Of a stretch of DNA of 64,000 bases, positions 1-64,000 are shown one piece after another (position 1 is the first letter of the stretch; every line of letters starts with the position of its first letter). Below the pieces are notes generated by a model. That model saw nothing but the letters and a program-made list of their open reading frames with translations. It was not told the DNA's origin and did not search any database. The translations under genes were made by a program, and so were the position numbers. Origin of the DNA: Knoellia sinensis KCTC 19936 (GTDB lineage: Bacteria > Actinomycetota > Actinomycetes > Actinomycetales > Dermatophilaceae); assembly GCF_000768705.1 (NCBI RefSeq), contig NZ_AVPJ01000001.1, positions 62,001-126,000 on the forward strand, given 5' to 3'.

Positions 1-3
1 CTG

Positions 4-444
4 TCAGCGCCGACCCTTGGGGGTCACGAGCTTGGTCGCCCGCCAGCTCGGGGACGCGTTGAAGGCTCCAGCCGTGTGCAGCCCAGCGGTGCCCGAGGCC
101 TCGTCGATCTCCGCCGGATCGACCGCGCCCGCGTCCCGGTCCTTGGGGGTGAGCGCAACGACGAAACCACCCTCTTCGACGACACCGACGAGGTTGATCA
201 GAGCATCGGTGAGGTCGCCGTCGTCGGCCCGCCACCAGAAGACGACGGCATCTGTCTCGCCCGTGTAGTCCTCGTCCTCCAGTTCCGAGCCGATGAGATC
301 CTCGACCGCGAACCGGAAGTCGTTGTCCACGTCCTCGTCCCAGCCGAACTCCTGCACGATCTGCTCGGCGGCGAACCCGAGGCGCTCGACGGTTCCGGAG
401 CCGTCAGACCCCGAGTCGGCGGACGGTGGGGCGGGGGTGTTCAC
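4..444 (-). CDS. DUF3052 family protein
   Basis: 146-residue soluble acidic protein starting at GTG. After a Ser/Gly/Pro-rich N-terminal tail of about 18 residues it carries the DUF3052 core: LGFAAEQIVQEFGW, an acidic stretch, FWWRADDGDLTDAL and a C-terminal block with LTPK and TAGLHTAG. The family is confined to actinomycetes, has no established biochemical function and is commonly found next to aceE, as here. It is the last gene of a minus-strand group, 7 nt after the PH-domain gene, so cotranscription is likely. Family call is confident; function unknown. Confidence 0.88.
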   Translation of the reverse strand: MNTPAPPSADSGSDGSGTVERLGFAAEQIVQEFGWDEDVDNDFRFAVEDLIGSELEDEDYTGETDAVVFWWRADDGDLTDALINLVGVVEEGGFVVALTPKDRDAGAVDPAEIDEASGTAGLHTAGAFNASPSWRATKLVTPKGRR

Positions 445-451
445 GGTAGGG

Positions 452-2026
452 CTACCTCTCGTCGGTGATGTCTGGGGGCACTAGTTGACTAGGAATATCG
501 TCCGCTGTGCAACCGCTTCGCGCTATTTGGCGTGCATCGCGGGCTCGGCCCGACTCGTCGCGCAGCAACTCGGTCGCCGTCCCGACCTCGAGGTGGGCGA
601 TCGTGACGTCGACAGGGCCCGGGGTTGAGACGAGGGTGACCGTGGCCATCTCGAGCCGGCGTTCGAGAGGGCCCTGGTGCAGGGTCATCGACTGGACCCG
701 CGCGTGGGGTATCACCGAGACGCGCCGCCACCACCGTCCAGTACGCAGCATCAGCGAATGCTCCGACGCGGCGAATCCGTTGCGTCGCCAGCTGAGCCAG
801 TCGAAGACCTTTGCACGCGACGACACGAGCGTCCAGCCGCCCTTCTCGCCCTCGCCGAGGGCTGCCCGTCGCAGGTCGGTCTCGGACACCGCGGGGTCGA
901 GGAGGGTGAGGACGTCGAGCGCCTGCTCGAGCGTCCCTGCAGGGAGGACCGTCGTCTCGTGGCCCTCGCTGCCCGAGGGGTCCTGTGCAATGCCGGCGAC
1001 ATTGACCTTGCAGCGCCACCAACCGAACGGACGCCACCAAAGCGGCTGAACCATCCCGATGGCCTGGATGCGGTGCAGTGGGATCGTCGTCGTCCGCTTG
1101 TCGGTGAGTCCGTGCTGGATGCGGGCGGAGGTGCCAGTGTCGGCCAACCTGAAGTTGCCGTGCTTGAGCAACTCCTGCACCCGGTTCACCGCGACACCCA
1201 GGGCCAGTGGGCCCAGTGCCGGGAGGGCGATCGCGACGCCTGTCAGCGCCTCAAGACTCGACCCGTAGGCGGCAAGAGCGACGGTTCCGGCGACCAGGGC
1301 GACCACCCCGACGAGAATCGTGCCGCCATGCAGGATCGTGGCCACGAAGAGCCTCGAATTGGGAACCCGCAACACCTCACGACCCAGGTCGATGTCCCCG
1401 TCGTCAGCGGACGACGCCAGGCCGTCTGCGCGCGCCGGTCGGGCTTCGTCCCGCCGGCCGGCCAGGACCAGAAGCTCGCGCCGGACCTCGTCGGCCCGGC
1501 CTGCGCTGAGGAAGGCCAGCTTGAGGTTGGAGTCCCCGCCGCCAGCCGACTGGACGATGACCTGGGAGAGCCCCGTGATCTGGGCGAGCAGCGGGCGGCT
1601 GATCTCGATCGCCTGAACCCTCTCGAGCGGCACCTGACGGTGCTCCCGGAAGAGCCAGCCCTTGCGGAACTCGAGCTGGCCTCCTGTCACGCGGAACTTC
1701 GAGAACCGCCATGTGAGCCAGCCGACCAGACCGATGACGGCAAACACTCCGAGGATGACTGCGGCGGTGACAAGCGAGTGCTCGAAGAGGAAACCGATTC
1801 CATTCCGCAGCCCGTCCTCTGCGGCCTCGTCGCCGGGGTCGCTTGGTCGCTCGCCTCCACCCAGCCCACGGAACAGGTCATCGACGAACTGCGTCGCGGC
1901 ATACCCGAGCATCGCGACGCCGACCACACCGCCACGGAGGACGGGCGAGAGCGGGTGGAGGTGCTGCCACTCGTGGAGCTCAAGGTCTCGACGAGCCGAC
2001 GCCGGTTCCGAGTTCGACTGTGTCAC
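452..2026 (-). CDS. Multi-PH-domain membrane protein (YdbT-like)
   Basis: 524-residue membrane protein with bacterial PH (bPH2/DUF304) domains. It has two N-terminal hydrophobic segments, then a bPH2 block (ITGGQLEFRKGWLFREHRQV-like), a second pair of membrane segments, a second bPH2 block (LTDKRTTTIPLHRIQAI) and a third near the C-terminus (RTGRWWRRVSVIPHARVQSM). This matches the YdbT architecture; YdbS/YdbT-type pairs are common in Firmicutes and actinomycetes and their molecular role is poorly defined. The open frame continues upstream, but the first ~113 residues there are the shadow of the preceding gene. I chose the GTG whose GTGA overlaps the stop of that gene, implying translational coupling. 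Confidence 0.85.
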   Translation of the reverse strand: MTQSNSEPASARRDLELHEWQHLHPLSPVLRGGVVGVAMLGYAATQFVDDLFRGLGGGERPSDPGDEAAEDGLRNGIGFLFEHSLVTAAVILGVFAVIGLVGWLTWRFSKFRVTGGQLEFRKGWLFREHRQVPLERVQAIEISRPLLAQITGLSQVIVQSAGGGDSNLKLAFLSAGRADEVRRELLVLAGRRDEARPARADGLASSADDGDIDLGREVLRVPNSRLFVATILHGGTILVGVVALVAGTVALAAYGSSLEALTGVAIALPALGPLALGVAVNRVQELLKHGNFRLADTGTSARIQHGLTDKRTTTIPLHRIQAIGMVQPLWWRPFGWWRCKVNVAGIAQDPSGSEGHETTVLPAGTLEQALDVLTLLDPAVSETDLRRAALGEGEKGGWTLVSSRAKVFDWLSWRRNGFAASEHSLMLRTGRWWRRVSVIPHARVQSMTLHQGPLERRLEMATVTLVSTPGPVDVTIAHLEVGTATELLRDESGRARDARQIARSGCTADDIPSQLVPPDITDER

Positions 2027-2526
2027 AGGCCCGCTCGCTGTGCTTCCCCGTGTGCGGCGAGGCGGCCACGGAGCGCCTCGGCCTCGGCGAGGGGCAGCCC
2101 TGGAAGGGTGCCGCCACTCTGCGGTGATGCCGTGTGGAACTCGCAGGAGGCGATGCCCCGGGATCGCATGAGCGGACCCGACTGGACGTCGATGTATTGA
2201 AGGCGACCGTAGGGGATGCTCACGAGCGAGCGGAAGAGCCGGCCCTTGCGGATGACGATCTCGTCCGGGAGCTCGATCCACGAGATGGCCGAGACTTGCC
2301 GGAAGATGAGCCACGCGCCCCACGCGAGGACGACACCAGCGACGACCGCGCCGATCCAGAACCATGGAGACAGGACGATGGCGAGGACTCCGAACACCAC
2401 CACGACGGGCGTCAGGAACGCGAACAGGGTGATGAGACGGACGGTGCGCAGTGCCGGGCTCACCGGCTGCCAGGGCAACTCGTCACCCCGGAGCGTCACG
2501 GCGGTGGGATCGAGCTCGGTCGTCAT
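2023..2526 (-). CDS. PH-domain membrane protein (YdbS-like)
   Basis: 167-residue protein starting at ATG. Two closely spaced transmembrane segments (about residues 28-75) are followed by one bPH2 domain (LPDEIVIRKGRLFRSLVSIPYGRLQYIDVQSGP), which is YdbS architecture. It overlaps the downstream three-domain PH gene by 4 bp (GTGA), so the two probably form a membrane complex. The gene heads a minus-strand group ending in the DUF3052 gene and is divergent from aceE across about 105 bp. Confidence 0.85.
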   Translation of the reverse strand: MTTELDPTAVTLRGDELPWQPVSPALRTVRLITLFAFLTPVVVVFGVLAIVLSPWFWIGAVVAGVVLAWGAWLIFRQVSAISWIELPDEIVIRKGRLFRSLVSIPYGRLQYIDVQSGPLMRSRGIASCEFHTASPQSGGTLPGLPLAEAEALRGRLAAHGEAQRAGL

Positions 2527-2631
2527 GGCCCCAGCCTGCCAGCCGACCCGAGTGTGACGGCGACCACTCCCCAGTGACAGGATGTGATGACGACCTCACC
2601 GGTCGGATCCGTCAGTAGAAGGGACAGCGTC

Positions 2632-5397
2632 GTGACGTTTCGCGAGGAAGCCGGACCGATCCTCAATGGCCTCCCCAGCAGCCTCACCGACATCGACCCC
2701 GAGGAAACCTCGGAGTGGTTGGCGTCGCTCGACGCGGTGATCGACGAGGGTGGACGCCAGCGGGCGCGCTATCTCATGCTGCGCCTGCTGGAACGGGCCC
2801 GCGAAAACCAGATCGGTGTCCCCTCCCTCACAGCGACTGACTACGTCAACACCATCGACGCCGAGCAGGAGCCGTGGTTCCCCGGCGACGAGGACGTCGA
2901 GCGGACGTACCGCCGCTGGATCCGCTGGAACGCGGCCGTCATGGTGCACCGCGCGCAGCGCCCCGGGGTTGCCGTCGGCGGCCACATCTCCACCTATGCC
3001 TCGGCGGCCACGCTCTATGAAGTCGGCTTCAACCACTTCTGGCGCGGACAGGACCATCCCGGTGGCGGGGACCAGATCTTCTTCCAGGGCCACGCCTCCC
3101 CCGGCATGTATGCCCGGAGCTTCCTCGAGGGTCACCTCACGCAAACCCAGCTCGATGGCTTCCGCCAGGAGAAGAGCCACGTGGTCGACGGCTCGATCCA
3201 GGCGCTGTCGTCCTACCCGCACCCGCGGATGATGCCGGACTACTGGCAGTTCCCGACCGTCTCCATGGGACTCGGGCCGATGAACGCCATCTACCAGGCA
3301 CAGTTCAACAAGTACCTCCACGCGCGCGGCATCAAGGACACGAGCGACCAGCGCGTCTGGGCCTTCCTCGGCGACGGCGAGATGGACGAGCCGGAGTCGC
3401 GCGGACTCCTGCAGCTCGCCTCCTACGAGGAGCTCGACAACCTGACGTTCGTCGTGAACTGCAACCTCCAGCGTCTCGATGGTCCGGTGCGAGGCAACGG
3501 CAAGATCATCCAGGAGCTCGAGGCCTTCTTCCGCGGTGCGGGCTGGAACGTCGTCAAGGTCATCTGGGGGCGCGGCTGGGACCCGCTGCTCGCCGCCGAC
3601 CGCGACCACGCCCTGCGCCACATCATGAACACGACCACTGACGGTGACTACCAGACGTTCCGAGCCAACGATGGCGCCTACGTCCGTGAGGAGTTCTTCG
3701 GTCGCGACCCGCGCACCCGCAAGATGGTCGAGAGCCTCACCGACGACCAGATCTGGCACGACCTGCAGCGCGGCGGACACGACTACCGCAAGGTCTTCGC
3801 GGGCTACCAGGCCGCGGTGCACCACACCGGTCAGCCGACCGTGATCCTCGCCCACACGATCAAGGGCTACTCCCTCGGCAAGGGCTTCGCCGGTCGCAAT
3901 GCAACGCACCAGATGAAGAAGATGACGGTGGAGGACCTCAAGGGGTTCCGCGACGTCCTGCGCCTGCCCATCACCGATGCGCAGATCGAGGAAAACCCCT
4001 ATCAGCCGCCGTACTTCCACCCGGGCGAGAACGACCCGGCCCTCGAGTACATGTTGGAGCGCCGCCGTGAGCTGGGTGGTCCGATCCCCGAGCGGCGGAG
4101 CAAGTACACCCAGATCACGCTGCCCGGAGACGACGCCTACACGCAGGTGAAGAAGGGCTCAGGCAAGCAGACGATCGCCACGACGATGGCCTTCGTGCGC
4201 CTGCTCAAGGACCTCGTGCGCGACAAGGAGTTCGGCAAGCGCATCGTGCCGATCATCCCCGACGAGGCGCGGACGTTCGGAATGGACAGCTTCTTCCCGA
4301 CCCTGAAGATCTACAACCCGCACGGGCAGAACTACACCCCGGTCGACCACGACCTCATGCTGAGCTACCGCGAGTCCGAGCAGGGCCAGATCCTGCACCT
4401 CGGCATCAACGAGGCCGGCTCGGTGGCGGCGTTCACTGCGGCAGCGACGAGCTACTCGACACATGGCGAGCCGATGATCCCGATCTACATCTTCTACTCG
4501 ATGTTCGGGTTCCAGAGGACGGGTGACTCGATCTGGGCCGCTGCGGACCAGATGGCACGAGGCTTCCTCATCGGAGCCACCGCCGGCCGGACGACGCTCA
4601 CCGGAGAGGGAACGCAGCACGCCGACGGGCACTCCCCGCTACTCGCCTCGACCAACCCCGCCGTCGTGGCCTACGACCCGGCCTACGGCTACGAGATCGG
4701 TCACATCATGCGCGACGGTCTCCAGCGCATGTACGGCGAGAGTCCCGAGGACCTCATCTACTACCTCACCGTCTACAACGAGCCCATCCTGCAACCCGCT
4801 GAGCCCGAGGGCGTCGACCGTGACGGCATCCTGCGGGGCATGCACCTCATCGAGAAGGCGGACACGTCCGGCTGGACGCACACACCCGCGCGCGCGCAAC
4901 TCCTCGCCTCCGGCGTCGGCGTGCCCTGGGCCCTCGAGGCCCAGCGACTGCTCGCGGACCACTGGGGCGTTGCGGCCGACGTCTGGTCGGTGACGTCGTG
5001 GGGCGAGTTGCGCCGCGACGGCCTCGACTGCGACGAGCAGGCCTTCCTCCACCCCGAGGAGGACGCTCGCGTTCCCTACGTGACCCAGAAGCTCAAGGAT
5101 GCCGCCGGTCCGGTGCTCGCGACGTCCGACTACATGCGCGCGGTCCCGGACCAGATCGCCCAGTGGGTCCCCGGCGAGTTCCACTCGCTCGGTACGGACG
5201 GTTTCGGGTTCGCCGACACCCGTCCGGCGGCCCGGCGGTTCTTCCACGTCGACGGTCCGTCCCTGGCTGTCCGCACCCTTCAGGTCCTCGCGGCGCGCGG
5301 CGAGGTTGCTGCCGACGTCCCGGGCAAGGCCGCGGAGAAGTACGACCTGCTCGACGTGCGTGCCGGCACGAGCGGCAACGAGGGCGGCGACAGCTGA
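2632..5397 (+). CDS. aceE: Pyruvate dehydrogenase E1 component, homodimeric type
   Basis: Thiamine-diphosphate-dependent E1 of the pyruvate dehydrogenase complex; decarboxylates pyruvate and passes the acetyl group to lipoylated E2. The homodimeric (AceE) form is the usual actinomycete one and this is full length at about 921 residues. The conserved N-terminus ([11 protein letters not shown]) is present and the TPP/Mg motif begins GDGEMDE near residue 247. The frame is open to GTG 2584 and ATG 2587. I prefer GTG 2632 because AGAAGGGA precedes it by about 7 nt and the protein then begins like streptomycete AceE. E2 and E3 genes are not in the window. A strong hairpin follows the stop. Confidence 0.96.
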
Positions 5398-5411
5398 CCT
5401 GACCCGGTTGT

Positions 5412-5451
5412 GTCCGCAACTTTGGTCGCCACTGCGACCAAAGTTGCGGAC
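5412..5451. terminator. Perfect 18-bp hairpin between convergent aceE and response regulator
   Basis: Arms at 5412-5429 and 5434-5451 are exact reverse complements around a 4-nt loop, 14 nt after the aceE stop. There is no U-tract on either side, so it would be an I-shaped bidirectional terminator of the kind common in actinomycetes. Function is inferred from position and structure. Confidence 0.7.
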
Positions 5452-5502
5452 GCCAAAAACCGGGTATGCCGTCCGCTCGCCTTTGAGCGTCCGCCGCTGC
5501 GG

Positions 5503-6159
5503 TCAGTCGAGGAGGCCGAGGCGCCGCGCGGTAGCGACGGCTGCCGTCCGGGAATCCGCACCGAGCTTGCCGAACAGATGCCCCAGGTGGGTTTTCACGG
5601 TGGCCCGGCTGATGAAGAGTGCCTTGGCGATTTCGTCGTTGGACAGCCCCTCCGCAACGAGCACGAGGACCTCGCGCTCACGGTCGCTCAGCTGTCGTTG
5701 TCCGGCCCGCATGGTCTCGACGACCCGCTCCGTCAACTGGGCCGACAGCACGGTCTCCCCGACTGCTGCCGCCCGGATCGCCGCGACGATCTCCTCGGGG
5801 AGCGCGTCCTTGAGCAGGTAGCCCGCAGCACCGGCCTCGACAGCGCGGACGATATCGGCGTCGTGGTCGAACGTGGTGATGATGAGGACTGCGACATCGT
5901 CGTGAGCGGCTCGCACCGCCCGGGTCACGCCCACTCCGTCGAGCCCGGACCCCAGTCTCAGGTCGGTGAGCACGACGTCGGGGGACGTTGTTTCGACGAG
6001 GCCGAGGGCTTCGCGCCCGGTCGCAGCCTCGCCGACGATCTCGATGCAGGGGGACGCCGCAAGAAGGGTGCGCATGCCTGATCGCACCACGGGGTGGTCA
6101 TCGACGATGAGCACCCTGATGGGCTTCTCGGGGGGAGTTGCTTCGGCCGCCGACATCAT
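5503..6159 (-). CDS. NarL/FixJ-family response regulator
   Basis: 218-residue response regulator. A receiver domain (about 14-130) has the acidic pair DD at 20-21, phospho-acceptor Asp near 66 (VLTDLRLG) and the conserved Lys in LLKDALP. The C-terminal LuxR-type HTH (about 155-218) has LSDREREVLVLVAEGLSNDEI. The start overlaps the upstream sensor-kinase stop as ATGA, so the two are translationally coupled and form a cognate pair. The neighbouring MMPL gene is a plausible target, but the stimulus cannot be read from sequence. Confidence 0.93.
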   Translation of the reverse strand: MMSAAEATPPEKPIRVLIVDDHPVVRSGMRTLLAASPCIEIVGEAATGREALGLVETTSPDVVLTDLRLGSGLDGVGVTRAVRAAHDDVAVLIITTFDHDADIVRAVEAGAAGYLLKDALPEEIVAAIRAAAVGETVLSAQLTERVVETMRAGQRQLSDREREVLVLVAEGLSNDEIAKALFISRATVKTHLGHLFGKLGADSRTAAVATARRLGLLD

Positions 6160-7382
6160 GTGGCTGAGCCGATGGGCAGATGGGCTGACAGAGCCGTGCC
6201 GTCCCCGGGTGCGGACTCGAGTTCGAGGTCACCGCCCAGTTCACGCAGTCGGGCCCTGCTCGACGGCAGCCCGTACCCCCCGAGGCTGTAGGCGCCGGCG
6301 CGTTCGGTCAGCGCGTCGGGGTCGAAGCCGCGCCCGTCATCGAGGACCTCGAGGAGCACCCGGTCCTCCAGTCCTGAGAGGGTCACGACGACACGGCCCG
6401 CCCCCGAGTGGGACCGGACGTTGGCCAACGCCCCCTGCGCCGTGCGCAGCAGCGCCACCTCTGTGGCAGTCGGGAGATGCAACGGCTCTCCCTCCACCCG
6501 CAGTTCGGTCCGGATCCCCGTCTCTGTCTCCAGTGCCTCGAGGATCCGACCGAGCGCCTGGGTCAGGCCATGGTCCGACAAGGACGTCGGCGCCAGGGCG
6601 CCGACGACACTGCGTGCCTCGACGAGGTTGGCACTCGCGGTGGACTCGATCTGGTTGAGCAGCTGGTTCAGGTCCCGCTCGCCCGCGACCACGGACCTCC
6701 CCCGGGCGAGCAGGACGATCGACGAAAACCCCTGGGCCAGCGTGTCGTGGATGTCCCGTGACAGCCGACCTCGCTCCTGGAGTACACCGGACTCACGCTG
6801 CGCCGCGGCGAGCTCGTCGTGCAGAGCCGCCATCTCGTCCTGCGCCCGGACGAGCGAGTCGACGAGACGCTGGCGCTCGATCGCGTCCCGCACGAGCTGG
6901 TGCTGTCCGCGTGACAGGGCGAAAGCGAACATGGCACCGATCGCCGGCCCGATCGCTTCGGCGACCGAGAGGTCGCCGGTCGCGAACCACGGCCGCCAGA
7001 TCACGACGGCGAGGACGGCGAGGCTCAGGACTGCCGCCCATCGCACTGGAAGGAAGTGCGGGATGAGGAGCCAGAGGCTGAACGCAAGCCAGACGTTCTC
7101 GGCAGAGACGAGGACGAGTGCCAGCCAGCAGGCGACGAGACCGACGAGCCACCACCGAGCCTGCGGGCTGCCCTCACCCACGCCGGAGAACCCGGCCGAC
7201 CGATCAGTGCTGCGCGCACTCCACCGCAGGCCCACGGCATACCAGGCAATGAGAATCATCGCGGCGACGACCAGCGGGACGCGCGGGGCGCCGGTGGACC
7301 AGGACCGCGTCACGCAGACGGCAGTCAGTACCCCGAAGAGAATGTGCTGGACCACGGTCAGGGTGCGCATGACGCGGTGCAT
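6156..7382 (-). CDS. Sensor histidine kinase (HisKA_3 type)
   Basis: 408-residue membrane sensor kinase. Five or six hydrophobic segments fill about the first 155 residues with no obvious extracytoplasmic domain; a short coiled segment leads to the HisKA_3 box with phospho-acceptor His near 212 (SRDIHDTLAQG). The HATPase_c domain follows with the N box around LRTAQGALANVRSH and DDGRGFD. This is a NarL-type partner for the overlapping response-regulator gene. TAGCGT ends 6 nt upstream of the ATG, suggesting a leaderless transcript starting inside the end of the MMPL gene region. Confidence 0.93.
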   Translation of the reverse strand: MHRVMRTLTVVQHILFGVLTAVCVTRSWSTGAPRVPLVVAAMILIAWYAVGLRWSARSTDRSAGFSGVGEGSPQARWWLVGLVACWLALVLVSAENVWLAFSLWLLIPHFLPVRWAAVLSLAVLAVVIWRPWFATGDLSVAEAIGPAIGAMFAFALSRGQHQLVRDAIERQRLVDSLVRAQDEMAALHDELAAAQRESGVLQERGRLSRDIHDTLAQGFSSIVLLARGRSVVAGERDLNQLLNQIESTASANLVEARSVVGALAPTSLSDHGLTQALGRILEALETETGIRTELRVEGEPLHLPTATEVALLRTAQGALANVRSHSGAGRVVVTLSGLEDRVLLEVLDDGRGFDPDALTERAGAYSLGGYGLPSSRARLRELGGDLELESAPGDGTALSAHLPIGSAT

Positions 7383-7388
7383 GTGGCG

Positions 7389-7394
7389 ACGCTA
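7389..7394 (-). promoter_or_regulatory. Candidate -10 box TAGCGT, leaderless start of sensor kinase
   Basis: On the minus strand TAGCGT ends 6 nt before the kinase ATG, identical in sequence and spacing to the box before alkB. The spacing predicts transcription starting at the start codon. Confidence 0.5.
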
Positions 7395-7396
7395 CT

Positions 7397-9484
7397 TCAG
7401 CCGACGGTGACGAAGTCTGCAGCCTCGGAGTGCGTAGGCGCCATGTCCACGTCAGGTCCACGAACCGGCCACCAGATCCGATCGCCCAGCAGGGCGAAGA
7501 TCCCTGGCACGAGCACCGTGCGGACGAGGAAGGTGTCGATGACGACACCGAGTCCGACGATGAGGCCCAGCTGGCCCAGGGCGACGAGCGGCAGGACACC
7601 GAGCGCGGCGAAGACCGCGGCGAGGACGATGCCGGCACTCGTGATCACGGCGCCGGTCCCGTGGACCGCTCGCACCATGCCGCGGCGAGTGCCGAGGGCT
7701 GCTGCCTCCGAGCGGGCGCGATGCACGAGGAAGATCGTGTAGTCGATGCCGAGCGCGACAAGGAAGAGGAACGACAGGAGCGGCACCTGCAGGTCGAGCG
7801 CCGACCAGTCGAGCACATGGCGCCCAATCCACGAACCGGCTCCGATCGTCGCCAGCGCGCTGACCAGGTTGACGCCCAGGAGGACCGCCGGGGCGACGAG
7901 CGAGCGGGTCAGGGCCATGAGGACGAGCGCGTTGACCAGCAGGATCATGGGCACGATGAGCAGGAGGTCGCGACGGTTGCCCTCCCTGGCATCGACGTCG
8001 GTGGCCTGCTGCCCACCCACGAGCGCCTCTGCACCCGACACGGCGTGGGCGGCGGCACGCACATCGGCCACCGTCTGCCGCGCCGTCCCCGTTCCCGGGT
8101 CGGCCGTGGTGACCACACTGATGCGCCCGAGAGACCCCCGCGTGTTCGGAGCGTCCTCGAGAGGTCGGGCATGATCCACGCCCGGGACGGACGAGACTGC
8201 CGCCGCGACGTCCTCGACTCGGTCGGCCCTGGCCACGATCATCAGGGGTTGCGCCGCACCGGCCGGGAAGTGCCGACTCAGGACCTCGAGCCCAGTGGCC
8301 GATTCGGAAGGGACTCGGAACTGCTCCGTCTGGGCGAGGCCGACCTTCGTGCCCAAGAGTCCGCCTGCGAGCAGCCCAAGAGCGAGCAGTCCCAACGTGA
8401 CGACGACCCCGGGCCGGCGCATGACGGCCGTCGCAATGGAGCCCCACGTCGACGAAACGGGCTCGTCCTTGCGGGCGGCCCTCGGGATGTAGGGCCAGAA
8501 AACGCGACGACCGGTGACGGCGAGCGCCGCCGGGAGGAGGGCGAGCACGGCGACCAACGCCACCACCAGACCCGCCGCAGCGGCAATACCCAACCCCCGA
8601 GTGCCCGGGATGACCGCCGCCGCAAGGGTGGCCAACGCGAGCACCACCGTGACGTTGCTCGCAACGATGGCCGGCAGGGTTGCGCGCCAGGCACGAACGA
8701 GCGCGACTCGGTGGTCGCTCTTGTGCCACAACTCCTCGCGGTAGCGAGAGATCAGGAGCATCGCGTAGTTCGTGCCCGCCCCGAAGACCAGGACACTCAC
8801 GATCCCGGTGTCGAACGAGAAGTCCAGCGCCGATCCCAGCGCTGTGGTGAGGACGGTGGCGACCTGATCGGCCACGCCGACGACGAGCACGGGTACGAGC
8901 CACAGGACCGGTGACCGATAGGTGAGGAGCAACAGGAGGGCGACGACGCCGATGGTCACGAGAAGCAGCGTGACGTTCGCTCCGTCGAAGGCCTGGGCGA
9001 TGTCGGCGCCGAACGCGGGTCCCCCCGTCACGAGCACTGAGAGATCGTCGGGTGCCCGCTCCCTCACGAGATCGCGCAGGTGAGAGATCGTCTCCGCGTT
9101 CTCACCGTTGTCCGCCGATGCGGTCATCGGTATCTGGACCAGGGCTGCGCGGCCGTCCTTGGACGGCATGGCAGGGCTCGTCGGATGCCCGGGGGTCGCG
9201 GGCAACGAGGTCGCGAGAGAAGTCAGCGCTGCCATGTCGCTGGTGGTCAACGCGGCATCGTCGTCCCGCGTGGCCACGAGGAGCACGCTCTGGACGTCGG
9301 CGTCGGGGAACCCTGCGACGAGCTCCGCGACCCTGGCGGACTCCGAGGTTGTCGGAGCGGCGTCGGCCCGCGGCGGCGCTTCCGCCCCGCGAAGTCCGCC
9401 GATGACTCCGAGGCTGAGGAGGAGGCCGAGCGCGAGTGTGATCCACGCTCCACGGCGGGAGGTGAAGCGCGAGATGAAGGGCAT
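7397..9484 (-). CDS. MMPL/RND-family transporter
   Basis: 695-residue integral membrane protein of the MMPL (RND) superfamily. Layout is the family standard: one N-terminal membrane helix (about 12-32), a large extracytoplasmic loop, five helices (about 170-320), a second loop, then a C-terminal helix bundle with the MMPL signature (GIDYTIFLVHRAR). MMPL proteins export lipids, siderophores or hydrophobic drugs using the proton gradient; the substrate here is not evident. It lies between two two-component pairs on the same strand. A TACCGT box ends 6 nt before the ATG. Confidence 0.92.
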   Translation of the reverse strand: MPFISRFTSRRGAWITLALGLLLSLGVIGGLRGAEAPPRADAAPTTSESARVAELVAGFPDADVQSVLLVATRDDDAALTTSDMAALTSLATSLPATPGHPTSPAMPSKDGRAALVQIPMTASADNGENAETISHLRDLVRERAPDDLSVLVTGGPAFGADIAQAFDGANVTLLLVTIGVVALLLLLTYRSPVLWLVPVLVVGVADQVATVLTTALGSALDFSFDTGIVSVLVFGAGTNYAMLLISRYREELWHKSDHRVALVRAWRATLPAIVASNVTVVLALATLAAAVIPGTRGLGIAAAAGLVVALVAVLALLPAALAVTGRRVFWPYIPRAARKDEPVSSTWGSIATAVMRRPGVVVTLGLLALGLLAGGLLGTKVGLAQTEQFRVPSESATGLEVLSRHFPAGAAQPLMIVARADRVEDVAAAVSSVPGVDHARPLEDAPNTRGSLGRISVVTTADPGTGTARQTVADVRAAAHAVSGAEALVGGQQATDVDAREGNRRDLLLIVPMILLVNALVLMALTRSLVAPAVLLGVNLVSALATIGAGSWIGRHVLDWSALDLQVPLLSFLFLVALGIDYTIFLVHRARSEAAALGTRRGMVRAVHGTGAVITSAGIVLAAVFAALGVLPLVALGQLGLIVGLGVVIDTFLVRTVLVPGIFALLGDRIWWPVRGPDVDMAPTHSEAADFVTVG

Positions 9485-9490
9485 GCCTCG

Positions 9491-9496
9491 ACGGTA
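9491..9496 (-). promoter_or_regulatory. Candidate -10 box TACCGT, leaderless start of MMPL gene
   Basis: Minus-strand TACCGT ends 6 nt before the ATG at 9484. There is no purine-rich ribosome site in between, so leaderless translation is likely. Confidence 0.5.
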
Positions 9497-9554
9497 GGAA
9501 TGAGGTGTCTGCCGACGCCTCCGCCGGGCATCAACCTTTCGGACGATGACGGAC

Positions 9555-9630
9555 CGACTTTGTGCCCGAATGGGACACGCTTCGTCGGCCGTAGGCCTCC
9601 ATCAGCGTGTCCCATTCGGGCACAAAGTCG
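9555..9630. repeat. Long palindrome, CGACTTTGTGCCC family, copy A
   Basis: Perfect 27-bp arms at 9555-9581 and 9604-9630. The 22-nt loop itself holds a small GGCC-GTA-GGCC hairpin. It begins 15 nt after the response-regulator stop on the minus strand, so it probably ends that transcript. It shares the arm core GACTTTGTGCCC with the copies at 42453 and 49791, and in slightly changed form with 46514. Confidence 0.85.
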
Positions 9631-9644
9631 AGCAGCGGGGTGTG

Positions 9645-10250
9645 TCAGAGCCAGCCGCGGTCGCGTGCGTGAACTGCGGCTTCGGCCCGCGTCGAAGTAG
9701 CTGTCTTGGCCATCGCCGACGACAGGTAGTTGCGCACCGTCCCCTCGGACAAGTGAACAGCCTTGGCGACAACGGCGATCGGCGCACCGCCCAGGGCGGC
9801 ACGCAGGACGTCCTGCTCACGGACGGTGAGCGGGTTGGCGCCCTCGATGAGGGACTCGGCCGCGAGCGCGCCGTCGATGACGCGCTCCCCCGCGTGCACT
9901 CGTCGCACCGCGTCAGCGAGCTCGGATGCAGGCGTGTCCTTGACGACGAACCCCGCAGCGCCGGCTTCCAGGGCCCTCCGGACGAACCCCGGTCGCCCGA
10001 AGGTCGTGACGATCAGTGACCGCACTCCCATGCCCGAGGCGATCAACGACCGACACACCTCGATGCCGTCCATGCCGGGCATCTCGACGTCGAGCAGGGC
10101 GACGTCGACGTCATGTGCCCGGACCAGGTCGAGCACCTCGTCACCACGACCTGCCTCGGCAACGACGTCGAGGTCCGGTTCGAGCCCGAGCAAGGTGACG
10201 ACCGCTCCGCGCACGAGCGCCTGATCGTCGGCGACGAGCACCCGGATCAC
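9645..10250 (-). CDS. NarL-family response regulator
   Basis: 201-residue response regulator. The receiver domain has DD at 8-9, phospho-acceptor Asp near 54 (VALLDVEMPGM) and the conserved Lys in FVVKDTP. The C-terminal LuxR HTH (LTVREQDVLRAALGG...LSEGTVRNYLSSAMAK) resembles DesR/LiaR-type regulators. The GTG start overlaps the upstream kinase stop as GTGA. The frame is open further upstream, but that part is the kinase shadow. The kinase, permease and ATPase genes overlap in series, so the ABC exporter is the likely target or signal partner. Confidence 0.93.
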   Translation of the reverse strand: MIRVLVADDQALVRGAVVTLLGLEPDLDVVAEAGRGDEVLDLVRAHDVDVALLDVEMPGMDGIEVCRSLIASGMGVRSLIVTTFGRPGFVRRALEAGAAGFVVKDTPASELADAVRRVHAGERVIDGALAAESLIEGANPLTVREQDVLRAALGGAPIAVVAKAVHLSEGTVRNYLSSAMAKTATSTRAEAAVHARDRGWL

Positions 10251-11341
10251 AGGGACACCTCGAGCCGGACTCCGGGCGACACATCGATCACTCGCAGCTC
10301 TCCCCCGGCTGCGTCGACCCGCTCGCGAACCCCCCTGAGCCCGTTGCCCTCTCGCAGGCCGGACGGGCCTCGTCCGTCGTCCTCGACGGTGAGTGAGGAC
10401 GGCCCCAGGACCACACGGCATACGGTGGCATTGCTGTGCCGCACGACGTTGGTGACGGCCTCCCGCAGCACCCAGGCGAGGACCACCCGATGGCGCGGGT
10501 CGACGATCGTGAGGTCACTCGGCATCTCCGACCGGATGCCGGCCGAGGCGAGCACCCGCTCGGCAGAGGCGATTTCGTCGCTCAGACTCGCCGAACGGAT
10601 TCCGCCCACTGCAGCCCGCACCTCAGCGAGCGCCTGACGGCTCAACGCGGCGACCTCAGCAATCTCACGCCGGGCCCGTTCGGGGTCGGTCGCCACCAGG
10701 CGCTCCGCCACGTCGGCTTTGAGGCTCATGGCGGTGAGGGTGTGCCCGACGACGTCGTGGACGTCCCGCGCGACCCTGTCACGCTCGGCAGCCATGGCCA
10801 ACTCGCCCGTCAGCTGCTCATAGAGGACCGTGCGCCGGTCGAGCCCGCGCACCACTCCGGTGACCACGGCGATGAGCACGACGATCCCCATGAGGAACCA
10901 CTCGTCCGCCCCGCCTGCCCCCGTGGTCAGCCAGAACGTGAGGACGAGGACCGCCGCTGTCATCAGCACCCCGGCCCAGAGCGGCAGGACGAACATCGAC
11001 AGGGCGACGAGATAGGGGCCAGCGCCGACGGAGAACGCACCGACGAGGGCATGGATGGCGCCACAGATGAGGAGCAGCGCGACGAGATGGGCGACTCCGT
11101 CACGACGCACCGACCGCTCCGTCGAGGGACGGCCCATCCGGACAAAGGCTCGGATATAGACCAGCCCGAAGAGGACGAAGAGTGCGACGGCGCCGACGGT
11201 GCGCGGTCGACTCTCGTCGCTGGCCACGACACCCGCTATCGGGAAGGCGAGGAAGACGAGCCACACCGCGCCCATGACCCACCCCCAGCGCCGCCACGGA
11301 TCGGTGGGCTGGGAGTGGGTCGACACTGCCTCGGCGTTCAC
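10247..11341 (-). CDS. Sensor histidine kinase linked to ABC exporter
   Basis: 364-residue kinase with about five to six membrane segments in the first 165 residues and very short loops, an intramembrane-sensing layout. The HisKA_3 phospho-acceptor is His near 195 (ARDVHDVVGHTLTAMSL), followed by a compact HATPase domain with VEDDGRGPSG. I chose the GTG at 11341 because it overlaps the permease stop as GTGA; the frame extends 20 codons further. Kinase, regulator and ABC-2 exporter in one overlapping operon resemble DesKR-type or BceRS-like modules that respond to membrane or antibiotic stress (inference). Confidence 0.92.
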   Translation of the reverse strand: MNAEAVSTHSQPTDPWRRWGWVMGAVWLVFLAFPIAGVVASDESRPRTVGAVALFVLFGLVYIRAFVRMGRPSTERSVRRDGVAHLVALLLICGAIHALVGAFSVGAGPYLVALSMFVLPLWAGVLMTAAVLVLTFWLTTGAGGADEWFLMGIVVLIAVVTGVVRGLDRRTVLYEQLTGELAMAAERDRVARDVHDVVGHTLTAMSLKADVAERLVATDPERARREIAEVAALSRQALAEVRAAVGGIRSASLSDEIASAERVLASAGIRSEMPSDLTIVDPRHRVVLAWVLREAVTNVVRHSNATVCRVVLGPSSLTVEDDGRGPSGLREGNGLRGVRERVDAAGGELRVIDVSPGVRLEVSL

Positions 11342-12185
11342 TGTCGGCCGCGACTGCGCTGCACCAGCCACGTCGCGAGCACTGCGAAGATCACCGTCCA
11401 CACCACAACGTTAGTCACCGGCATCCAGAGGGGCTGGTGCGTGAGGTTGCCGGCGGTGTCGACCACGTCGCCCCCGGTCAGGGGGTAGCGCGCCAGGGAG
11501 ACATAGCCGTACAGCGGGGTGAACCGGGCGAGGTCGAGGAGGAAACCACTCAGCGGGAAGAAGATGTTGCCGAGGAAGCCGAGGATGACGAGCGAACCCG
11601 ATGCGGCCGAGACCGAGGACTCGGACCGGAACGCCATCCCGAAGATCAGCCCGTAGAGCGCGAACATGACCGCGCCCGCAACCAGGATCGCTGCGCTGCC
11701 CGCCCAGGCCATCAGGCTTCCCTTGGCTCCGGTGAAGGCCCCGAGGACATAGACGACGAGGATCGGCAGGATCGCGATGAGCAGGGCGACGGTCGCCTTG
11801 ATCGCGACGAAGGTGCCGTCGCCCAGAGGGGTGAGTCCCAACTGCCGGCCCCACCCCTGCATGCGCTCCACTGCGGCCGTGCCGCCGACGCCGACCGTCG
11901 CGGTGACCGCACCGTAGGCGGCCATCGAGATCATGACGTAGAGGGCGACGTTGCCGTTGCCGGCCGATTGCTGGGACCAACCGGCGCTCGCGCCGAAGAG
12001 CAGGTACATGAAGGCCGGGAGCGCCACGACGAAGAACATCGTCACGAGATCGCGCGTCACGCGCTTCAGTTCAAGACGGAGGTATGCCGTCCGCTTGCCT
12101 CGCTCGGTCGGCTCTCCGAGCCCGGTCACCCGAGGCTTCCGTGCCGGGGTCTCAAGGGTGCTGCTGGGCTTCGTGGTCGCGGTGG

Positions 12186-12189
<4 letters not shown>
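11338..12189 (-). CDS. ABC-2 type transporter permease
   Basis: 283-residue membrane subunit with six predicted helices between about 45 and 275 and a cytoplasmic N-terminal tail rich in Thr/Pro/Arg. It matches ABC-2 (drug or polysaccharide exporter) permeases such as YadH/DrrB relatives. The ATG overlaps the ATPase gene stop as ATGA, and the 3' end overlaps the kinase start. A copy of the GTATGCCGTCC motif lies inside the gene at 12082-12092, read as part of KRTAYLR. Substrate unknown. Confidence 0.9.
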
Positions 12190-13121
<932 letters not shown>

Positions 13122-13200
13122 GCATCAAGCGTGCGGCGGCGAGGGCGGCTCCCGGCAGTGCCGGAAGCCACCAACTCACCATGACATCTGTCAGGTGCAG

Positions 13201-13872
13201 TCAGCCCGCGACGAGGGACCGCCTCAGCTCGTCGGCCCCTGCACCTTCAAGCTCATCGATACGGGCCGTGCGGCCGGTCATGAGAAGCAGGAGGGCTCCC
13301 GCCGACGCGCGCACGTCGAGGCCCTCGCCAACGGACCAGTCGGTGTCCGTTGCAGTGAGTCGGTAGGGGTCCAGCGAGTGGTTGCGGAAGACGACGCCCA
13401 GCCAGGTGTGGCGCGTCGCCCAGACCCGCTCGGCGGCCTCCGCGGCTGCCTCCGCGGGCATGTCGAGAGTCAGGCCCAGTGGGAGGGCGATGTCCTGACC
13501 GTGCACGAGGATGTCGATGAGGGACCCACGCTCGGTGACGAAGGCATTGTGCCGACGCAAGCCCTCCATGCCCCGGATGCGTCCGATGATCTCCGCCTCG
13601 GACAGCTCTGCGGCAAGGAGCACCGCCGAGTCGTGAATGATGCCGTTCAGGGAACCGGCTCGGAGCACCTTGGGGTGACTCGCCATGAAAGAGATGGCAT
13701 CCCTGATCCGCTGTTGCTGCATCGTTGGGGTCAAGTGGGCTGCGACGTGGCGGACCGACCACCCGTCACAGAGGGACGGGTGATCCCACTGCTCGGCCGT
13801 GAGCGTCTCGAGCAGGTTGGCGGTGCGCCGCCGCTGGTCATCGATGGCGGCCCAGATCTCGTCGCTGTTCAT
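13201..13872 (-). CDS. Maleylpyruvate isomerase-family mycothiol-dependent enzyme
   Basis: 223-residue DinB-fold protein. The N-terminal MDMPI helix bundle includes LCDGWSVRHVAAHLT, with the metal-binding His of the family, and a second His in ILVHGQDIALPLG. Members are mycothiol S-transferases or isomerases; the specific reaction is not predictable. The ATG overlaps the stop of the upstream DsbA-like gene as ATGA, so two mycothiol-associated enzymes form one unit. Confidence 0.87.
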   Translation of the reverse strand: MNSDEIWAAIDDQRRRTANLLETLTAEQWDHPSLCDGWSVRHVAAHLTPTMQQQRIRDAISFMASHPKVLRAGSLNGIIHDSAVLLAAELSEAEIIGRIRGMEGLRRHNAFVTERGSLIDILVHGQDIALPLGLTLDMPAEAAAEAAERVWATRHTWLGVVFRNHSLDPYRLTATDTDWSVGEGLDVRASAGALLLLMTGRTARIDELEGAGADELRRSLVAG

Positions 13873-14666
13873 GTGCGGACCCCTTCGTCGTAGCGCTCCT
13901 GCGGCGCGTACCAGACATCAGGTGGAGCGATTCGGCTGCGCTTGAACTCGAAGAAGTCCTGGCTCTCGGACACGAGCCGGATTCCGTCGAACAGTCGGAC
14001 GGCTGCATCGCCCATCGGGACCGCATTGAGGATCGGGCCGAAGAAGGCAACGCCGTCGATGTGGACCACCGGTGTGCCGACGTCGAATCCGACCGGCAGG
14101 ATCGCCGCGTCCGTGGAGGCGCGAAGCGCGTCGTCGTACGCATCCGACACCGCGACCTCCGCGAGCGCCGCCGGCAGTCCGGTCGCGACCAGCGCGTCGA
14201 GAGCGGCAGCGCGATACTCCCTGGGCGTCGGAAAGCGCCAGTGGTCGAAGATCCGGTGGCCGAACTCGCGGTGCCAGGTGGCGAATGCCTCGCGCCCGTG
14301 CTGTTGGACGACGGCCATCGCCACGCGAGAGGGCCCCACCATCCCGGCATACCGCTTCTCGAGGACACCGCCGGCGTTGAGCAGGTGCAGGCTCATGACG
14401 TGGTGACGGACGTCGATCGCGCGCAGTCTCCCTACCTCCCGCAACCAGCACGAAGCGATCCAGGTGTAGGGGCAGATCGGGTCGACGTAGAGGTCGACGA
14501 CAGTCGGTGCGCCTGGAATGGTCGCGTTGCTCGCCCGCGCGGCCTCGATCCGCTGGAGTGTGCCCCTGGGCGGAGCGTGACGCTGGACCTTCTTCAGATA
14601 GGCCGTCACCGCGATCTCCCACTTCGCCAGATCCGGGGCGCCGTTGCTTGATACGAGTCTTTCCAT
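13869..14666 (-). CDS. Mycothiol-dependent nitroreductase Rv2466c-family protein
   Basis: About 265-residue DsbA-fold protein closely resembling Rv2466c: VDLYVDPICPYTW, HVMSLHLLN, SDAYDDALR, VGTPVVHIDGVAFFGP and FFEFKRSR. Rv2466c has a CPWC active site; here the motif is CPYT, so only one active-site Cys is visible. An N-terminal extension of roughly 50 residues precedes the thioredoxin fold. The start is uncertain: ATG 14702, ATG 14666 and GTG 14609 (which has GGGAG at good spacing) are all possible. It overlaps the maleylpyruvate isomerase-like gene. Confidence 0.8.
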   Translation of the reverse strand: MERLVSSNGAPDLAKWEIAVTAYLKKVQRHAPPRGTLQRIEAARASNATIPGAPTVVDLYVDPICPYTWIASCWLREVGRLRAIDVRHHVMSLHLLNAGGVLEKRYAGMVGPSRVAMAVVQQHGREAFATWHREFGHRIFDHWRFPTPREYRAAALDALVATGLPAALAEVAVSDAYDDALRASTDAAILPVGFDVGTPVVHIDGVAFFGPILNAVPMGDAAVRLFDGIRLVSESQDFFEFKRSRIAPPDVWYAPQERYDEGVRT

Positions 14667-14727
14667 GTCCCCAGCGAATCGGTTGAGCGGCCGCGCGCGC
14701 ATCGTGCGAATTGCTCATTCCGCCTGC

Positions 14728-16626
14728 TCATCGGGAACGGCCGCGTTCGGTCCACGCCGCGATCTGCGCCCGGTTCACGAAGCCGAGCTTGCCCAGGATG
14801 TGCTGCACGTGGTTCTGGGCGGTGCGCTCGGAGATGACCAGTCGCGCCGCGATCTCCCGATTGCTGAGACCATCCGCGACCAATCCGGCGATCTGTCGCT
14901 CTCGAGGGCTGAGTGGATCGTCCCGCACAGCCAACTGCTCCAGCCTCCTTGCCCATGGCACCATCCCGAGCGTGCGGGCAAGTGGGAGCGCCTCCCTCGC
15001 AACGACTGCGGCCGCGACCGGATCTCCCGACCCGTCGAGCGCCTCGGCGAGCAGGCAGTCGGCCTCCACTCGAAGACCTGGCACGCCACCCTCGTGGCAC
15101 AAGGCTGAGGCCCGACGCAGATCCTGCTCAGCCGCAGTCCAGTCGCCGAGTGCCCTCGCACATGCCCCGACAGCCAACTCGACCGGCCCCATGCACGCCG
15201 TCGCCCCGCCGCCAGCCACGACATATCGTCCGCGATGGCGTTCCAGACGAGCGCGGAAGTACCGGACATCGTCGGCCGCACCCACAGCCGCAGCCACTCT
15301 GGACGCGATCGCCCACACGAGGAGCACGCCCGTTCGCGGAAGATCCCACCCCTGCGGGGCACCGCAACGCTGGTAGAGCGCGGCCGCTTCTTCGGTACGG
15401 TCACAGTCGACCAGCACGAACGCGCGGATCAGCCGCGTGCCCAACGCCCAGCGTGGATCAGTGCCGAAGTCCCAGACCGCAGGGCCGAGCAGTTCGTTCG
15501 AGTGCCCGACGTGGTGACCCAGCAAAGTCCGGAACGACACCCACGCACCGTGCACCGCCGGGTGACCGAGCTGCTCCAGGATTTCGATGACCTCAGCGTG
15601 CAGCCGCTCGGCCTCCGTGAAGTCCGCCCGGGCCAACGCCAACGCGGCACGCGCGCCGAGAAGGTGCCATCGGCTCGCGCCACCGGGGATTCGTCCGACA
15701 CAGCTCTCCAATCGACTCGACTCCACCTCGATGGCCGCCAGGTCGCCCAGGAACCACAGCGCGTCGATGCGCCAGAGACAGGCCCACATCTCGACGTCGG
15801 CGCGACCGGTCGACGTCCCGAGATCCGCCATCCGATCGGCGAGCCGGAGCAGTTCATCGATGTCGTCCGGACCGCTTGTCGCGAGCTGCCGTGCCGTGAG
15901 CGCCTCGATGAGGAGCGACGCATCGCCGAGCACGTCGGCACCGCGGAGGGCTTGGCCGCTCGCGGCGAGCGCCTCCGTCCAGCGGCCGCAGTAGACCGCC
16001 GCCTGTGTCTGCCGGGCCAAGAGCCGGACCCGGGTCGCGCCATCGAGCGCCGGGGCCGCCAGAGCCTCGGCGCACCATTGGTACACGTCACCGTCCCATG
16101 AGGACTCGCCCAGTGGCTCAAGGGTTGAGGCCGCATCCGCCAGCAACGCAGCGGAACCGGAGGTGCGTGCCACACCCATCGCGGCCTGCACGGCGGCGCG
16201 TGCAGTTCCGAGATCTCCGGCGGCCACGGCATGCGGAGCCAAGCTGATCTGCGTTCGAGCCCGCTCCAAGGGATCCACGGTGGCTGCGGCAGCGGCCAAG
16301 AGATGCCTGACGATCTCCCCGTGATCCTGATCGGGTTCAGATGCCAACGCCTCCGCGAACCTCCGGTGAAGGTCGGCCCGATCCGCCAGGGCCAGTTGTG
16401 TTTCGACAGCACGGCGAGCACCCTCACCCGTGAACCACCCTTCGCCGGCATCCGGTGCCAAGGCCAGCACACCCGCGCGAACCGCCCGGTCCACGGCCGC
16501 CAGACCGTCTCCCGCATCCAGCTCCAGGACCTTGGCGACCACGACGAGCCGGAAGCGGGGACCAGCCACGGCAGCGGCACCCAGGAGCCGCGCCACAACC
16601 GGATCTTCAGCCCACGTGCTGGTCAC
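14728..16626 (-). CDS. LuxR-family regulator lacking the usual ATPase domain
   Basis: About 632 residues. The C-terminus has a LuxR HTH ([22 protein letters not shown], then [18 protein letters not shown]). The body is a long alpha-helical TPR-like array. The N-terminus ([14 protein letters not shown]...) matches the segment that follows the AAA ATPase in large LAL/MalT-type regulators, but no Walker A or B motif is present. The protein therefore looks like a LAL regulator shortened at its N-terminus. The start is taken at GTG 16626, 80 nt downstream of the preceding gene's stop; an upstream GTG at 16719 is possible. Target and ligand unknown. Confidence 0.82.
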
Positions 16627-16705
16627 CCTCGGAGTCTGATCGCCCGGCGACCCCAAGGCAATCGGGTCGCCCTGGCTGCGGGCTCCCCGAACCTTCGCGG
16701 ACCGT

Positions 16706-17122
16706 TCAGCGGTCGCCACCCCGGAGTCCCAGCAGTGCCATCGCGATCGCCCCAGCGAGGCCCGTCGCGAACACCGGCGTGGCGAGCGCATCCCGGTGTC
16801 CACTCCACAGGGGCGTCTCCCGCTCGATGAGGTAGCCCCCGATCATGATGGCGCCGAGGACGCCAAGGGTTCGTCGCGCGCGCGGGCTTCCGTCGCGTGC
16901 CAACTGGGCGGCGGCGACGGCCTGCGTCATCATCATGATGTTCGGTGCCGACTGACCTGTCCCGAGGACGATGGCGTTGCGAACCATGTGGTCACGAGGG
17001 AGGTTCCAGTGACCCAGCATCGGGTCGGAAGGGCGCCCCCTCCGGGCTGCGATCGCCTCACCCACGAGGCCCGCGGTCAGTTGTGCCGCAGCTGTGGCGA
17101 CAAGGGCAGCGTTCCGTGCCAT
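16706..17122 (-). CDS. Small hypothetical membrane protein
   Basis: 138-residue protein starting at ATG 17122 with a good GGAGG site 2-3 nt closer than average. It has four hydrophobic stretches (about 5-25, 48-75, 85-100, 110-132) and several Arg/Gly turns. I do not recognise a named family. It is divergent from argG and upstream of the LuxR-type gene on the same strand. The frame remains open to 17254, but the extra residues look non-coding. Confidence 0.65.
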
Positions 17123-17284
17123 GCCTCCAGTGTGCTCCCGCGCGTCGTTCCGCGTCAGCCCCGTGCACACCGGAGCCGAACGGCCAGTTCGGTCGAGGAT
17201 GTCGGGCTGGTCGCAGAAGACGCCACGAGTCCCCGACACCTGCGCGGACGGCATACGGTCAATTTGTGGTTATACGCCCGACTG

Positions 17285-18726
<1,442 letters not shown>

Positions 18727-18758
18727 CACCCCGCGCCGTTTGGGTGGATGCTTCGGGG

Positions 18759-19028
18759 ATGGACGGACGAAAGTTCCTGGAGCGCATCGCGGCTGCCCTC
18801 GGCATCGCCGGGCTGTTCGTCGTGTTGCCGTTCTACATCTCGTCGGGCCTCGCAGCGCCACTGTGGGCCATCGTGCTGCTGCTGGCCTTCTGGTTGACGC
18901 TGCTCGTCCTCGCGATCCGGTGGTTCACCCTGCGACCGTGGTGGATCCTGGGCTTCCCCTTCCTCGCGGCGGCGGTCTGGTTCCTGACCATCACGCTCGG
19001 CGAACAGGTCCTCGGCTGGCAGGCCTGA
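18759..19028 (+). CDS. Small three-helix membrane protein
   Basis: 89-residue hydrophobic protein starting at ATG 18759 (GTG 18744 also in frame), 32 nt after the argG stop. Three membrane segments at about 10-28, 31-53 and 56-78 are separated by very short loops; the middle turn holds WFTLRPWW. No family recognised. It probably shares the argG transcript. Confidence 0.6.
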   Translation: MDGRKFLERIAAALGIAGLFVVLPFYISSGLAAPLWAIVLLLAFWLTLLVLAIRWFTLRPWWILGFPFLAAAVWFLTITLGEQVLGWQA

Positions 19029-19082
19029 GCCAGTCCGCAACGACACCGCACGTATGCCGGGTGGTTGTGTACGGCATACAAA

Positions 19083-19088
19083 TAGACT
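19083..19088 (+). promoter_or_regulatory. Candidate -10 box TAGACT of fasR, leaderless
   Basis: TAGACT ends 6 nt before the fasR GTG. A CGGCATAC motif copy lies just upstream. Confidence 0.5.
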
Positions 19089-19094
19089 TCCGAG

Positions 19095-20309
19095 GTGGCC
19101 ACCTCCAAGAGCCGACCATCGGCGGCGACTCGACGACGCGTCGAGCAAGCTGCGGGCGACCTCGGTGCCGCTGCGGTGCAGCAGATGGAGACGCAACACG
19201 AGTGGTATCGCGCGCTGCCCGCCGAGGAACGATCCTGGGTCGGCCTCGTCGCGCAGGCGGGCATCCGCTCGTTCATCGAGTGGTTCACCGGACCCCAGGA
19301 CCACGCACACGTCACCGCCGACGTCTTCGGAACCGCTCCCCGCGAGTTGACCAGGTCCATCAACCTGGGCCAGACCCTCGACTTGGTGCGCACCGTGGTC
19401 GATGTCGTGGAGCGGGAGTCGACCGGTCTCGCGGCGCGCGGCGACGAGGTCAAGGTCCGGGAGGCGGTCCTGCGCTACAGCCGTGAGATCGCCTTCTCGG
19501 CCGCTGAGGTCTACGCGCACGCAGCCGAAGCACGGGGAGCCTGGGACGCACGACTCGAAGCTCTCGTCGTCGACGCGGTGATTCGCGGGGAGGCTGACGA
19601 CTCGATGCAGTCACGGGCCTCGGCGCTGGGTTGGGGCACGACGACGGATGTCTGCGTCATCGTCGGATCGACGCCCAGTTCAGGCCCTTCTCAGGTCGTC
19701 GAGGAGTTGCATCGTGTTGCCAAGAGGCATGGTGTCGAGGTCCTTGCCGCCATCCAGGGTCGTCGCGTCGTGTGCATTGCCGGGCAGGTCGCCGATGCGC
19801 TCGAGAGCGCGTCCGAACTTGGCCCGGTCTTCGGCGACGGCCCGATTGTCGTCGGTCCGGTCGTCCCCCACCTGTATGCCGCGGGGCGGAGTGCGCGTGC
19901 GGCGCTCAGTGGGCACATGGCGGCGCCTGCCTGGCCGACGGCGCCTCGGCCCGCGCGGAGCGACGACCTGCTCGCGGAGCGGGCCCTCCTCGGGGACCTG
20001 CCGGCACGGGCGGCTCTGGTGTCGTCGGTCTACGCCCCCCTGTCCGCGAGCGGGGGCGGGAACCTCCTCGAAACAGCGGCGGCCTACCTCGACGGTGGGC
20101 TGGGTCTTGAAGGCACCGCACGCACGCTGTTCGTCCACACGAACACCGTGCGATATCGCCTCGCCAAGATCGCGGATTCGATCGGCTACGACCTCACCGA
20201 CCCTCACGATGCACAGACGGTGCGACTTGCTCTGGCCTACGGACGAGTAGCCCCTGAACCGTCGCAACGCGTTTCCCGCGCGTCCGCGGCACGTTCATCG
20301 GAGTTGTAG
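19095..20309 (+). CDS. fasR: PucR/CdaR-type regulator of fatty acid synthesis
   Basis: 404-residue regulator with a C-terminal PucR-type HTH (about 340-395: LEGTARTLFVHTNTVRYRL, then a DLTDPHD turn). The centre resembles the GGDEF-like CdaR region and the N-terminus is helical. Position directly upstream of fabD-fabH-acpP-fabF matches streptomycete FasR (SCO2386), an activator of that operon, so I assign the same role by synteny and domain match. The gene ends 78 bp before fabD. Leaderless GTG start predicted. Confidence 0.88.
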   Translation: MATSKSRPSAATRRRVEQAAGDLGAAAVQQMETQHEWYRALPAEERSWVGLVAQAGIRSFIEWFTGPQDHAHVTADVFGTAPRELTRSINLGQTLDLVRTVVDVVERESTGLAARGDEVKVREAVLRYSREIAFSAAEVYAHAAEARGAWDARLEALVVDAVIRGEADDSMQSRASALGWGTTTDVCVIVGSTPSSGPSQVVEELHRVAKRHGVEVLAAIQGRRVVCIAGQVADALESASELGPVFGDGPIVVGPVVPHLYAAGRSARAALSGHMAAPAWPTAPRPARSDDLLAERALLGDLPARAALVSSVYAPLSASGGGNLLETAAAYLDGGLGLEGTARTLFVHTNTVRYRLAKIADSIGYDLTDPHDAQTVRLALAYGRVAPEPSQRVSRASAARSSEL

Positions 20310-20387
20310 GAACCCTACAGATCTTGGCGCACAGAATCGTCTCGAACCGTCACGCCCGGAGGCCACCCGAAACGCGACGCTGAAGGG

Positions 20388-21566
20388 GTGCTCGTGATCG
20401 TCTGCCCTGGACAGGGCTCCCAGACCCCCGGATTCCTCACCCCCTGGCTCGCCATCCCCGGCGTCCGCGAACGCCTTGGCTGGCTTTCCGCGGTCGCGGG
20501 GATCGACCTGCTCAAGCACGGCACCGAGTCGGACGAGGAGACGATCAAGGACACGGCGGTCGCCCAGCCCCTCATCGTGGCTTCCGGGCTCGTGTCGCTG
20601 CTCGCCCTCTTCGAGCACCCCGCCGACGGGTTCCGCCTCGTCGGGGCGGGCGCCGGCCACTCGGTCGGTGAAATCACCGCAGCTGCGGCTGGCGGTGTCA
20701 TCTCCGCCGAGCAGGCGATGGTCTTCGTTCGCGAGCGTGGGCGCGCGATGGCCGAGGCCAGCGCCGTCCGGCCGACGGGCATGAGCGCCGTCATGGGCGG
20801 GGATCCCGCGGAGGTGACTGCGGCGATCGAGAGCCACGGCCTCACCCCCGCCAACATCAATGGCGCAGGTCAGGTCGTCGCTGCCGGGACGATGGAGCAA
20901 TTGGCGGCCCTCGCTGCCGAGCCGCCAGCCAAGGCGCGGGTCATCCCCCTCAAGGTCGCTGGTGCCTTCCACACCGAGCACATGGCCCCCGCGGTCGATG
21001 TGCTGTCCGGCTATGCCCGGGCCATGTCGACGCACGACGCGCGCGTCCCCCTCGTGTCCAATCGTGATGGCGCTGTGGTCCACAGCGGGCGTGAGGTCCT
21101 CGGCCGGCTCGTGAGCCAGGTGAGCAACCCGGTCCGCTGGGACCTCACGATGGAGACGTTCAAGGAGCTCGGCGTCACCGGGATCATCGAGATCCCACCA
21201 GCGGGCACCCTCGCCGGTCTGGCGAAGCGTGCCCTCAAGGGCGTCGAGATCCTTGCGCTCAAGACCCCGGACGACCTCGAGCAGGCGCATCGGATGGTCA
21301 AGGAGCACGGCGTGGCGTCCGGGGTGGCACAGGACCCCACATGGCGACTCGTCATCAGCCCGGCCAAGGGCATGGTCTCCTTCGCCGCAAGTGAGGTGGG
21401 CGCAGCAGTGTCCGCGGGCACCGTCGTGGCGACCGTAGGCACGCTGCGTGACACCTACGAGGTCGTGGCCCCGCACGGTGGCCGCGTCGTGGAGTGGCTC
21501 GTCGAGGATGGCGACCCGGTCTCCCCCGGTCAGCCCGTGCTCCGTCTGCACCCCCAGGAGGCCTGA
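20388..21566 (+). CDS. fabD: Malonyl-CoA:ACP transacylase fused to a lipoyl/biotinyl-like domain
   Basis: Transfers malonyl from CoA to AcpP for type II fatty acid synthesis. The transacylase domain (about 1-300) starts VCPGQGSQTPGF, has nucleophile Ser92 in GHSVGE and His195 in GAFH. At 392 residues it is about 80 longer than typical FabD. The extra C-terminus (about 319-390) reads as a biotinyl/lipoyl-like barrel (TYEVVAPHGGRVVEWLVEDG, then GDPVSPGQPVLRL), but the turn that should hold the modified Lys reads GTLRDTYE with no Lys. GTG 20388 or GTG 20394 are both plausible starts. First gene of the FAS operon. Confidence 0.93.
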   Translation: MLVIVCPGQGSQTPGFLTPWLAIPGVRERLGWLSAVAGIDLLKHGTESDEETIKDTAVAQPLIVASGLVSLLALFEHPADGFRLVGAGAGHSVGEITAAAAGGVISAEQAMVFVRERGRAMAEASAVRPTGMSAVMGGDPAEVTAAIESHGLTPANINGAGQVVAAGTMEQLAALAAEPPAKARVIPLKVAGAFHTEHMAPAVDVLSGYARAMSTHDARVPLVSNRDGAVVHSGREVLGRLVSQVSNPVRWDLTMETFKELGVTGIIEIPPAGTLAGLAKRALKGVEILALKTPDDLEQAHRMVKEHGVASGVAQDPTWRLVISPAKGMVSFAASEVGAAVSAGTVVATVGTLRDTYEVVAPHGGRVVEWLVEDGDPVSPGQPVLRLHPQEA

Positions 21567-21567
21567 C

Positions 21568-22569
21568 ATGTCTGGACTCATCACGCCGGCGTCCGGCGCG
21601 GCCCACACACGCATCTCCGGCGTGGGCGCCTACCGACCTCGCCGTGTCGTCCCCAACTCCGAGATCGTCGAGGCCATCGACTCCTCCGACGAGTGGATCC
21701 AGGAGCGCTCCGGCATCAAGACCCGCTACCGCGCTGAGGACGGCGAGAGCGTCATCGAGATGTCGGCCGAGGCTTCCCGTGGCGCGCTGGAGATGGCTGG
21801 CCTCGAGCCGTCCGACGTCGATGCCGTCCTCGTCGCGACCGTGACGCACCCATACCAAACTCCCGCAGCGGCACCGGCGCTCGCGCAGGTGCTCGGCATG
21901 AGCAGTCCGGCCGCCTTCGACATCTCTGCCGCCTGCGCCGGCTACTGCCACGGCATCTCGCTCGCCAGCGACATGGTCAGGGGCGGCAGCGCGCAGAACG
22001 TCCTCGTGGTGGGCGTCGAGCGACTCTCCGACTTCACGAGCCCGACCGACCGTGGCACGGCGTTCATCTTCGGCGACGGGGCAGGAGCAGCCATCGTCTC
22101 CGCCTCCGACACCCCGGGTATCGGCCCCACCGTGTGGGGCTCCGAGGGCGACAAGTGGGACGTCATCGCGCAGAACGACAGCTGGGTCGAGGTGCGCGAC
22201 CAGGACCTCGGCTGGCCGACGATCGGCATGCAGGGCCAGAGCGTGTTCCGCTGGGCCGTATGGGGCATGGCCCCCGTGGCCCAGAAGGCCCTCGACGCGG
22301 CCGGAGTCACCGCCGACCAACTCGATGCCTTCATCCCGCACCAGGCCAACGTTCGCATCATCGACGCGATGTGCAAGCAGCTCAAGATGCCCGAGCACGT
22401 CGTCGTCGCCCGCGACATCGTCGAGACCGCCAATACCTCTGCTGCCTCGGTCCCCCTCGCCACGGAGCGCCTGCTCCGCGAAGGCCTCGTGCCGCGAGGC
22501 GGACTGGCGCTCCAGATCGGCTTCGGCGCCGGTCTGGTGTATGCCGCGCAGGTCGTCGAACTGCCCTAG
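21568..22569 (+). CDS. fabH: Beta-ketoacyl-ACP synthase III
   Basis: 333-residue condensing enzyme that initiates fatty acid chains from acyl-CoA and malonyl-ACP. The thiolase-fold triad is visible: Cys in DISAACAGYCHG, His in DAFIPHQAN and Asn in TANTSAAS. ATG 21568 has AGGAGG 6 nt upstream, 1 nt after the fabD stop. The frame extends upstream through fabD as shadow only. In actinomycetes FabH commonly accepts branched primers, which is family knowledge and not testable here. Confidence 0.96.
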   Translation: MSGLITPASGAAHTRISGVGAYRPRRVVPNSEIVEAIDSSDEWIQERSGIKTRYRAEDGESVIEMSAEASRGALEMAGLEPSDVDAVLVATVTHPYQTPAAAPALAQVLGMSSPAAFDISAACAGYCHGISLASDMVRGGSAQNVLVVGVERLSDFTSPTDRGTAFIFGDGAGAAIVSASDTPGIGPTVWGSEGDKWDVIAQNDSWVEVRDQDLGWPTIGMQGQSVFRWAVWGMAPVAQKALDAAGVTADQLDAFIPHQANVRIIDAMCKQLKMPEHVVVARDIVETANTSAASVPLATERLLREGLVPRGGLALQIGFGAGLVYAAQVVELP

Positions 22570-22681
22570 AGACTCCCGCGGTCCGCGGGTCATCCGGACC
22601 ACTGCACCAACGCACCACCAGCACACCCGCACCACCAGAGCGTCCGCATCCGGCGGATGCGCATCACGAAGGAGACAGGAC

Positions 22682-22930
22682 ATGGCTCAGAGCGAGCAGG
22701 AGATCCTCGCGGGTCTCGCAGAGATCGTCAACGAGGAGACCGGACTCGAGCCCGAGGCCGTGCAGAGCGACAAGGCGTTCACCGACGACCTCGACATCGA
22801 CTCGCTGTCGATGATGACGATCGTCGTCAACGCCGAGGAGAAGTTCGGCGTGCGCATCCCCGACGACGAGGTCAAGAACCTCCGCACCGTCGGAGACGCC
22901 GTCTCGTTCATCAAGTCCAACCAGAGCTGA
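22682..22930 (+). CDS. acpP: Acyl carrier protein
   Basis: 82-residue acidic four-helix carrier protein. The phosphopantetheine attachment Ser lies in DIDSLS (about residue 40) with the helix II MMTIVVNAEEKFGV. A GAAGGAGACAGG site precedes the ATG. It sits between fabH and fabF after a 112-bp gap; the gap is GC-rich and I see no gene or clear terminator in it. Confidence 0.96.
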   Translation: MAQSEQEILAGLAEIVNEETGLEPEAVQSDKAFTDDLDIDSLSMMTIVVNAEEKFGVRIPDDEVKNLRTVGDAVSFIKSNQS

Positions 22931-22995
22931 TCCGTCGGCGCCGCCCCACGACCTGGGGCGGCGCCGGGACCATCCATTCCTAGGAGTCATCGAAC

Positions 22996-24240
22996 ATGAG
23001 CACCGAACGTCGCGTCGTCGTCACCGGTCTCGGCGCCACCACCCCCCTCGGCGGCACCATCACCGCGACATGGGACGCCCTTCTCGCCGGCACCCCCGGT
23101 GCGCGTCCGCTGACTCAGGACTGGGTCGCGGAGCACGACCTCCCCGTGACCTTCGCCGCCTCGATCCACACCTCCCCCGAGGAGGTGCTCACCAAGGTCG
23201 AGTGCCGGCGCATGGACCTCAGCGCGCAGTACGCCATGGTCGCCTCGCGTGAGGCGTGGGCCGACGCGGGCGCCCCCGAGGTCGACCCCGAGCGCTTCAT
23301 GGTCGCCATCGGATCCGGGATGGGCGGCGTCACCACCCTGCTTGACCAGTGGGACAACCTGAGGGAGAAGGGCGTCCGCCGTGTCTTCCCACTGACCGTC
23401 CCGATGATCATGCCCAACAGCAGCAGTGGCAACGTCTCGCTGCACCTCGGTGCGCGTGCAGGGGCACACACCGCGGTGTCCGCGTGCGCCTCCGGCGCCG
23501 AGTCGATGGGCCTGGCCGTCGACCAGATCCTCGCGGGCCGGGCAGACATCGTCATCGCCGGCGGCACCGAGGCCGCCATCCACCCGCTGCCCTTCGCCGG
23601 GTTCGCGCAGATGCAGGCCCTCTCGACGCGCAACGACGACCCGGGGCGCGCCTCCCGGCCCTACGACACCGAACGCGACGGCTTCATCATGGGCGAGGGT
23701 GCGGCGGTGATCGTCCTGGAGTCCGAAGAGCACGCCAAGGCCCGCGGCGCCAAGATCTATGCCGAGCTCGCGCCTGCCGGCATGTCCTCGGACGCGCACC
23801 ACATCACGGCCCCCGAGCCGGAGGGCGCGGGCGCCTCACGCGCCATGCGCGAGGCAGTCCAGCGGGCCGGGCTCACCCCGGCCGACATCGTCCACATCAA
23901 CGCGCACGCGACGTCGACGCCCGTGGGCGACGTTGCCGAGGCCAACGCCATCCGCCGCGCCTTCGGTGATGCCACCGACGGCATGTGCGTGAGCGGCACC
24001 AAGTCCATGACCGGTCACCTTCTCGGTGCTGCCGGTGCACTCGAGGCACTCTTCACGATCCTCTCGGTCCATCACCGCATCGCGCCGGCGACGATCAATA
24101 TCGAGAACCTCGACCCCGAGATCCACCTCGACGTCGTGCGTGACGAGCACCGCAAGCTCCCCGAGGGCGACATCGCCGCGCTGAACAACTCCTTCGGCTT
24201 CGGTGGCCACAACGTCGCCCTCGCCGTGAAGAGCATCTGA
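22996..24240 (+). CDS. fabF: Beta-ketoacyl-ACP synthase II
   Basis: 414-residue elongating condensing enzyme. Starts RRVVVTGLGATTPLG; nucleophile Cys in VSACASGAES; the two catalytic His lie in NAHATSTPVGD and MTGHLLGAAGA; the glycine-rich end is NNSFGFGGHN. Uses malonyl-ACP to extend acyl-ACP. TAGGAG precedes the ATG. Its TGA overlaps the ATG of the next gene by one base, tying fatty acid elongation to a carboxyltransferase gene. Confidence 0.96.
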   Translation: MSTERRVVVTGLGATTPLGGTITATWDALLAGTPGARPLTQDWVAEHDLPVTFAASIHTSPEEVLTKVECRRMDLSAQYAMVASREAWADAGAPEVDPERFMVAIGSGMGGVTTLLDQWDNLREKGVRRVFPLTVPMIMPNSSSGNVSLHLGARAGAHTAVSACASGAESMGLAVDQILAGRADIVIAGGTEAAIHPLPFAGFAQMQALSTRNDDPGRASRPYDTERDGFIMGEGAAVIVLESEEHAKARGAKIYAELAPAGMSSDAHHITAPEPEGAGASRAMREAVQRAGLTPADIVHINAHATSTPVGDVAEANAIRRAFGDATDGMCVSGTKSMTGHLLGAAGALEALFTILSVHHRIAPATINIENLDPEIHLDVVRDEHRKLPEGDIAALNNSFGFGGHNVALAVKSI

Positions 24241-25688
24241 TGGCGCACCAGCCCAACGAGGCTTCGGCCACGGCGTCAGCCGCGACGAAGCCCAAGCCGG
24301 ACCGCGCCACCGACCCGCGCAACCCGCGGCTCCGCCTTCAGGCCTTCTTCGACGAGGATTCCGTCGAGTTCATCACCCCTGAGGACGATTCCGGGATGCT
24401 CGCGGCCGTCGGCACGTGCCAAGGCACTCGTGTTGTCGCCTTCTGCTCGGACGCGACGATCATGGGCGGGGCGATGGGCGTCGCCGGCTGCAAGGTCATC
24501 GTGGCGGCCTACGAGCGGGCGCTCGCGGACGGCATACCCGTCGTGGGCATTTGGCACTCAGGGGGCGCTCGTCTCCCTGAGGGTGTCGTGAGCCTCCACG
24601 CCGTCGGCGAGGTGTTCGCGATCATGACCCGCGCGTCGGGCAAGGTCCCTCAGATCTCGGTCGTCATCGGGGCTGCCGCCGGTGGGGCGGCCTACGGTCC
24701 GGCGCTCACCGACATCGTCGTGCTCGCCCCCGAGGGCCGCATCTTCGTCACCGGTCCCGATGTCGTCCGCTCGGTGACTGGTGAGGCCGTCGACGCCCTT
24801 CGACTGGGAGGACCCGAGCCCCACGGGCGCCGCAGCGGCGTCGTCCACGTCGTCACGGAGTCGACCGAACAGGCCTACGAGCGCGGCCGACAGCTCTGCT
24901 CACTGCTCGCCGACCAGGGCACGCTCGACGTCGGGAGCATCGAGGACTTCGACCTCGAGGAGACCTTCCCGGAGTCCGAGAAGCGCGCCTATGACGTCCA
25001 CCCGGTCGTCGACAACGTCCTGGACAAGGGCGCGGATTCCATTGAGCTGCACCCGCGTTGGGCTCCCAACATCGTGACGCAACTCGGCCGCTTCGGTGGT
25101 CGCACGGTGGGCGTGATCGCCAACAACCCGATGCGTCTCGGCGGTTGCCTCGACTCCCCATCCGCCGAGAAGGCCGCGCGGTTCGTCCGCATGTGCGACG
25201 CGTTCGGTGTGCCGCTCATCGTCCTCGTCGACGTTCCCGGCTACCTGCCCGGCGTCGGCCAGGAGTGGGATGGCGTCGTGCGCCGCGGGGCCAAGTTGCT
25301 CCACGCCTTCGCCGAGGCGACCGTGCCCCGAGTCACGCTGGTCACCCGCAAGACCTACGGCGGCGCCTACATCGCGATGAACTCGCGTTCCCTCGGTGCG
25401 ACCCGTGTGTTCGCCTGGCCCACGGCTCACGTCGCCGTCATGGGTTCCGTGGCCGCCATCCGGATCCTCCACCGACGTCGCCTGGCGGAGGTCGACGACC
25501 ACGAGCGCCCGACGGTCGAGCAACAACTGGCCGACGAGCACGACCGTCTGTCCGGTGGTCTGCCGCGGGCGGTCGAGATCGGTGTCGTCGACGAGATCGT
25601 CGAGCCGTCGGTCACACGGTCCGCCCTCGCCAGGGCGATCGCCGAGGCACCCCAACGGCGAGGCGAGCACGGCAACATCCCCCTGTAG
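24240..25688 (+). CDS. Acyl-CoA carboxylase carboxyltransferase (beta) subunit
   Basis: 482-residue carboxyltransferase of the AccD/PccB type; moves CO2 from carboxybiotin to acetyl- or propionyl-CoA, giving the malonyl-CoA used by the upstream genes. Two crotonase-like halves are visible: N-terminal with MGVAGCKV, HSGGARLPEG and GAAAGGAAYGP; C-terminal with DVPGYLPGVGQEWDG, KTYGGAYIAMNS and FAWPTAHVAVMG. Substrate preference cannot be read. It is the last gene of the operon; no biotin-carrier subunit lies nearby. A copy of the GTATGCCGTCC motif inside it uses a rare ATA codon. Confidence 0.92.
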   Translation: MAHQPNEASATASAATKPKPDRATDPRNPRLRLQAFFDEDSVEFITPEDDSGMLAAVGTCQGTRVVAFCSDATIMGGAMGVAGCKVIVAAYERALADGIPVVGIWHSGGARLPEGVVSLHAVGEVFAIMTRASGKVPQISVVIGAAAGGAAYGPALTDIVVLAPEGRIFVTGPDVVRSVTGEAVDALRLGGPEPHGRRSGVVHVVTESTEQAYERGRQLCSLLADQGTLDVGSIEDFDLEETFPESEKRAYDVHPVVDNVLDKGADSIELHPRWAPNIVTQLGRFGGRTVGVIANNPMRLGGCLDSPSAEKAARFVRMCDAFGVPLIVLVDVPGYLPGVGQEWDGVVRRGAKLLHAFAEATVPRVTLVTRKTYGGAYIAMNSRSLGATRVFAWPTAHVAVMGSVAAIRILHRRRLAEVDDHERPTVEQQLADEHDRLSGGLPRAVEIGVVDEIVEPSVTRSALARAIAEAPQRRGEHGNIPL

Positions 25689-25717
25689 CCCCCTACTTCC
25701 CCGCCGGAAGTGGGTTG

Positions 25718-25758
25718 CTCGGACTTCGCCCACCTTCGTTTGCCATGCGAAGTCCGAG
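25718..25758. terminator. Hairpin downstream of carboxyltransferase gene
   Basis: Arms 25718-25729 and 25747-25758 (CTCGGACTTCGC and complement) around a 17-nt loop, 29 nt after the stop. First of two hairpins in the convergent space. Confidence 0.55.
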
Positions 25759-25774
25759 GTTCCGCGCCGGACAG

Positions 25775-25813
25775 CGCGAGGCCCGCTCCCCCTGTACGGG
25801 AGCGGGCCTCGCG
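25775..25813. terminator. Strong GC hairpin, bidirectional terminator
   Basis: Perfect 16-bp arms (25775-25790, 25798-25813) and a 7-nt loop between the convergent carboxyltransferase and DUF3145 genes. There is no U-tract. Confidence 0.7.
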
Positions 25814-25850
25814 ACGTCTGAAGGTGCCTGCTGTCAGGCGGTCGGGTGTA

Positions 25851-26366
25851 TCAGCCGACCTTGTGCAGCCAGCGGACGGGCGCACCGTCGCCGGCATAGC
25901 GGAAGGGCTCGAGCTCGGCGTCCCACTCGGTGCCGAGCACTTCCTCGAGCATCTCCTCGATGGCGTCGGTCGAACCCTGGGCCAGCATGAGGATCTCCTT
26001 GAGGCGCTCCTCGTTCACGACGGCATCACCACTCGCGGAGGTCGTCGCGTGGTGGATCCCGAGGCTGGGGGTGTGCGACCAGCGAGACCCGTCGCACCCC
26101 GCGCTGGGGTCCTCCGTGACCTCGTAGCGGAGACCCTGCCAGCCGCGCAGCGTCGAGGCCAGGTGGGCGCCCGTGCCCTGCTCGCCGATCCACGACCACT
26201 CCCCGCGCATGTGTCCGGGCGCGGCGGGCTGAGCGGTCCAGTCGATGACAACCCTGGATCCCGTGGCCTTCTCGAGGGCCCAGGCGATGTGAGGGCACAG
26301 CGCTGCTGGGGCTGAGTGGATGAACACCACTCCCCGGGTCGACACACGTCGCGTCGCGACAGACAT
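25851..26366 (-). CDS. DUF3145 family protein
   Basis: 171-residue soluble protein matching the actinomycete-only DUF3145 family: TRGVVFIHSAPAALCPHIAWAL, WTAQPAAPG, LRYEVTEDPS and a helical C-terminus with GTEWDAELEPFRYAGDG. ATG 26366 is preceded by GGAGG. Family members are typically found beside the FAS operon, as here, convergent to its end. Function is unknown; synteny hints at a link to lipid metabolism. Confidence 0.88.
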   Translation of the reverse strand: MSVATRRVSTRGVVFIHSAPAALCPHIAWALEKATGSRVVIDWTAQPAAPGHMRGEWSWIGEQGTGAHLASTLRGWQGLRYEVTEDPSAGCDGSRWSHTPSLGIHHATTSASGDAVVNEERLKEILMLAQGSTDAIEEMLEEVLGTEWDAELEPFRYAGDGAPVRWLHKVG

Positions 26367-26701
26367 CCTGGCCTCCTTCACGTGCAAGGGACGTCTTCCC
26401 CAACGCCGTCGCACGTTCGTTCTTGGAGGGCACAGATCTGTATGCCGGCCAGCTCACTGTGAGGGCACCTTGCGTGCCGCTGTTTGTCGCCTCACGAGCG
26501 AACTCGTGACACGTGAGGCTCATCATGCCGCATGAGCACCACGAACATCACGCGCGACACGAACCAACTTCCACCCCGCCGGGGAAGCTCACCAAGCCTC
26601 GGCTGCACAGTCGAGGTAGTAGGAAACGCCGAAGCAGCACCACTGACTTCGGCGTGTCTTACTACCTCGACTCAGCGCCGGCGATGCGGAAACTCGAACC
26701 G
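26367..26701. other. 335-bp gene-free interval with one long hairpin
   Basis: I find no supported gene here. It holds the DUF3145 promoter side, a CTGTATGCCGG motif copy near 26438 and the long inverted repeat at 26610-26671. A short frame over 26513-26767 runs through the tRNA and is not a gene. Confidence 0.6.
26610..26671. terminator. Long imperfect hairpin 3' of the CAU tRNA
   Basis: 25-nt arms at 26610-26634 and 26647-26671 pair with two mismatches around a 12-nt loop. It starts 31 nt beyond the tRNA 3' end on the minus strand, so it may end the tRNA transcript. The sequence is unlike the CGACTTTGTGCCC family. Confidence 0.55.
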
Positions 26702-26778
26702 TGGTGGGGCGACTCGGGCTTGAACCGAGGACCGACGGATTATGAGTCCGCTGCTCTGACCGACTGAGCTACCGCCCC
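26702..26778 (-). tRNA. tRNA with CAU anticodon (elongator Met, or Ile2 if lysidine-modified)
   Basis: Full cloverleaf on the minus strand: acceptor GGGGCGG pairs with TCGCCCC, D arm AGCTCAGTCGG, anticodon loop CTCATAA, T arm CTCGG-TTCAAGC-CCGAG, and CCA is encoded. G1 pairs with C72, so it is not the initiator tRNA. CAU may read AUG, or AUA after TilS lysidylation; sequence alone does not decide. Confidence 0.93.
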
Positions 26779-26905
26779 TGAAAGCGGAGCCGAGCCTACC
26801 TGCGGAGGGTGAGCACACGGCATACGCCATGGAACGTGGCGACACCAGACATTGCGAATCGGTGTCGCATCGACGCGTATAAGCGTGACGGGCACCACGT
26901 AGCGG

Positions 26906-26911
26906 TAGGTT
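26906..26911 (+). promoter_or_regulatory. Candidate -10 box TAGGTT of gluA, leaderless
   Basis: TAGGTT ends 7 nt before the gluA ATG. The same hexamer with the same spacing precedes the ASCH-domain gene at 56893. Confidence 0.5.
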
Positions 26912-26918
26912 TCCGAGC

Positions 26919-27659
26919 ATGACTGAGCCTCTGGTCGTCCTCAAGGACGTCAACAAGCACTTCGGCGACCTCCACGTCCTCAAGGACATCAACATGGAGA
27001 TCGGCAAGGGAGAGGTGGTCGTCGTCATCGGCCCCTCCGGCTCCGGCAAGTCGACCCTCTGCCGCGCGATCAACCGCCTCGAGACGATCGAGTCGGGCAC
27101 GATCACCATCGACGGAAAGACCCTCCCGGAGGAGGGCAAGGCGCTGGCCCACCTGCGCGCGGACGTCGGCATGGTCTTCCAGTCCTTCAACCTCTTCGCG
27201 CACAAGACGATCCTCGACAACGTCACGCTCGGCCCGATCAAGGTCCGCAAGCAGAAGAAGGGCGAGGCCGAGAAGCGCGCCATGGAGTTGCTCGAGCGGG
27301 TCGGCGTCGCGCACCAGGCACAGAAGTTCCCGGCACAGCTCTCCGGTGGCCAGCAGCAGCGCGTCGCGATCGCACGGTCGTTGGCCATGGATCCCAAGGT
27401 CATGCTCTTCGACGAGCCCACGTCGGCCCTCGACCCCGAGATGATCAACGAGGTTCTCGACGTCATGGTGAGCCTCGCCAAGGAGGGCATGACGATGGTC
27501 GTCGTGACCCACGAGATGGGCTTCGCCCGCAAGGCCGCCAACCGCGTCGTCTTCATGGACGACGGACAGATCGTCGAACAGAACACGCCCGAGGAGTTCT
27601 TCACCAATGCCCAGAGCGACCGGGCCAAGGACTTCCTCGGCAAGATCCTCACCCACTGA
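26919..27659 (+). CDS. gluA: Glutamate-type ABC importer ATP-binding protein
   Basis: 246-residue ATPase of a polar amino acid importer (GlnQ/GluA class). Walker [11 protein letters not shown]-loop VFQSFNLF, signature LSGGQQQR, Walker [13 protein letters not shown] and H-loop VTHEMGFA are all intact. Gene order ATPase, binding lipoprotein and two permeases equals gluABCD of Corynebacterium, hence the symbol; substrate could be glutamate or a related amino acid. First gene of the operon. Confidence 0.92.
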
Positions 27660-27683
27660 CCCAGCCCAACCCAGGAGGAAAAA

Positions 27684-28541
27684 ATGAAGGTTCGTCAGTT
27701 CAGCGCGATCATCGCCGCGTCGGTGCTCACGCTCGGTCTCGCCGCGTGCGGCGACAGCGCCGACGACGGAGGTGCTGACGCCGGCAGCGGCAGCACGGGC
27801 GGCGGCGGCAAGGCCGTCAAGATCGGCATCAAGTTCGACCAGCCAGGGCTCGGCCTCAAGGAGGGTGAGAACTACACCGGCCTCGACGTCGACGTCGCCA
27901 AGTACGTCGCGAAGGAGCTGGGTAGCGAGGAGGGCGACATCACCTGGGTGCAGGCGCCGTCCGCTCAGCGCGAGACCCTCATCTCGACCGGTCAGGTCGA
28001 CATGATCTTCGCGACCTACTCGATCACGGACAAGCGCAAGGAGACCGTCTCCTTCGCCGGCCCGTACTTCATCGCCGGTCAGGACCTCCTCGTCCGCGCC
28101 GACGACACCTCGATCACCGGCTCGGAAGCCCTCAACGGCAAGAAGCTGTGCTCGGTCACGGGATCCACGTCCGCCCAGAAGGTCAAGGACGTCGTGCCCG
28201 GAGTTCAGCTCCAGGAGTTCGGCACCTACTCCGAGTGCGTCGCCGCGCTCACCTCTGGCGGCATCGACGCGCTGACGACGGACAACACGATCCTCGCCGG
28301 CTACGCCGCGCAGGACCAGTACAAGGGCAAGCTCAAGGTCGTCGGCAAGACCTTCTCCGAAGAGCGCTACGGCATCGGCATCAAGAAGGGTGACACCGCC
28401 CTCTGCGAGCAGATCAACACCGCTCTGAAGAAGATGGTCGACACCGGCGAGTGGCAGAAGGCCGTGGACGCGAACCTCGGCCCGGCCGGCTTCAAGGTCG
28501 ACACCACGAAGAACCCGCCGACCGCGGACGCCTGCTCCTGA
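27684..28541 (+). CDS. gluB: Glutamate-binding lipoprotein
   Basis: 285-residue substrate-binding protein. A signal peptide with lipobox LAAC places the lipidated Cys at residue 22, followed by an Asp/Gly/Ser linker and an SBP_bac_3 domain (VKIGIKFDQPGLGLKEG, GLDVDVAKYVAKELG, FATYSITDKRKETVSFAGPYF). A strong AGGAGG site precedes the ATG. A hairpin between this gene and gluC probably lowers permease expression relative to binding protein. Confidence 0.93.
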   Translation: MKVRQFSAIIAASVLTLGLAACGDSADDGGADAGSGSTGGGGKAVKIGIKFDQPGLGLKEGENYTGLDVDVAKYVAKELGSEEGDITWVQAPSAQRETLISTGQVDMIFATYSITDKRKETVSFAGPYFIAGQDLLVRADDTSITGSEALNGKKLCSVTGSTSAQKVKDVVPGVQLQEFGTYSECVAALTSGGIDALTTDNTILAGYAAQDQYKGKLKVVGKTFSEERYGIGIKKGDTALCEQINTALKKMVDTGEWQKAVDANLGPAGFKVDTTKNPPTADACS

Positions 28542-28558
28542 TCCACACCGAGACGCTT

Positions 28559-28600
28559 GAAGGTATGCCGTCCGCTCACCGGGGCGGGCGGCATACCTTC
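28559..28600. terminator. gluB-gluC intergenic hairpin built from inverted motif copies
   Basis: 17-bp arms at 28559-28575 and 28584-28600 pair with one G-U position. Each arm contains a GTATGCCGYCCGC copy, one in each orientation. It is likely a partial terminator or 3' stabiliser protecting the gluAB message. Confidence 0.7.
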
Positions 28601-28638
28601 GTGCGAATCACGTTCCCCCGCAACGGAAAGGTCTCTGC

Positions 28639-29304
28639 ATGCAAGAGATCCTGAGTGACTATGACGTGCTGGCTGCGTTCTGGGGCACCATCAAACTGTC
28701 GATCCTCGGAACGATCGGTGCCTTGATCCTCGGGACGATCGTCGCCGTCCTGCGCCTGTCACCGGTGCGTGTCTTCCAATGGATCGGGACGTGGTACGTC
28801 AACACGTTCCGCAACATCCCGCTCACCCTCCTCATGGTGTTCAGCATCCTCGGGTTGACGTTCATCCTGGGGCTGCAGCTCAACTCCGAGGACATCAGCA
28901 GCAACGTCTTCCGGTGGGCAGCCACGATGCTGGCCGTCTACCACGGCGCCTTCATCTGCGAGGCGCTCCGATCGGGCGTCAACACGGTTCCGGTGGGACA
29001 GGCCGAGGCGGCCCGTGCGATTGGCCTGACCTTCGGCCAGAGCATGCGCCATGTCCTCCTTCCACAGGCGTTCCGGGGCTCGATCGCGCCGATCGGGTCC
29101 ACGATCATCGCCCTCATCAAGAACAGCACCGTGGCAGCCGTCATCGGTGCCGGGGAGGCAGCAAACCTGATGTCTGTCGTCATCGAGAACGAGGGCAGCC
29201 GCTTCAGCGTGTTCCTCGTCTTCGCCATCGGCTTCGTCATCCTGACCCTGCCGCTGGGTCTGTTCTTCACGAGCCTGTCGCGTCGCTTGGCGGTGAAGCG
29301 ATGA
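28639..29304 (+). CDS. gluC: Glutamate-type ABC importer permease
   Basis: 221-residue membrane subunit with five helices and the HisM/GlnP EAA loop (EAARAIGLTFGQSMRHVLLPQA). It forms the channel with GluD. AAAGG precedes the ATG. The stop overlaps the gluD start as ATGA, so the two permeases are translationally coupled. Confidence 0.92.
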   Translation: MQEILSDYDVLAAFWGTIKLSILGTIGALILGTIVAVLRLSPVRVFQWIGTWYVNTFRNIPLTLLMVFSILGLTFILGLQLNSEDISSNVFRWAATMLAVYHGAFICEALRSGVNTVPVGQAEAARAIGLTFGQSMRHVLLPQAFRGSIAPIGSTIIALIKNSTVAAVIGAGEAANLMSVVIENEGSRFSVFLVFAIGFVILTLPLGLFFTSLSRRLAVKR

Positions 29305-30209
29305 GCGCCTCCGTCCTCTTCGACGCCCCGGGCCCCAAGGCCCGTCGCCGGCACGCGATCCTCGCCGCGGTCGGAGTCGTGGTGGCTCTCGCCGTGCTCT
29401 ACGTCGTCGTGCGCAAGATGCAGACCGCGAACCAGTTGCAGGGCTTCATGTGGGAGCCCTTCCTCACCGACCGCTCGGTGTGGCGCGACTACCTGCTCCC
29501 CGGCCTCTGGGGCACCATCAAGGCGGCCCTGATCTCGATCACTTTGGCCGGCATCTTCGGGCTGATCTTCGGTGTCGGACGGCTCTCGACGATCGCCCCG
29601 ATCCGGTGGATCAGCAGCGTCGTGGTGGAGTTCTTCCGCGCCGTCCCGGTGCTGATCATGATGATCTTCGCCTTCGGTGTCTACACCCGCAACGGTGTCT
29701 TCGCCAGCGACATCAACCCACTCGCCGCGGTCGTCACAGGCCTCACCCTGTACAACGGCGCGGTCATCGCCGAACTCGTCCGATCCGGCGTCCACTCGCT
29801 GCCCAAGGGTCAGGGTGAGGCGGGGCTGTCCGTCGGGCTCACCTCGGGACAGGTGCTCCGTTCGATCCAGTTGCCGCAGGCGCTCACTGCGATGCTCCCG
29901 GCGTTGATCGGCCAGTTCGTCACGGTGCTGAAGGACTCCGCGCTGGGAACTGCCATCACCTACACAGAGCTCCTGACGTGGTCCAAGACGTTAGGGTCGG
30001 CCTTCAGCAACACCGTCCCCGCCTACATCGTCGCGGCCATCCTGTTCATCACGATGAACTACCTGCTGTCCCGGTTGGCGGTCACGGTCGAGAAGCGGCT
30101 GAACCGCCGGGGCAAGACGGCTGGCGGTGCGCACCTGGACGCGGTGCCCCTGCCCGGCGCCCCTCCGGTCATGGAAGCTGCTGCTGAACCGAGCACCACC
30201 GGTCGGTGA
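29301..30209 (+). CDS. gluD: Glutamate-type ABC importer permease
   Basis: 302-residue membrane subunit. It has an extra N-terminal helix (about 20-40) and a ~50-residue loop before the standard five-helix core, with the EAA loop GEAGLSVGLTSGQVLRSIQLPQAL. A Pro/Ala-rich C-terminal tail follows. ATG overlaps the gluC stop. The frame runs further upstream through gluC as shadow. A strong terminator follows at 30239. Confidence 0.92.
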   Translation: MSASVLFDAPGPKARRRHAILAAVGVVVALAVLYVVVRKMQTANQLQGFMWEPFLTDRSVWRDYLLPGLWGTIKAALISITLAGIFGLIFGVGRLSTIAPIRWISSVVVEFFRAVPVLIMMIFAFGVYTRNGVFASDINPLAAVVTGLTLYNGAVIAELVRSGVHSLPKGQGEAGLSVGLTSGQVLRSIQLPQALTAMLPALIGQFVTVLKDSALGTAITYTELLTWSKTLGSAFSNTVPAYIVAAILFITMNYLLSRLAVTVEKRLNRRGKTAGGAHLDAVPLPGAPPVMEAAAEPSTTGR

Positions 30210-30238
30210 CCACTGCCCCGCTCAACGCGCAGGCATGA

Positions 30239-30274
30239 CGAAGGGCCCGGATCCATGCGGATCCGGGCCCTTCG
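30239..30274. terminator. Perfect 16-bp hairpin between gluD and tRNA-Asn
   Basis: Arms 30239-30254 and 30259-30274 with loop ATGC. It can serve gluD on plus and tRNA-Asn on minus (5 nt from the tRNA 3' end). Confidence 0.8.
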
Positions 30275-30278
30275 TGAT

Positions 30279-30354
30279 TGGCTCCCCCGGTTGGACTCGA
30301 ACCAACAACCTGCCGATTAACAGTCGGCTGCTCTGCCAATTGAGCTACAGGGGA
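30279..30354 (-). tRNA. tRNA-Asn (GTT anticodon)
   Basis: Cloverleaf on the minus strand: acceptor TCCCCTG with CGGGGGA, anticodon loop CTGTTAA, T arm GTTGG-TTCGAGT-CCAAC, discriminator G and encoded CCA. The anticodon GTT reads Asn codons. Confidence 0.96.
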
Positions 30355-30534
30355 AAGGCGCTGACGTTGGTGCTGTGTCAGCGCGCTGCGCAACGATAGC
30401 AAAGGGTGGGGCCAGTCACGAAAACGGCCCCATCCGGCCACCTCCTGACTGGGCCATGACGGGGAAGTCGGGACAGGACGCGGCAATATTCGCGTCATCC
30501 GACGACTTCCGTGGCATCGCCCGCATCGGCCTCT

Positions 30535-31053
30535 TCAGATGAGTCCGACCTGCTCGCGCAGCCGGTCGAGCGCGGCTCGCGTCTCCTCTGCCACGCCGGG
30601 GTCGGACGAGCGCACACCACGCCCCAGGATCGTCTGACCCAGCAGCGCCTGAGTGGCCAGGTCCTTGCGCACCACGACCCGCGCCTTGCGCTTGTCGCCA
30701 AGGTCGACCTCGTCCGACAGCACCACGGTGGCCTGGACGCGCTCGCGCAACACCTGCGGGAACGTCGACGGCAGTTCGATCTCCCACACTGACGCGGGGG
30801 CCTTGTCGACCCAGTTCACGGTGAGGCGCCTCGTCTCGTCGTTCCAGGAGCCGGTGTCGACCATGTGCCACGGTCGGTCGAGGTCCACGGAACCGGACCG
30901 GACGGCATACACATGAGTTTTGGTGGCGACGACGTATGCCGTGGAGCGCACGTCCCGCGCGATGCTCAGCACGTCGCGGGCTCGCTCGCCAAGGACCGAC
31001 GCCACTTCCGTGGGAACTTCGGGTCCGCGCCGTCCCAGTCGGCCGAGCTTCAC
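30535..31053 (-). CDS. Conserved hypothetical protein following dnaG
   Basis: 172-residue soluble protein, charged and mostly beta in its centre (TAYVVATKTHVYAVRSG, WHMVDTGSWNDE, LTVNWVDKAP) with a helical C-terminus (EETRAALDRLREQV). No named family recognised. GTG start overlaps the dnaG stop as GTGA, so it is cotranslated with primase, and tight coupling to dnaG is the only functional clue. The centre resembles a small PH-like or TIR-unrelated beta fold, but this is a guess. About 180 bp after it hold no gene. Confidence 0.7.
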   Translation of the reverse strand: MKLGRLGRRGPEVPTEVASVLGERARDVLSIARDVRSTAYVVATKTHVYAVRSGSVDLDRPWHMVDTGSWNDETRRLTVNWVDKAPASVWEIELPSTFPQVLRERVQATVVLSDEVDLGDKRKARVVVRKDLATQALLGQTILGRGVRSSDPGVAEETRAALDRLREQVGLI

Positions 31054-32999
31054 GACGTCAACCGATCGCGGAGACGGGCGCGGCTCATCTCGAGCTCGAT
31101 GAGTCGGCGGGAACGTTCACGGATGGCCTCCGGGTCGGGGTCGGGTGAGTTCTGCAGGCGGCGAATCGCCGCCGTCTCGTCAGCGATCTGGCGGCTCAAC
31201 CCGGCGTCGTGGACGCCGATGACGAGCGAGTCGAGGTAGCGCTGCGGCGGCAGTCCGGTGGTCGGGTCGACCTTGGTCGGGAGCGGTGCAACGGACAGTT
31301 CGGCGAGGAGACCACGCACGGCGAGCGGACCGGCCTCGGCCACGGCCGCGGCCCACCCTGCGGTGGACAGTTCCGCGGCGCGGGGCGCCACCGAGCGCAC
31401 CCCGTCGAAGATCGCGGCGTGTGCCGGCGCGGTGAATGCCACCGGCGGCAGCGCGTCGATCGTGGCCGTCGAGAACCGGGTGGGGTACTGCAACAACGCC
31501 TGCAACAGCTGCCTCTCGGTGTTGACCACGGGGTCGCGCAGGTTGGGCACCGGCATGGCCGCGGCACCCTCTTGGACGCTCGGCTCCGGGACGTCGTCGG
31601 TCGAGGCCGGGGTCCGGTCACCGGGCCGCGCCGGCGCGCCCGCAGCGGCCTCTCGGGCGCTGATCCGACCAGCACGCTGAGCCTCATTCAGAACCTGCTC
31701 GACCTCGACGCCGAGCATGCCGGCGACGGTGCGCATGTATTCGGGGCGCAGTGACGAGTCCCGGATCGAGTTGATGATCGGTGCGACCGCGCGCATGGCC
31801 TGGACGCGCCCCTCGGCGGTCTCGAGGTCGAAGCGTTTGATCGTCGTGCGCACCGCGAACTCGAACATCGGGACCGCGTCCTCGACCAGCGCCTTGACCG
31901 CCTCGTCGCCGCGCGCGAGCCGCAGGTCGCACGGATCCATTCCGTCCGGCGCGACGGCCACGAACGACTGCGAGGCCCACCGCTGGTCCTCGCCGAAGGC
32001 CTTCATCGCCGCCTTCTGTCCAGCCGCATCACCGTCGAAGGTGAAGATGACGCGCGCCGGCGCACCGTCGGTCTCGTCGCGCATGATGCGCCGAAGGATC
32101 TTGATGTGGTCGACACCGAACGCCGTGCCGCAGGTGGCCACTGCCCCGGTGACGCCTGACAACTGAGCAGCCATGACGTCGGTGTAGCCCTCGACGACGA
32201 CCGCCTGCCGCTCCCCCGCGATCGCCTTCTTGGCGAGATCCAGCCCGTAGAGAACCTGCGACTTCTTGTAGATCGGGGTCTCTGACGTGTTGAGGTACTT
32301 CGCCGCGATCCGATCGTCGTCGAGGATCCGCCGCGCGCCGAACCCGACGGTGTCGCCAGTGACGTCGCGAATCGGCCAGACGAGTCGCCCGCGGAACCGG
32401 TCGTAGAGTCCACGGCTCCCCCGCCCAGACAGACCCGCCGTGACCATCTCGTCCTCGGTGAAACCCTTCTCCCGCAGGTGGCGGGTCAGGTCCTCGCCGC
32501 CCCTGGGAGCAAAACCGATCCCGAACTGCTCGGCAATCGCCCGGTTGAAGCCGCGGTCCCGCAAATAGTCGCGTCCCGGACGGGCGTCACCACGGTCCAC
32601 GAGAACGGTGGCATAGAACTCCTCGGCGACCCGATGGGCTTCGATGAGCCGCGAGCGCCGACCCAGTCCGCCCTCGGAGCGCGGCCCGCCGCCCTCTTCG
32701 TAGCGGAGCTCCATGCCGATCTTGGCGGCGAGCCGCTCGACGGACTCGGAGAAGGTGAGGTGCTCGACCTTCTGGACGAACGAGATGACGTCGCCGCCCT
32801 CGCCGCAACCGAAGCAGTGGTAGGCACCCACCGCCGGGCGCACCGTGAACGACGGTGTCTTCTCGTCGTGGAACGGGCACAGCCCCTTGAGCGACCCGAC
32901 ACCGGCGGGACGCAGCGTCACGTGGTCGCGTACAACGTCCTCGATCGAGGAGCGCTCCTTGACGGTCTGGATGTCATCAGCATTGATCCGACCCGCCAC
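31050..32999 (-). CDS. dnaG: DNA primase
   Basis: 649-residue replicative primase. The CHC2 zinc finger has Cys41, His44, Cys62 and Cys65 (CPFHDEKTPSF...CFGCG); the Toprim core follows with VVEGYTDVMAAQ and FTFDGDAAGQKA; the C-terminal helicase-interacting region is helical. GTG start with AGGAG 6-7 nt upstream. A GTATGCCGTCC copy lies in the divergent space at 33045, oriented so that CATACT could act as a -10 for dnaG. Confidence 0.97.
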   Translation of the reverse strand: MAGRINADDIQTVKERSSIEDVVRDHVTLRPAGVGSLKGLCPFHDEKTPSFTVRPAVGAYHCFGCGEGGDVISFVQKVEHLTFSESVERLAAKIGMELRYEEGGGPRSEGGLGRRSRLIEAHRVAEEFYATVLVDRGDARPGRDYLRDRGFNRAIAEQFGIGFAPRGGEDLTRHLREKGFTEDEMVTAGLSGRGSRGLYDRFRGRLVWPIRDVTGDTVGFGARRILDDDRIAAKYLNTSETPIYKKSQVLYGLDLAKKAIAGERQAVVVEGYTDVMAAQLSGVTGAVATCGTAFGVDHIKILRRIMRDETDGAPARVIFTFDGDAAGQKAAMKAFGEDQRWASQSFVAVAPDGMDPCDLRLARGDEAVKALVEDAVPMFEFAVRTTIKRFDLETAEGRVQAMRAVAPIINSIRDSSLRPEYMRTVAGMLGVEVEQVLNEAQRAGRISAREAAAGAPARPGDRTPASTDDVPEPSVQEGAAAMPVPNLRDPVVNTERQLLQALLQYPTRFSTATIDALPPVAFTAPAHAAIFDGVRSVAPRAAELSTAGWAAAVAEAGPLAVRGLLAELSVAPLPTKVDPTTGLPPQRYLDSLVIGVHDAGLSRQIADETAAIRRLQNSPDPDPEAIRERSRRLIELEMSRARLRDRLTS

Positions 33000-33180
33000 G
33001 TGCGCTCCTCTCGTCCTGGTTCGGTCCCGTGTCGTAAGAGTTCAGTATGCCGTCCGGTCGCCGTGGCGGTCGCTGCCCGTCCCCAGCCCACTCCCGTCCG
33101 GTGTCGAAAACGCCCCTCGCCGTTCGGCACACAGGGTGTCAGGCCACCACTGGCCGCCAAGAACCGGAAGGATCAGCACC

Positions 33181-33720
33181 ATGCGCACTCTCATCGTCTC
33201 CGAATTCATCAGCCTCGACGGCGTCATGGAATCACCAGACTGGACGTTCGAGGTCGTCGAGATGGACGAAGCGGCCTACGAGATCAAGGGCCGCGAGCAG
33301 GAGGAGGCGGGGTGCCTCCTCCTCGGCCGGCAGAGTTATGACGAGTTCGCCCCCGTCTGGCCCACGATGGACGAGTTCGCCGAGTACAACGCCATGCCCA
33401 AGTACGTCGTGTCGTCGACCCTCGAGGACCCGGAGTGGAACAACACGTCCGTCCTCCGCAGTCTCGACGAGGTGGCCGCACTCAAGGAGTCGGACGAGCC
33501 CGGCACGATCCTCGTCCACGCCAGCGCGACCCTCGCCCAGGGCCTTGCTGCAGCCGGCCTCGTCGACCGCTACCACCTGCTCGTCTACCCGGTCGTCCTC
33601 GGGAGCGGCAAGCGCCTCTTCCCCACCGACAACGAGGGCGCCCGGCAGAAGCTCAGGCTCACCGAGCACGCGACTTACGGCAACGGGGTTCAGCTCAACG
33701 TGCTCGACGTCGTGCGCTGA
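33181..33720 (+). CDS. Dihydrofolate reductase-family protein (RibD C-terminal-like)
   Basis: 179-residue protein of the YyaP/RibD_C DHFR-like group: LIVSEFISLDGVMESP, LLLGRQSYDEFAPVWP, NAMPKYVVSSTL, ILVHASATLAQGL and VYPVVLGSGKRLFP. Members bind NADPH and reduce unknown substrates. They are not the main folate enzyme. GAAGGA precedes the ATG by 9-10 nt. The open frame upstream (to 32845) overlaps dnaG and is not coding. Confidence 0.88.
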   Translation: MRTLIVSEFISLDGVMESPDWTFEVVEMDEAAYEIKGREQEEAGCLLLGRQSYDEFAPVWPTMDEFAEYNAMPKYVVSSTLEDPEWNNTSVLRSLDEVAALKESDEPGTILVHASATLAQGLAAAGLVDRYHLLVYPVVLGSGKRLFPTDNEGARQKLRLTEHATYGNGVQLNVLDVVR

Positions 33721-33741
33721 GCCGGGCTCGTCCCCGTCGGG

Positions 33742-34968
33742 TCAGCACCATTGCCGATGGAGCTCGTGGGCGCGCACGTCCGTGAGCGAGGCGACCTGGT
33801 CGACGGCAACGCGCAATGCCGCCGCATCGTCGTCGGCCGCATCGTGGTCGGCCTTGAGCTCGGCGTCGAGCCGGGTCGGGTCCTGACGGTAGGCCCCGAC
33901 GAGGTCGGCGACCACCTGACGCTCGCCCGCCATGAGCTCCACCCGTTCGGCCGCGTTCATGACGAAGTGCGCTGCCGTGGCCTTGAGCACGGCGCACTCG
34001 GCCCTGGTGTCGTCCGGAACGACGAGATCGGCCTGGTGACGGACGAGGTTGCCGGCGCCGTGCCGCTCGCGCGTCGCTGACTCGACGGCTTGGACGAATC
34101 GGCCGATGAGTCGTGACGTCATGTCCTTGAGATGGGCGAGGTCGCTGCGCGTGCCTTGGTATGCCGTCGGCACGGTGCCCGTGCCCACGATCCGTTCCAG
34201 CGCGGCACCGAGGGCGTCGCGACTCAGGTCCGGCGCGTAGCTCACCGTCGCGACGTCGAGCACGGCGTCCACGTCGGAGTGGTCACGCAGCAGTCGCGGG
34301 TCCAGCCGACCCGACGCGATGGCGTCCTCCACGTCGTGAACCGAATAGGCAACGTCGTCGGACCAGTCCATCACCTCGGCCTCGAAGGCGCGCCGCTGCT
34401 TCGGAGCCCCCGCACGGAACCACTCGAAGACGGGGAGGTCGTCGGCATACACTCCGAACTTGGGTGTGGGCGAGGGAGAATCCCCCCGCGCCCACGGGTA
34501 CTTGGTCGTGGCGTCCAGCGTGGCCCGGGTGAGGTTCAGCCCAGCCGGCCTCCCGTCGGAGTGGAAGCGCTTGGGCTCGAGGCGGGTGAGGATGCGCAGG
34601 GTCTGCGCGTTGCCCTCGAAGCCACCGATCCCGGCCGCGATCTCGTTGAGTGCGGTCTCACCGTTGTGACCGAAGGGCGGGTGCCCAAGGTCGTGTGCGA
34701 GGCATGCCGTGTCGACGACGTCGGCGTCGCAGCCGAGCGCGGCTCCGAACTCGCGCCCGATCTGGGCCACCTCGAGGCTGTGGGTGAGCCGGTTGCGGAT
34801 GAAGTCGTCGCTGCCCGGCTGGAGCACTTGCGTCTTGGCCGAGAGTCGCCGCAGGGACGCCGAATGCACCAGCCTGGCTCGGTCCCGGGCGAAGTCGTCG
34901 CGGTCGGCCCGTTTGTGCGCCGGGTCCTCGGCAACCCAGCGGTCGCGGTCACGCGCGGTGTAGCTCAC
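33742..34968 (-). CDS. dgt: dGTP triphosphohydrolase
   Basis: 408-residue HD-domain phosphohydrolase releasing triphosphate from dGTP or related dNTPs. Metal ligands are in RLTHSLEV and CLAHDLGHPPFGHNGE, with the downstream Asp in WSDDVAYSVHDVEDA. In many actinomycetes dgt and dnaG are neighbours, as here with one gene between. GTG start; a TAGTGT box ends 7 nt before it, so a leaderless message is likely. Confidence 0.93.
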   Translation of the reverse strand: MSYTARDRDRWVAEDPAHKRADRDDFARDRARLVHSASLRRLSAKTQVLQPGSDDFIRNRLTHSLEVAQIGREFGAALGCDADVVDTACLAHDLGHPPFGHNGETALNEIAAGIGGFEGNAQTLRILTRLEPKRFHSDGRPAGLNLTRATLDATTKYPWARGDSPSPTPKFGVYADDLPVFEWFRAGAPKQRRAFEAEVMDWSDDVAYSVHDVEDAIASGRLDPRLLRDHSDVDAVLDVATVSYAPDLSRDALGAALERIVGTGTVPTAYQGTRSDLAHLKDMTSRLIGRFVQAVESATRERHGAGNLVRHQADLVVPDDTRAECAVLKATAAHFVMNAAERVELMAGERQVVADLVGAYRQDPTRLDAELKADHDAADDDAAALRVAVDQVASLTDVRAHELHRQWC

Positions 34969-34975
34969 GTGCTCG

Positions 34976-34981
34976 ACACTA
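34976..34981 (-). promoter_or_regulatory. Candidate -10 box TAGTGT of dgt, leaderless
   Basis: Minus-strand TAGTGT ends 7 nt before the dgt GTG. Confidence 0.45.
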
Positions 34982-35036
34982 GGGGGTCGAGCCGTTGGCC
35001 TTAAGGTGACACCACCACAGGACTCGACGGACAGGG

Positions 35037-35723
35037 GTGGCGGTGCGCGGACGAACGCTGCGGCTCGCGGGGATCGCGATGACGCTCACGCTCGCACTGA
35101 GCGCGTGCACCGGGGACAACGCCGATGACTCCGGCACGTCTGGGGACGCTTCCCCCAAGAGGACTCAGCCGTCCGACATCACGGGTCCGATCAAGGCTGC
35201 GGCCCAGTCCGCTGGCTCGGTCGTGGTGAACCGCACCGAGGTCAGCGGCTCCGATGATGGCGGTGAGCCAACGCATGAGGAGATCGAGACGTCGTTCGCC
35301 GAACCTGTGTCGGCCCGGGTCCTCCACGTCGGCGACGAGATCTGGACTCTCGACGTCGTTGACGGAGTGGGCTACCTCAAGGACCAGAGCGAGCGGAAGT
35401 CCAACAACCGCTGGGAGAAGCTCGACGCGGCCGCGACGGCTGATCGACTCGAGCACGGCACCCTTGCAGGCCTTCTCGGGGTCCTGGACGGGGCCACGGC
35501 CCTGCCGGAGACGGCTACGGCGAGCGTCCGTGGGGTCGACGCCACCTGCCACACTTTCCCTTTGAGCGGCGGTGCGGACGCCACGGCGCGAGTCTGCGTC
35601 GACAACCAGCAACGGCCCGTCGAGCTGGTCGAGACGAACGGCGACCAGACCAACACGTCTGTTTTCACGAACTGGGGCGTCGCGATCGACGCCATCGCCC
35701 CACCCGCCCACCTCGTCGACTAG
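35037..35723 (+). CDS. Putative lipoprotein, unknown function
   Basis: 228 residues. The signal peptide ends in lipobox LSAC with Cys24, followed by a Ser/Asp/Thr linker. The mature part is mostly beta strand, with VLHVGDEIWTLDVVDGVGYL and a C-terminal NTSVFTNWGVAI; two Cys in the mature domain could form a disulfide. It loosely recalls LppX/LprG-like lipid-binding lipoproteins, but I see no decisive motif. GTG 35037 or 35043 may start. Its TAG stop shares the palindrome CTAG with the converging gene's stop. Confidence 0.75.
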   Translation: MAVRGRTLRLAGIAMTLTLALSACTGDNADDSGTSGDASPKRTQPSDITGPIKAAAQSAGSVVVNRTEVSGSDDGGEPTHEEIETSFAEPVSARVLHVGDEIWTLDVVDGVGYLKDQSERKSNNRWEKLDAAATADRLEHGTLAGLLGVLDGATALPETATASVRGVDATCHTFPLSGGADATARVCVDNQQRPVELVETNGDQTNTSVFTNWGVAIDAIAPPAHLVD

Positions 35724-36376
35724 CTGGAGGCGGCCGCGGCAGCAGCGGCCCGAGCCACCCACTTGGGCTCGTCGCCGTAGCGCTGTGGCGGGATGAGCCG
35801 CCCCTGGGCGCAGTCGTCGATGAGCTGAGCGAGGCGCTTCTCGCGCGTGTCCTCACGCTTGGCGGTGACGACCCAGTTCTCTGCCATCTTGCGGTAGGAG
35901 GGTGTCGCCACCTGCCAGAACGCGGCGGCCGCGGGGTCTGCAAGCAACCGCGTCCGCTGCTCGTCACTCAGTGCCTGACCCGCCTCGTAGGCGTAGATCC
36001 CGCTGCGTTCGGGCTTGCGCTTCTCGAAGGCGGCGATCCCGGCGGGACGCATCCGCCCCTCTGCCGAGAGCCGCTCGACGTGGGCGATGTTGATGGCGCT
36101 CCAGATACTCGATGACTTGCGCGGCGTCCAGCGCTGGCGTCGCGCATCCTCGTCGATGCGCTGCGACACGCTGTCGATCCACCCGAAGCAGAGCGCCACA
36201 GGCACTGCCTGCTCCCACGTGAGGCCGGGGTCATCGACGTGCTTCTTGAACAACCCCATCCACAACTCGGTCGCTGTCTCGTGGTTCGCCTCGAGCCACA
36301 TCTCGAATTCGGCCTCGTCGCGGAAGAAGAGCGCTGGCCGCTCGACGGAACCACCCGGCATACCGATCTGCACCAT
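35720..36376 (-). CDS. YdeI/OmpD-associated family protein
   Basis: 218 residues with family blocks LWMGLFKKHVDDPGLTWEQAVPVALCFGWIDSVSQRID and TPRKSSSIWSAINIAHVERL. Such proteins occur widely with an unclear role; B. subtilis YdeI has been linked to peptide resistance, which cannot be transferred. The C-terminus ends in an Ala-rich run. Its stop overlaps that of the lipoprotein gene at CTAG. Confidence 0.85.
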   Translation of the reverse strand: MVQIGMPGGSVERPALFFRDEAEFEMWLEANHETATELWMGLFKKHVDDPGLTWEQAVPVALCFGWIDSVSQRIDEDARRQRWTPRKSSSIWSAINIAHVERLSAEGRMRPAGIAAFEKRKPERSGIYAYEAGQALSDEQRTRLLADPAAAAFWQVATPSYRKMAENWVVTAKREDTREKRLAQLIDDCAQGRLIPPQRYGDEPKWVARAAAAAAASS

Positions 36377-36388
36377 GTCAGGAGTCTG

Positions 36389-37600
36389 TCAGCCGCCTGA
36401 GACAGAGAGCTCCGCGTGTGCGATCTGCTCGCGCTGCGCATCGTCGAGCTTTCGCGACTTCAACCAGTTCTCGGGCAGGGCCACCACGCGCGGCGAGCCC
36501 GCGCGTCCCCGCTGCCCCTCGGCCGGGTCACCGGGCCACGGCGCGTCGAGGTCCATCGTGCCGATGAGGTCGTCGAGCGCCTGGAGGCTGTCGACGAGGG
36601 CGAGCTGGTTGCGCACCTGCGAGCCGGCCGGGAACCCCTTGAGGTACCACGCGATGTGCTTGCGAATGTCGCGGCAGCCGCGCAATTCGTCCCCGTCGTA
36701 GAACTCGACGAGGTAGGTCGCGTGGCGACGCAGCGTCTCGGTGACCTCGCGCAGGCTCGGTTGCACCCGGGCAGTCGTGCCGGCAAAGGCTGCAGCCAGG
36801 TCTGTGAAGAGCCACGGCCGACCCAGGCACCCACGACCCACCACGACCCCGTCGCATCCGGTCTCGGCGACCATGCGGAGGGCGTCCTCGGCGGACCAGA
36901 TGTCACCGTTGCCGAGGACGGGGACCGTCGTGACAGCCTCCTTGAGACGCGCGATGGCCGACCAGTCGGCCTGACCTGAGTAGGCCTGCGCAGCCGTCCT
37001 GCCATGCAGCGCCACCGCGGCCGCTCCCTCTCCCTCGGCGATGCGTCCGGCATCGAGGTAGGTGATGTGGTCGGCGTCGATGCCGATCCGCATCTTCACG
37101 GTCACGGGCACGTTGTAGGGACTGGCCTCGCGCACGACGTTGCTGATGATCCCGCGGAACAGCTCGGTCTTCCAGGGCAGAGCCGCTCCCCCGCCCTTGC
37201 GGGTCACCTTGGGGACGGGACAACCGAAGTTGAGGTCGATGTGGTCGGCCCGGTCCTCGGTGACGAGCATCCGCGCGGCGGCCCCTGCGGTCGCGGGGTC
37301 GACGGAGTACAGCTGCACCGACCGCGGGTGCTCCTCCGGGCCGTGGCTGATGAGGCGCAGGGTCTCGGGGCTGCGCTCGACCAGCGCGCGACTCGTGACC
37401 ATCTCGTTGACGTAGAGGCTCGTGGCGCCGCTCGCTCCACCCAGATCCGACCCCGCAGAACCGGATTCGCGGCACAGCCTGCGGAAGGCGCGGTTCGTGA
37501 TCCCGGCCATGGGGGCAAGGACGACGGGTGACTCGATGGTGTGGCGCCCGATCTGCAGCGGGGGCAGAACGGGCTGGCTGGCTTCGAGAGTGGCACTCAT
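36389..37600 (-). CDS. dusB: tRNA-dihydrouridine synthase
   Basis: 403-residue FMN-dependent enzyme that reduces uridines in the tRNA D-loop. Starts with the TIM-barrel FMN block VVLAPMAGITNRAFRRLC; catalytic Cys in LNFGCPVPKVTRKGGG; phosphate loop GNGDIWS and VVVGRGCLGRPWLF; a helical tRNA-binding domain closes the chain (HIAWYLKGFP). Closest to bacterial DusB by layout. It is divergent from the sulfurtransferase gene with only 29 bp between starts. Confidence 0.94.
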   Translation of the reverse strand: MSATLEASQPVLPPLQIGRHTIESPVVLAPMAGITNRAFRRLCRESGSAGSDLGGASGATSLYVNEMVTSRALVERSPETLRLISHGPEEHPRSVQLYSVDPATAGAAARMLVTEDRADHIDLNFGCPVPKVTRKGGGAALPWKTELFRGIISNVVREASPYNVPVTVKMRIGIDADHITYLDAGRIAEGEGAAAVALHGRTAAQAYSGQADWSAIARLKEAVTTVPVLGNGDIWSAEDALRMVAETGCDGVVVGRGCLGRPWLFTDLAAAFAGTTARVQPSLREVTETLRRHATYLVEFYDGDELRGCRDIRKHIAWYLKGFPAGSQVRNQLALVDSLQALDDLIGTMDLDAPWPGDPAEGQRGRAGSPRVVALPENWLKSRKLDDAQREQIAHAELSVSGG

Positions 37601-37629
37601 GACCGCACGATTGTCCCACTGGTTGACTG

Positions 37630-38472
37630 ATGTGCATGTCCACGCTCATCACGCCGGCCGAACTCGTGGCCGCAGCCGAGGCCGGAACCGTCCGCGTGCT
37701 CGACGTCCAGTACTCCCTCGCAGGAGACGGACCTGCCCTGTATGCCGTGGCGCACCTTCCCGGCGCACCTCACCTGGATCTGGACGCGGTTCTGGCCGGA
37801 CCGCCCGGTGAGGGTGGTCGACACCCGCTGCCGTGTCCCGAGGTGCTCGAGGCCGGGTTGCGGGCCGTCGGTGTGCGGGCTGGCGAGACCGTCGTGGTCT
37901 ACGACCAGCAGACCTCGCTTGCGGCCGCGCGGGCGTGGTGGGTTCTCCGCTGGGCAGGGCTCAAAGACATCCGAGTGCTGGACGGCGGTCTGGCTGCGTG
38001 GCAGGCCGCCGGCTTGCCCGTCACGACGGAGGTCCCGTCACCCGATCCGGGGGACGTGAACGTGACCCCCGGGTCGGTGCCCGTGCTGGAAGCCGACGGC
38101 GCTGCACGGGTGGCGAGTGACGGCATACTTCTCGATTCGCGTGTGGGTGAACGCTTCCGGGGCGAGACCGAGCCGATCGACGCCGTCGCCGGGCACATCC
38201 CTGGCGCACGCAACGCGCCCATGGCGGATCAGCTGCAGGCAGACGGCCGCTTCCGACCGGCGGCAGAGTTGCGCGACTTCTTCGCCGGTCTCGGTGCCGA
38301 TGGAAGCACGGAGGTCGGAACAACGTGCGGGTCGGGCGTCACGGCGGCGCACACCGCCTTGGCGTTGCACTTGGCGGGCGTCGACGCGGTCCCCTACATC
38401 GGCTCGTGGAGTCACTGGATCACCGACCCCGCGCGGCCGGTCGAGACCGGCTCAGGGCGCGATCGCGACTGA
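37630..38472 (+). CDS. Two-domain sulfurtransferase (rhodanese)
   Basis: 280 residues, tandem rhodanese domains as in thiosulfate or 3-mercaptopyruvate sulfurtransferases. The N-terminal domain has VVVYDQQTSLAAARAWW without a catalytic Cys. The C-terminal domain has GHIPGARN and the active loop CGSGVTA. Starts at ATG 37630 or 37636. The 3' end overlaps the converging sigma-like gene by 21 bp. Confidence 0.9.
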   Translation: MCMSTLITPAELVAAAEAGTVRVLDVQYSLAGDGPALYAVAHLPGAPHLDLDAVLAGPPGEGGRHPLPCPEVLEAGLRAVGVRAGETVVVYDQQTSLAAARAWWVLRWAGLKDIRVLDGGLAAWQAAGLPVTTEVPSPDPGDVNVTPGSVPVLEADGAARVASDGILLDSRVGERFRGETEPIDAVAGHIPGARNAPMADQLQADGRFRPAAELRDFFAGLGADGSTEVGTTCGSGVTAAHTALALHLAGVDAVPYIGSWSHWITDPARPVETGSGRDRD

Positions 38473-40140
38473 AGCCGCAGCACTCCCGGGCACCGGGTCA
38501 TCCTGAAGGCTGGGAAGCGTCGCCACCCTGTGGATCACACCGGTCACGGTGTCCCAGACGAGCAGGGCCGTGCCGTGCCAGCGGACCAGCACATGGTCGC
38601 GATAGACCCAACCCAGGACGTCGCAGCACCCCACCGCGAGACCCTCGCTGTTGGGCGCGAGGAGCAGGCGGGCCGTGGAGGGGCGCTCGGGATCGACGGT
38701 GAACACCCCTTGGAACAAGCGCTCCGGGTAGCGGCGATTCGCCTTCAGCGCCGTCGACTGCCCGAGGAAGCCACCCGTCGCGACGCGCGAGGAAGGACTG
38801 GTGAACGTCGTGCCCCACACCTTGGCGAGGACGTCCAGCCCTGGGAGCGTCCCGGTGTTCGCACCATCAGGTCCGAAGGACAGGATCCGCATGGACTCGC
38901 TTCCCCGCACCTGCACCTCGTGAGGCCCTGGATGGGCGCCTTGCGCCAGCCGGTTCACCGCACCCGTCTCGGGTGAGACCCGCCACACTTGGGTCCGTGA
39001 CCACACGATGATCGACGATCCGACCCATCCGCCGCCCTCGAGATAACGGTCCTTGACCGGCATGGTCCGGACGACCCCGCTGAACGCATCAAGCACGTGA
39101 ACCTTTCCCGGTTGGATGAACATGACCCGCCGCCGGTCATCCGCGATGGCCGTGACCTCCAGGGGGTCCGAGGTGCGGCCGGCCTCGTCGAGGTTCGGGA
39201 CCAGCTGAAGGGTGTCCACGGCGACGAACGGGTCGCTGAGTGTGGGGCGCACGAGCACTGGATGCAGCGTTCCGGCCGTGTGCCGCAGAAGCACGGCACG
39301 CACAGGGGCACTGCTGTTCCCCAGCTCGCCGATGGTCGTGATTCGTGTGTCCGGGCCGAAGCCCAACACCTCGGGAAGTGCGAGCTGGCTTCGAGCCAGG
39401 TCGTCGATCCGCGGCAACGCCGCCACCTGCTCCGGATGGGGGCCCACCTGGGCCAACGCCCCGTCCAGGGTGAACTCGCGAGAGTCCCATCCCGGCAGCA
39501 AGGACTGCATGCTCGAAGGCGCGGGCAGTGGGAGGGACACCCGATCCGTGCTCTCCGTGTCGATCAGGGTCAGTGCCGCAATCGCGAGCGCCGCACTCGC
39601 CGCCACAGCCACTGTGGTGCGTCGCCCACGCGTACGACGGTGCGCTGCCCGGCGAATGGCTCGGTCGACGAAGTCCTTCTCGTCCACCTCAGCCGCGGTA
39701 TCCTGCAGGGCGTCCGGACTGACCGGCTTCTCATGGTGCCGCACTGTCGGGATGGACACCCCGAGGATCTCGGCAGTCTCGGCCTCGGTGCGTTCTTCGT
39801 AGCGTCGCAGGATGGCGACGGCACGGTCCTTGTGGCCGAGCGCCTGCAGTTCGGCCAGGACGCGACTTGCGTCGCCGCTCGCCTGACGGGGTTCACTGGC
39901 ACGTGGACCGGTGAGGCGTGCTCCGGGCCGATAAAGGGACCGCCGAACCTCGATGTCGGGCTTCTCGTCCCGGATCCGGTCCCAGTGCAGCGCGAGGTCG
40001 GCGAACGCTCTCTCGACGGCGTCGTCCCCGCGCCTCTCGTCACCGCACAGCAGGTAGGCCGCGCGCCTCAGATCATGCTGGCGCGCACGGACGAAGTCGG
40101 CGAACTCGTCGACGTCGGCTGCGTCAGACCTCCAGGCCAC
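38452..40140 (-). CDS. Sigma-factor-like, transmembrane, beta-propeller-like fusion
   Basis: 562 residues in one frame. Residues about 12-65 resemble ECF/SigE-family sigma region 2 (FADFVRARQHDLRRAAYLL, GDDAVERAFADLALHWDRI). About 90-140 resemble region 4 (DRAVAILRRYEERTEAETAEILGV). A basic stretch and one membrane helix (about 175-193) follow, then a ~360-residue extracytoplasmic region of repeating beta elements with Trp/Gly blades. The usual linker between sigma regions is short. The chosen GTG has GGAAGAG upstream; the frame runs 29 codons further. It may be a membrane-tethered sigma or a degenerate one used as a sensor; both are inference. Confidence 0.75.
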   Translation of the reverse strand: MAWRSDAADVDEFADFVRARQHDLRRAAYLLCGDERRGDDAVERAFADLALHWDRIRDEKPDIEVRRSLYRPGARLTGPRASEPRQASGDASRVLAELQALGHKDRAVAILRRYEERTEAETAEILGVSIPTVRHHEKPVSPDALQDTAAEVDEKDFVDRAIRRAAHRRTRGRRTTVAVAASAALAIAALTLIDTESTDRVSLPLPAPSSMQSLLPGWDSREFTLDGALAQVGPHPEQVAALPRIDDLARSQLALPEVLGFGPDTRITTIGELGNSSAPVRAVLLRHTAGTLHPVLVRPTLSDPFVAVDTLQLVPNLDEAGRTSDPLEVTAIADDRRRVMFIQPGKVHVLDAFSGVVRTMPVKDRYLEGGGWVGSSIIVWSRTQVWRVSPETGAVNRLAQGAHPGPHEVQVRGSESMRILSFGPDGANTGTLPGLDVLAKVWGTTFTSPSSRVATGGFLGQSTALKANRRYPERLFQGVFTVDPERPSTARLLLAPNSEGLAVGCCDVLGWVYRDHVLVRWHGTALLVWDTVTGVIHRVATLPSLQDDPVPGSAAASVAIAP

Positions 40141-40212
40141 AGGTCCACTCTTCCAACGTGAAGGTGAGATCGGAAGAGAAGCGAGCAGAACGGCATACGA
40201 AGGAGACACAGC

Positions 40213-40244
40213 GAAACCCCCCGACAACTGTCGAGGGGTTTCGT
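40213..40244 (-). terminator. cspA terminator hairpin
   Basis: Arms around CGAAACCCC (40213-40227) and its near complement (40230-40244), with one G-U type mismatch, lie 34 nt after the cspA stop on the minus strand. Confidence 0.65.
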
Positions 40245-40277
40245 GATGAGAGTCGAACTCTCAGAAGGGAGTGAGGA

Positions 40278-40481
40278 TCAGAGACCCTTGACCTTCTCGG
40301 CCTGCGGGCCCTTGGGGCCCTGCGTGACGTCGAACTCCACCTTCTGGCCTTCGGTGAGCTCGCGGTAGCCGCTGCTCTCGATGGCCGAGTAGTGAACGAA
40401 GACGTCGGCGCCGCCGCCGTCCTGCTCGATGAAGCCGAAGCCCTTTTCGCTGTTGAACCACTTCACGGTGCCGGTTGCCAC
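40278..40481 (-). CDS. cspA: Cold shock protein
   Basis: 67-residue OB-fold RNA chaperone. RNP1 KGFGFI and RNP2 VFVHYSAI are intact (the family more often has VFVHF). Typical actinomycete CspA length and start ([20 protein letters not shown]). GTG start. About 140 bp separate it from the upstream FMN reductase stop; a structured 5' leader is possible but I see no recognisable cold-shock box. Confidence 0.96.
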
Positions 40482-40620
40482 TGGTGTTGCCTATCTGTGT
40501 GTTGCGAGGGCTCCCGTATGGAGTCCTCAGGTGCCGCCTTCAGAGGCAACGAGGACAACGGTAGCAGCGGAGCACGGTCGACACCCCATCGTGAGCCGGA
40601 GATGTCGATCGGTGTGTCGC

Positions 40621-41280
40621 TCAGGAGGAAGCGCGGCGGAGCAGCTCGGCGAAGTCGGTGACCTCGTCGAAGCGGTCGGTGAAGCCGGCCTCGCGCTCCT
40701 CGCCCTCTGCCGGCAGGAAGCCGGAGCGCCCCGCGGCCGCGCCCGCCACCGATCCGAGCACCGCGGAGACGAGTTCCGCGGCGGCGCGGTCGATGCGCCG
40801 GTCGAGACCCGGCGTGCCGAAGTCGTCCGTGGCCGCCAGGACACCCGTCGGCACGACCGAGGCGTGCAGGTAGGAGAAGAGCGGACGCATCGCGTGGTCG
40901 ATCATGAGCGAGTGCCGGGCCGATCCCGCCGTCGCCGCGACGAGGACGGGCTTGCCCTCGAGCGCGTTCACGTCGAGATTGTCGAAGAACGACTTGAACA
41001 GTCCGCTGTAGGACCCGGTGAACACCGGCGTCACGGCGATGAGGGCATCGGCCGAGATGACCTTCTCGACGACCGCGGTCAGTTCCCCGCTGGGGAAGCG
41101 AGTGAGCATCTGGTCGGCGATGAGCTTGGCCAGGGGCCGCAGCTCGATGACCTCGACCGTCGCCGCCTCGCCATGCGCGGTGACGTGCCGGTCCACGGCC
41201 TCGGTGAGGCGGTCGGTGAGCAGGCGCGTCGAGCTGGGCTCGGACAGGCCGGCGGTGACGGCGACGATGCGACGGGTCAT
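40621..41280 (-). CDS. CE1759-family FMN reductase
   Basis: 219-residue flavodoxin-fold NADPH-dependent FMN reductase: IVAVTAGLSEPSSTRLL, LKSFFDNLDVNALEGKPVLVAATAGS. It is the standard partner of the adjacent LLM monooxygenase, supplying reduced FMN. One base separates its ATG from the monooxygenase stop, so the two are an operon likely controlled by the operator at 42399. Confidence 0.9.
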   Translation of the reverse strand: MTRRIVAVTAGLSEPSSTRLLTDRLTEAVDRHVTAHGEAATVEVIELRPLAKLIADQMLTRFPSGELTAVVEKVISADALIAVTPVFTGSYSGLFKSFFDNLDVNALEGKPVLVAATAGSARHSLMIDHAMRPLFSYLHASVVPTGVLAATDDFGTPGLDRRIDRAAAELVSAVLGSVAGAAAGRSGFLPAEGEEREAGFTDRFDEVTDFAELLRRASS

Positions 41281-41281
41281 G

Positions 41282-42379
41282 TCAGACCTCCACAGGGGTT
41301 CCGTCGAGCGCGACGAGGCGCTCGGCGTGGCGGGGTGCCGTGGCCGGCACGTGGGCGGGACGACGGGCGTCCGCGATCTTGCGCAGCTCGGGGACGACCT
41401 CGCCGCCGAGGATCTCGAGTTGCTCGAGGACGGTCTTGAGCGGCAGGCCGGCGTGGTCCATGAGGAACAACTGGCGCTGGTAGTCGCCGACGTGGTCGGC
41501 CATGGTCGCGTAGCGATCGATGATCTGCTGCGGCGAACCGACAGTCAGCGGCGTCTCGCGGGTGAACTCCTCCAGCGACGGGCCGTGGCCGTAGACCGGG
41601 GCGTTGTCGAAGTACGGCCGGAACTCGCGCACCGCGTCCTGGCTGTTCTTGCGCATGAACACCTGGCCGCCAAGTCCGACGATGGCCTGGTCGTGCTTGC
41701 CGTGACCGTGGTGCTGGTAGCGGCGGCGGTAGAGGTTGACCATCTGCTTGGTGTGCGACAGCGGCCAGAAGATGTTGTTGTGGAAGAAGCCGTCACCGTA
41801 GAAGGCTGCCTGTTCCGCGATCTCGGGGCTGCGGATCGAACCGTGCCAGACGAACGGTGGGATGCCGTCGAGCGGGCGCGGCGTCGAGGTGAAGCCCTGG
41901 AGTGGCGTGCGGAACTTGCCCTCCCAGGTCACGTTTTCCTCGGTCCAGAGGCGGCGGAGCAGGGCGTAGTTCTCGACGGCGAGGTTGAGGCCCTCGCGGA
42001 TGTCCTTGCCGAACCAGGGGTAGACGGGGCCCGTGTTGCCGCGGCCCATCATGAGGTCCATGCGGCCGTCGGACAGGTGCTGCAGGTAGGCATAGTCCTG
42101 CGCGATCCGCACCGGGTCGTTCGTCGTGATCAGCGTGGTCGACGTCGAGAGGACGATCCGCTCGGTCTGGGCGGCGATGTTCGCGAGGAGGACCGGCGGG
42201 TTGGCCGGCGCGGCGAACGGCGGGTTGTGGTGCTCACCGGTCGCGAAGACGTCGAGGCCCACCTCCTCCGCCTTCTTGGCGATGGCGACGGTGGCCTTGA
42301 TGCGCTCGTTCTCGCTGGGCGTGATGCCCGTGGTCGGGTCCGTGGTGACGTCCCCAACGGTGAAGATGCCGAACTCCAT
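41282..42379 (-). CDS. LLM-class flavin-dependent oxidoreductase (CE1758 type)
   Basis: 365-residue luciferase-like TIM-barrel enzyme. Starts MEFGIFTVGDVTTDPTTG; other marks are GLDVFATGEHHNPP, DLMMGRGNTGPVYPWFGKD and FVWHGSIRSPEIAEQAAFYG. It uses FMNH2 from the adjacent reductase; substrate unknown. ATG 42379 has AAGGAG upstream. The longer frame runs into the palindrome at 42453 and is not coding. A RosR-like palindrome lies 20 bp upstream. Confidence 0.92.
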   Translation of the reverse strand: MEFGIFTVGDVTTDPTTGITPSENERIKATVAIAKKAEEVGLDVFATGEHHNPPFAAPANPPVLLANIAAQTERIVLSTSTTLITTNDPVRIAQDYAYLQHLSDGRMDLMMGRGNTGPVYPWFGKDIREGLNLAVENYALLRRLWTEENVTWEGKFRTPLQGFTSTPRPLDGIPPFVWHGSIRSPEIAEQAAFYGDGFFHNNIFWPLSHTKQMVNLYRRRYQHHGHGKHDQAIVGLGGQVFMRKNSQDAVREFRPYFDNAPVYGHGPSLEEFTRETPLTVGSPQQIIDRYATMADHVGDYQRQLFLMDHAGLPLKTVLEQLEILGGEVVPELRKIADARRPAHVPATAPRHAERLVALDGTPVEV

Positions 42380-42398
42380 CTCAGTCGCTCCTTGTGAG

Positions 42399-42418
42399 GT
42401 AGTTGAATGTTCATCTAC
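42399..42418. promoter_or_regulatory. Candidate MarR/RosR-type operator
   Basis: Imperfect palindrome GTAGTTGAATGTTCATCTAC, 19 bp before the monooxygenase ATG. Half-sites GTTGA and TCATC have the same spacing as the corynebacterial RosR consensus (GTTGA, four bases, TCAAC), and RosR controls FMN reductase genes there. The match is by memory; no binding is shown. Confidence 0.5.
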
Positions 42419-42452
42419 TTGAACAGGGTAGCGCCGCCGTCCATTCCCACAG

Positions 42453-42519
42453 GCGACTTTGTGCCCGATTGGGACATGACGAGCGCAGCGAGACGTGTCC
42501 CAATCGGGCACAAAGTCGC
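42453..42519. repeat. Long palindrome, CGACTTTGTGCCC family, copy B
   Basis: Perfect 24-bp arms at 42453-42476 and 42496-42519 with a 19-nt loop, 12 nt after the stop of the coiled-coil gene. Arm reads CGACTTTGTGCCCGATTGGG; relative to copy A the base after GA is changed and compensated in the other arm. Confidence 0.85.
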
Positions 42520-42531
42520 TGCGAGTCCCGG

Positions 42532-43380
42532 CTACTGCAGGGCAGCGCGGGCTGCATCAAGGCGCTTCTGTGCGGCGATGACGGCCTTGCGTGCCACCCG
42601 GGCGGCATCCTCAGCCGCCTCGAGGTCGGCCTGCGCCCCCGCCATCTGCGCTTCGGCTTCGTCCACCTCGGCCTCGGCTTTGCGCCGCTCCCTGGCCGCA
42701 GCTTTCACAGCCCTGGCTGCGACCACCGCCGCCTTGAGCTCCTCCTCGGTCAGCTCGTCATCGTCGAGGTCCTCGCCGGCCTGGGGTTCCGGCTCGACTT
42801 CGGGCTTCCCACCCTTGAGGACCGACATGATCGAGCCGGAGCTCGTGACTCCCACGGCTCCGGAGAGGTCCACCTCGCCGAACCCGCTGTAGCTGAGCGC
42901 GCGTGTCAACTGTCCAGACGCGAGCGCCTCCGCAGCACTCTCGTCGGCGAGTGCCGCGATCGCGGTCGCCCGCACTTCGTCGCGACCACTCGCGCTCAAC
43001 GCGCCACCCGCCGTCGTGGCCACCTCCGCGACGCGTTCGACGTATGCCGTGAGGGCCGCGTCCCGCTCCCCTCTCACCGAGGTGAGGACACTGGCGTCCA
43101 GGCGAGCCTGGGCGGCCCGCATCCGCGCCCCGAGGCCGACGAGGTCGGCGACCACTCCCCCGTCGTCGCGCGACGTGAGGTTCATGGCCCACGCGGTCAC
43201 GGTGGGCTTGCGCAGCGCCAGGATCTCCTTGGCCGCGGCGGCGCCACCGGCCGACTTCGCTGAGGCGGCCAACGCCTTCCGGGAGGTCACGAACTCGGCC
43301 AGCGGGACGGCATACAGGCTGGCAGCCGCGTCGGCGACGGTGCGGTCGCCAGCCACGTCGCCGTCTGGATCGCTGGCCAT
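42532..43380 (-). CDS. Coiled-coil protein, actinomycete-conserved, unknown function
   Basis: 282 residues, Ala-rich and helical. The N-terminal block ASLYAVPLAEFVTSRKAL...LRKPTVTAWAMNL is a pattern I have seen in many actinomycete hypothetical proteins. An acidic linker (EPEPQAGEDLDDDELTEEEL) leads to a ~75-residue Glu/Ala/Arg coiled coil at the C-terminus. No catalytic motif. TAGGCT ends 6 nt before the ATG. Confidence 0.78.
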   Translation of the reverse strand: MASDPDGDVAGDRTVADAAASLYAVPLAEFVTSRKALAASAKSAGGAAAAKEILALRKPTVTAWAMNLTSRDDGGVVADLVGLGARMRAAQARLDASVLTSVRGERDAALTAYVERVAEVATTAGGALSASGRDEVRATAIAALADESAAEALASGQLTRALSYSGFGEVDLSGAVGVTSSGSIMSVLKGGKPEVEPEPQAGEDLDDDELTEEELKAAVVAARAVKAAARERRKAEAEVDEAEAQMAGAQADLEAAEDAARVARKAVIAAQKRLDAARAALQ

Positions 43381-43386
43381 GCTCAG

Positions 43387-43392
43387 AGCCTA
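43387..43392 (-). promoter_or_regulatory. Candidate -10 box TAGGCT, leaderless
   Basis: Minus-strand TAGGCT ends 6 nt before the ATG at 43380; the same hexamer occurs before 46229. Confidence 0.45.
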
Positions 43393-43409
43393 GTGGTCGC
43401 GCGCGTCGG

Positions 43410-44669
43410 TCAATCGTGCGTGCGCAGGTGCCAGCCCCAGATGAGGCACCCGAGACTGATGAACACCAGACTGGTCACCGCGAGGGTCGTCACGGAGCCG
43501 GTGACGAGGGGGGTGAGGAGGGTCGCGACGACGGCATTGGTCGCCAGGGGCATGACCCCCGCGACGGACGCCGCCGCACCCCGCATGTGCGGGAAGCGGT
43601 CCAGCAGGGCCACTTGGATCGTGGGGAAGGCGACCCCTGTCCCGATGGCGATGAGGCTCGGGCCGACGACGGCCCACGGGAGATTCGGCCCGAACACCAC
43701 GGCAAGCGCGACATTCGCCACGGCTGCCGCGAGCGACACGAAGAACGCGACGGTGATGAGCCGACGGGCGCTCACGCGGCCTGCGGCGCGACCGCTGATC
43801 CACGAACCGAGGATCACACCGCCGATCATCGGGACGAAGAACTGCCAGAAGTCCTGCTCACCCTTGCCGAGGAGCTCGACGACGAAGATGGCCGCCCCGC
43901 CGATGTAGATGAACTGGCCGGCGAAGACGAGGGTGATCGCCCAGCCCATCCGTTCGAAGGTGGCATCCCGCGCGACGTGGGCCAGGTCGCGGAGCATCGG
44001 GCCGAGCCGGAGAGGTCGCCGGCGCTCGGGTGGGTGGGTCTCGGGGATCACGGTGAGCACGACGACGGCGAGAACGACGGCGAACAGGCCGATGAACCAG
44101 AAGATCGTCGGCCACCGCCCAAACTCCAGGAGGAGTCCACCGACGACCGGGGCGATCGCCGGCGCCAACCCGAAGATCATCATGACGCGACTCATGGCAC
44201 GCTGCGCCTCGACGCCGTCGAAGAGGTCGCGGATGATCGTGCGCCCGATGATCGTCGAGCCACCGGCGGAGAGCCCCTGGAGGACGCGGAAGCCGAGCAG
44301 CACCGGCAGGCTCGGTGACAGGGCGCACCCGATGCTCGCCAGCGCATAGATGCCGAGTGCCCCGATGACGACCGGCCGCCTGCCCACGGCATCCGAGAGC
44401 GGTCCGTGGAAGGGCGTCATCACTGCGAAGGCGAGCATGTAGGCACTGACGACGAGTTGCATGTCGTCGATGCCCACGCCGAACTCGCCGCGCATCTGCG
44501 CGAAGGCGGGGAACGGCGTGTCGATCGAGAACGGCCCGAGCATCGCCATGCCAGCGAGGACCAGCGTGACGAGCCACCCGGCACGCCGGCGCGAGACTCC
44601 GTCCGGATGGCCCGAACCCGCGGCAGACCCCGCGCCGGGATCTGAGGCTGGGACGGAGCCGCGTGGCAT
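43410..44669 (-). CDS. Bcr/CflA-type multidrug efflux MFS transporter
   Basis: 419-residue 12-helix MFS antiporter. Motif A appears as GPLSDAVGRRPVVIG between helices 2 and 3; RVLQGLSAGGSTIIGRTIIRDLFDG marks the Bcr/CflA group. A ~28-residue Ser/Gly/Pro N-terminal tail precedes helix 1. It begins 8 nt after the glyS stop on the same strand, so it is probably cotranscribed with glyS although functionally unrelated. Confidence 0.9.
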   Translation of the reverse strand: MPRGSVPASDPGAGSAAGSGHPDGVSRRRAGWLVTLVLAGMAMLGPFSIDTPFPAFAQMRGEFGVGIDDMQLVVSAYMLAFAVMTPFHGPLSDAVGRRPVVIGALGIYALASIGCALSPSLPVLLGFRVLQGLSAGGSTIIGRTIIRDLFDGVEAQRAMSRVMMIFGLAPAIAPVVGGLLLEFGRWPTIFWFIGLFAVVLAVVVLTVIPETHPPERRRPLRLGPMLRDLAHVARDATFERMGWAITLVFAGQFIYIGGAAIFVVELLGKGEQDFWQFFVPMIGGVILGSWISGRAAGRVSARRLITVAFFVSLAAAVANVALAVVFGPNLPWAVVGPSLIAIGTGVAFPTIQVALLDRFPHMRGAAASVAGVMPLATNAVVATLLTPLVTGSVTTLAVTSLVFISLGCLIWGWHLRTHD

Positions 44670-44677
44670 TCGGTGCG

Positions 44678-46084
<1,407 letters not shown>

Positions 46085-46091
46085 GCGCGCA

Positions 46092-46097
46092 AGGTTA
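46092..46097 (-). promoter_or_regulatory. Candidate -10 box TAACCT of glyS, leaderless
   Basis: Minus-strand TAACCT ends 7 nt before the glyS ATG; no ribosome site lies between. Confidence 0.45.
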
Positions 46098-46214
46098 CTG
46101 TCCGCGGAGCGTCGCCCCGAATCGGTTCCGCGCCACTGCCGCTGCCTTGCGTCCGGGGACGCGGTCGCCCGAGCGACCAAGCCTGCGGACGCCGTTGTAT
46201 GCCGCCCGCTCACG

Positions 46215-46220
46215 TAGGCT
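46215..46220 (+). promoter_or_regulatory. Candidate -10 box TAGGCT, leaderless
   Basis: TAGGCT ends 8 nt before the GTG at 46229. A GTATGCCGCCCGCTCACG motif copy directly precedes it. Confidence 0.45.
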
Positions 46221-46228
46221 CTCCGCTC

Positions 46229-46510
46229 GTGTCACCCCTTCGCGAATCCTTCGAGCGCGCGAGCGCGCCTGTTCTCCAGAAGTTGGCCGGGCTCCCCCGG
46301 GCCATCCCGTTCCTTCTGGTCCTCGGACTCTTGCTCGCCGGGGTCCTCATCCCGGGGTGGGGCTGGATCCTCGTCGCGCTCGTGACGCTGTTCCTGTTGT
46401 GGCTGCTCTTCCTCGGCTGGCCCCGGCTCACACCGCCCGAGCGGGTGATGCGTGTCGCCGTCGTCGCAATCGCCGCGGCCATCACCGTCACCCAGGCCTT
46501 CCCCCGCTGA
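46229..46510 (+). CDS. Small membrane protein (DUF6703-like)
   Basis: 93 residues. The amphipathic start [23 protein letters not shown] leads into two or three hydrophobic segments ([21 protein letters not shown] and [14 protein letters not shown]), then [13 protein letters not shown]. This order matches what I remember of DUF6703, an actinomycete membrane family of unknown role. GTG start. A long frame extending upstream is the antisense of glyS. Confidence 0.75.
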
Positions 46511-46513
46511 GCC

Positions 46514-46579
46514 TCCGACCTTGTGCCCCGTTGGGACGGCGAGCGCCAGCGAGTTGTCCCAACGGGGCACAAGGTCGGA
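46514..46579. repeat. Long palindrome, CGACTTTGTGCCC family, copy C
   Basis: Perfect 24-bp arms at 46514-46537 and 46556-46579 with an 18-nt loop, 4 nt after the preceding stop. The arm begins CCGACCTTGTGCCCCGTTGG: T to C and other changes relative to copies A, B and D are all matched in the opposite arm. Confidence 0.85.
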
Positions 46580-46586
46580 TCAGGAT

Positions 46587-46623
46587 TGACAATCATTCTC
46601 ATCTGGAATGAGAATGATTGTCA
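46587..46623. promoter_or_regulatory. Double Zur box over the znuA promoter
   Basis: Two 15-bp palindromes, TGACAATCATTCTCA (46587-46601) and TGAGAATGATTGTCA (46609-46623), are themselves inverted copies, forming a 37-bp palindrome. Both fit the actinomycete Zur pattern TGANAATNATTNTCA. They cover TTGACA (-35, 46586-46591) and GAGAAT (-10, 46610-46615). Zn-loaded Zur would block transcription of the znu-zur operon. Confidence 0.85.
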
Positions 46624-47558
46624 TGAAGCGCTCCCTCGTCACTCTCTGGGCTGTGGCCGGCCTCGCACTCGGAGCGTGCGGCGCCTCGGCCGACTCGGCG
46701 GGCGACGGGAAGGGCGTTGAGGTCGCCGCCGCCTTCTACCCCTTGGCGTATGCCGTCGAGCGGGTTGGCGGCGACCGCGTCGACGTGACCAACCTGTCCA
46801 AACCGGGCACGGAGCCTCACGACGTCGAGCTGACCCCCAAGGCCGTCGCCACCCTGAGCGGATCGGACCTCGTGGTCTTTGAGAAGGGCTTCCAGCCCGC
46901 CGTCGACGAGGCCATCGGGCGGGCCGACGACGCACGGATCCTGGACGTGGCGAGCACGGTGGACCTGACCGTCGTGGCTGCCGATGACGGGCATGACCAT
47001 GGCGGCGAGCACACGGAGGAGCACGCTGACGAGGCGGCCGTCGACCCGCACTTCTGGCTGGACCCGACTCGGTATGCCAAGGCCGTGGAGGCGATCGCAG
47101 CGGAACTGGCGGCGGTCGACCCGGCCGGTGCGACGGCATACGCAAGGAACGCCGAGACGTTCGTCGCCGAGTTGACAGCTCTCGACGCGGAGTTCGCGGC
47201 GGGCCTCAAGCACTGCGCCAATCGCGATCTCGTCACGGGGCACGTGGCCTTTGCCTATCTGGCAGACCGCTACGACCTTCATCAGTCCGGGATCGCCGGC
47301 CTGTCCCCCGACGCCGAACCGAGCGCGGGCGCGATGAAGGAGATCGTCGAGCACATCCGCGAGCACGAGGTCACGACGATCTACGCCGGGGCGCTCGTCA
47401 GCAAGGACCTCACCGAGACGATCGCGAAGGAGACCGGCACAACCGTGGCCGTCCTCGACCCCCTCGAGGGACTCACGGAGTCGTCCGCTGGCAACGACTA
47501 CCTCGAGGTGATGAGGTCCAACCTCGCCACTCTGAAGAAGGGACAGGTGTGCCGATGA
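46623..47558 (+). CDS. znuA: Zinc ABC transporter substrate-binding lipoprotein
   Basis: 311 residues from ATG 46623. The signal peptide has lipobox LGAC with Cys19. The cluster A-I fold shows FYPLAYAVERVGGD, GTEPHDVELTPK, the His-rich acidic loop DDGHDHGGEHTEEHAD, then DPHFWLDPTRY and TGHVAFAYLADRY. In-frame ATGs at 46608 and 46614 lie inside the operator; 46623 is preferred because the -10 element ends 7 nt before it and the signal peptide then has normal length. High-affinity zinc capture; first gene of znuACB-zur. Confidence 0.92.
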   Translation: MKRSLVTLWAVAGLALGACGASADSAGDGKGVEVAAAFYPLAYAVERVGGDRVDVTNLSKPGTEPHDVELTPKAVATLSGSDLVVFEKGFQPAVDEAIGRADDARILDVASTVDLTVVAADDGHDHGGEHTEEHADEAAVDPHFWLDPTRYAKAVEAIAAELAAVDPAGATAYARNAETFVAELTALDAEFAAGLKHCANRDLVTGHVAFAYLADRYDLHQSGIAGLSPDAEPSAGAMKEIVEHIREHEVTTIYAGALVSKDLTETIAKETGTTVAVLDPLEGLTESSAGNDYLEVMRSNLATLKKGQVCR

Positions 47559-48367
47559 CGAGCACCCCGCTCATCGAGCTCCGGTCGGCGTCCTTCGGCT
47601 ACGCCGACCGCAAGGTTGTCGACGGCGTCACCCTGTCCCAGGGACCGGGCGAAGTCATCGCCCTCCTCGGCCCCAACGGGTCCGGCAAGTCGACGCTGGT
47701 CAAGGGCCTTCTCGGGCTGTCCGATCACCTCGGCGGTGACGTGAAGTTGTTTGGGACGGCGTTGGCGAAGTTCCGCGACAAACCGCGCATCGGCTATGTG
47801 CCGCAACGACATTCGCTCTCGACCTCCGTGCGCGTCACGGTCCGCGAGATCGTCGAGACCGGACGGCTTCCCCTGCGGCCATGGTGGCGTCCCAGCGGCG
47901 CCGCCGATGCGGCCGTCGTCGACAAGGCGCTCGACGCCGTCGGACTCCGGGATCGCGAACGTGAGGACGTCGCAGCGCTCTCCGGGGGCCAGCAGCGACG
48001 AGTTCTGATCGCCCGCGCCCTCGCTGCACAGCCGGACGTTCTCGTCATGGACGAGCCCACGGCGGGCGTCGACGTCGCCAACCAGCGCATCCTCGCGGAC
48101 GTCCTGGCCCGACTCGCCGAGCGCGGAACGTCGATGCTCATCGTCACGCACGAACTCGCGGCCCTGAGCGACGTCGTCACCCGCATCGTGTGCATGAACG
48201 CCGGGCACGTCGACTTCGATGGTTCGCCCACGGCATACGCCGCTGGTCACCGTCGCCACGAGTTGGGTGACGGGCACCATCATTCTCCGTCCGCGGACGA
48301 GCGCGAGCCCGGACTCGCTGCAATCGTCACCGACGCCCTGCCCTCTCGGGAGGTGCGCCGTGGGTGA
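47555..48367 (+). CDS. znuC: Zinc ABC transporter ATP-binding protein
   Basis: 270-residue ATPase with Walker A GPNGSGKST, Q-loop YVPQRH, signature LSGGQQRR, Walker B VLVMDEPTAGVD and H-loop VTHELAAL. The C-terminal tail carries HRRHELGDGHHHS, a possible metal-binding stretch. ATG overlaps the znuA stop as ATGA; the znuB start overlaps its 3' end by 8 bp. Energises zinc import. Confidence 0.92.
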   Translation: MTSTPLIELRSASFGYADRKVVDGVTLSQGPGEVIALLGPNGSGKSTLVKGLLGLSDHLGGDVKLFGTALAKFRDKPRIGYVPQRHSLSTSVRVTVREIVETGRLPLRPWWRPSGAADAAVVDKALDAVGLRDREREDVAALSGGQQRRVLIARALAAQPDVLVMDEPTAGVDVANQRILADVLARLAERGTSMLIVTHELAALSDVVTRIVCMNAGHVDFDGSPTAYAAGHRRHELGDGHHHSPSADEREPGLAAIVTDALPSREVRRG

Positions 48368-49376
48368 CCTGCTCTCCCTCGACTTCATGCGCCAAGCGCT
48401 CATCGCGGCGGTGCTCGTCGGGCTGGCCGCTCCCCTCGTGGGCGCGTTCCTCGTCCAACGCCGCATGTCACTCATCGGCGACGGCATCGGCCACGTTGCT
48501 TTGGCGGGTGTGGCGGTGGGGATCCTCACGGGTTCGATGCCGGTCCTCACGGCATTGGTCGCCGCCGTCGCCGCTGCCGTCGGAGTCGAATTGATCCGGG
48601 CAGCCGGGCGGACGAGCGGTGACATCGCACTCGCCGTGATGTTCTATGGCGGCATCGCACTCGGCGTCGTCCTCATGTCGAAGTCGACAGCTTCCTCGGG
48701 CAACCTCACCGGCTACCTGTTCGGTGCGATCCTCACGACCACGAGCAGCGACATCGTCGTCTTCGCCGGTCTCGCCGTCGTCGTGGTCGGCGTGACCTGG
48801 GTGCTGCGTCACCGGTTCTTCGCGGTGGCCAACGACGAGGAGTATGCGCGAGCGGTCGGGCTGCCGGTGATGGCCTACAACATCGCCCTGTCCGTGCTCA
48901 CCGCCGTCACGGTCGTGGTCTCGATGCGCGTCGTCGGATTGCTCCTCATCACCGCACTCATGATCGTCCCCAACGCCACCGCCCAACTCGTGTCGCGCAG
49001 CTTCCGGAGCAGCCTGGTCTGGGCCTCCCTCATCGGCGTGCTGTCCGCGGTCGGTGGCGTCGTCGGCTCGTTCTATGCCGAGACCCCGTCGGGCGGGACC
49101 ATCGTGCTCCTCGCCATCGCGACCTTCCTGGTCGTGAGTGTCGTCAGCGGACTCGTGACGCGGGCCCGGCGTGCGGCCCACGAGCGCGCCGAACGCCACG
49201 ACCACGAGCATGGACCTCAGTGCGGCCACCAAGCGATTCCCCATGATGGCCACATCGACTACCTGCACGACGGCCATCGTCACGCTGCCCACAAGGATCA
49301 CTACGACGAGCACGACGAGCACCCACACGAGCGCCCTCACGATGACCACGCGCAGCCCGAGGAGGTCTCGCGATGA
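48360..49376 (+). CDS. znuB: Zinc ABC transporter permease with His-rich tail
   Basis: 338 residues. About the first 265 form the ABC-3 permease core, with seven to eight helices (VGAFLVQRRMSLIGDGIGHVALAGV, ALMIVPNATAQLVSR). The last ~70 residues are a cytoplasmic tail with 17 His, one Cys and many Asp/Glu (CGHQAIPHDGHIDYLHDGH is the core). That core resembles small actinomycete zinc-associated peptides. Start GTG 48360; the upstream frame is znuC shadow. The stop overlaps the zur ATG. Confidence 0.9.
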   Translation: MGDLLSLDFMRQALIAAVLVGLAAPLVGAFLVQRRMSLIGDGIGHVALAGVAVGILTGSMPVLTALVAAVAAAVGVELIRAAGRTSGDIALAVMFYGGIALGVVLMSKSTASSGNLTGYLFGAILTTTSSDIVVFAGLAVVVVGVTWVLRHRFFAVANDEEYARAVGLPVMAYNIALSVLTAVTVVVSMRVVGLLLITALMIVPNATAQLVSRSFRSSLVWASLIGVLSAVGGVVGSFYAETPSGGTIVLLAIATFLVVSVVSGLVTRARRAAHERAERHDHEHGPQCGHQAIPHDGHIDYLHDGHRHAAHKDHYDEHDEHPHERPHDDHAQPEEVSR

Positions 49377-49780
49377 GTTCTTCCACGACGGATTCCGGCC
49401 CCACCAGGCGTCCGACCCGCCAACGGGCCGCGCTTGCCGAGGTCATGGCTGCAACGTCCGAGTTCCTGTCAGCCCAGGACCTGCACGCCAAACTGCAGTC
49501 ACGTGGCGACTCGGTGGGACTCGCGACCGTCTATCGGAACCTGCAAGCCATGGCTTCCGATGGTGACGTCGACGTGCTGCGCACCGATGACGGCGAAGCG
49601 GTCTATCGCTCCTGCGGCACGGCCGAGCACCACCACCACCTCGTGTGTCGGGAGTGCGGGCGCACCGTCGAGGTGGACGGTCCGGCGGTCGAGAAGTGGG
49701 CCGCCGAAGTCGCACGGGCCAACGGCTTCACCGACGTCACGCACACCATCGAGATCTTCGGCACCTGCACCTCCCACTGA
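49373..49780 (+). CDS. zur: Zinc uptake regulator, Fur family
   Basis: 135-residue repressor. The winged helix has FLSAQDLHAKL and VGLATVYRNLQAMASDG; metal sites are in YRSCGTAEHHHHLVCRECG, with a C-terminal Cys in GTCTSH as second structural site. ATG overlaps the znuB stop as ATGA, so zur is the last gene of the operon it should repress through the double box at 46587, giving negative autoregulation. Confidence 0.92.
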   Translation: MSSSTTDSGPTRRPTRQRAALAEVMAATSEFLSAQDLHAKLQSRGDSVGLATVYRNLQAMASDGDVDVLRTDDGEAVYRSCGTAEHHHHLVCRECGRTVEVDGPAVEKWAAEVARANGFTDVTHTIEIFGTCTSH

Positions 49781-49790
49781 CCCCACACGT

Positions 49791-49865
49791 CGACTTTGTG
49801 CCCCAATGGGACACGTGACGGCGGCCTTCGGCCGATGGAACGTGTCCCATTGGGGCACAAAGTCG
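49791..49865. repeat. Long palindrome, CGACTTTGTGCCC family, copy D
   Basis: Perfect 26-bp arms at 49791-49816 and 49840-49865. The loop contains a nested CGGCC-TTCG-GGCCG-like stem with a UUCG tetraloop. It lies 10 nt after the zur stop and 26 nt from the converging uppS stop, so it can terminate both. Confidence 0.87.
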
Positions 49866-49891
49866 CCTTGGGCGAGACGGGCAGCGGGGGA

Positions 49892-50674
49892 TCAGCCGCT
49901 GGCGGGGGCGGCCTTGTCGACGGCGCCGCCGTAGCGACGCTCGCGGTCCGCATACATCTCGATCGCCTGCCACAGGTCGCGCCGGTCGAAGTCGGGCCAG
50001 AGCGTGTCGAGGAAGACCATCTCGGCATAGGCGCTCTGCCACAGCAAGAAGTTGCTCGTGCGCTGCTCCCCCGACGACCTCACGAAGAGGTCGACATCCG
50101 GCATGTCCGGCTCCGGCAGGTAGCGCGCGAGAGTCCGATCGTCGACGTTCTTGGCCTTGATGCGGCCCCGCGCGACGTCCTCGGCCATCGCTCGAGCGGC
50201 GTCCCCGAGTTCGGCACGCCCGCCGTAGTTAACGCAGAAATACAGCGTCAGCCCCGTGTTGTGCTGGGTCAGCTCTTGGGCGATCTCGAGTTCCTTGATG
50301 ACCGAGCTCCACAGCCGCGGACGGCGACCGACCCAGCGCATCCGCACGCCCCACTCATGGAGCTGGTCGCGTCGGCGCCGGATGACGTCGCGGTTGAAGC
50401 CCATGAGGAAGCGCACCTCGTCCGGCGACCGCTTCCAGTTCTCGGTCGAGAAGGCATAGGCGGACAGGTGCGTGACTCCGGCCTCGATGGCCCCGGCGAC
50501 GACGTCGAGCAACGCCGCCTCACCGGCCTCATGACCCTTGGTCCGCGGCAGCCCGCGCTGGTTGGCCCACCGACCGTTGCCGTCCATGACGATCGCAACA
50601 TGTCCGGGGACCTGTGCGGGTGCCAGGGCTGGCGGCTGGGCTCCACTGGGGTGCGGGAAGGGGCGGCTCGTCAC
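49892..50674 (-). CDS. uppS: Isoprenyl transferase (cis-prenyl diphosphate synthase)
   Basis: 260-residue cis-prenyltransferase making the polyprenyl diphosphate carrier for cell-wall synthesis. Catalytic Asp in [12 protein letters not shown]; further blocks [47 protein letters not shown] and [12 protein letters not shown] start overlaps the recO stop as GTGA. recO followed by uppS is a usual actinomycete order. Chain length not predictable. Confidence 0.94.
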
Positions 50675-51396
50675 CGCTCCACCATACGGAGCGAGCGCAC
50701 ACCGCGTTCGAGGTGCCACTGGAGGAACGCCGTCGTCAGACCGCTCCCCTCACGCCGGTGCCGGACGTCCGATGCGTCGGCGATCACCCAGTCCCCGGCC
50801 AGCAGTGCCGCAAGGAGGCGAAGCGTCTCCGGAGCGGGGGCACTTGAGCCGGGCGGACGGCATACGGAACACACTGCGCCACCCGAGACGACGTGGAAGG
50901 CACGGTGTGGGCCCTCGGCGCCACACTTCGCGCAGTCGTGGAAGCTCGGCGCCCAGCCAGCGATCGCGAGCGCGCGCAGCAGGTAGGCGTCGAGGACGAG
51001 GTTGGGGTCGTGCTCCTTGCCGGCGAGCGAGCGCAACGCGCCCGTCACGAGGAGGTATTGCTGCAGCGCCGGCTCACGCTCCTCGGTGAGCCGATCGCAC
51101 GTCTCGAGAACGGCGTTGGCGGCGGTCCACGCGTCGTAGTCGCGCGCACACACATCACCCCACGACTCGATCGTCTCGGCCTGGGTCACCGTGTCGAGGT
51201 TGCGCCCCTCGTAGCACTGGAGGTCGACGAGCATCCCGGGCTCGAGTCGCGCCCCGAAGCGTGACTTGGTGCGGCGCACGCCCTTGCCGACGGTGCGGAC
51301 CTTGCCCATGCTTCGCGTGAGCACGGTGATGATGCGGTCTGCCTCGCCCAGTTTGTGGGTGCGCAGCACGATCCCCTGGTCACGGTAGAGCGGCAC
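50671..51396 (-). CDS. recO: DNA repair protein RecO
   Basis: 241-residue recombination mediator that loads RecA through RecR. N-terminal OB fold ([38 protein letters not shown]), helical body, and a four-Cys zinc site (CAKCG...VCSVC). GTG start. The gene contains an exact GGACGGCATAC motif copy at 50855. Confidence 0.94.
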
Positions 51397-51493
51397 CCCC
51401 CGATTGTCCCCCGCCCCTCTGACATTCCCGGTATGCCGTGCCGCTGGGTTGCGATCCCTTGTCGCCGTGGCTGCCGGGGAGGACGATTGAGTC

Positions 51494-52192
51494 GTGGGCG
51501 TGGAGGAGCGCTGGCAGCGACTCGCCCGGTGGGCTGGTGCCCTCGGGCTGCTGGGAATCGCCCTGCTCTACGCGCCGATCATCGCCATCTCGACCTTGGG
51601 CGAGCCGCCCCTGCACGCGTCGGAGGCCGAGATCGCCGAGTTCTACCGCAACACCTCGACCACGTCCTGGTACGAGGCTGCCGAAATCACCTCTGTCATC
51701 GGCACCCTCGTGCTGACGTGGGCTCTCGTCGGCGTTGCGATGGTCCTCGGACGGGCGGAGGGCGCACCGTTCTGGCGCGCCGCCATGGCGGTGCTCGCCG
51801 CCGGGATCCTCTCCGCCAACAGCGTCGGAAACGTGGGATGGGCAGTGGTGGGGAGGCACGGGCCAGAGCTCGACATCGACGTCGCCCACTACGCGTTCGA
51901 CTCCGGCAACATCGCCTTCGCCAACCTGTGGCTCGCACTGGCGAGCTTCGCCGTGGCCTGCGGCTGGGTCACCCTCGAGACGGGCGTGTTCCCCCACTGG
52001 ACCGGATGGTTGGCGATGGCCGCGGCAGTGGGGTTCGTCGTCGCGCGGTTCTTCTGGACCAGCGAGGTGTGGCTCATCCCGTACGCGGCGTTCTGGGTCT
52101 GGATGATCGCGCTATTCGTTCGACTGGTGCGCGGGCGCGTGCCATCCCCGGGGCCAGCCCCCACCGCGACGGAGGAGCATGCCTTGCCGTAG
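51494..52192 (+). CDS. Hypothetical membrane protein
   Basis: 232 residues with about six membrane segments (14-34, 66-86, 95-112, 138-160, 166-186, 190-212) and a Pro-rich tail. One extracytoplasmic loop reads SEAEIAEFYRNTSTTSW. It resembles DUF4386-like uncharacterised membrane proteins but I cannot assign it. GTG start; GACGAT 6 nt upstream is a weak -10. Divergent from recO across about 97 bp. Confidence 0.7.
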   Translation: MGVEERWQRLARWAGALGLLGIALLYAPIIAISTLGEPPLHASEAEIAEFYRNTSTTSWYEAAEITSVIGTLVLTWALVGVAMVLGRAEGAPFWRAAMAVLAAGILSANSVGNVGWAVVGRHGPELDIDVAHYAFDSGNIAFANLWLALASFAVACGWVTLETGVFPHWTGWLAMAAAVGFVVARFFWTSEVWLIPYAAFWVWMIALFVRLVRGRVPSPGPAPTATEEHALP

Positions 52193-52237
52193 CCCGCACG
52201 CTTGGTGAGCGGACGGCATACGCCGCCGTTGATTCGC

Positions 52238-52253
52238 TAGAACACACGTTCGA
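52238..52253. promoter_or_regulatory. SOS (LexA) box upstream of alkB
   Basis: TAGAACACACGTTCGA contains GAAC-N4-GTTC, the actinomycete LexA consensus core, centred about 28 bp before the alkB ATG and 7 bp before its -10 box. Confidence 0.8.
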
Positions 52254-52260
52254 TTTGCGA

Positions 52261-52266
52261 TAGCGT
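52261..52266 (+). promoter_or_regulatory. Candidate -10 box TAGCGT of alkB, leaderless
   Basis: TAGCGT ends 6 nt before the ATG; the LexA box lies over the expected -35 region. Confidence 0.55.
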
Positions 52267-52272
52267 AGCCGC

Positions 52273-52896
52273 ATGGCCGCAGCGCTGCAGCACTCACTCT
52301 TCGACACGGGCGACGCGATCGAACTCGGGCCGCTCTCCCCGACTCGGACCGTGCTTGGCCGCGGCGCCTGGGTCGACTACCAACCGAGTTGGCTCACCGG
52401 GGCCGACCTGCTCTTCGACGAGCTGCATTCGGACGTGCCGTGGAAGGCGGAGCGGCGTGAGATGTACGAACGGATGGTCGACGTCCCCCGCTTGCTGAAG
52501 TTCTACGAGCAGGGCGAACCGCTCCCCCACGACGTCCTCACCGAAGCGCGAGAGGCGTTGTCCGAGAGGTATGCCGGTGAGCTGGGCGAGCCATTCGTCA
52601 CCGCTGGCATGTGCCTCTATCGCGATGGGCGCGACTCCGTGGCGTGGCACGGCGACCGCATCGGCCGGGCGAAGGATCAGGACACGATGGTCGCGATCCT
52701 GTCGGTCGGGTCAGCACGCTCGCTCATGCTGAGGCCGCGCGGAGGGGGGTCCTCCCTCGGGTTCTCTCTCGGGCACGGCGACCTCGTGGTCATGGGTGGT
52801 TCGTGCCAGCGGACGTGGGACCACGCCATTCCGAAGACGACCAAGCCGGTGGGGCCTCGCATCTCGATCCAGTTCCGGCCTCGCGGGGTTCGCTGA
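52273..52896 (+). CDS. alkB: AlkB-family alpha-ketoglutarate dioxygenase
   Basis: 207-residue Fe(II)/2-oxoglutarate dioxygenase that removes alkyl groups from bases. Iron ligands: HGD in SVAWHGDRIG and distal His in QRTWDHAIPK; the 2-oxoglutarate Arg pair is in PRISIQFRPR. ATG start, leaderless. The perfect SOS core upstream indicates LexA control, whereas E. coli alkB belongs to the Ada regulon; prediction only. Confidence 0.9.
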   Translation: MAAALQHSLFDTGDAIELGPLSPTRTVLGRGAWVDYQPSWLTGADLLFDELHSDVPWKAERREMYERMVDVPRLLKFYEQGEPLPHDVLTEAREALSERYAGELGEPFVTAGMCLYRDGRDSVAWHGDRIGRAKDQDTMVAILSVGSARSLMLRPRGGGSSLGFSLGHGDLVVMGGSCQRTWDHAIPKTTKPVGPRISIQFRPRGVR

Positions 52897-52943
52897 ACCT
52901 GACCGCTGGACAAGGGCACCACCCCCGCTGGGAGGATCGGGCT

Positions 52944-53762
52944 GTGCCCCAGTCGACGAACGGTGACGTCAACGTCAGGATGTTGACCGACATCGATGAG
53001 ATGCGCGAGGCCGACGCGCTGCTGCGCGAGGTGTGGGGTGCGGGCCCGGGCGACGACCCACCATTCACCGTTGACACGATGCGCGCACTGTCCCACACCG
53101 GTGGCTATGTCGCGGCTGCGTTCCTCGACGGCGTGATGGTCGGTGTTGCTGGTGGCTTCCACGCCTTCACCGGGCCTCTGCACTCTCACGTCGCTGGCGT
53201 GCGAGCGGGTATGCAGGGCAAGGGGATCGGTTTGGCCATGAAGGAGCACCAGCGGCAATGGGCCCGCGATCACGGCATCGCTTCCGTGTCGTGGACCTAT
53301 GACCCACTCATCCGCCGCAATGCGTGGTTCAACCTCGGTCGCCTGGGTGCGCGAGCGGTCGAGTATCTCCCCGAGTTCTACGGCGTCATCAGGGACAGCA
53401 TCAACGCGGGCGACCTCACCGACCGGATGTACGTCGATTGGCCGGTCGAAGAGGTCGAGCCCCACGATCTCCCGCCACTCGAATCATTCGAACCCGTCGT
53501 GGACATCGACGGAGATCGCCCGGTCGTGACCACCGCCGCGCCCCGGGAATGGTCGAGCCTCGTCCGGTGCGCGGTTCCCGCGGACATCGAGGCCCTGCGG
53601 CGCGTCGATCCGGAGGCTGCAAGGGCGTGGAGGCTGGCGTTGCGCGCGGGATTGCACGGCGGCATGACCCATGGCTTCACGGTCACCGGGTTCGACCGCT
53701 CCGGTTGGTACCTCCTGGAGCGTCGGGAGTCGTCGCCATCACGAGAGGGCCGAGACCGATGA
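52944..53762 (+). CDS. GNAT N-acyltransferase (COG3375 type), NSAR partner
   Basis: 272 residues. The GNAT core has VGVAGGFHAF, HSHVAGVRAGMQGKGIGLAMKEHQRQWA (acyl-CoA loop) and TYDPLIRRNAWFNLGRLGA, then a C-terminal extension. COG3375-type GNATs are often encoded beside N-succinylamino acid racemase/OSBS enzymes and some succinylate D-amino acids. GTG 52944 has GGGAGG 8-9 nt upstream; the longer frame overlaps alkB. Its stop overlaps the next ATG as ATGA. Confidence 0.87.
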   Translation: MPQSTNGDVNVRMLTDIDEMREADALLREVWGAGPGDDPPFTVDTMRALSHTGGYVAAAFLDGVMVGVAGGFHAFTGPLHSHVAGVRAGMQGKGIGLAMKEHQRQWARDHGIASVSWTYDPLIRRNAWFNLGRLGARAVEYLPEFYGVIRDSINAGDLTDRMYVDWPVEEVEPHDLPPLESFEPVVDIDGDRPVVTTAAPREWSSLVRCAVPADIEALRRVDPEAARAWRLALRAGLHGGMTHGFTVTGFDRSGWYLLERRESSPSREGRDR

Positions 53763-54868
53763 GGATTCACAGCGTCGAACTGCGGGAAGTGGCCCTCCCT
53801 CTCGTCACTCCCTTCAGGACGTCGGTCGGCAGCCAGGACGACCGCAACGCGTTGCTCGTTAAGGTGACCACCACCGATGGTGGCGTCGGCTGGGGCGAGT
53901 GCGTCGCCGAGGACGACCCGTACTACTTCCCCGAGTACCTCTCAGGTGAGCGCGAGGTGATCCAGCGCTGGCTGGCGCCGACGCTCGCCGCCGTGACCGA
54001 CCTGCGCGCCGCCCAGGTTCCCGGACTGCTGCGACCCGTGCGCGCCCACACGATGGCCAAGTCCGCGATCGAGATGGCGGTTCTCGATGCGGAGTTGAGG
54101 GTGCTCGGGGTGTCGCTGGCGCAGCACCTCGGAGCCGTGAACTCCTCCGTTCCGGTCGGGGTGTCCGTCGGGATCACCGACACGCTCGATGCCCTGGTCG
54201 AAGCAGTCGCCGGCTATCTGGAGGAGGGGTACGGCCGGGTCAAGCTCAAGATCGAGCCCGGCTGGGATCTGGAACCGGTCCGTCTCGTCCGCGAGAGCTT
54301 CGGCGACGACCTCGCCCTCCAGGTCGATGCCAACACTGCCTACGGTCCGAGCGACATCCCCCACCTGCGACGCCTCGACGAGTTCGGCCTCGTCCTCATC
54401 GAGCAGCCCTTCGCGCCCGACGATCTCGACAGCCACCGTCGCCTGGCCGCGCGGCTTGACACGCCGGTCTGCCTCGACGAGTCCATCCGTTCAGCCCGCG
54501 ACGCGGCGACAGCGTTGCGCATGGAGGCCTGTTCGATCATCAACATCAAGCCCGGCCGGGTCGGTGGCTACCTCGAGTCCCGTCGCATCCACGACCTCTG
54601 CACGTCCACCGGCGTTCCGGTGTGGTGCGGAGGGATGCTCGAGACCGGGCTGGGACGCGCCGCAAATCTGGCACTGGCCGCCCTGCCCGGCTTCACGCTC
54701 CCCGGTGACATCTCCGCCACCGCCCGCTACTACGCGCGCGACATCACGGCGCCGTTCGTGCTCGACAACGGGCGACTCCGCGTGCCGGATGGGCCGGGCA
54801 TCGGCATCGAGCCAGACCCTGCTTCGCTCGAGGCCGCGACGACGTCAGTCGAGGTCCTGACCTACTGA
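53759..54868 (+). CDS. o-Succinylbenzoate synthase / N-acylamino acid racemase
   Basis: 369-residue enolase-superfamily enzyme of the MenC2/NSAR group. Catalytic KxK in RVKLKIEPG, metal ligands Asp in LQVDANTAY, Glu in LIEQPF and Asp in CLDESI, general-acid Lys in IINIKPGRVGGY. No menaquinone genes surround it and it overlaps the GNAT gene, so I favour N-succinylamino acid racemisation over the menaquinone role. The long upstream frame is GNAT shadow. Confidence 0.88.
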   Translation: MRIHSVELREVALPLVTPFRTSVGSQDDRNALLVKVTTTDGGVGWGECVAEDDPYYFPEYLSGEREVIQRWLAPTLAAVTDLRAAQVPGLLRPVRAHTMAKSAIEMAVLDAELRVLGVSLAQHLGAVNSSVPVGVSVGITDTLDALVEAVAGYLEEGYGRVKLKIEPGWDLEPVRLVRESFGDDLALQVDANTAYGPSDIPHLRRLDEFGLVLIEQPFAPDDLDSHRRLAARLDTPVCLDESIRSARDAATALRMEACSIINIKPGRVGGYLESRRIHDLCTSTGVPVWCGGMLETGLGRAANLALAALPGFTLPGDISATARYYARDITAPFVLDNGRLRVPDGPGIGIEPDPASLEAATTSVEVLTY

Positions 54869-54874
54869 CCCGGT

Positions 54875-56690
<1,816 letters not shown>

Positions 56691-56706
<16 letters not shown>

Positions 56707-56735
56707 CAGCGAAGGAGGAGGCGTGAGAAACGCAC
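56691..56735 (-). CDS. leuL: Leucine leader peptide of leuA
   Basis: 14-codon frame from GTG to TGA reading MRFSRLLLRCRDGA, with three consecutive Leu codons (CTC CTC CTT). It ends about 77 nt before leuA. CATACT ends 7 nt before the GTG, so it would be the first codon of a leaderless transcript, as in other actinomycete leuA leaders. Ribosome stalling at Leu codons under leucine shortage would open the hairpin at 56667 and allow leuA expression. Confidence 0.72.
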
Positions 56736-56742
56736 GAGATCG

Positions 56743-56748
56743 AGTATG
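56743..56748 (-). promoter_or_regulatory. Candidate -10 box CATACT of leuL-leuA
   Basis: CATACT is part of an exact GGACGGCATAC motif copy; it ends 7 nt before the leader GTG. Confidence 0.45.
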
Positions 56749-56879
56749 CCGTCCGCCCACCTCCGCGTCAGCCCCGGTCCGCACTCTGGTCACCCCAGCC
56801 CTTGCAACCCCCACGCAACCTCAGCGTCCAGGGTCGCGAGAGCAACCGTCGGCGCTGACGTTGCGAGGTCGTCCGCCGG

Positions 56880-56885
56880 TAGGTT
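56880..56885 (+). promoter_or_regulatory. Candidate -10 box TAGGTT, leaderless
   Basis: TAGGTT ends 7 nt before ATG 56893, same as the gluA arrangement. Confidence 0.45.
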
Positions 56886-56892
56886 GCCTGAC

Positions 56893-57687
56893 ATGATGAT
56901 CCGCCCGGACACGTTGGCCGCGATCAAGGCCGGTGAGGTCGACCTGGCCTTCCGTCGCTGGGACCGCCCGAGGGTCCTCGTCGGCACGAAACTCCGCACC
57001 AGGGTCGGGCTCATCGAGGTGACGAGCGTGGATCGAGTGGCCGCCACTCGCATCACCGCCACCGAGGCACGGCGCGCGGGAGCGCCCGATCTCGCACAGC
57101 TGCGGAAGATGCTTGAGGGCAAGTCCGACCGCCCGGTGTGGCGTGTCGGCCTGCGCCACGCAGGCGCCGATCCTCGCGAAGCGCTGCGTGCCTCAGCACC
57201 CGATGCCGACGAGGTGGCCACGATCCGCGCGAGGCTCGACCGGCTCGATGCGGCATCGGCAATCGGCCCCTGGACGCGGGCCACCCTGGCGATCATCGAC
57301 CGGTCCCCGACCGTGCGGGCTCCCGACCTGGCCGCGGAACTCGGGCGTGACACACCGACCTTCAAGCGGGACGTGCGCAAGCTCAAGGAGATCGGGCTCA
57401 CCGAGTCGCTCGACATCGGCTACCGCCTCTCACCCCGCGGCATTGCCATCGTCGATGCGGAGTCCGATGCGCCCCGCACGGACCGCGAACCGGCTCCGGA
57501 GGGCACGCCACTCCCCCGCATCGGCGCGCCCGCGACCCGAGCACTTCGGGCCGAGGGCATCTGGACCCTCGAGCAGGTCCGCGAGCTGTCCGAGGAGCAC
57601 CTCGCGCGGCTGCACGGCGTGGGGCCCGTGGCCGTGACCCTGCTCAAGGCAACCCTCGCCGACCGTGGCTGGACCCTCGCTGACTGA
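56893..57687 (+). CDS. ASCH domain, winged helix and helix-hairpin-helix fusion
   Basis: 264 residues. The N-terminal ~95 form an ASCH-like barrel (IKAGEVDLAFRRWDRPRVLVGTKLRTRVGLIEVTSV). The middle (about 130-185) looks like a winged helix (SPTVRAPDLAAELGRDTPTFKRDVRKLKEIGL), and the C-terminus has an HhH-like element (ALRAEGIWTLEQVRELSEEHLARLHGVGPVAV). ASCH domains bind RNA or modified bases; the combination suggests a nucleic-acid-binding regulator or base sensor. ATG 56893 or 56896. Divergent from leuL. Confidence 0.78.
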   Translation: MMIRPDTLAAIKAGEVDLAFRRWDRPRVLVGTKLRTRVGLIEVTSVDRVAATRITATEARRAGAPDLAQLRKMLEGKSDRPVWRVGLRHAGADPREALRASAPDADEVATIRARLDRLDAASAIGPWTRATLAIIDRSPTVRAPDLAAELGRDTPTFKRDVRKLKEIGLTESLDIGYRLSPRGIAIVDAESDAPRTDREPAPEGTPLPRIGAPATRALRAEGIWTLEQVRELSEEHLARLHGVGPVAVTLLKATLADRGWTLAD

Positions 57688-57703
57688 CGTCACGGCCGCG
57701 CGT

Positions 57704-58471
57704 TCAGCCGCGGCAGCGGACCGACAGGCAGGTGACGCAGCCCTCGAGCTTCTCGAACTCGCTGATGTCCACGGTGACGACCTCGTGCCCTCGACTGCGC
57801 ATCAACTCGGCCGTTCGCGGAGCGCTTGCAGCCATGAGCAGCAGGTTGTCGTCGAGCAGGACGACATGGGCTCCGCCCTCTTCGGGCATCCCCTCGTAGT
57901 GCGGGAACGCGCCCGGCCAGTCCACGACGGGATCCCAGCCGATCACGGTGCCGTTCGGTAGCGCGGTGACGGCGGACTTCAGGTGCAGCGCCCGCTCGAC
58001 CGTCACGGCCTGGGTGCGCATGCCCACGGACTCCAAGTGCCCTGCGAGTTGCTGGATCCCTGCACCGTTGGTGCGCCCACCCAGACCGACGTATGCCGTG
58101 TCGCCGACTTTGAGGACGTCTCCCCCGTCGAGGGTGCCAGGGTCTTCGATCCGCACGACGCGATAGCCGAGGTCGCGCACGACACCCTCGACTGCCGCCA
58201 CTTCCGGTTTGCGTTCCGCCGCACCGGGATTCGTCAGGATGGCAAGGTCCCCCGACACCACCACGGCGTCCTCGATGAAGACGGCATCCGGGCACTCATC
58301 GGCCGCCGGCACCTCGACGGTCTCCCACCCAGCGGTGCGGAGGGTGGCCGTGTAGTCCTCCCACTGCTGCACGGCCAGACCCAGGTCGATCTCGGACTTC
58401 TCGAGGTGGGTGACGAGCCCATCGGCAAGCCGAGGACCGGGGCGACGGATGAGGGCAGTGCGGCGGGTCAC
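57704..58471 (-). CDS. ddaH: Dimethylargininase (DDAH)
   Basis: 255-residue guanidino-group hydrolase of the pentein fold. N-terminal block TALIRRPGPRLADGL, substrate Asp/Glu region CPDAVFIEDAVVV, Gly-rich DPGTLDGGDVL, catalytic His in LHLKSAVTAL and catalytic Cys in LEGCVTCLSVR. Would split methylated arginine into citrulline and methylamine. TAGGGT ends 6 nt before the GTG. Confidence 0.92.
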   Translation of the reverse strand: MTRRTALIRRPGPRLADGLVTHLEKSEIDLGLAVQQWEDYTATLRTAGWETVEVPAADECPDAVFIEDAVVVSGDLAILTNPGAAERKPEVAAVEGVVRDLGYRVVRIEDPGTLDGGDVLKVGDTAYVGLGGRTNGAGIQQLAGHLESVGMRTQAVTVERALHLKSAVTALPNGTVIGWDPVVDWPGAFPHYEGMPEEGGAHVVLLDDNLLLMAASAPRTAELMRSRGHEVVTVDISEFEKLEGCVTCLSVRCRG

Positions 58472-58477
58472 CCGACA

Positions 58478-58483
58478 ACCCTA
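58478..58483 (-). promoter_or_regulatory. Candidate -10 box TAGGGT of ddaH, leaderless
   Basis: Minus-strand TAGGGT ends 6 nt before the ddaH GTG. Confidence 0.45.
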
Positions 58484-58560
58484 GGGTCCACCCATCGAAG
58501 AGGACGCGCGTCCAGCAAAGTCAGGCGACAGCACGGCATACGGTCCGGCACTCTGAGCGC

Positions 58561-59457
58561 ATGGCACTTCCCGACGGATTCACGGTTCGCCCCCACGTCC
58601 CGGCCGATGCACAGGCTGTGTGCGACGTTGTCGCCGCGACCGAGCTGGTCGACGCTGGAGAGGCAGCCATCGAGCTCGAGGACATCCAGGGCGACTGGGC
58701 CCGGGCGAGCTTCGACCTTGCCACCGAGAGCATCGGCGTCTGGGACGGCGACCGCCTCGTCGCATTCGGCGAGGTGTTCAAGGGGCGCCGGGCCGAGGGT
58801 GGCGTGCATCCGGAGTTTCGCGGGCGCGGCATCGGCACATGGCTGGCCGACTGGGTCGAGGAGTTGGCCCGCAGCCAGGGGTCGCGCCTGGTGGGCCAGA
58901 CCGTGCCCGGCGGCAGCCACCCCGAGGAGTTCTTCAGGGCGCGCGGCTACCGCGAGGGGTGGACTTCGTGGGTCCTGCAACTCCCCCAGGAAGCGACCAT
59001 CGCACCGCAGCCACTTCCAGCCGGCTACTCTCTCCGTGAGTTCGCCGGTGGCGGTGATGGACGCATCGCCTTCCAGCTGATCGAGGATGCGTTCGGCGAG
59101 TGGCCGGATCGCGATCCGTCCAGCTACGACGACTGGGCACCGCGAGGGCCGCTGCGACCCGGCTTCGAGTCGTGGCAAATCCGCTTCGTCACGGACGACA
59201 GTGGCACCGATGTGGGTGTGGCCTACACGATCCTCGCGGATCGCACGGGCTACGTCGACGCCATCGCCGTGCGACGCGACCAACGCGGGCTGGGGCTGGC
59301 GAGGAGCCTGCTCTCCGACGCCTTCCAGCGAGCCCGTGAGCACGGGGCGACGATCAGCGAGTTGTCGACCGACTCACGCACCGGCGCTCTGGGCCTCTAC
59401 GAGCATGTCGGCATGAACGTGACCCAGACCTGGCGCCACTGGATGACCGACCTCTGA
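58561..59457 (+). CDS. Tandem GNAT N-acetyltransferase
   Basis: 298 residues with two GNAT folds. The first (about 5-150) has VHPEFRGRGIGTWLADWVEE; the second (about 160-298) has AIAVRRDQRGLGLARSLLSDAFQRARE and STDSRTGALGLYEHVGM. Both acyl-CoA loops look intact. Double GNATs in actinomycetes include mycothiol synthase (MshD) and antibiotic-modifying enzymes; the layout fits MshD-like proteins but I lack a decisive motif. Three bases separate its stop from that of the converging asd. Confidence 0.87.
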   Translation: MALPDGFTVRPHVPADAQAVCDVVAATELVDAGEAAIELEDIQGDWARASFDLATESIGVWDGDRLVAFGEVFKGRRAEGGVHPEFRGRGIGTWLADWVEELARSQGSRLVGQTVPGGSHPEEFFRARGYREGWTSWVLQLPQEATIAPQPLPAGYSLREFAGGGDGRIAFQLIEDAFGEWPDRDPSSYDDWAPRGPLRPGFESWQIRFVTDDSGTDVGVAYTILADRTGYVDAIAVRRDQRGLGLARSLLSDAFQRAREHGATISELSTDSRTGALGLYEHVGMNVTQTWRHWMTDL

Positions 59458-59460
59458 GCC

Positions 59461-60507
<1,047 letters not shown>

Positions 60508-60569
60508 GAGGCGGCGCGGAGAGCGCCGCCCCGACGACCACTCCGTGGGCTTCATGGGCGCGACCACGC

Positions 60570-60600
60570 CGGTACTTGGTCACGTCGGTACTTGGTCACG
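60570..60600 (+). repeat. Two tandem copies of CGGTACTTGGTCACG
   Basis: Identical 15-mers at 60570-60584 and 60586-60600, one base apart, in the asd/secreted-protein divergent region. Could be direct-repeat operator sites or a chance duplication. Confidence 0.75.
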
Positions 60601-60650
60601 CCTGTCGGGAAACCGACGGGAAAAGATCACGAAACGGTTACGGTTGAATT

Positions 60651-60670
60651 GTTACCTACCAGTTGGTAAC
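60651..60670. promoter_or_regulatory. Candidate TetR-type operator over the secreted-protein promoter
   Basis: GTTACCTACCAGTTGGTAAC is a near-perfect 20-bp palindrome of TetR-family style. TTGAAT (60644-60649) and TAACCA (60667-60672), 17 bp apart, could be -35 and -10 with the palindrome between. No TetR gene is in the window. Confidence 0.5.
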
Positions 60671-60755
60671 CATCCGAGCCAGAGTGAGGGGGCGACTCTG
60701 CTCGCATCGAGCGGCCTCAACGAGGAGGCCGCCCCATCAGGAGGAACCACCACAC

Positions 60756-61262
60756 ATGAAGCGAATTCTCACGGTCATGCTTGGCCTTCTCGCGGCACTG
60801 GGTCTCACCCTGGGCCTCACCACGACGGCCACCGCTGCCCCCAAGGCCAAGTACACGAGTTCAACCCAGTCCGGTCTGCTCCAGCTCGGGACGACCCTCG
60901 GCCTCTTCACCATCACCGGTTTCGGCGGCACTGAGTACGACGCGGCCACGGGCACGATCACCGCGCCTGTCACCAACAACGTCGAGGCGTCGCAGAAGGT
61001 CATCCAGCACGGCGGGATCACCCTCGCGAAGGCCGATGGCAGCTCCCTGACCATCGAGGCCATCAAGTACGACATCAAGGCCGGCCTCGTGTCCGGCGTC
61101 ATCAACGACGAGCGGGTCAACCTCTACGTGGCGGAGCAGACGTCCGACACGACTGCCACGCTGACCGTCCACCCCGAGGGTGGCGCCATCCTGCGACAGT
61201 TCGTCAACCTGTTCGGCATCCCGGCGGACGGCTCCGTGTTCGGAACCTCGAGCCTGAGCTGA
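60756..61262 (+). CDS. Small secreted protein, unknown function
   Basis: 168 residues from ATG 60756 with a strong AGGAGG site. A Sec signal peptide runs to about residue 28 (cleavage after TATA-A or AAPKA). The mature part is beta-rich and Thr/Gly-rich, with no Cys and no membrane anchor (LLQLGTTLGLFTITGFGGTEYDAATGTI). Not a family I know. A TetR-like palindrome upstream and a strong terminator downstream mark it as a regulated single-gene unit. Confidence 0.8.
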   Translation: MKRILTVMLGLLAALGLTLGLTTTATAAPKAKYTSSTQSGLLQLGTTLGLFTITGFGGTEYDAATGTITAPVTNNVEASQKVIQHGGITLAKADGSSLTIEAIKYDIKAGLVSGVINDERVNLYVAEQTSDTTATLTVHPEGGAILRQFVNLFGIPADGSVFGTSSLS

Positions 61263-61287
61263 CTGACGTCACTCCCTGGATGACGAG

Positions 61288-61320
61288 AGGGGCCGCACCA
61301 GCCTTGCTGGTGCGGCCCCT
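61288..61320. terminator. Strong bidirectional terminator
   Basis: Perfect 15-bp arms 61288-61302 and 61306-61320 with a 3-nt loop, followed by TTCTTC on the plus strand. Lies between the secreted protein and the converging BCCT gene. Confidence 0.85.
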
Positions 61321-61342
61321 TCTTCGCTCAAGGAAGAGCGGG

Positions 61343-63211
61343 TCAGACCTTCACGTCCATCTGCGCCTCAGCAGTGGTGGCCTCGGCGTCAGTGTCACCC
61401 GCGTCCGCCGCTTCGACCGAGGTCGTTGACAAACCGGGGACGGTGACGAACTCGCCGACGCCCTCACCGGGCGCGGCCTCCTCGTAGGTCAGAGTGAAGT
61501 CGTCGCCGTGATCGGTCACGCCGGCCACGACGGCCTGCTCGACGGCGGCCACGGCATACGCGCGGCGGACGACGAGCGGGTCAGCCGAAAGGTCCTTCAC
61601 GAGCGAGACGGCCAGTCCGACCATGACGAGCACGAACGGCAACGCCGCGATGATCGTGATGTTCTGCAAGCCGGACAGCGCGTCAGAGCCACCGACGACG
61701 AGCATGACCGCGGCGACCGCGCCGGTGGCCACACCCCAGAAGATCACCGTCGGGCGACTCGGCGCCAAGGTGCCGCGCTCCGAGAGCGTGCCCATGACGA
61801 TGGACGCGGCATCCGCACCGGACACGAAGAAGATCGCGACGAGCAGCATGACGACGACCGAGGTGATCGTCGAGAGTGGCATCGTCTCGAGCATCCCGAA
61901 CAACGTCGCCTCGGGCGACGCAGCGCCGGCCAGGTCGGTGCCGCTGCGCTGGGTGAAGATCCCGGCGCCGCCGAAGATCGCGAACCACACGAGCGACACC
62001 AGGCTCGGCACGAGCAGGACTCCAGTGACGAACTGGCGGATCGTGCGGCCGCGTGAGATGCGGGCGATGAACATGCCGACGAACGGCGTCCACGACACCC
62101 ACCAGGCCCAGTAGAAGATCGTCCAGCCCGACAGCCACGTCTGCATCGCGTCGCCACCGGCGGCGTCGGTCCGAGCCGACATCATGGCCAGGTCCTGGAA
62201 GTACGACCCCACAGCGGTCGGAACGAGGTTCAGGATGAAGACCGTCGGGCCGACGATGAACACGAACACCGCGAGCGTCAGCGCCAGCACCATGTTGGTG
62301 TTGGACAGCCACTGGATGCCCTTGGAGACGCCGGAGACGGCCGACAGGATGAAGCACAGGGTGAGGACCGTGATGATCGCGACGAGGACGGCGTTGCCGG
62401 CCTGACCGATGCCCGCCACGATCTCGAGACCGGAGCCGATCTGCAGGGCGCCCAGGCCGAGCGAAGCCGCGGAGCCGAAGAGCGTGGCGAAGATGGCAAG
62501 GATGTCGATGACCCGTCCCGCCGGACCGGCGGCCCTGCGCTCACCAATCAGGGGCGCGAACGCCGAGCTGATGAGCAGGGAACGACCGCGGCGGAAGACG
62601 CCATAGGCGACAGCAAGGCCGACGACCGCGTAGATCGCCCACGGGTGCAACGTCCAGTGGAAGAGGGTGGTCGCCATGGCGGTCTGCACGGCCTGCGGGT
62701 TGCCGACCTCACCGGTGCCCGGTGGCGGGGTGACGAAGTGCGCCACCGGCTCCGAGACGCCGTAGAACATCAGGCCGATGCCCATCCCGGCCGAGAACAT
62801 CATGGCGATCCAGGAGACCGTCCTGAACTCGGGTTCCTCGTCGTCGCGTCCGAGGGGGATGCGACCGAACTTCCCGGCTGCGAGCCAGATGACGAACACG
62901 ACGAAGCCCGAGGCCACGAGCGAGAAGAGCCAGCCCATGTTGTGGACGACCCAGGCGAGTCCGGCGGATGACGCCGACCCCAACGTCTCGGTGCTGAGGA
63001 AGCCCCAGAGGACGAAGCCGATGGCGATCACGGCAGTGACGCCAAAGACGATCGTGTCGAGCTTCTGGGGCTCGTCGGCGGGGTGCTCCTCCACGCGGTG
63101 GTCGAGGGCGGGGTGGGGAGTTTCGTCGAGCAGCGGACCGTCGAGGATCTCGCGCTCCCCCGTTGCGTCTGCCGGCGCGGTTGGTCCGGTCTTGGTGAGT
63201 TTCGTGTCCAC
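61343..63211 (-). CDS. BCCT-family betaine/choline/carnitine transporter
   Basis: 622-residue 12-helix symporter for compatible solutes. The family Trp motifs are present (FHWTLHPWAIYAVVGLAVAYG and FYWAWWVSWTPFVGMFIARISRGRTIRQF), plus MFSAGMGIGLMFYGVSEP. A ~55-residue acidic N-terminal tail and a ~75-residue acidic C-terminal tail could be osmosensing. Start is uncertain: GTG 63211 chosen; the frame is open to 63331 with no better signal. Ligand not predictable. Confidence 0.9.
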   Translation of the reverse strand: MDTKLTKTGPTAPADATGEREILDGPLLDETPHPALDHRVEEHPADEPQKLDTIVFGVTAVIAIGFVLWGFLSTETLGSASSAGLAWVVHNMGWLFSLVASGFVVFVIWLAAGKFGRIPLGRDDEEPEFRTVSWIAMMFSAGMGIGLMFYGVSEPVAHFVTPPPGTGEVGNPQAVQTAMATTLFHWTLHPWAIYAVVGLAVAYGVFRRGRSLLISSAFAPLIGERRAAGPAGRVIDILAIFATLFGSAASLGLGALQIGSGLEIVAGIGQAGNAVLVAIITVLTLCFILSAVSGVSKGIQWLSNTNMVLALTLAVFVFIVGPTVFILNLVPTAVGSYFQDLAMMSARTDAAGGDAMQTWLSGWTIFYWAWWVSWTPFVGMFIARISRGRTIRQFVTGVLLVPSLVSLVWFAIFGGAGIFTQRSGTDLAGAASPEATLFGMLETMPLSTITSVVVMLLVAIFFVSGADAASIVMGTLSERGTLAPSRPTVIFWGVATGAVAAVMLVVGGSDALSGLQNITIIAALPFVLVMVGLAVSLVKDLSADPLVVRRAYAVAAVEQAVVAGVTDHGDDFTLTYEEAAPGEGVGEFVTVPGLSTTSVEAADAGDTDAEATTAEAQMDVKV

Positions 63212-63373
63212 GGGTGATTCGACGCCGAAGCGCCGCTCCTTCGTTGTTCTCGTCAGTTGCGTGTGCGGCTCGCATGCCGTCGATCTCAGGGTTCCAGCCG
63301 CTCCACCATGCCGAATGACGCGCGCGATCACAACTTGGACGTATGCCGTCCGCCCGCCTTCGCGAGTCCGCTC

Positions 63374-63392
63374 CGGTGCGCAGCGCGCACCG
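63374..63392 (-). terminator. Terminator hairpin of era
   Basis: CGGTGCGC and GCGCACCG arms with a 3-nt loop begin 8 nt after the era stop on the minus strand. Confidence 0.6.
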
Positions 63393-63400
63393 ACCAGGGA

Positions 63401-64000
63401 TCAGAAACCCAGTCGTTGCAACTGTTTTGGGTCCCGCTGCCAGTCCTTGGCGATCTTCACGTGGAGGTCGAGATGGACCCGCTGACCGAGAAGCTTCTCA
63501 ATCCCTGCACGTGCCGTGGACCCCACCTCACGGAGACGCGAGCCACCGCGCCCGATGATGATCGCCTTCTGCGACGACCGCTCCACGAAGACGTTGACAC
63601 GCACGTCCATGAGGGGCTTGCCCTCCGGACGGTCCGGACGCGGGAGCATCTCCTCGACCACGACAGCGATCGAGTGCGGGAGCTCGTCGCGCACACCCTC
63701 CAGAGCCGCCTCGCGGACGAGCTCGGCGATCATGACGACCTCGGGTTCGTCGGTGAGCACGTCATCGGGATAGAGCGGTCCCGGCGACGCCGGAAGGTAC
63801 TTCGCGAGGACGGCCGCGACCGTGTCGACCTGATCGCCCTTGGTGGCCGAGCACGGGACGATCTCGGCCCAGTCGCCGAGTTGGTCGATGGCGATGAGGT
63901 GCTCGGCCAACCGTTTGCGATCGACCTTGTCGGACTTGGTGGCGAGCGCGATGATCGGCGTGCGCTTGGCCTGCCTGAGCTCGACGAGTTCGCGCGCGAT
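63401..64000 (-). CDS. era: GTPase Era, 3' part only
   Basis: 199 residues of the C-terminal part; the 5' end lies beyond the window. The G4 motif is TKSD (ALATKSDKVD) in place of the commoner NKxD; G5 is in VPCSATKGDQ. The KH domain follows with EMLPRPDRPEGKPLMDVRV, IIGRGGSRLREVG and HVKIAKDWQRDPKQLQRLGF. Era assists 16S rRNA and 30S maturation. In actinomycetes it usually ends the ybeY-era region. Confidence 0.93.
   Translation of the reverse strand: MARELVELRQAKRTPIIALATKSDKVDRKRLAEHLIAIDQLGDWAEIVPCSATKGDQVDTVAAVLAKYLPASPGPLYPDDVLTDEPEVVMIAELVREAALEGVRDELPHSIAVVVEEMLPRPDRPEGKPLMDVRVNVFVERSSQKAIIIGRGGSRLREVGSTARAGIEKLLGQRVHLDLHVKIAKDWQRDPKQLQRLGF

Follow-up and report, generated by a model that had tools for sequence, protein, structure and literature searches.

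Dispersed long palindromes of Knoellia sinensis as putative REP-like elements associated with an AbiEi-nuclease gene

MITEs are short elements which share their ends with a gene-bearing autonomous parent transposon. In REPIN/RAYT systems, dispersed extragenic palindromes form inverted doublets whose changes compensate each other, and half-sites also occur singly or in tandem clusters; the RAYT gene is bracketed by its own cognate repeat, and one genome can hold several repeat groups associated with different genes (PMC3116915). According to PMC3733652, GTAG-type dispersed palindromes are linked to RAYTs; CGTC-tagged REPs have no RAYT, occur mainly downstream of genes and form stems of 8–9 bp. 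That paper reports no dedicated enzyme for the CGTC REPs and lists five phyla without Actinobacteria. AbiE is a type IV toxin–antitoxin system whose AbiEi protein binds inverted repeats (PMC3985639). Searches of open-licence PMC papers, judged mostly from result listings, showed no published account of an association between an AbiEi-nuclease and palindromes.

The window analyzed here is a stretch of 64,000 nucleotides from K. sinensis. A sequence-only reading had described four long palindromes with covarying arms, each 4–15 nt from a stop codon, and proposed a mobile or recombining terminator element. All four lie where they had been placed, with perfect arms of 24–27 bp, and the spacing to the stop codon holds for each:

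Palindrome A, 9555–9630: long-loop class; arms of 27 bp, 100% complementary; a response-regulator gene on the minus strand, 9645–10421, has its stop 15 nt away (ORF list, neighbour by Pfam).
Palindrome B, 42453–42519: CGAGCGCAGCGAG loop class; arms of 24 bp, 100% complementary; 13 nt from the stop of the minus-strand ORF 42532–43380 (ORF list).
Palindrome C, 46514–46579: CGAGCGCCAGCGAG loop class, with the word GACCTTGTG; arms of 24 bp, 100% complementary; begins 4 nt past the stop at 46510 (ORF list).
Palindrome D, 49791–49865: long-loop class with GGCCTTCGGCC; about 26 perfect bp by reading; stem within a 41-nt repeat (85%); 11 nt past the stop at 49780 of a Fur-family gene (Pfam, ORF list).

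As palindromes A and B adjoin stops of minus-strand ORFs, the gene concerned is in each case the right-hand neighbour.

Further copies are abundant in the K. sinensis genome (G000). The half-site GACYTTGTGCCCNNNNGGGAC occurs 60 + 63 times exactly (123 in total) and full palindromes number 73 by both search patterns, while the reversed-pattern control gave 0 in either case; the family is thus not a product of chance. The arms are perfect over 21 bp in 39 of 46 fetched elements. The search pattern itself dictates 12 of the 21 arm columns; in the nine free ones, 406 of 414 cells pair. Moreover, the variable 4-mer is the same in both arms of 43 elements out of 46, where shuffling gave 7.8 on average and 17 at most, and the suspected arm covariation is borne out. 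The loops had been said not to align, which is correct only in part: they are not simply unrelated, as they fall into few length classes with recurring motifs, the short ones carrying CGAGCGCCAGCGAG or CGAGCGCAGCGAG and the long ones GGCCTTCGGCC. The half-site reads CGACTTTGTGCCC..GGGACA, and the elements end in CGAC/GTCG within the 24–27 bp stem.

This organization resembles REPIN/RAYT in its many extragenic copies, mostly inverted doublets (73 doublets, 123 half-sites), its compensatory arm changes, tandem clusters, single half-sites and several repeat groups beside different genes. A cognate gene is likewise bracketed by the same repeat, but it is of AbiEi-nuclease type rather than a RAYT. 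Unlike REPIN/RAYT, the conserved GTAG tag is absent, the arm is a perfect 24–27 bp stem and a Y1/HUH transposase gene was not found: the RAYT model (Y1_Tnp, PF01797) has 0 matches in the G000 assembly, the same search being positive in 5 of 14 control genomes. The absence of a RAYT-type transposase, noticed in the window, therefore extends to the whole assembly, and the RAYT hypothesis is rejected on this search. Like the CGTC REPs, the Knoellia palindromes lack a RAYT and lie mainly 3′ of genes; they differ in their CGAC/GTCG ends, their stem length and a linked candidate enzyme gene. We consider it fairly probable that the palindromes are REP/REPIN-like non-autonomous elements served by an AbiEi-nuclease in place of RAYT.

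Comparison of orthologous sites supports the view that the palindromes are mobile or recombining elements, as judged from sequence. At site B, the palindrome is absent from locus L032. Site C is empty in L031 and four outgroups, whereas L032, L035 and (by reading) L041 carry other half-site words. Hairpins of three kinds occupy site D in four genomes. A whole palindrome in L153 faces an empty site in L236, which requires copying into a new place. Neither a target-site duplication nor a transposition event was seen in the genomes compared. The mobile part of the earlier proposal thus stands on the 73 copies, the empty orthologous sites and the species-specific arm words; the terminator part is weakened by the lack of a T-tract, with 0–3 T per 8 nt on either side of the stem in 46 elements. 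A sigma-70/terminator scan of 40000–52000 likewise returned no T-run terminator at B, C or D.

A terminator role nevertheless appears plausible from the position and the very stable hairpins (mean MFE −57 kcal/mol). By crude gene calls, 29 of 45 elements lie at most 20 nt from a stop, and 18 of 45 lie between convergent genes against a background of 54/221 which includes these loci; the counts leave out one edge-case element of the 46, and the caller wrongly scored window copy C as divergent. These figures, together with the varied hairpins at site D, would also suit selected bidirectional terminators whose sequence is spread by gene conversion, the AbiEi-nuclease genes being unrelated bystanders. 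We regard this explanation as improbable: besides the missing T-tract, it leaves unexplained both the common 12-nt word and the inverted words found, relative to controls, around one gene family.

A search for an associated transposase or nuclease gene had been among the proposed checks. A candidate, with cognate half-sites, was found outside the window:

P0001 gene, G000 contig C5, 77158–78210: 351 aa, AbiEi-like with a restriction-nuclease-like C-terminus.

In G000 the gene is bracketed by inverted copies of the palindrome half-site word, CTTTGTGCCC-NNNN-GGGAC. The PADLOC AbiEi model matches residues 12–178 (E=5e-10). The Pfam search of P0001 gave no match, nor did the NCBIfam search of five proteins or a PDB sequence profile search; AbiEi_4 (Pfam) is present in 6 of 14 family members, P0001 not among them, and DUF559 and MTES_1575 in two of the 14 each. 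Among homologues, E201, D234 and E245 are invariant and K251 nearly so, which makes them candidate catalytic residues. The C-terminal domain in a homologue model consists of a helix, three strands, a helix and a strand. Foldseek returned nothing at E <= 0.001: mitoribosomal proteins ranked first (E 0.018, TM 0.24 or less), and 3hrl appeared without significance (TMt 0.58, E 1.7). The left neighbour of the gene has no Pfam match and the right one encodes a MoxR-type AAA ATPase; no toxin partner was seen among these two adjoining genes. P0001 therefore resembles AbiE systems in its N-terminal part and departs from them in its DUF559/REase-like C-terminus, in the MoxR-type neighbour and in repeats which occur on both gene sides and genome-wide. 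As with MITEs, a gene-bearing copy has the same ends as the palindromes; unlike in MITEs, target-site duplications were not seen and the P0001-type locus keeps the MoxR gene as neighbour in four of five genomes, as established by Pfam for one and by reading for three.

The nuclease-like domain, the identical and species-specific arms, and the PADLOC assignment of the N-terminal region to the AbiEi antitoxins of abortive infection could also indicate a selfish or defence locus. The protein would then cut its own word, and the palindromes would be immobile break-repair relics or protected self-sites. We think this unlikely, because the insertion in L153 relative to L236 requires copying elsewhere, and P0001 has no visible toxin partner and a MoxR-type AAA ATPase next door.

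The association between gene and palindromes is well supported. Nine Knoellia genomes were compared. With any base allowed before GGAC, palindromes number 85 in G007, 73 in G000, 35 in G006, 25 in G008 and 15 in G004 (13 by the stricter GGGAC pattern), and merely 1–2 in each of G001, G002, G003 and G005. The closest P0001 homologues (62–71% identity) occur in exactly the five palindrome-rich genomes of the nine, our own included, orthology being set by identity and, in four genomes, also by a shared neighbour, rather than by a tree; the best homologues in the other four reach 50–57%. These nine genomes share ancestry and are not phylogenetically independent. In G008, the homologue (66% identity) is split in two pieces.

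Inverted half-site arrays bracket the gene in G000, G007 and G004. The flanking words agree with the dispersed copies to varying degrees. G007 carries mostly CTTCGTGCCC-NNNN-CGGAC beside the gene; only one of its 85 palindromes fits the GGGAC pattern, and all five sampled in 400 kb read CGGAC. G006 is a mismatch, its gene-flank word CTTCGTGCCC..AGGAC differing from the genome palindromes CTTCTT/CTTATT-GCCC..GGGAC. G004 is for the most part another: its gene array of 13 tandem units ends in GCGCC instead of GGGAC, and the word TTCTT occurs in only 3 of 11 elements. The gene word of G008, TGATT, is found in 4 of 15 elements. A mini-hairpin per half-site (GTG-CCC-NNNN-GGG-A-CAC) was read in G000, G006 and G007; being absent from the G004 array, it was dropped as evidence.

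Flanking inverted words were also scored across the gene family. Among the Knoellia homologues, 19 of 29 have a match of at least 14 nt, as do 10 of 28 homologues sampled class-wide; the figures are 5 of 775 for non-family genes and 2 of 197 for Knoellia controls, family genes having homology-based and controls automatic boundaries. The raw control count was 6/777, in a set where two genes belong to the family; the longest match came from one of these two. The remaining 10 Knoellia and 18 class-wide homologues have no such match, and only one of eight further G000 member loci attains 14 nt with the boundaries used. The Knoellia set derives from 46 matches, 31 with loci; 28 loci were scored plus L191/L197 merged as L225, leaving out L183 (contig edge) and the 15 matches without locus. 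The class-wide set holds the best match from each of 29 other genomes, L278 (contig edge) being dropped; L270 and L271 represent one genus with a common word.

Classic AbiEi binds two inverted repeats at its own promoter (PMC3985639), and words do occur upstream of family genes. The protein might accordingly be an autoregulator acting via the flanking inverted repeats, with the dispersed palindromes as regulon sites or decoys. This has, to our judgement, a small chance of being correct: the words stand downstream of the genes too and genome-wide mostly behind stops, and the empty sites, the tandem arrays (13 units in G004) and the conserved nuclease-like motif are left unexplained.

Under the favoured REP-like mechanism, each element would consist of two inverted half-sites of about 21–27 nt flanking a short loop. 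Its partner would be a mostly stationary gene of AbiEi plus DUF559/PD-(D/E)XK type lying between inverted half-site copies. The AbiEi part may bind the half-site and the nuclease part cut or nick it, after which repair or strand transfer would copy the palindrome into intergenic DNA; copies behind stop codons would survive best. Recurrent cutting and repair could keep the arms identical and rewrite them genome-wide upon drift of the recognized word. Mobilisation by the AbiEi-nuclease, through binding, cutting and copying, is what we infer from these patterns, as is any terminator effect of resident copies.

Counting our own, 37 of the 40 class genomes sampled contain family genes, with up to 15 per genome. 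A common actinobacterial family, matching AbiEi antitoxin models or nothing, is now tied to cognate dispersed palindromes. AbiEi-type nuclease-like genes across Actinomycetia might each be dedicated to mobilising or converting its own species-specific palindromes, together forming a large unrecognized REP-like class; we put this tentatively, at somewhat short of an even chance. If true, AbiEi-like proteins would gain a role and actinobacterial REP-like elements a candidate enzyme, providing a counterpart of RAYT/REPIN which rests on another enzyme. The co-evolution of a DNA-binding nuclease and a repeat spread over the whole genome would then also be open to testing.

Other palindrome families bear on this wider proposal. 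The G002 genome holds 81 half-sites of TTGCGCACAGTTCGC, its most frequent listed palindrome word, and none of 17 TTGCGCACAGTTCGC loci examined (two near contig starts) has a family gene; this is an orphan family, contrary to the gene–palindrome pairing. For a second gene group, the gene's word occurs in only a minority of palindromes in most genomes. The weak test of 400 kb of G143 gave 2 matches of the gene word with at most one mismatch and 5 with at most two, against 0 and 0–1 for seven other words. The distant genome G141 contains its gene-flank word 22 times, and G127 has it 0 times. A second family is represented in the window itself:

Second-family palindrome, 26609–26672: word GTCGAGGTAGTAGGAAACGCC; arms of 26 nt, 92% complementary.

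The GTCGAGGTAGTAGGAAACGCC word brackets, on both sides, another AbiEi-nuclease family gene of G000 (contig C7, about 79513–80460; L339).

The four palindromes A to D lie where the sequence-only reading had placed them in the window (G000:C1:62001-126000, in the 3.99 Mb, 61-contig assembly G000 of Knoellia sinensis). Their arms of 24-27 bp (about 26 bp in D, by reading) are perfect, and all four indeed lie within 4-15 nt of a stop codon. For one window gene, the best named matches come from Knoellia species and Janibacter sp. HTCC2649. Neighbouring products were assigned with Pfam.

A, 9555-9630: palindrome; neighbour gene for a response regulator
B, 42453-42519: palindrome; neighbour gene without a Pfam match
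C, 46514-46579: palindrome; neighbour genes for a DUF6703 protein and ZnuA
D, 49791-49865: palindrome; neighbour gene for a Fur-family regulator

The expectation of further copies was borne out by a genome search, which found 73 full palindromes in G000. The half-site (the sequence of one arm) GACYTTGTGCCCNNNNGGGAC occurs in 60 + 63 copies, against none for the reversed control pattern; half-sites also stand singly, in direct tandems 33 bp apart and in one +-- cluster. Arm statistics were drawn from 46 elements in 50 sources (the window and 49 loci), a subset of the G000 total. The arms are perfect over 21 bp in 39 of these 46. Of the 21 columns, 12 are set by the search pattern; in the nine free ones, 406 of 414 cells pair. 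Furthermore, a variable 4-mer of 11 kinds is the same in both arms of 43 elements; shuffling the 4-mers gave agreement in 7.8 on average and 17 at most. By crude gene calls, a stop codon lies within 20 nt of 29 of 45 elements, and 18 of 45 are located between convergent genes; from their sequence context, resident palindromes could possibly act as terminators. A third G000 palindrome family, TGATTGCCC(C/G)GCGCTGCAC, has four members by that word (C1:476664, C2:3094, C2:96827, C33:32166) and about eight with a looser spelling; no partner gene was identified for it.

An associated transposase or nuclease gene had also been proposed as something to look for. Half-sites cluster on both sides of one ORF outside the window, L121:3155-4207 (G000:C5:77158-78210), which encodes P0001, a 351-aa AbiEi-like protein. 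Its closest homologues in the genus are 62-71% identical. Those in G007 and G004 have inverted arrays of their own words on both sides, and the G008 homologue, in two overlapping pieces, also has half-sites on both sides. In G006, where the gene lies at a contig start, three word copies follow 3′ and one GCCC..GGGAC unit sits at the contig edge. Next to the P0001 gene in G000 (Pfam), and next to its homologues in G007, G004 and G008 (by reading), lies a gene for a MoxR-type ATPase, so the gene looks stationary; the G006 homologue has a different neighbour on its readable side. Beside the G004 homologue, 13 half-sites are repeated in tandem every 35 bp (L184, about 2650-3100).

The search of relatives found palindromes in other genus genomes too. 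A relaxed pattern, whose control gave 0 in each of the nine genomes, counted 85 in G007, 73 in G000, 35 in G006, 25 in G008 and 15 in G004, then two each in G003 and G005 and one each in G001 and G002. One recurring string is the sole match in G001 and G002 and gives one match each in G004 and G008; by reading, it looks like a coding stretch. Palindromes are abundant in all five genomes with a close P0001 homologue and scarce in all four without. Across 108 genomes outside the genus, a stricter pattern gave 5 matches in 3 genomes and its reversed control 9 in 8; thus there are none above chance there for this word. The arm word is CGACTTTGT-GCCC in G000, CGACTTCTT, CGACTTATT or CGACTGATT-GCCC in G004, G006 and G008, and CTTCG-TGCCC..CGGAC in a G007 sample. 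G097, from another family of the order, has three similarly laid-out palindromes, GCCC(C/T)GGCGGGACATG.. (C13:29997, C17:132109, C21:242414). Loop motifs CGAGCGCAGCGAG, CGAGCGCCAGCGAG and GGCCTTCGGCC recur across different arm words in G000, G002, G004, G005, G006 and G008, as if loops and arms had been exchanged between palindromes.

For the P0001 group, the match between gene word and palindrome word is strong in G000 and G007. Gene-flank words in G006 and G004 differ from most palindromes of those genomes. Arms are perfect in 10 of 15 elements in G008 and 6 of 11 in G004 (39 of 46 in G000), which, with the broken G008 gene, would fit decaying populations; however, G006, its gene word likewise mismatched, has 12 of 14 arms perfect, so that lower perfection is no proof of decay.

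A second group of genes, whose products share 48-57% identity with P0001, lies in several genomes downstream of a proteasome ATPase gene (by reading). In G000 to G005 and G008, its flank words were set by reading against palindromes of the type TGATTGC..GCAATCA, and those carrying the gene's word in one or both arms were counted: 8 of 14 in G001 (TTGCGCATT), 8 of 18 in G005, 4 of 25 in G008 (two adjoining the gene), 2 of 12 in G004 (one adjoining), 1 of 8 in G003, and one among the palindromes listed for G002, which has 42 in all. G000 has no exact match, and 5 of 18 are one base off. For the most frequent G002 word among those listed, a family gene was present in 0 of 17 loci. The window palindrome 26609-26672, carrying GTCGAGGTAGTAGGAAACGCC, belongs to a second palindrome family. 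Its word GTCGAGGTAGTA occurs in 6 of 345 loci; at one of these, L339 (G000:C7), a further AbiEi-nuclease family gene has palindromes with this word on either side. Outside the genus, the word beside the family gene of G141 has 22 copies in G141 (four adjoining the gene) and none in G127; the G143 test was weak, with two near matches in 400 kb.

The family was found in 37 of 40 sampled class genomes, K. sinensis included, with up to 15 matches per genome. To score the flanks, the 300 bp before each gene were compared with the 300 bp after it, and the length of the longest exact match in inverted orientation was taken. The 14-nt threshold was reached by 19 of 29 Knoellia homologues, 10 of 28 from other class members and 6 of 777 control genes (600-1500 bp, 80 actinobacterial loci; Knoellia controls, 2 of 197). 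Two controls are themselves family members, at L045 (25 nt, the longest of all) and L086 (8 nt); without them, 5 of 775 reach 14 nt.

Both flanks of G000 elements were matched in 16 element-locus pairs, of which 15 were read; B vs L035 was set aside, its right-flank match lying far from the edge. Four sites look empty (L153 vs L236, resolved to within a few bases; L156 vs L248; B vs L032; C vs L031), and outgroups L036, L038, L050 and L059 likewise have no element at site C. Seven hold a same-family palindrome (L131 vs L212 and L233, L132 vs L213, L144 vs L242, L159 vs L239, C vs L032, D vs L035), two another word family (C vs L035, D vs L031) and two other sequence (B vs L031, D vs L032). L131, L212 and L233 share a position across three species with differing words and loops. 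No target duplication was evident in the compared sites.

PADLOC assigns P0001 residues 12-178 to AbiEi (5e-10). Pfam finds none of AbiEi_4, DUF559 and MTES_1575 in P0001 itself; among 14 homologues it reports AbiEi_4 in six and the restriction-endonuclease-like DUF559 and MTES_1575 in two each. In a 14-sequence comparison E201, D234 and E245 are invariant and K251 nearly so, in our reading a candidate PD-(D/E)XK site. A Blastococcus homologue was modelled from a 4-sequence alignment (mean pLDDT 65, with better values in the C-terminal half); the model has a helix followed by three strands, a second helix and another strand. Foldseek returned nothing at E <= 0.001; mitoribosomal proteins ranked best (E 0.018, TM no higher than 0.24), and the best-placed match labelled as an endonuclease was 3hrl (TMt 0.58, E 1.7).

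The Knoellia palindromes and their gene share the layout of REPIN/RAYT (PMC3116915), with a different enzyme. Classic AbiEi binds inverted repeats (PMC3985639), which makes the AbiEi-like part a plausible recognition module; the nuclease-like part is a plausible cutter, and we infer that the cut would lead to a new palindrome copy. The open-licence literature searched yielded no account of AbiEi/DUF559 genes with dispersed palindromes on their flanks.

Other inverted repeats occur in the window. A perfect 16-bp one at 46587-46623 (TGACAATCATTCTCAT), immediately ahead of znuA and with close counterparts at orthologous loci, looks like a Zur box. A perfect 18-bp palindrome with a 4-nt gap lies at 5412-5451 (GTCCGCAACTTTGGTCGC). 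Palindromes with GGTATGCCG / CGGCATACC are found at 28554-28605 and at L324 in G007; the motif GTATGCCG recurs in several Knoellia loci, and its bearers are perhaps another repeat family.
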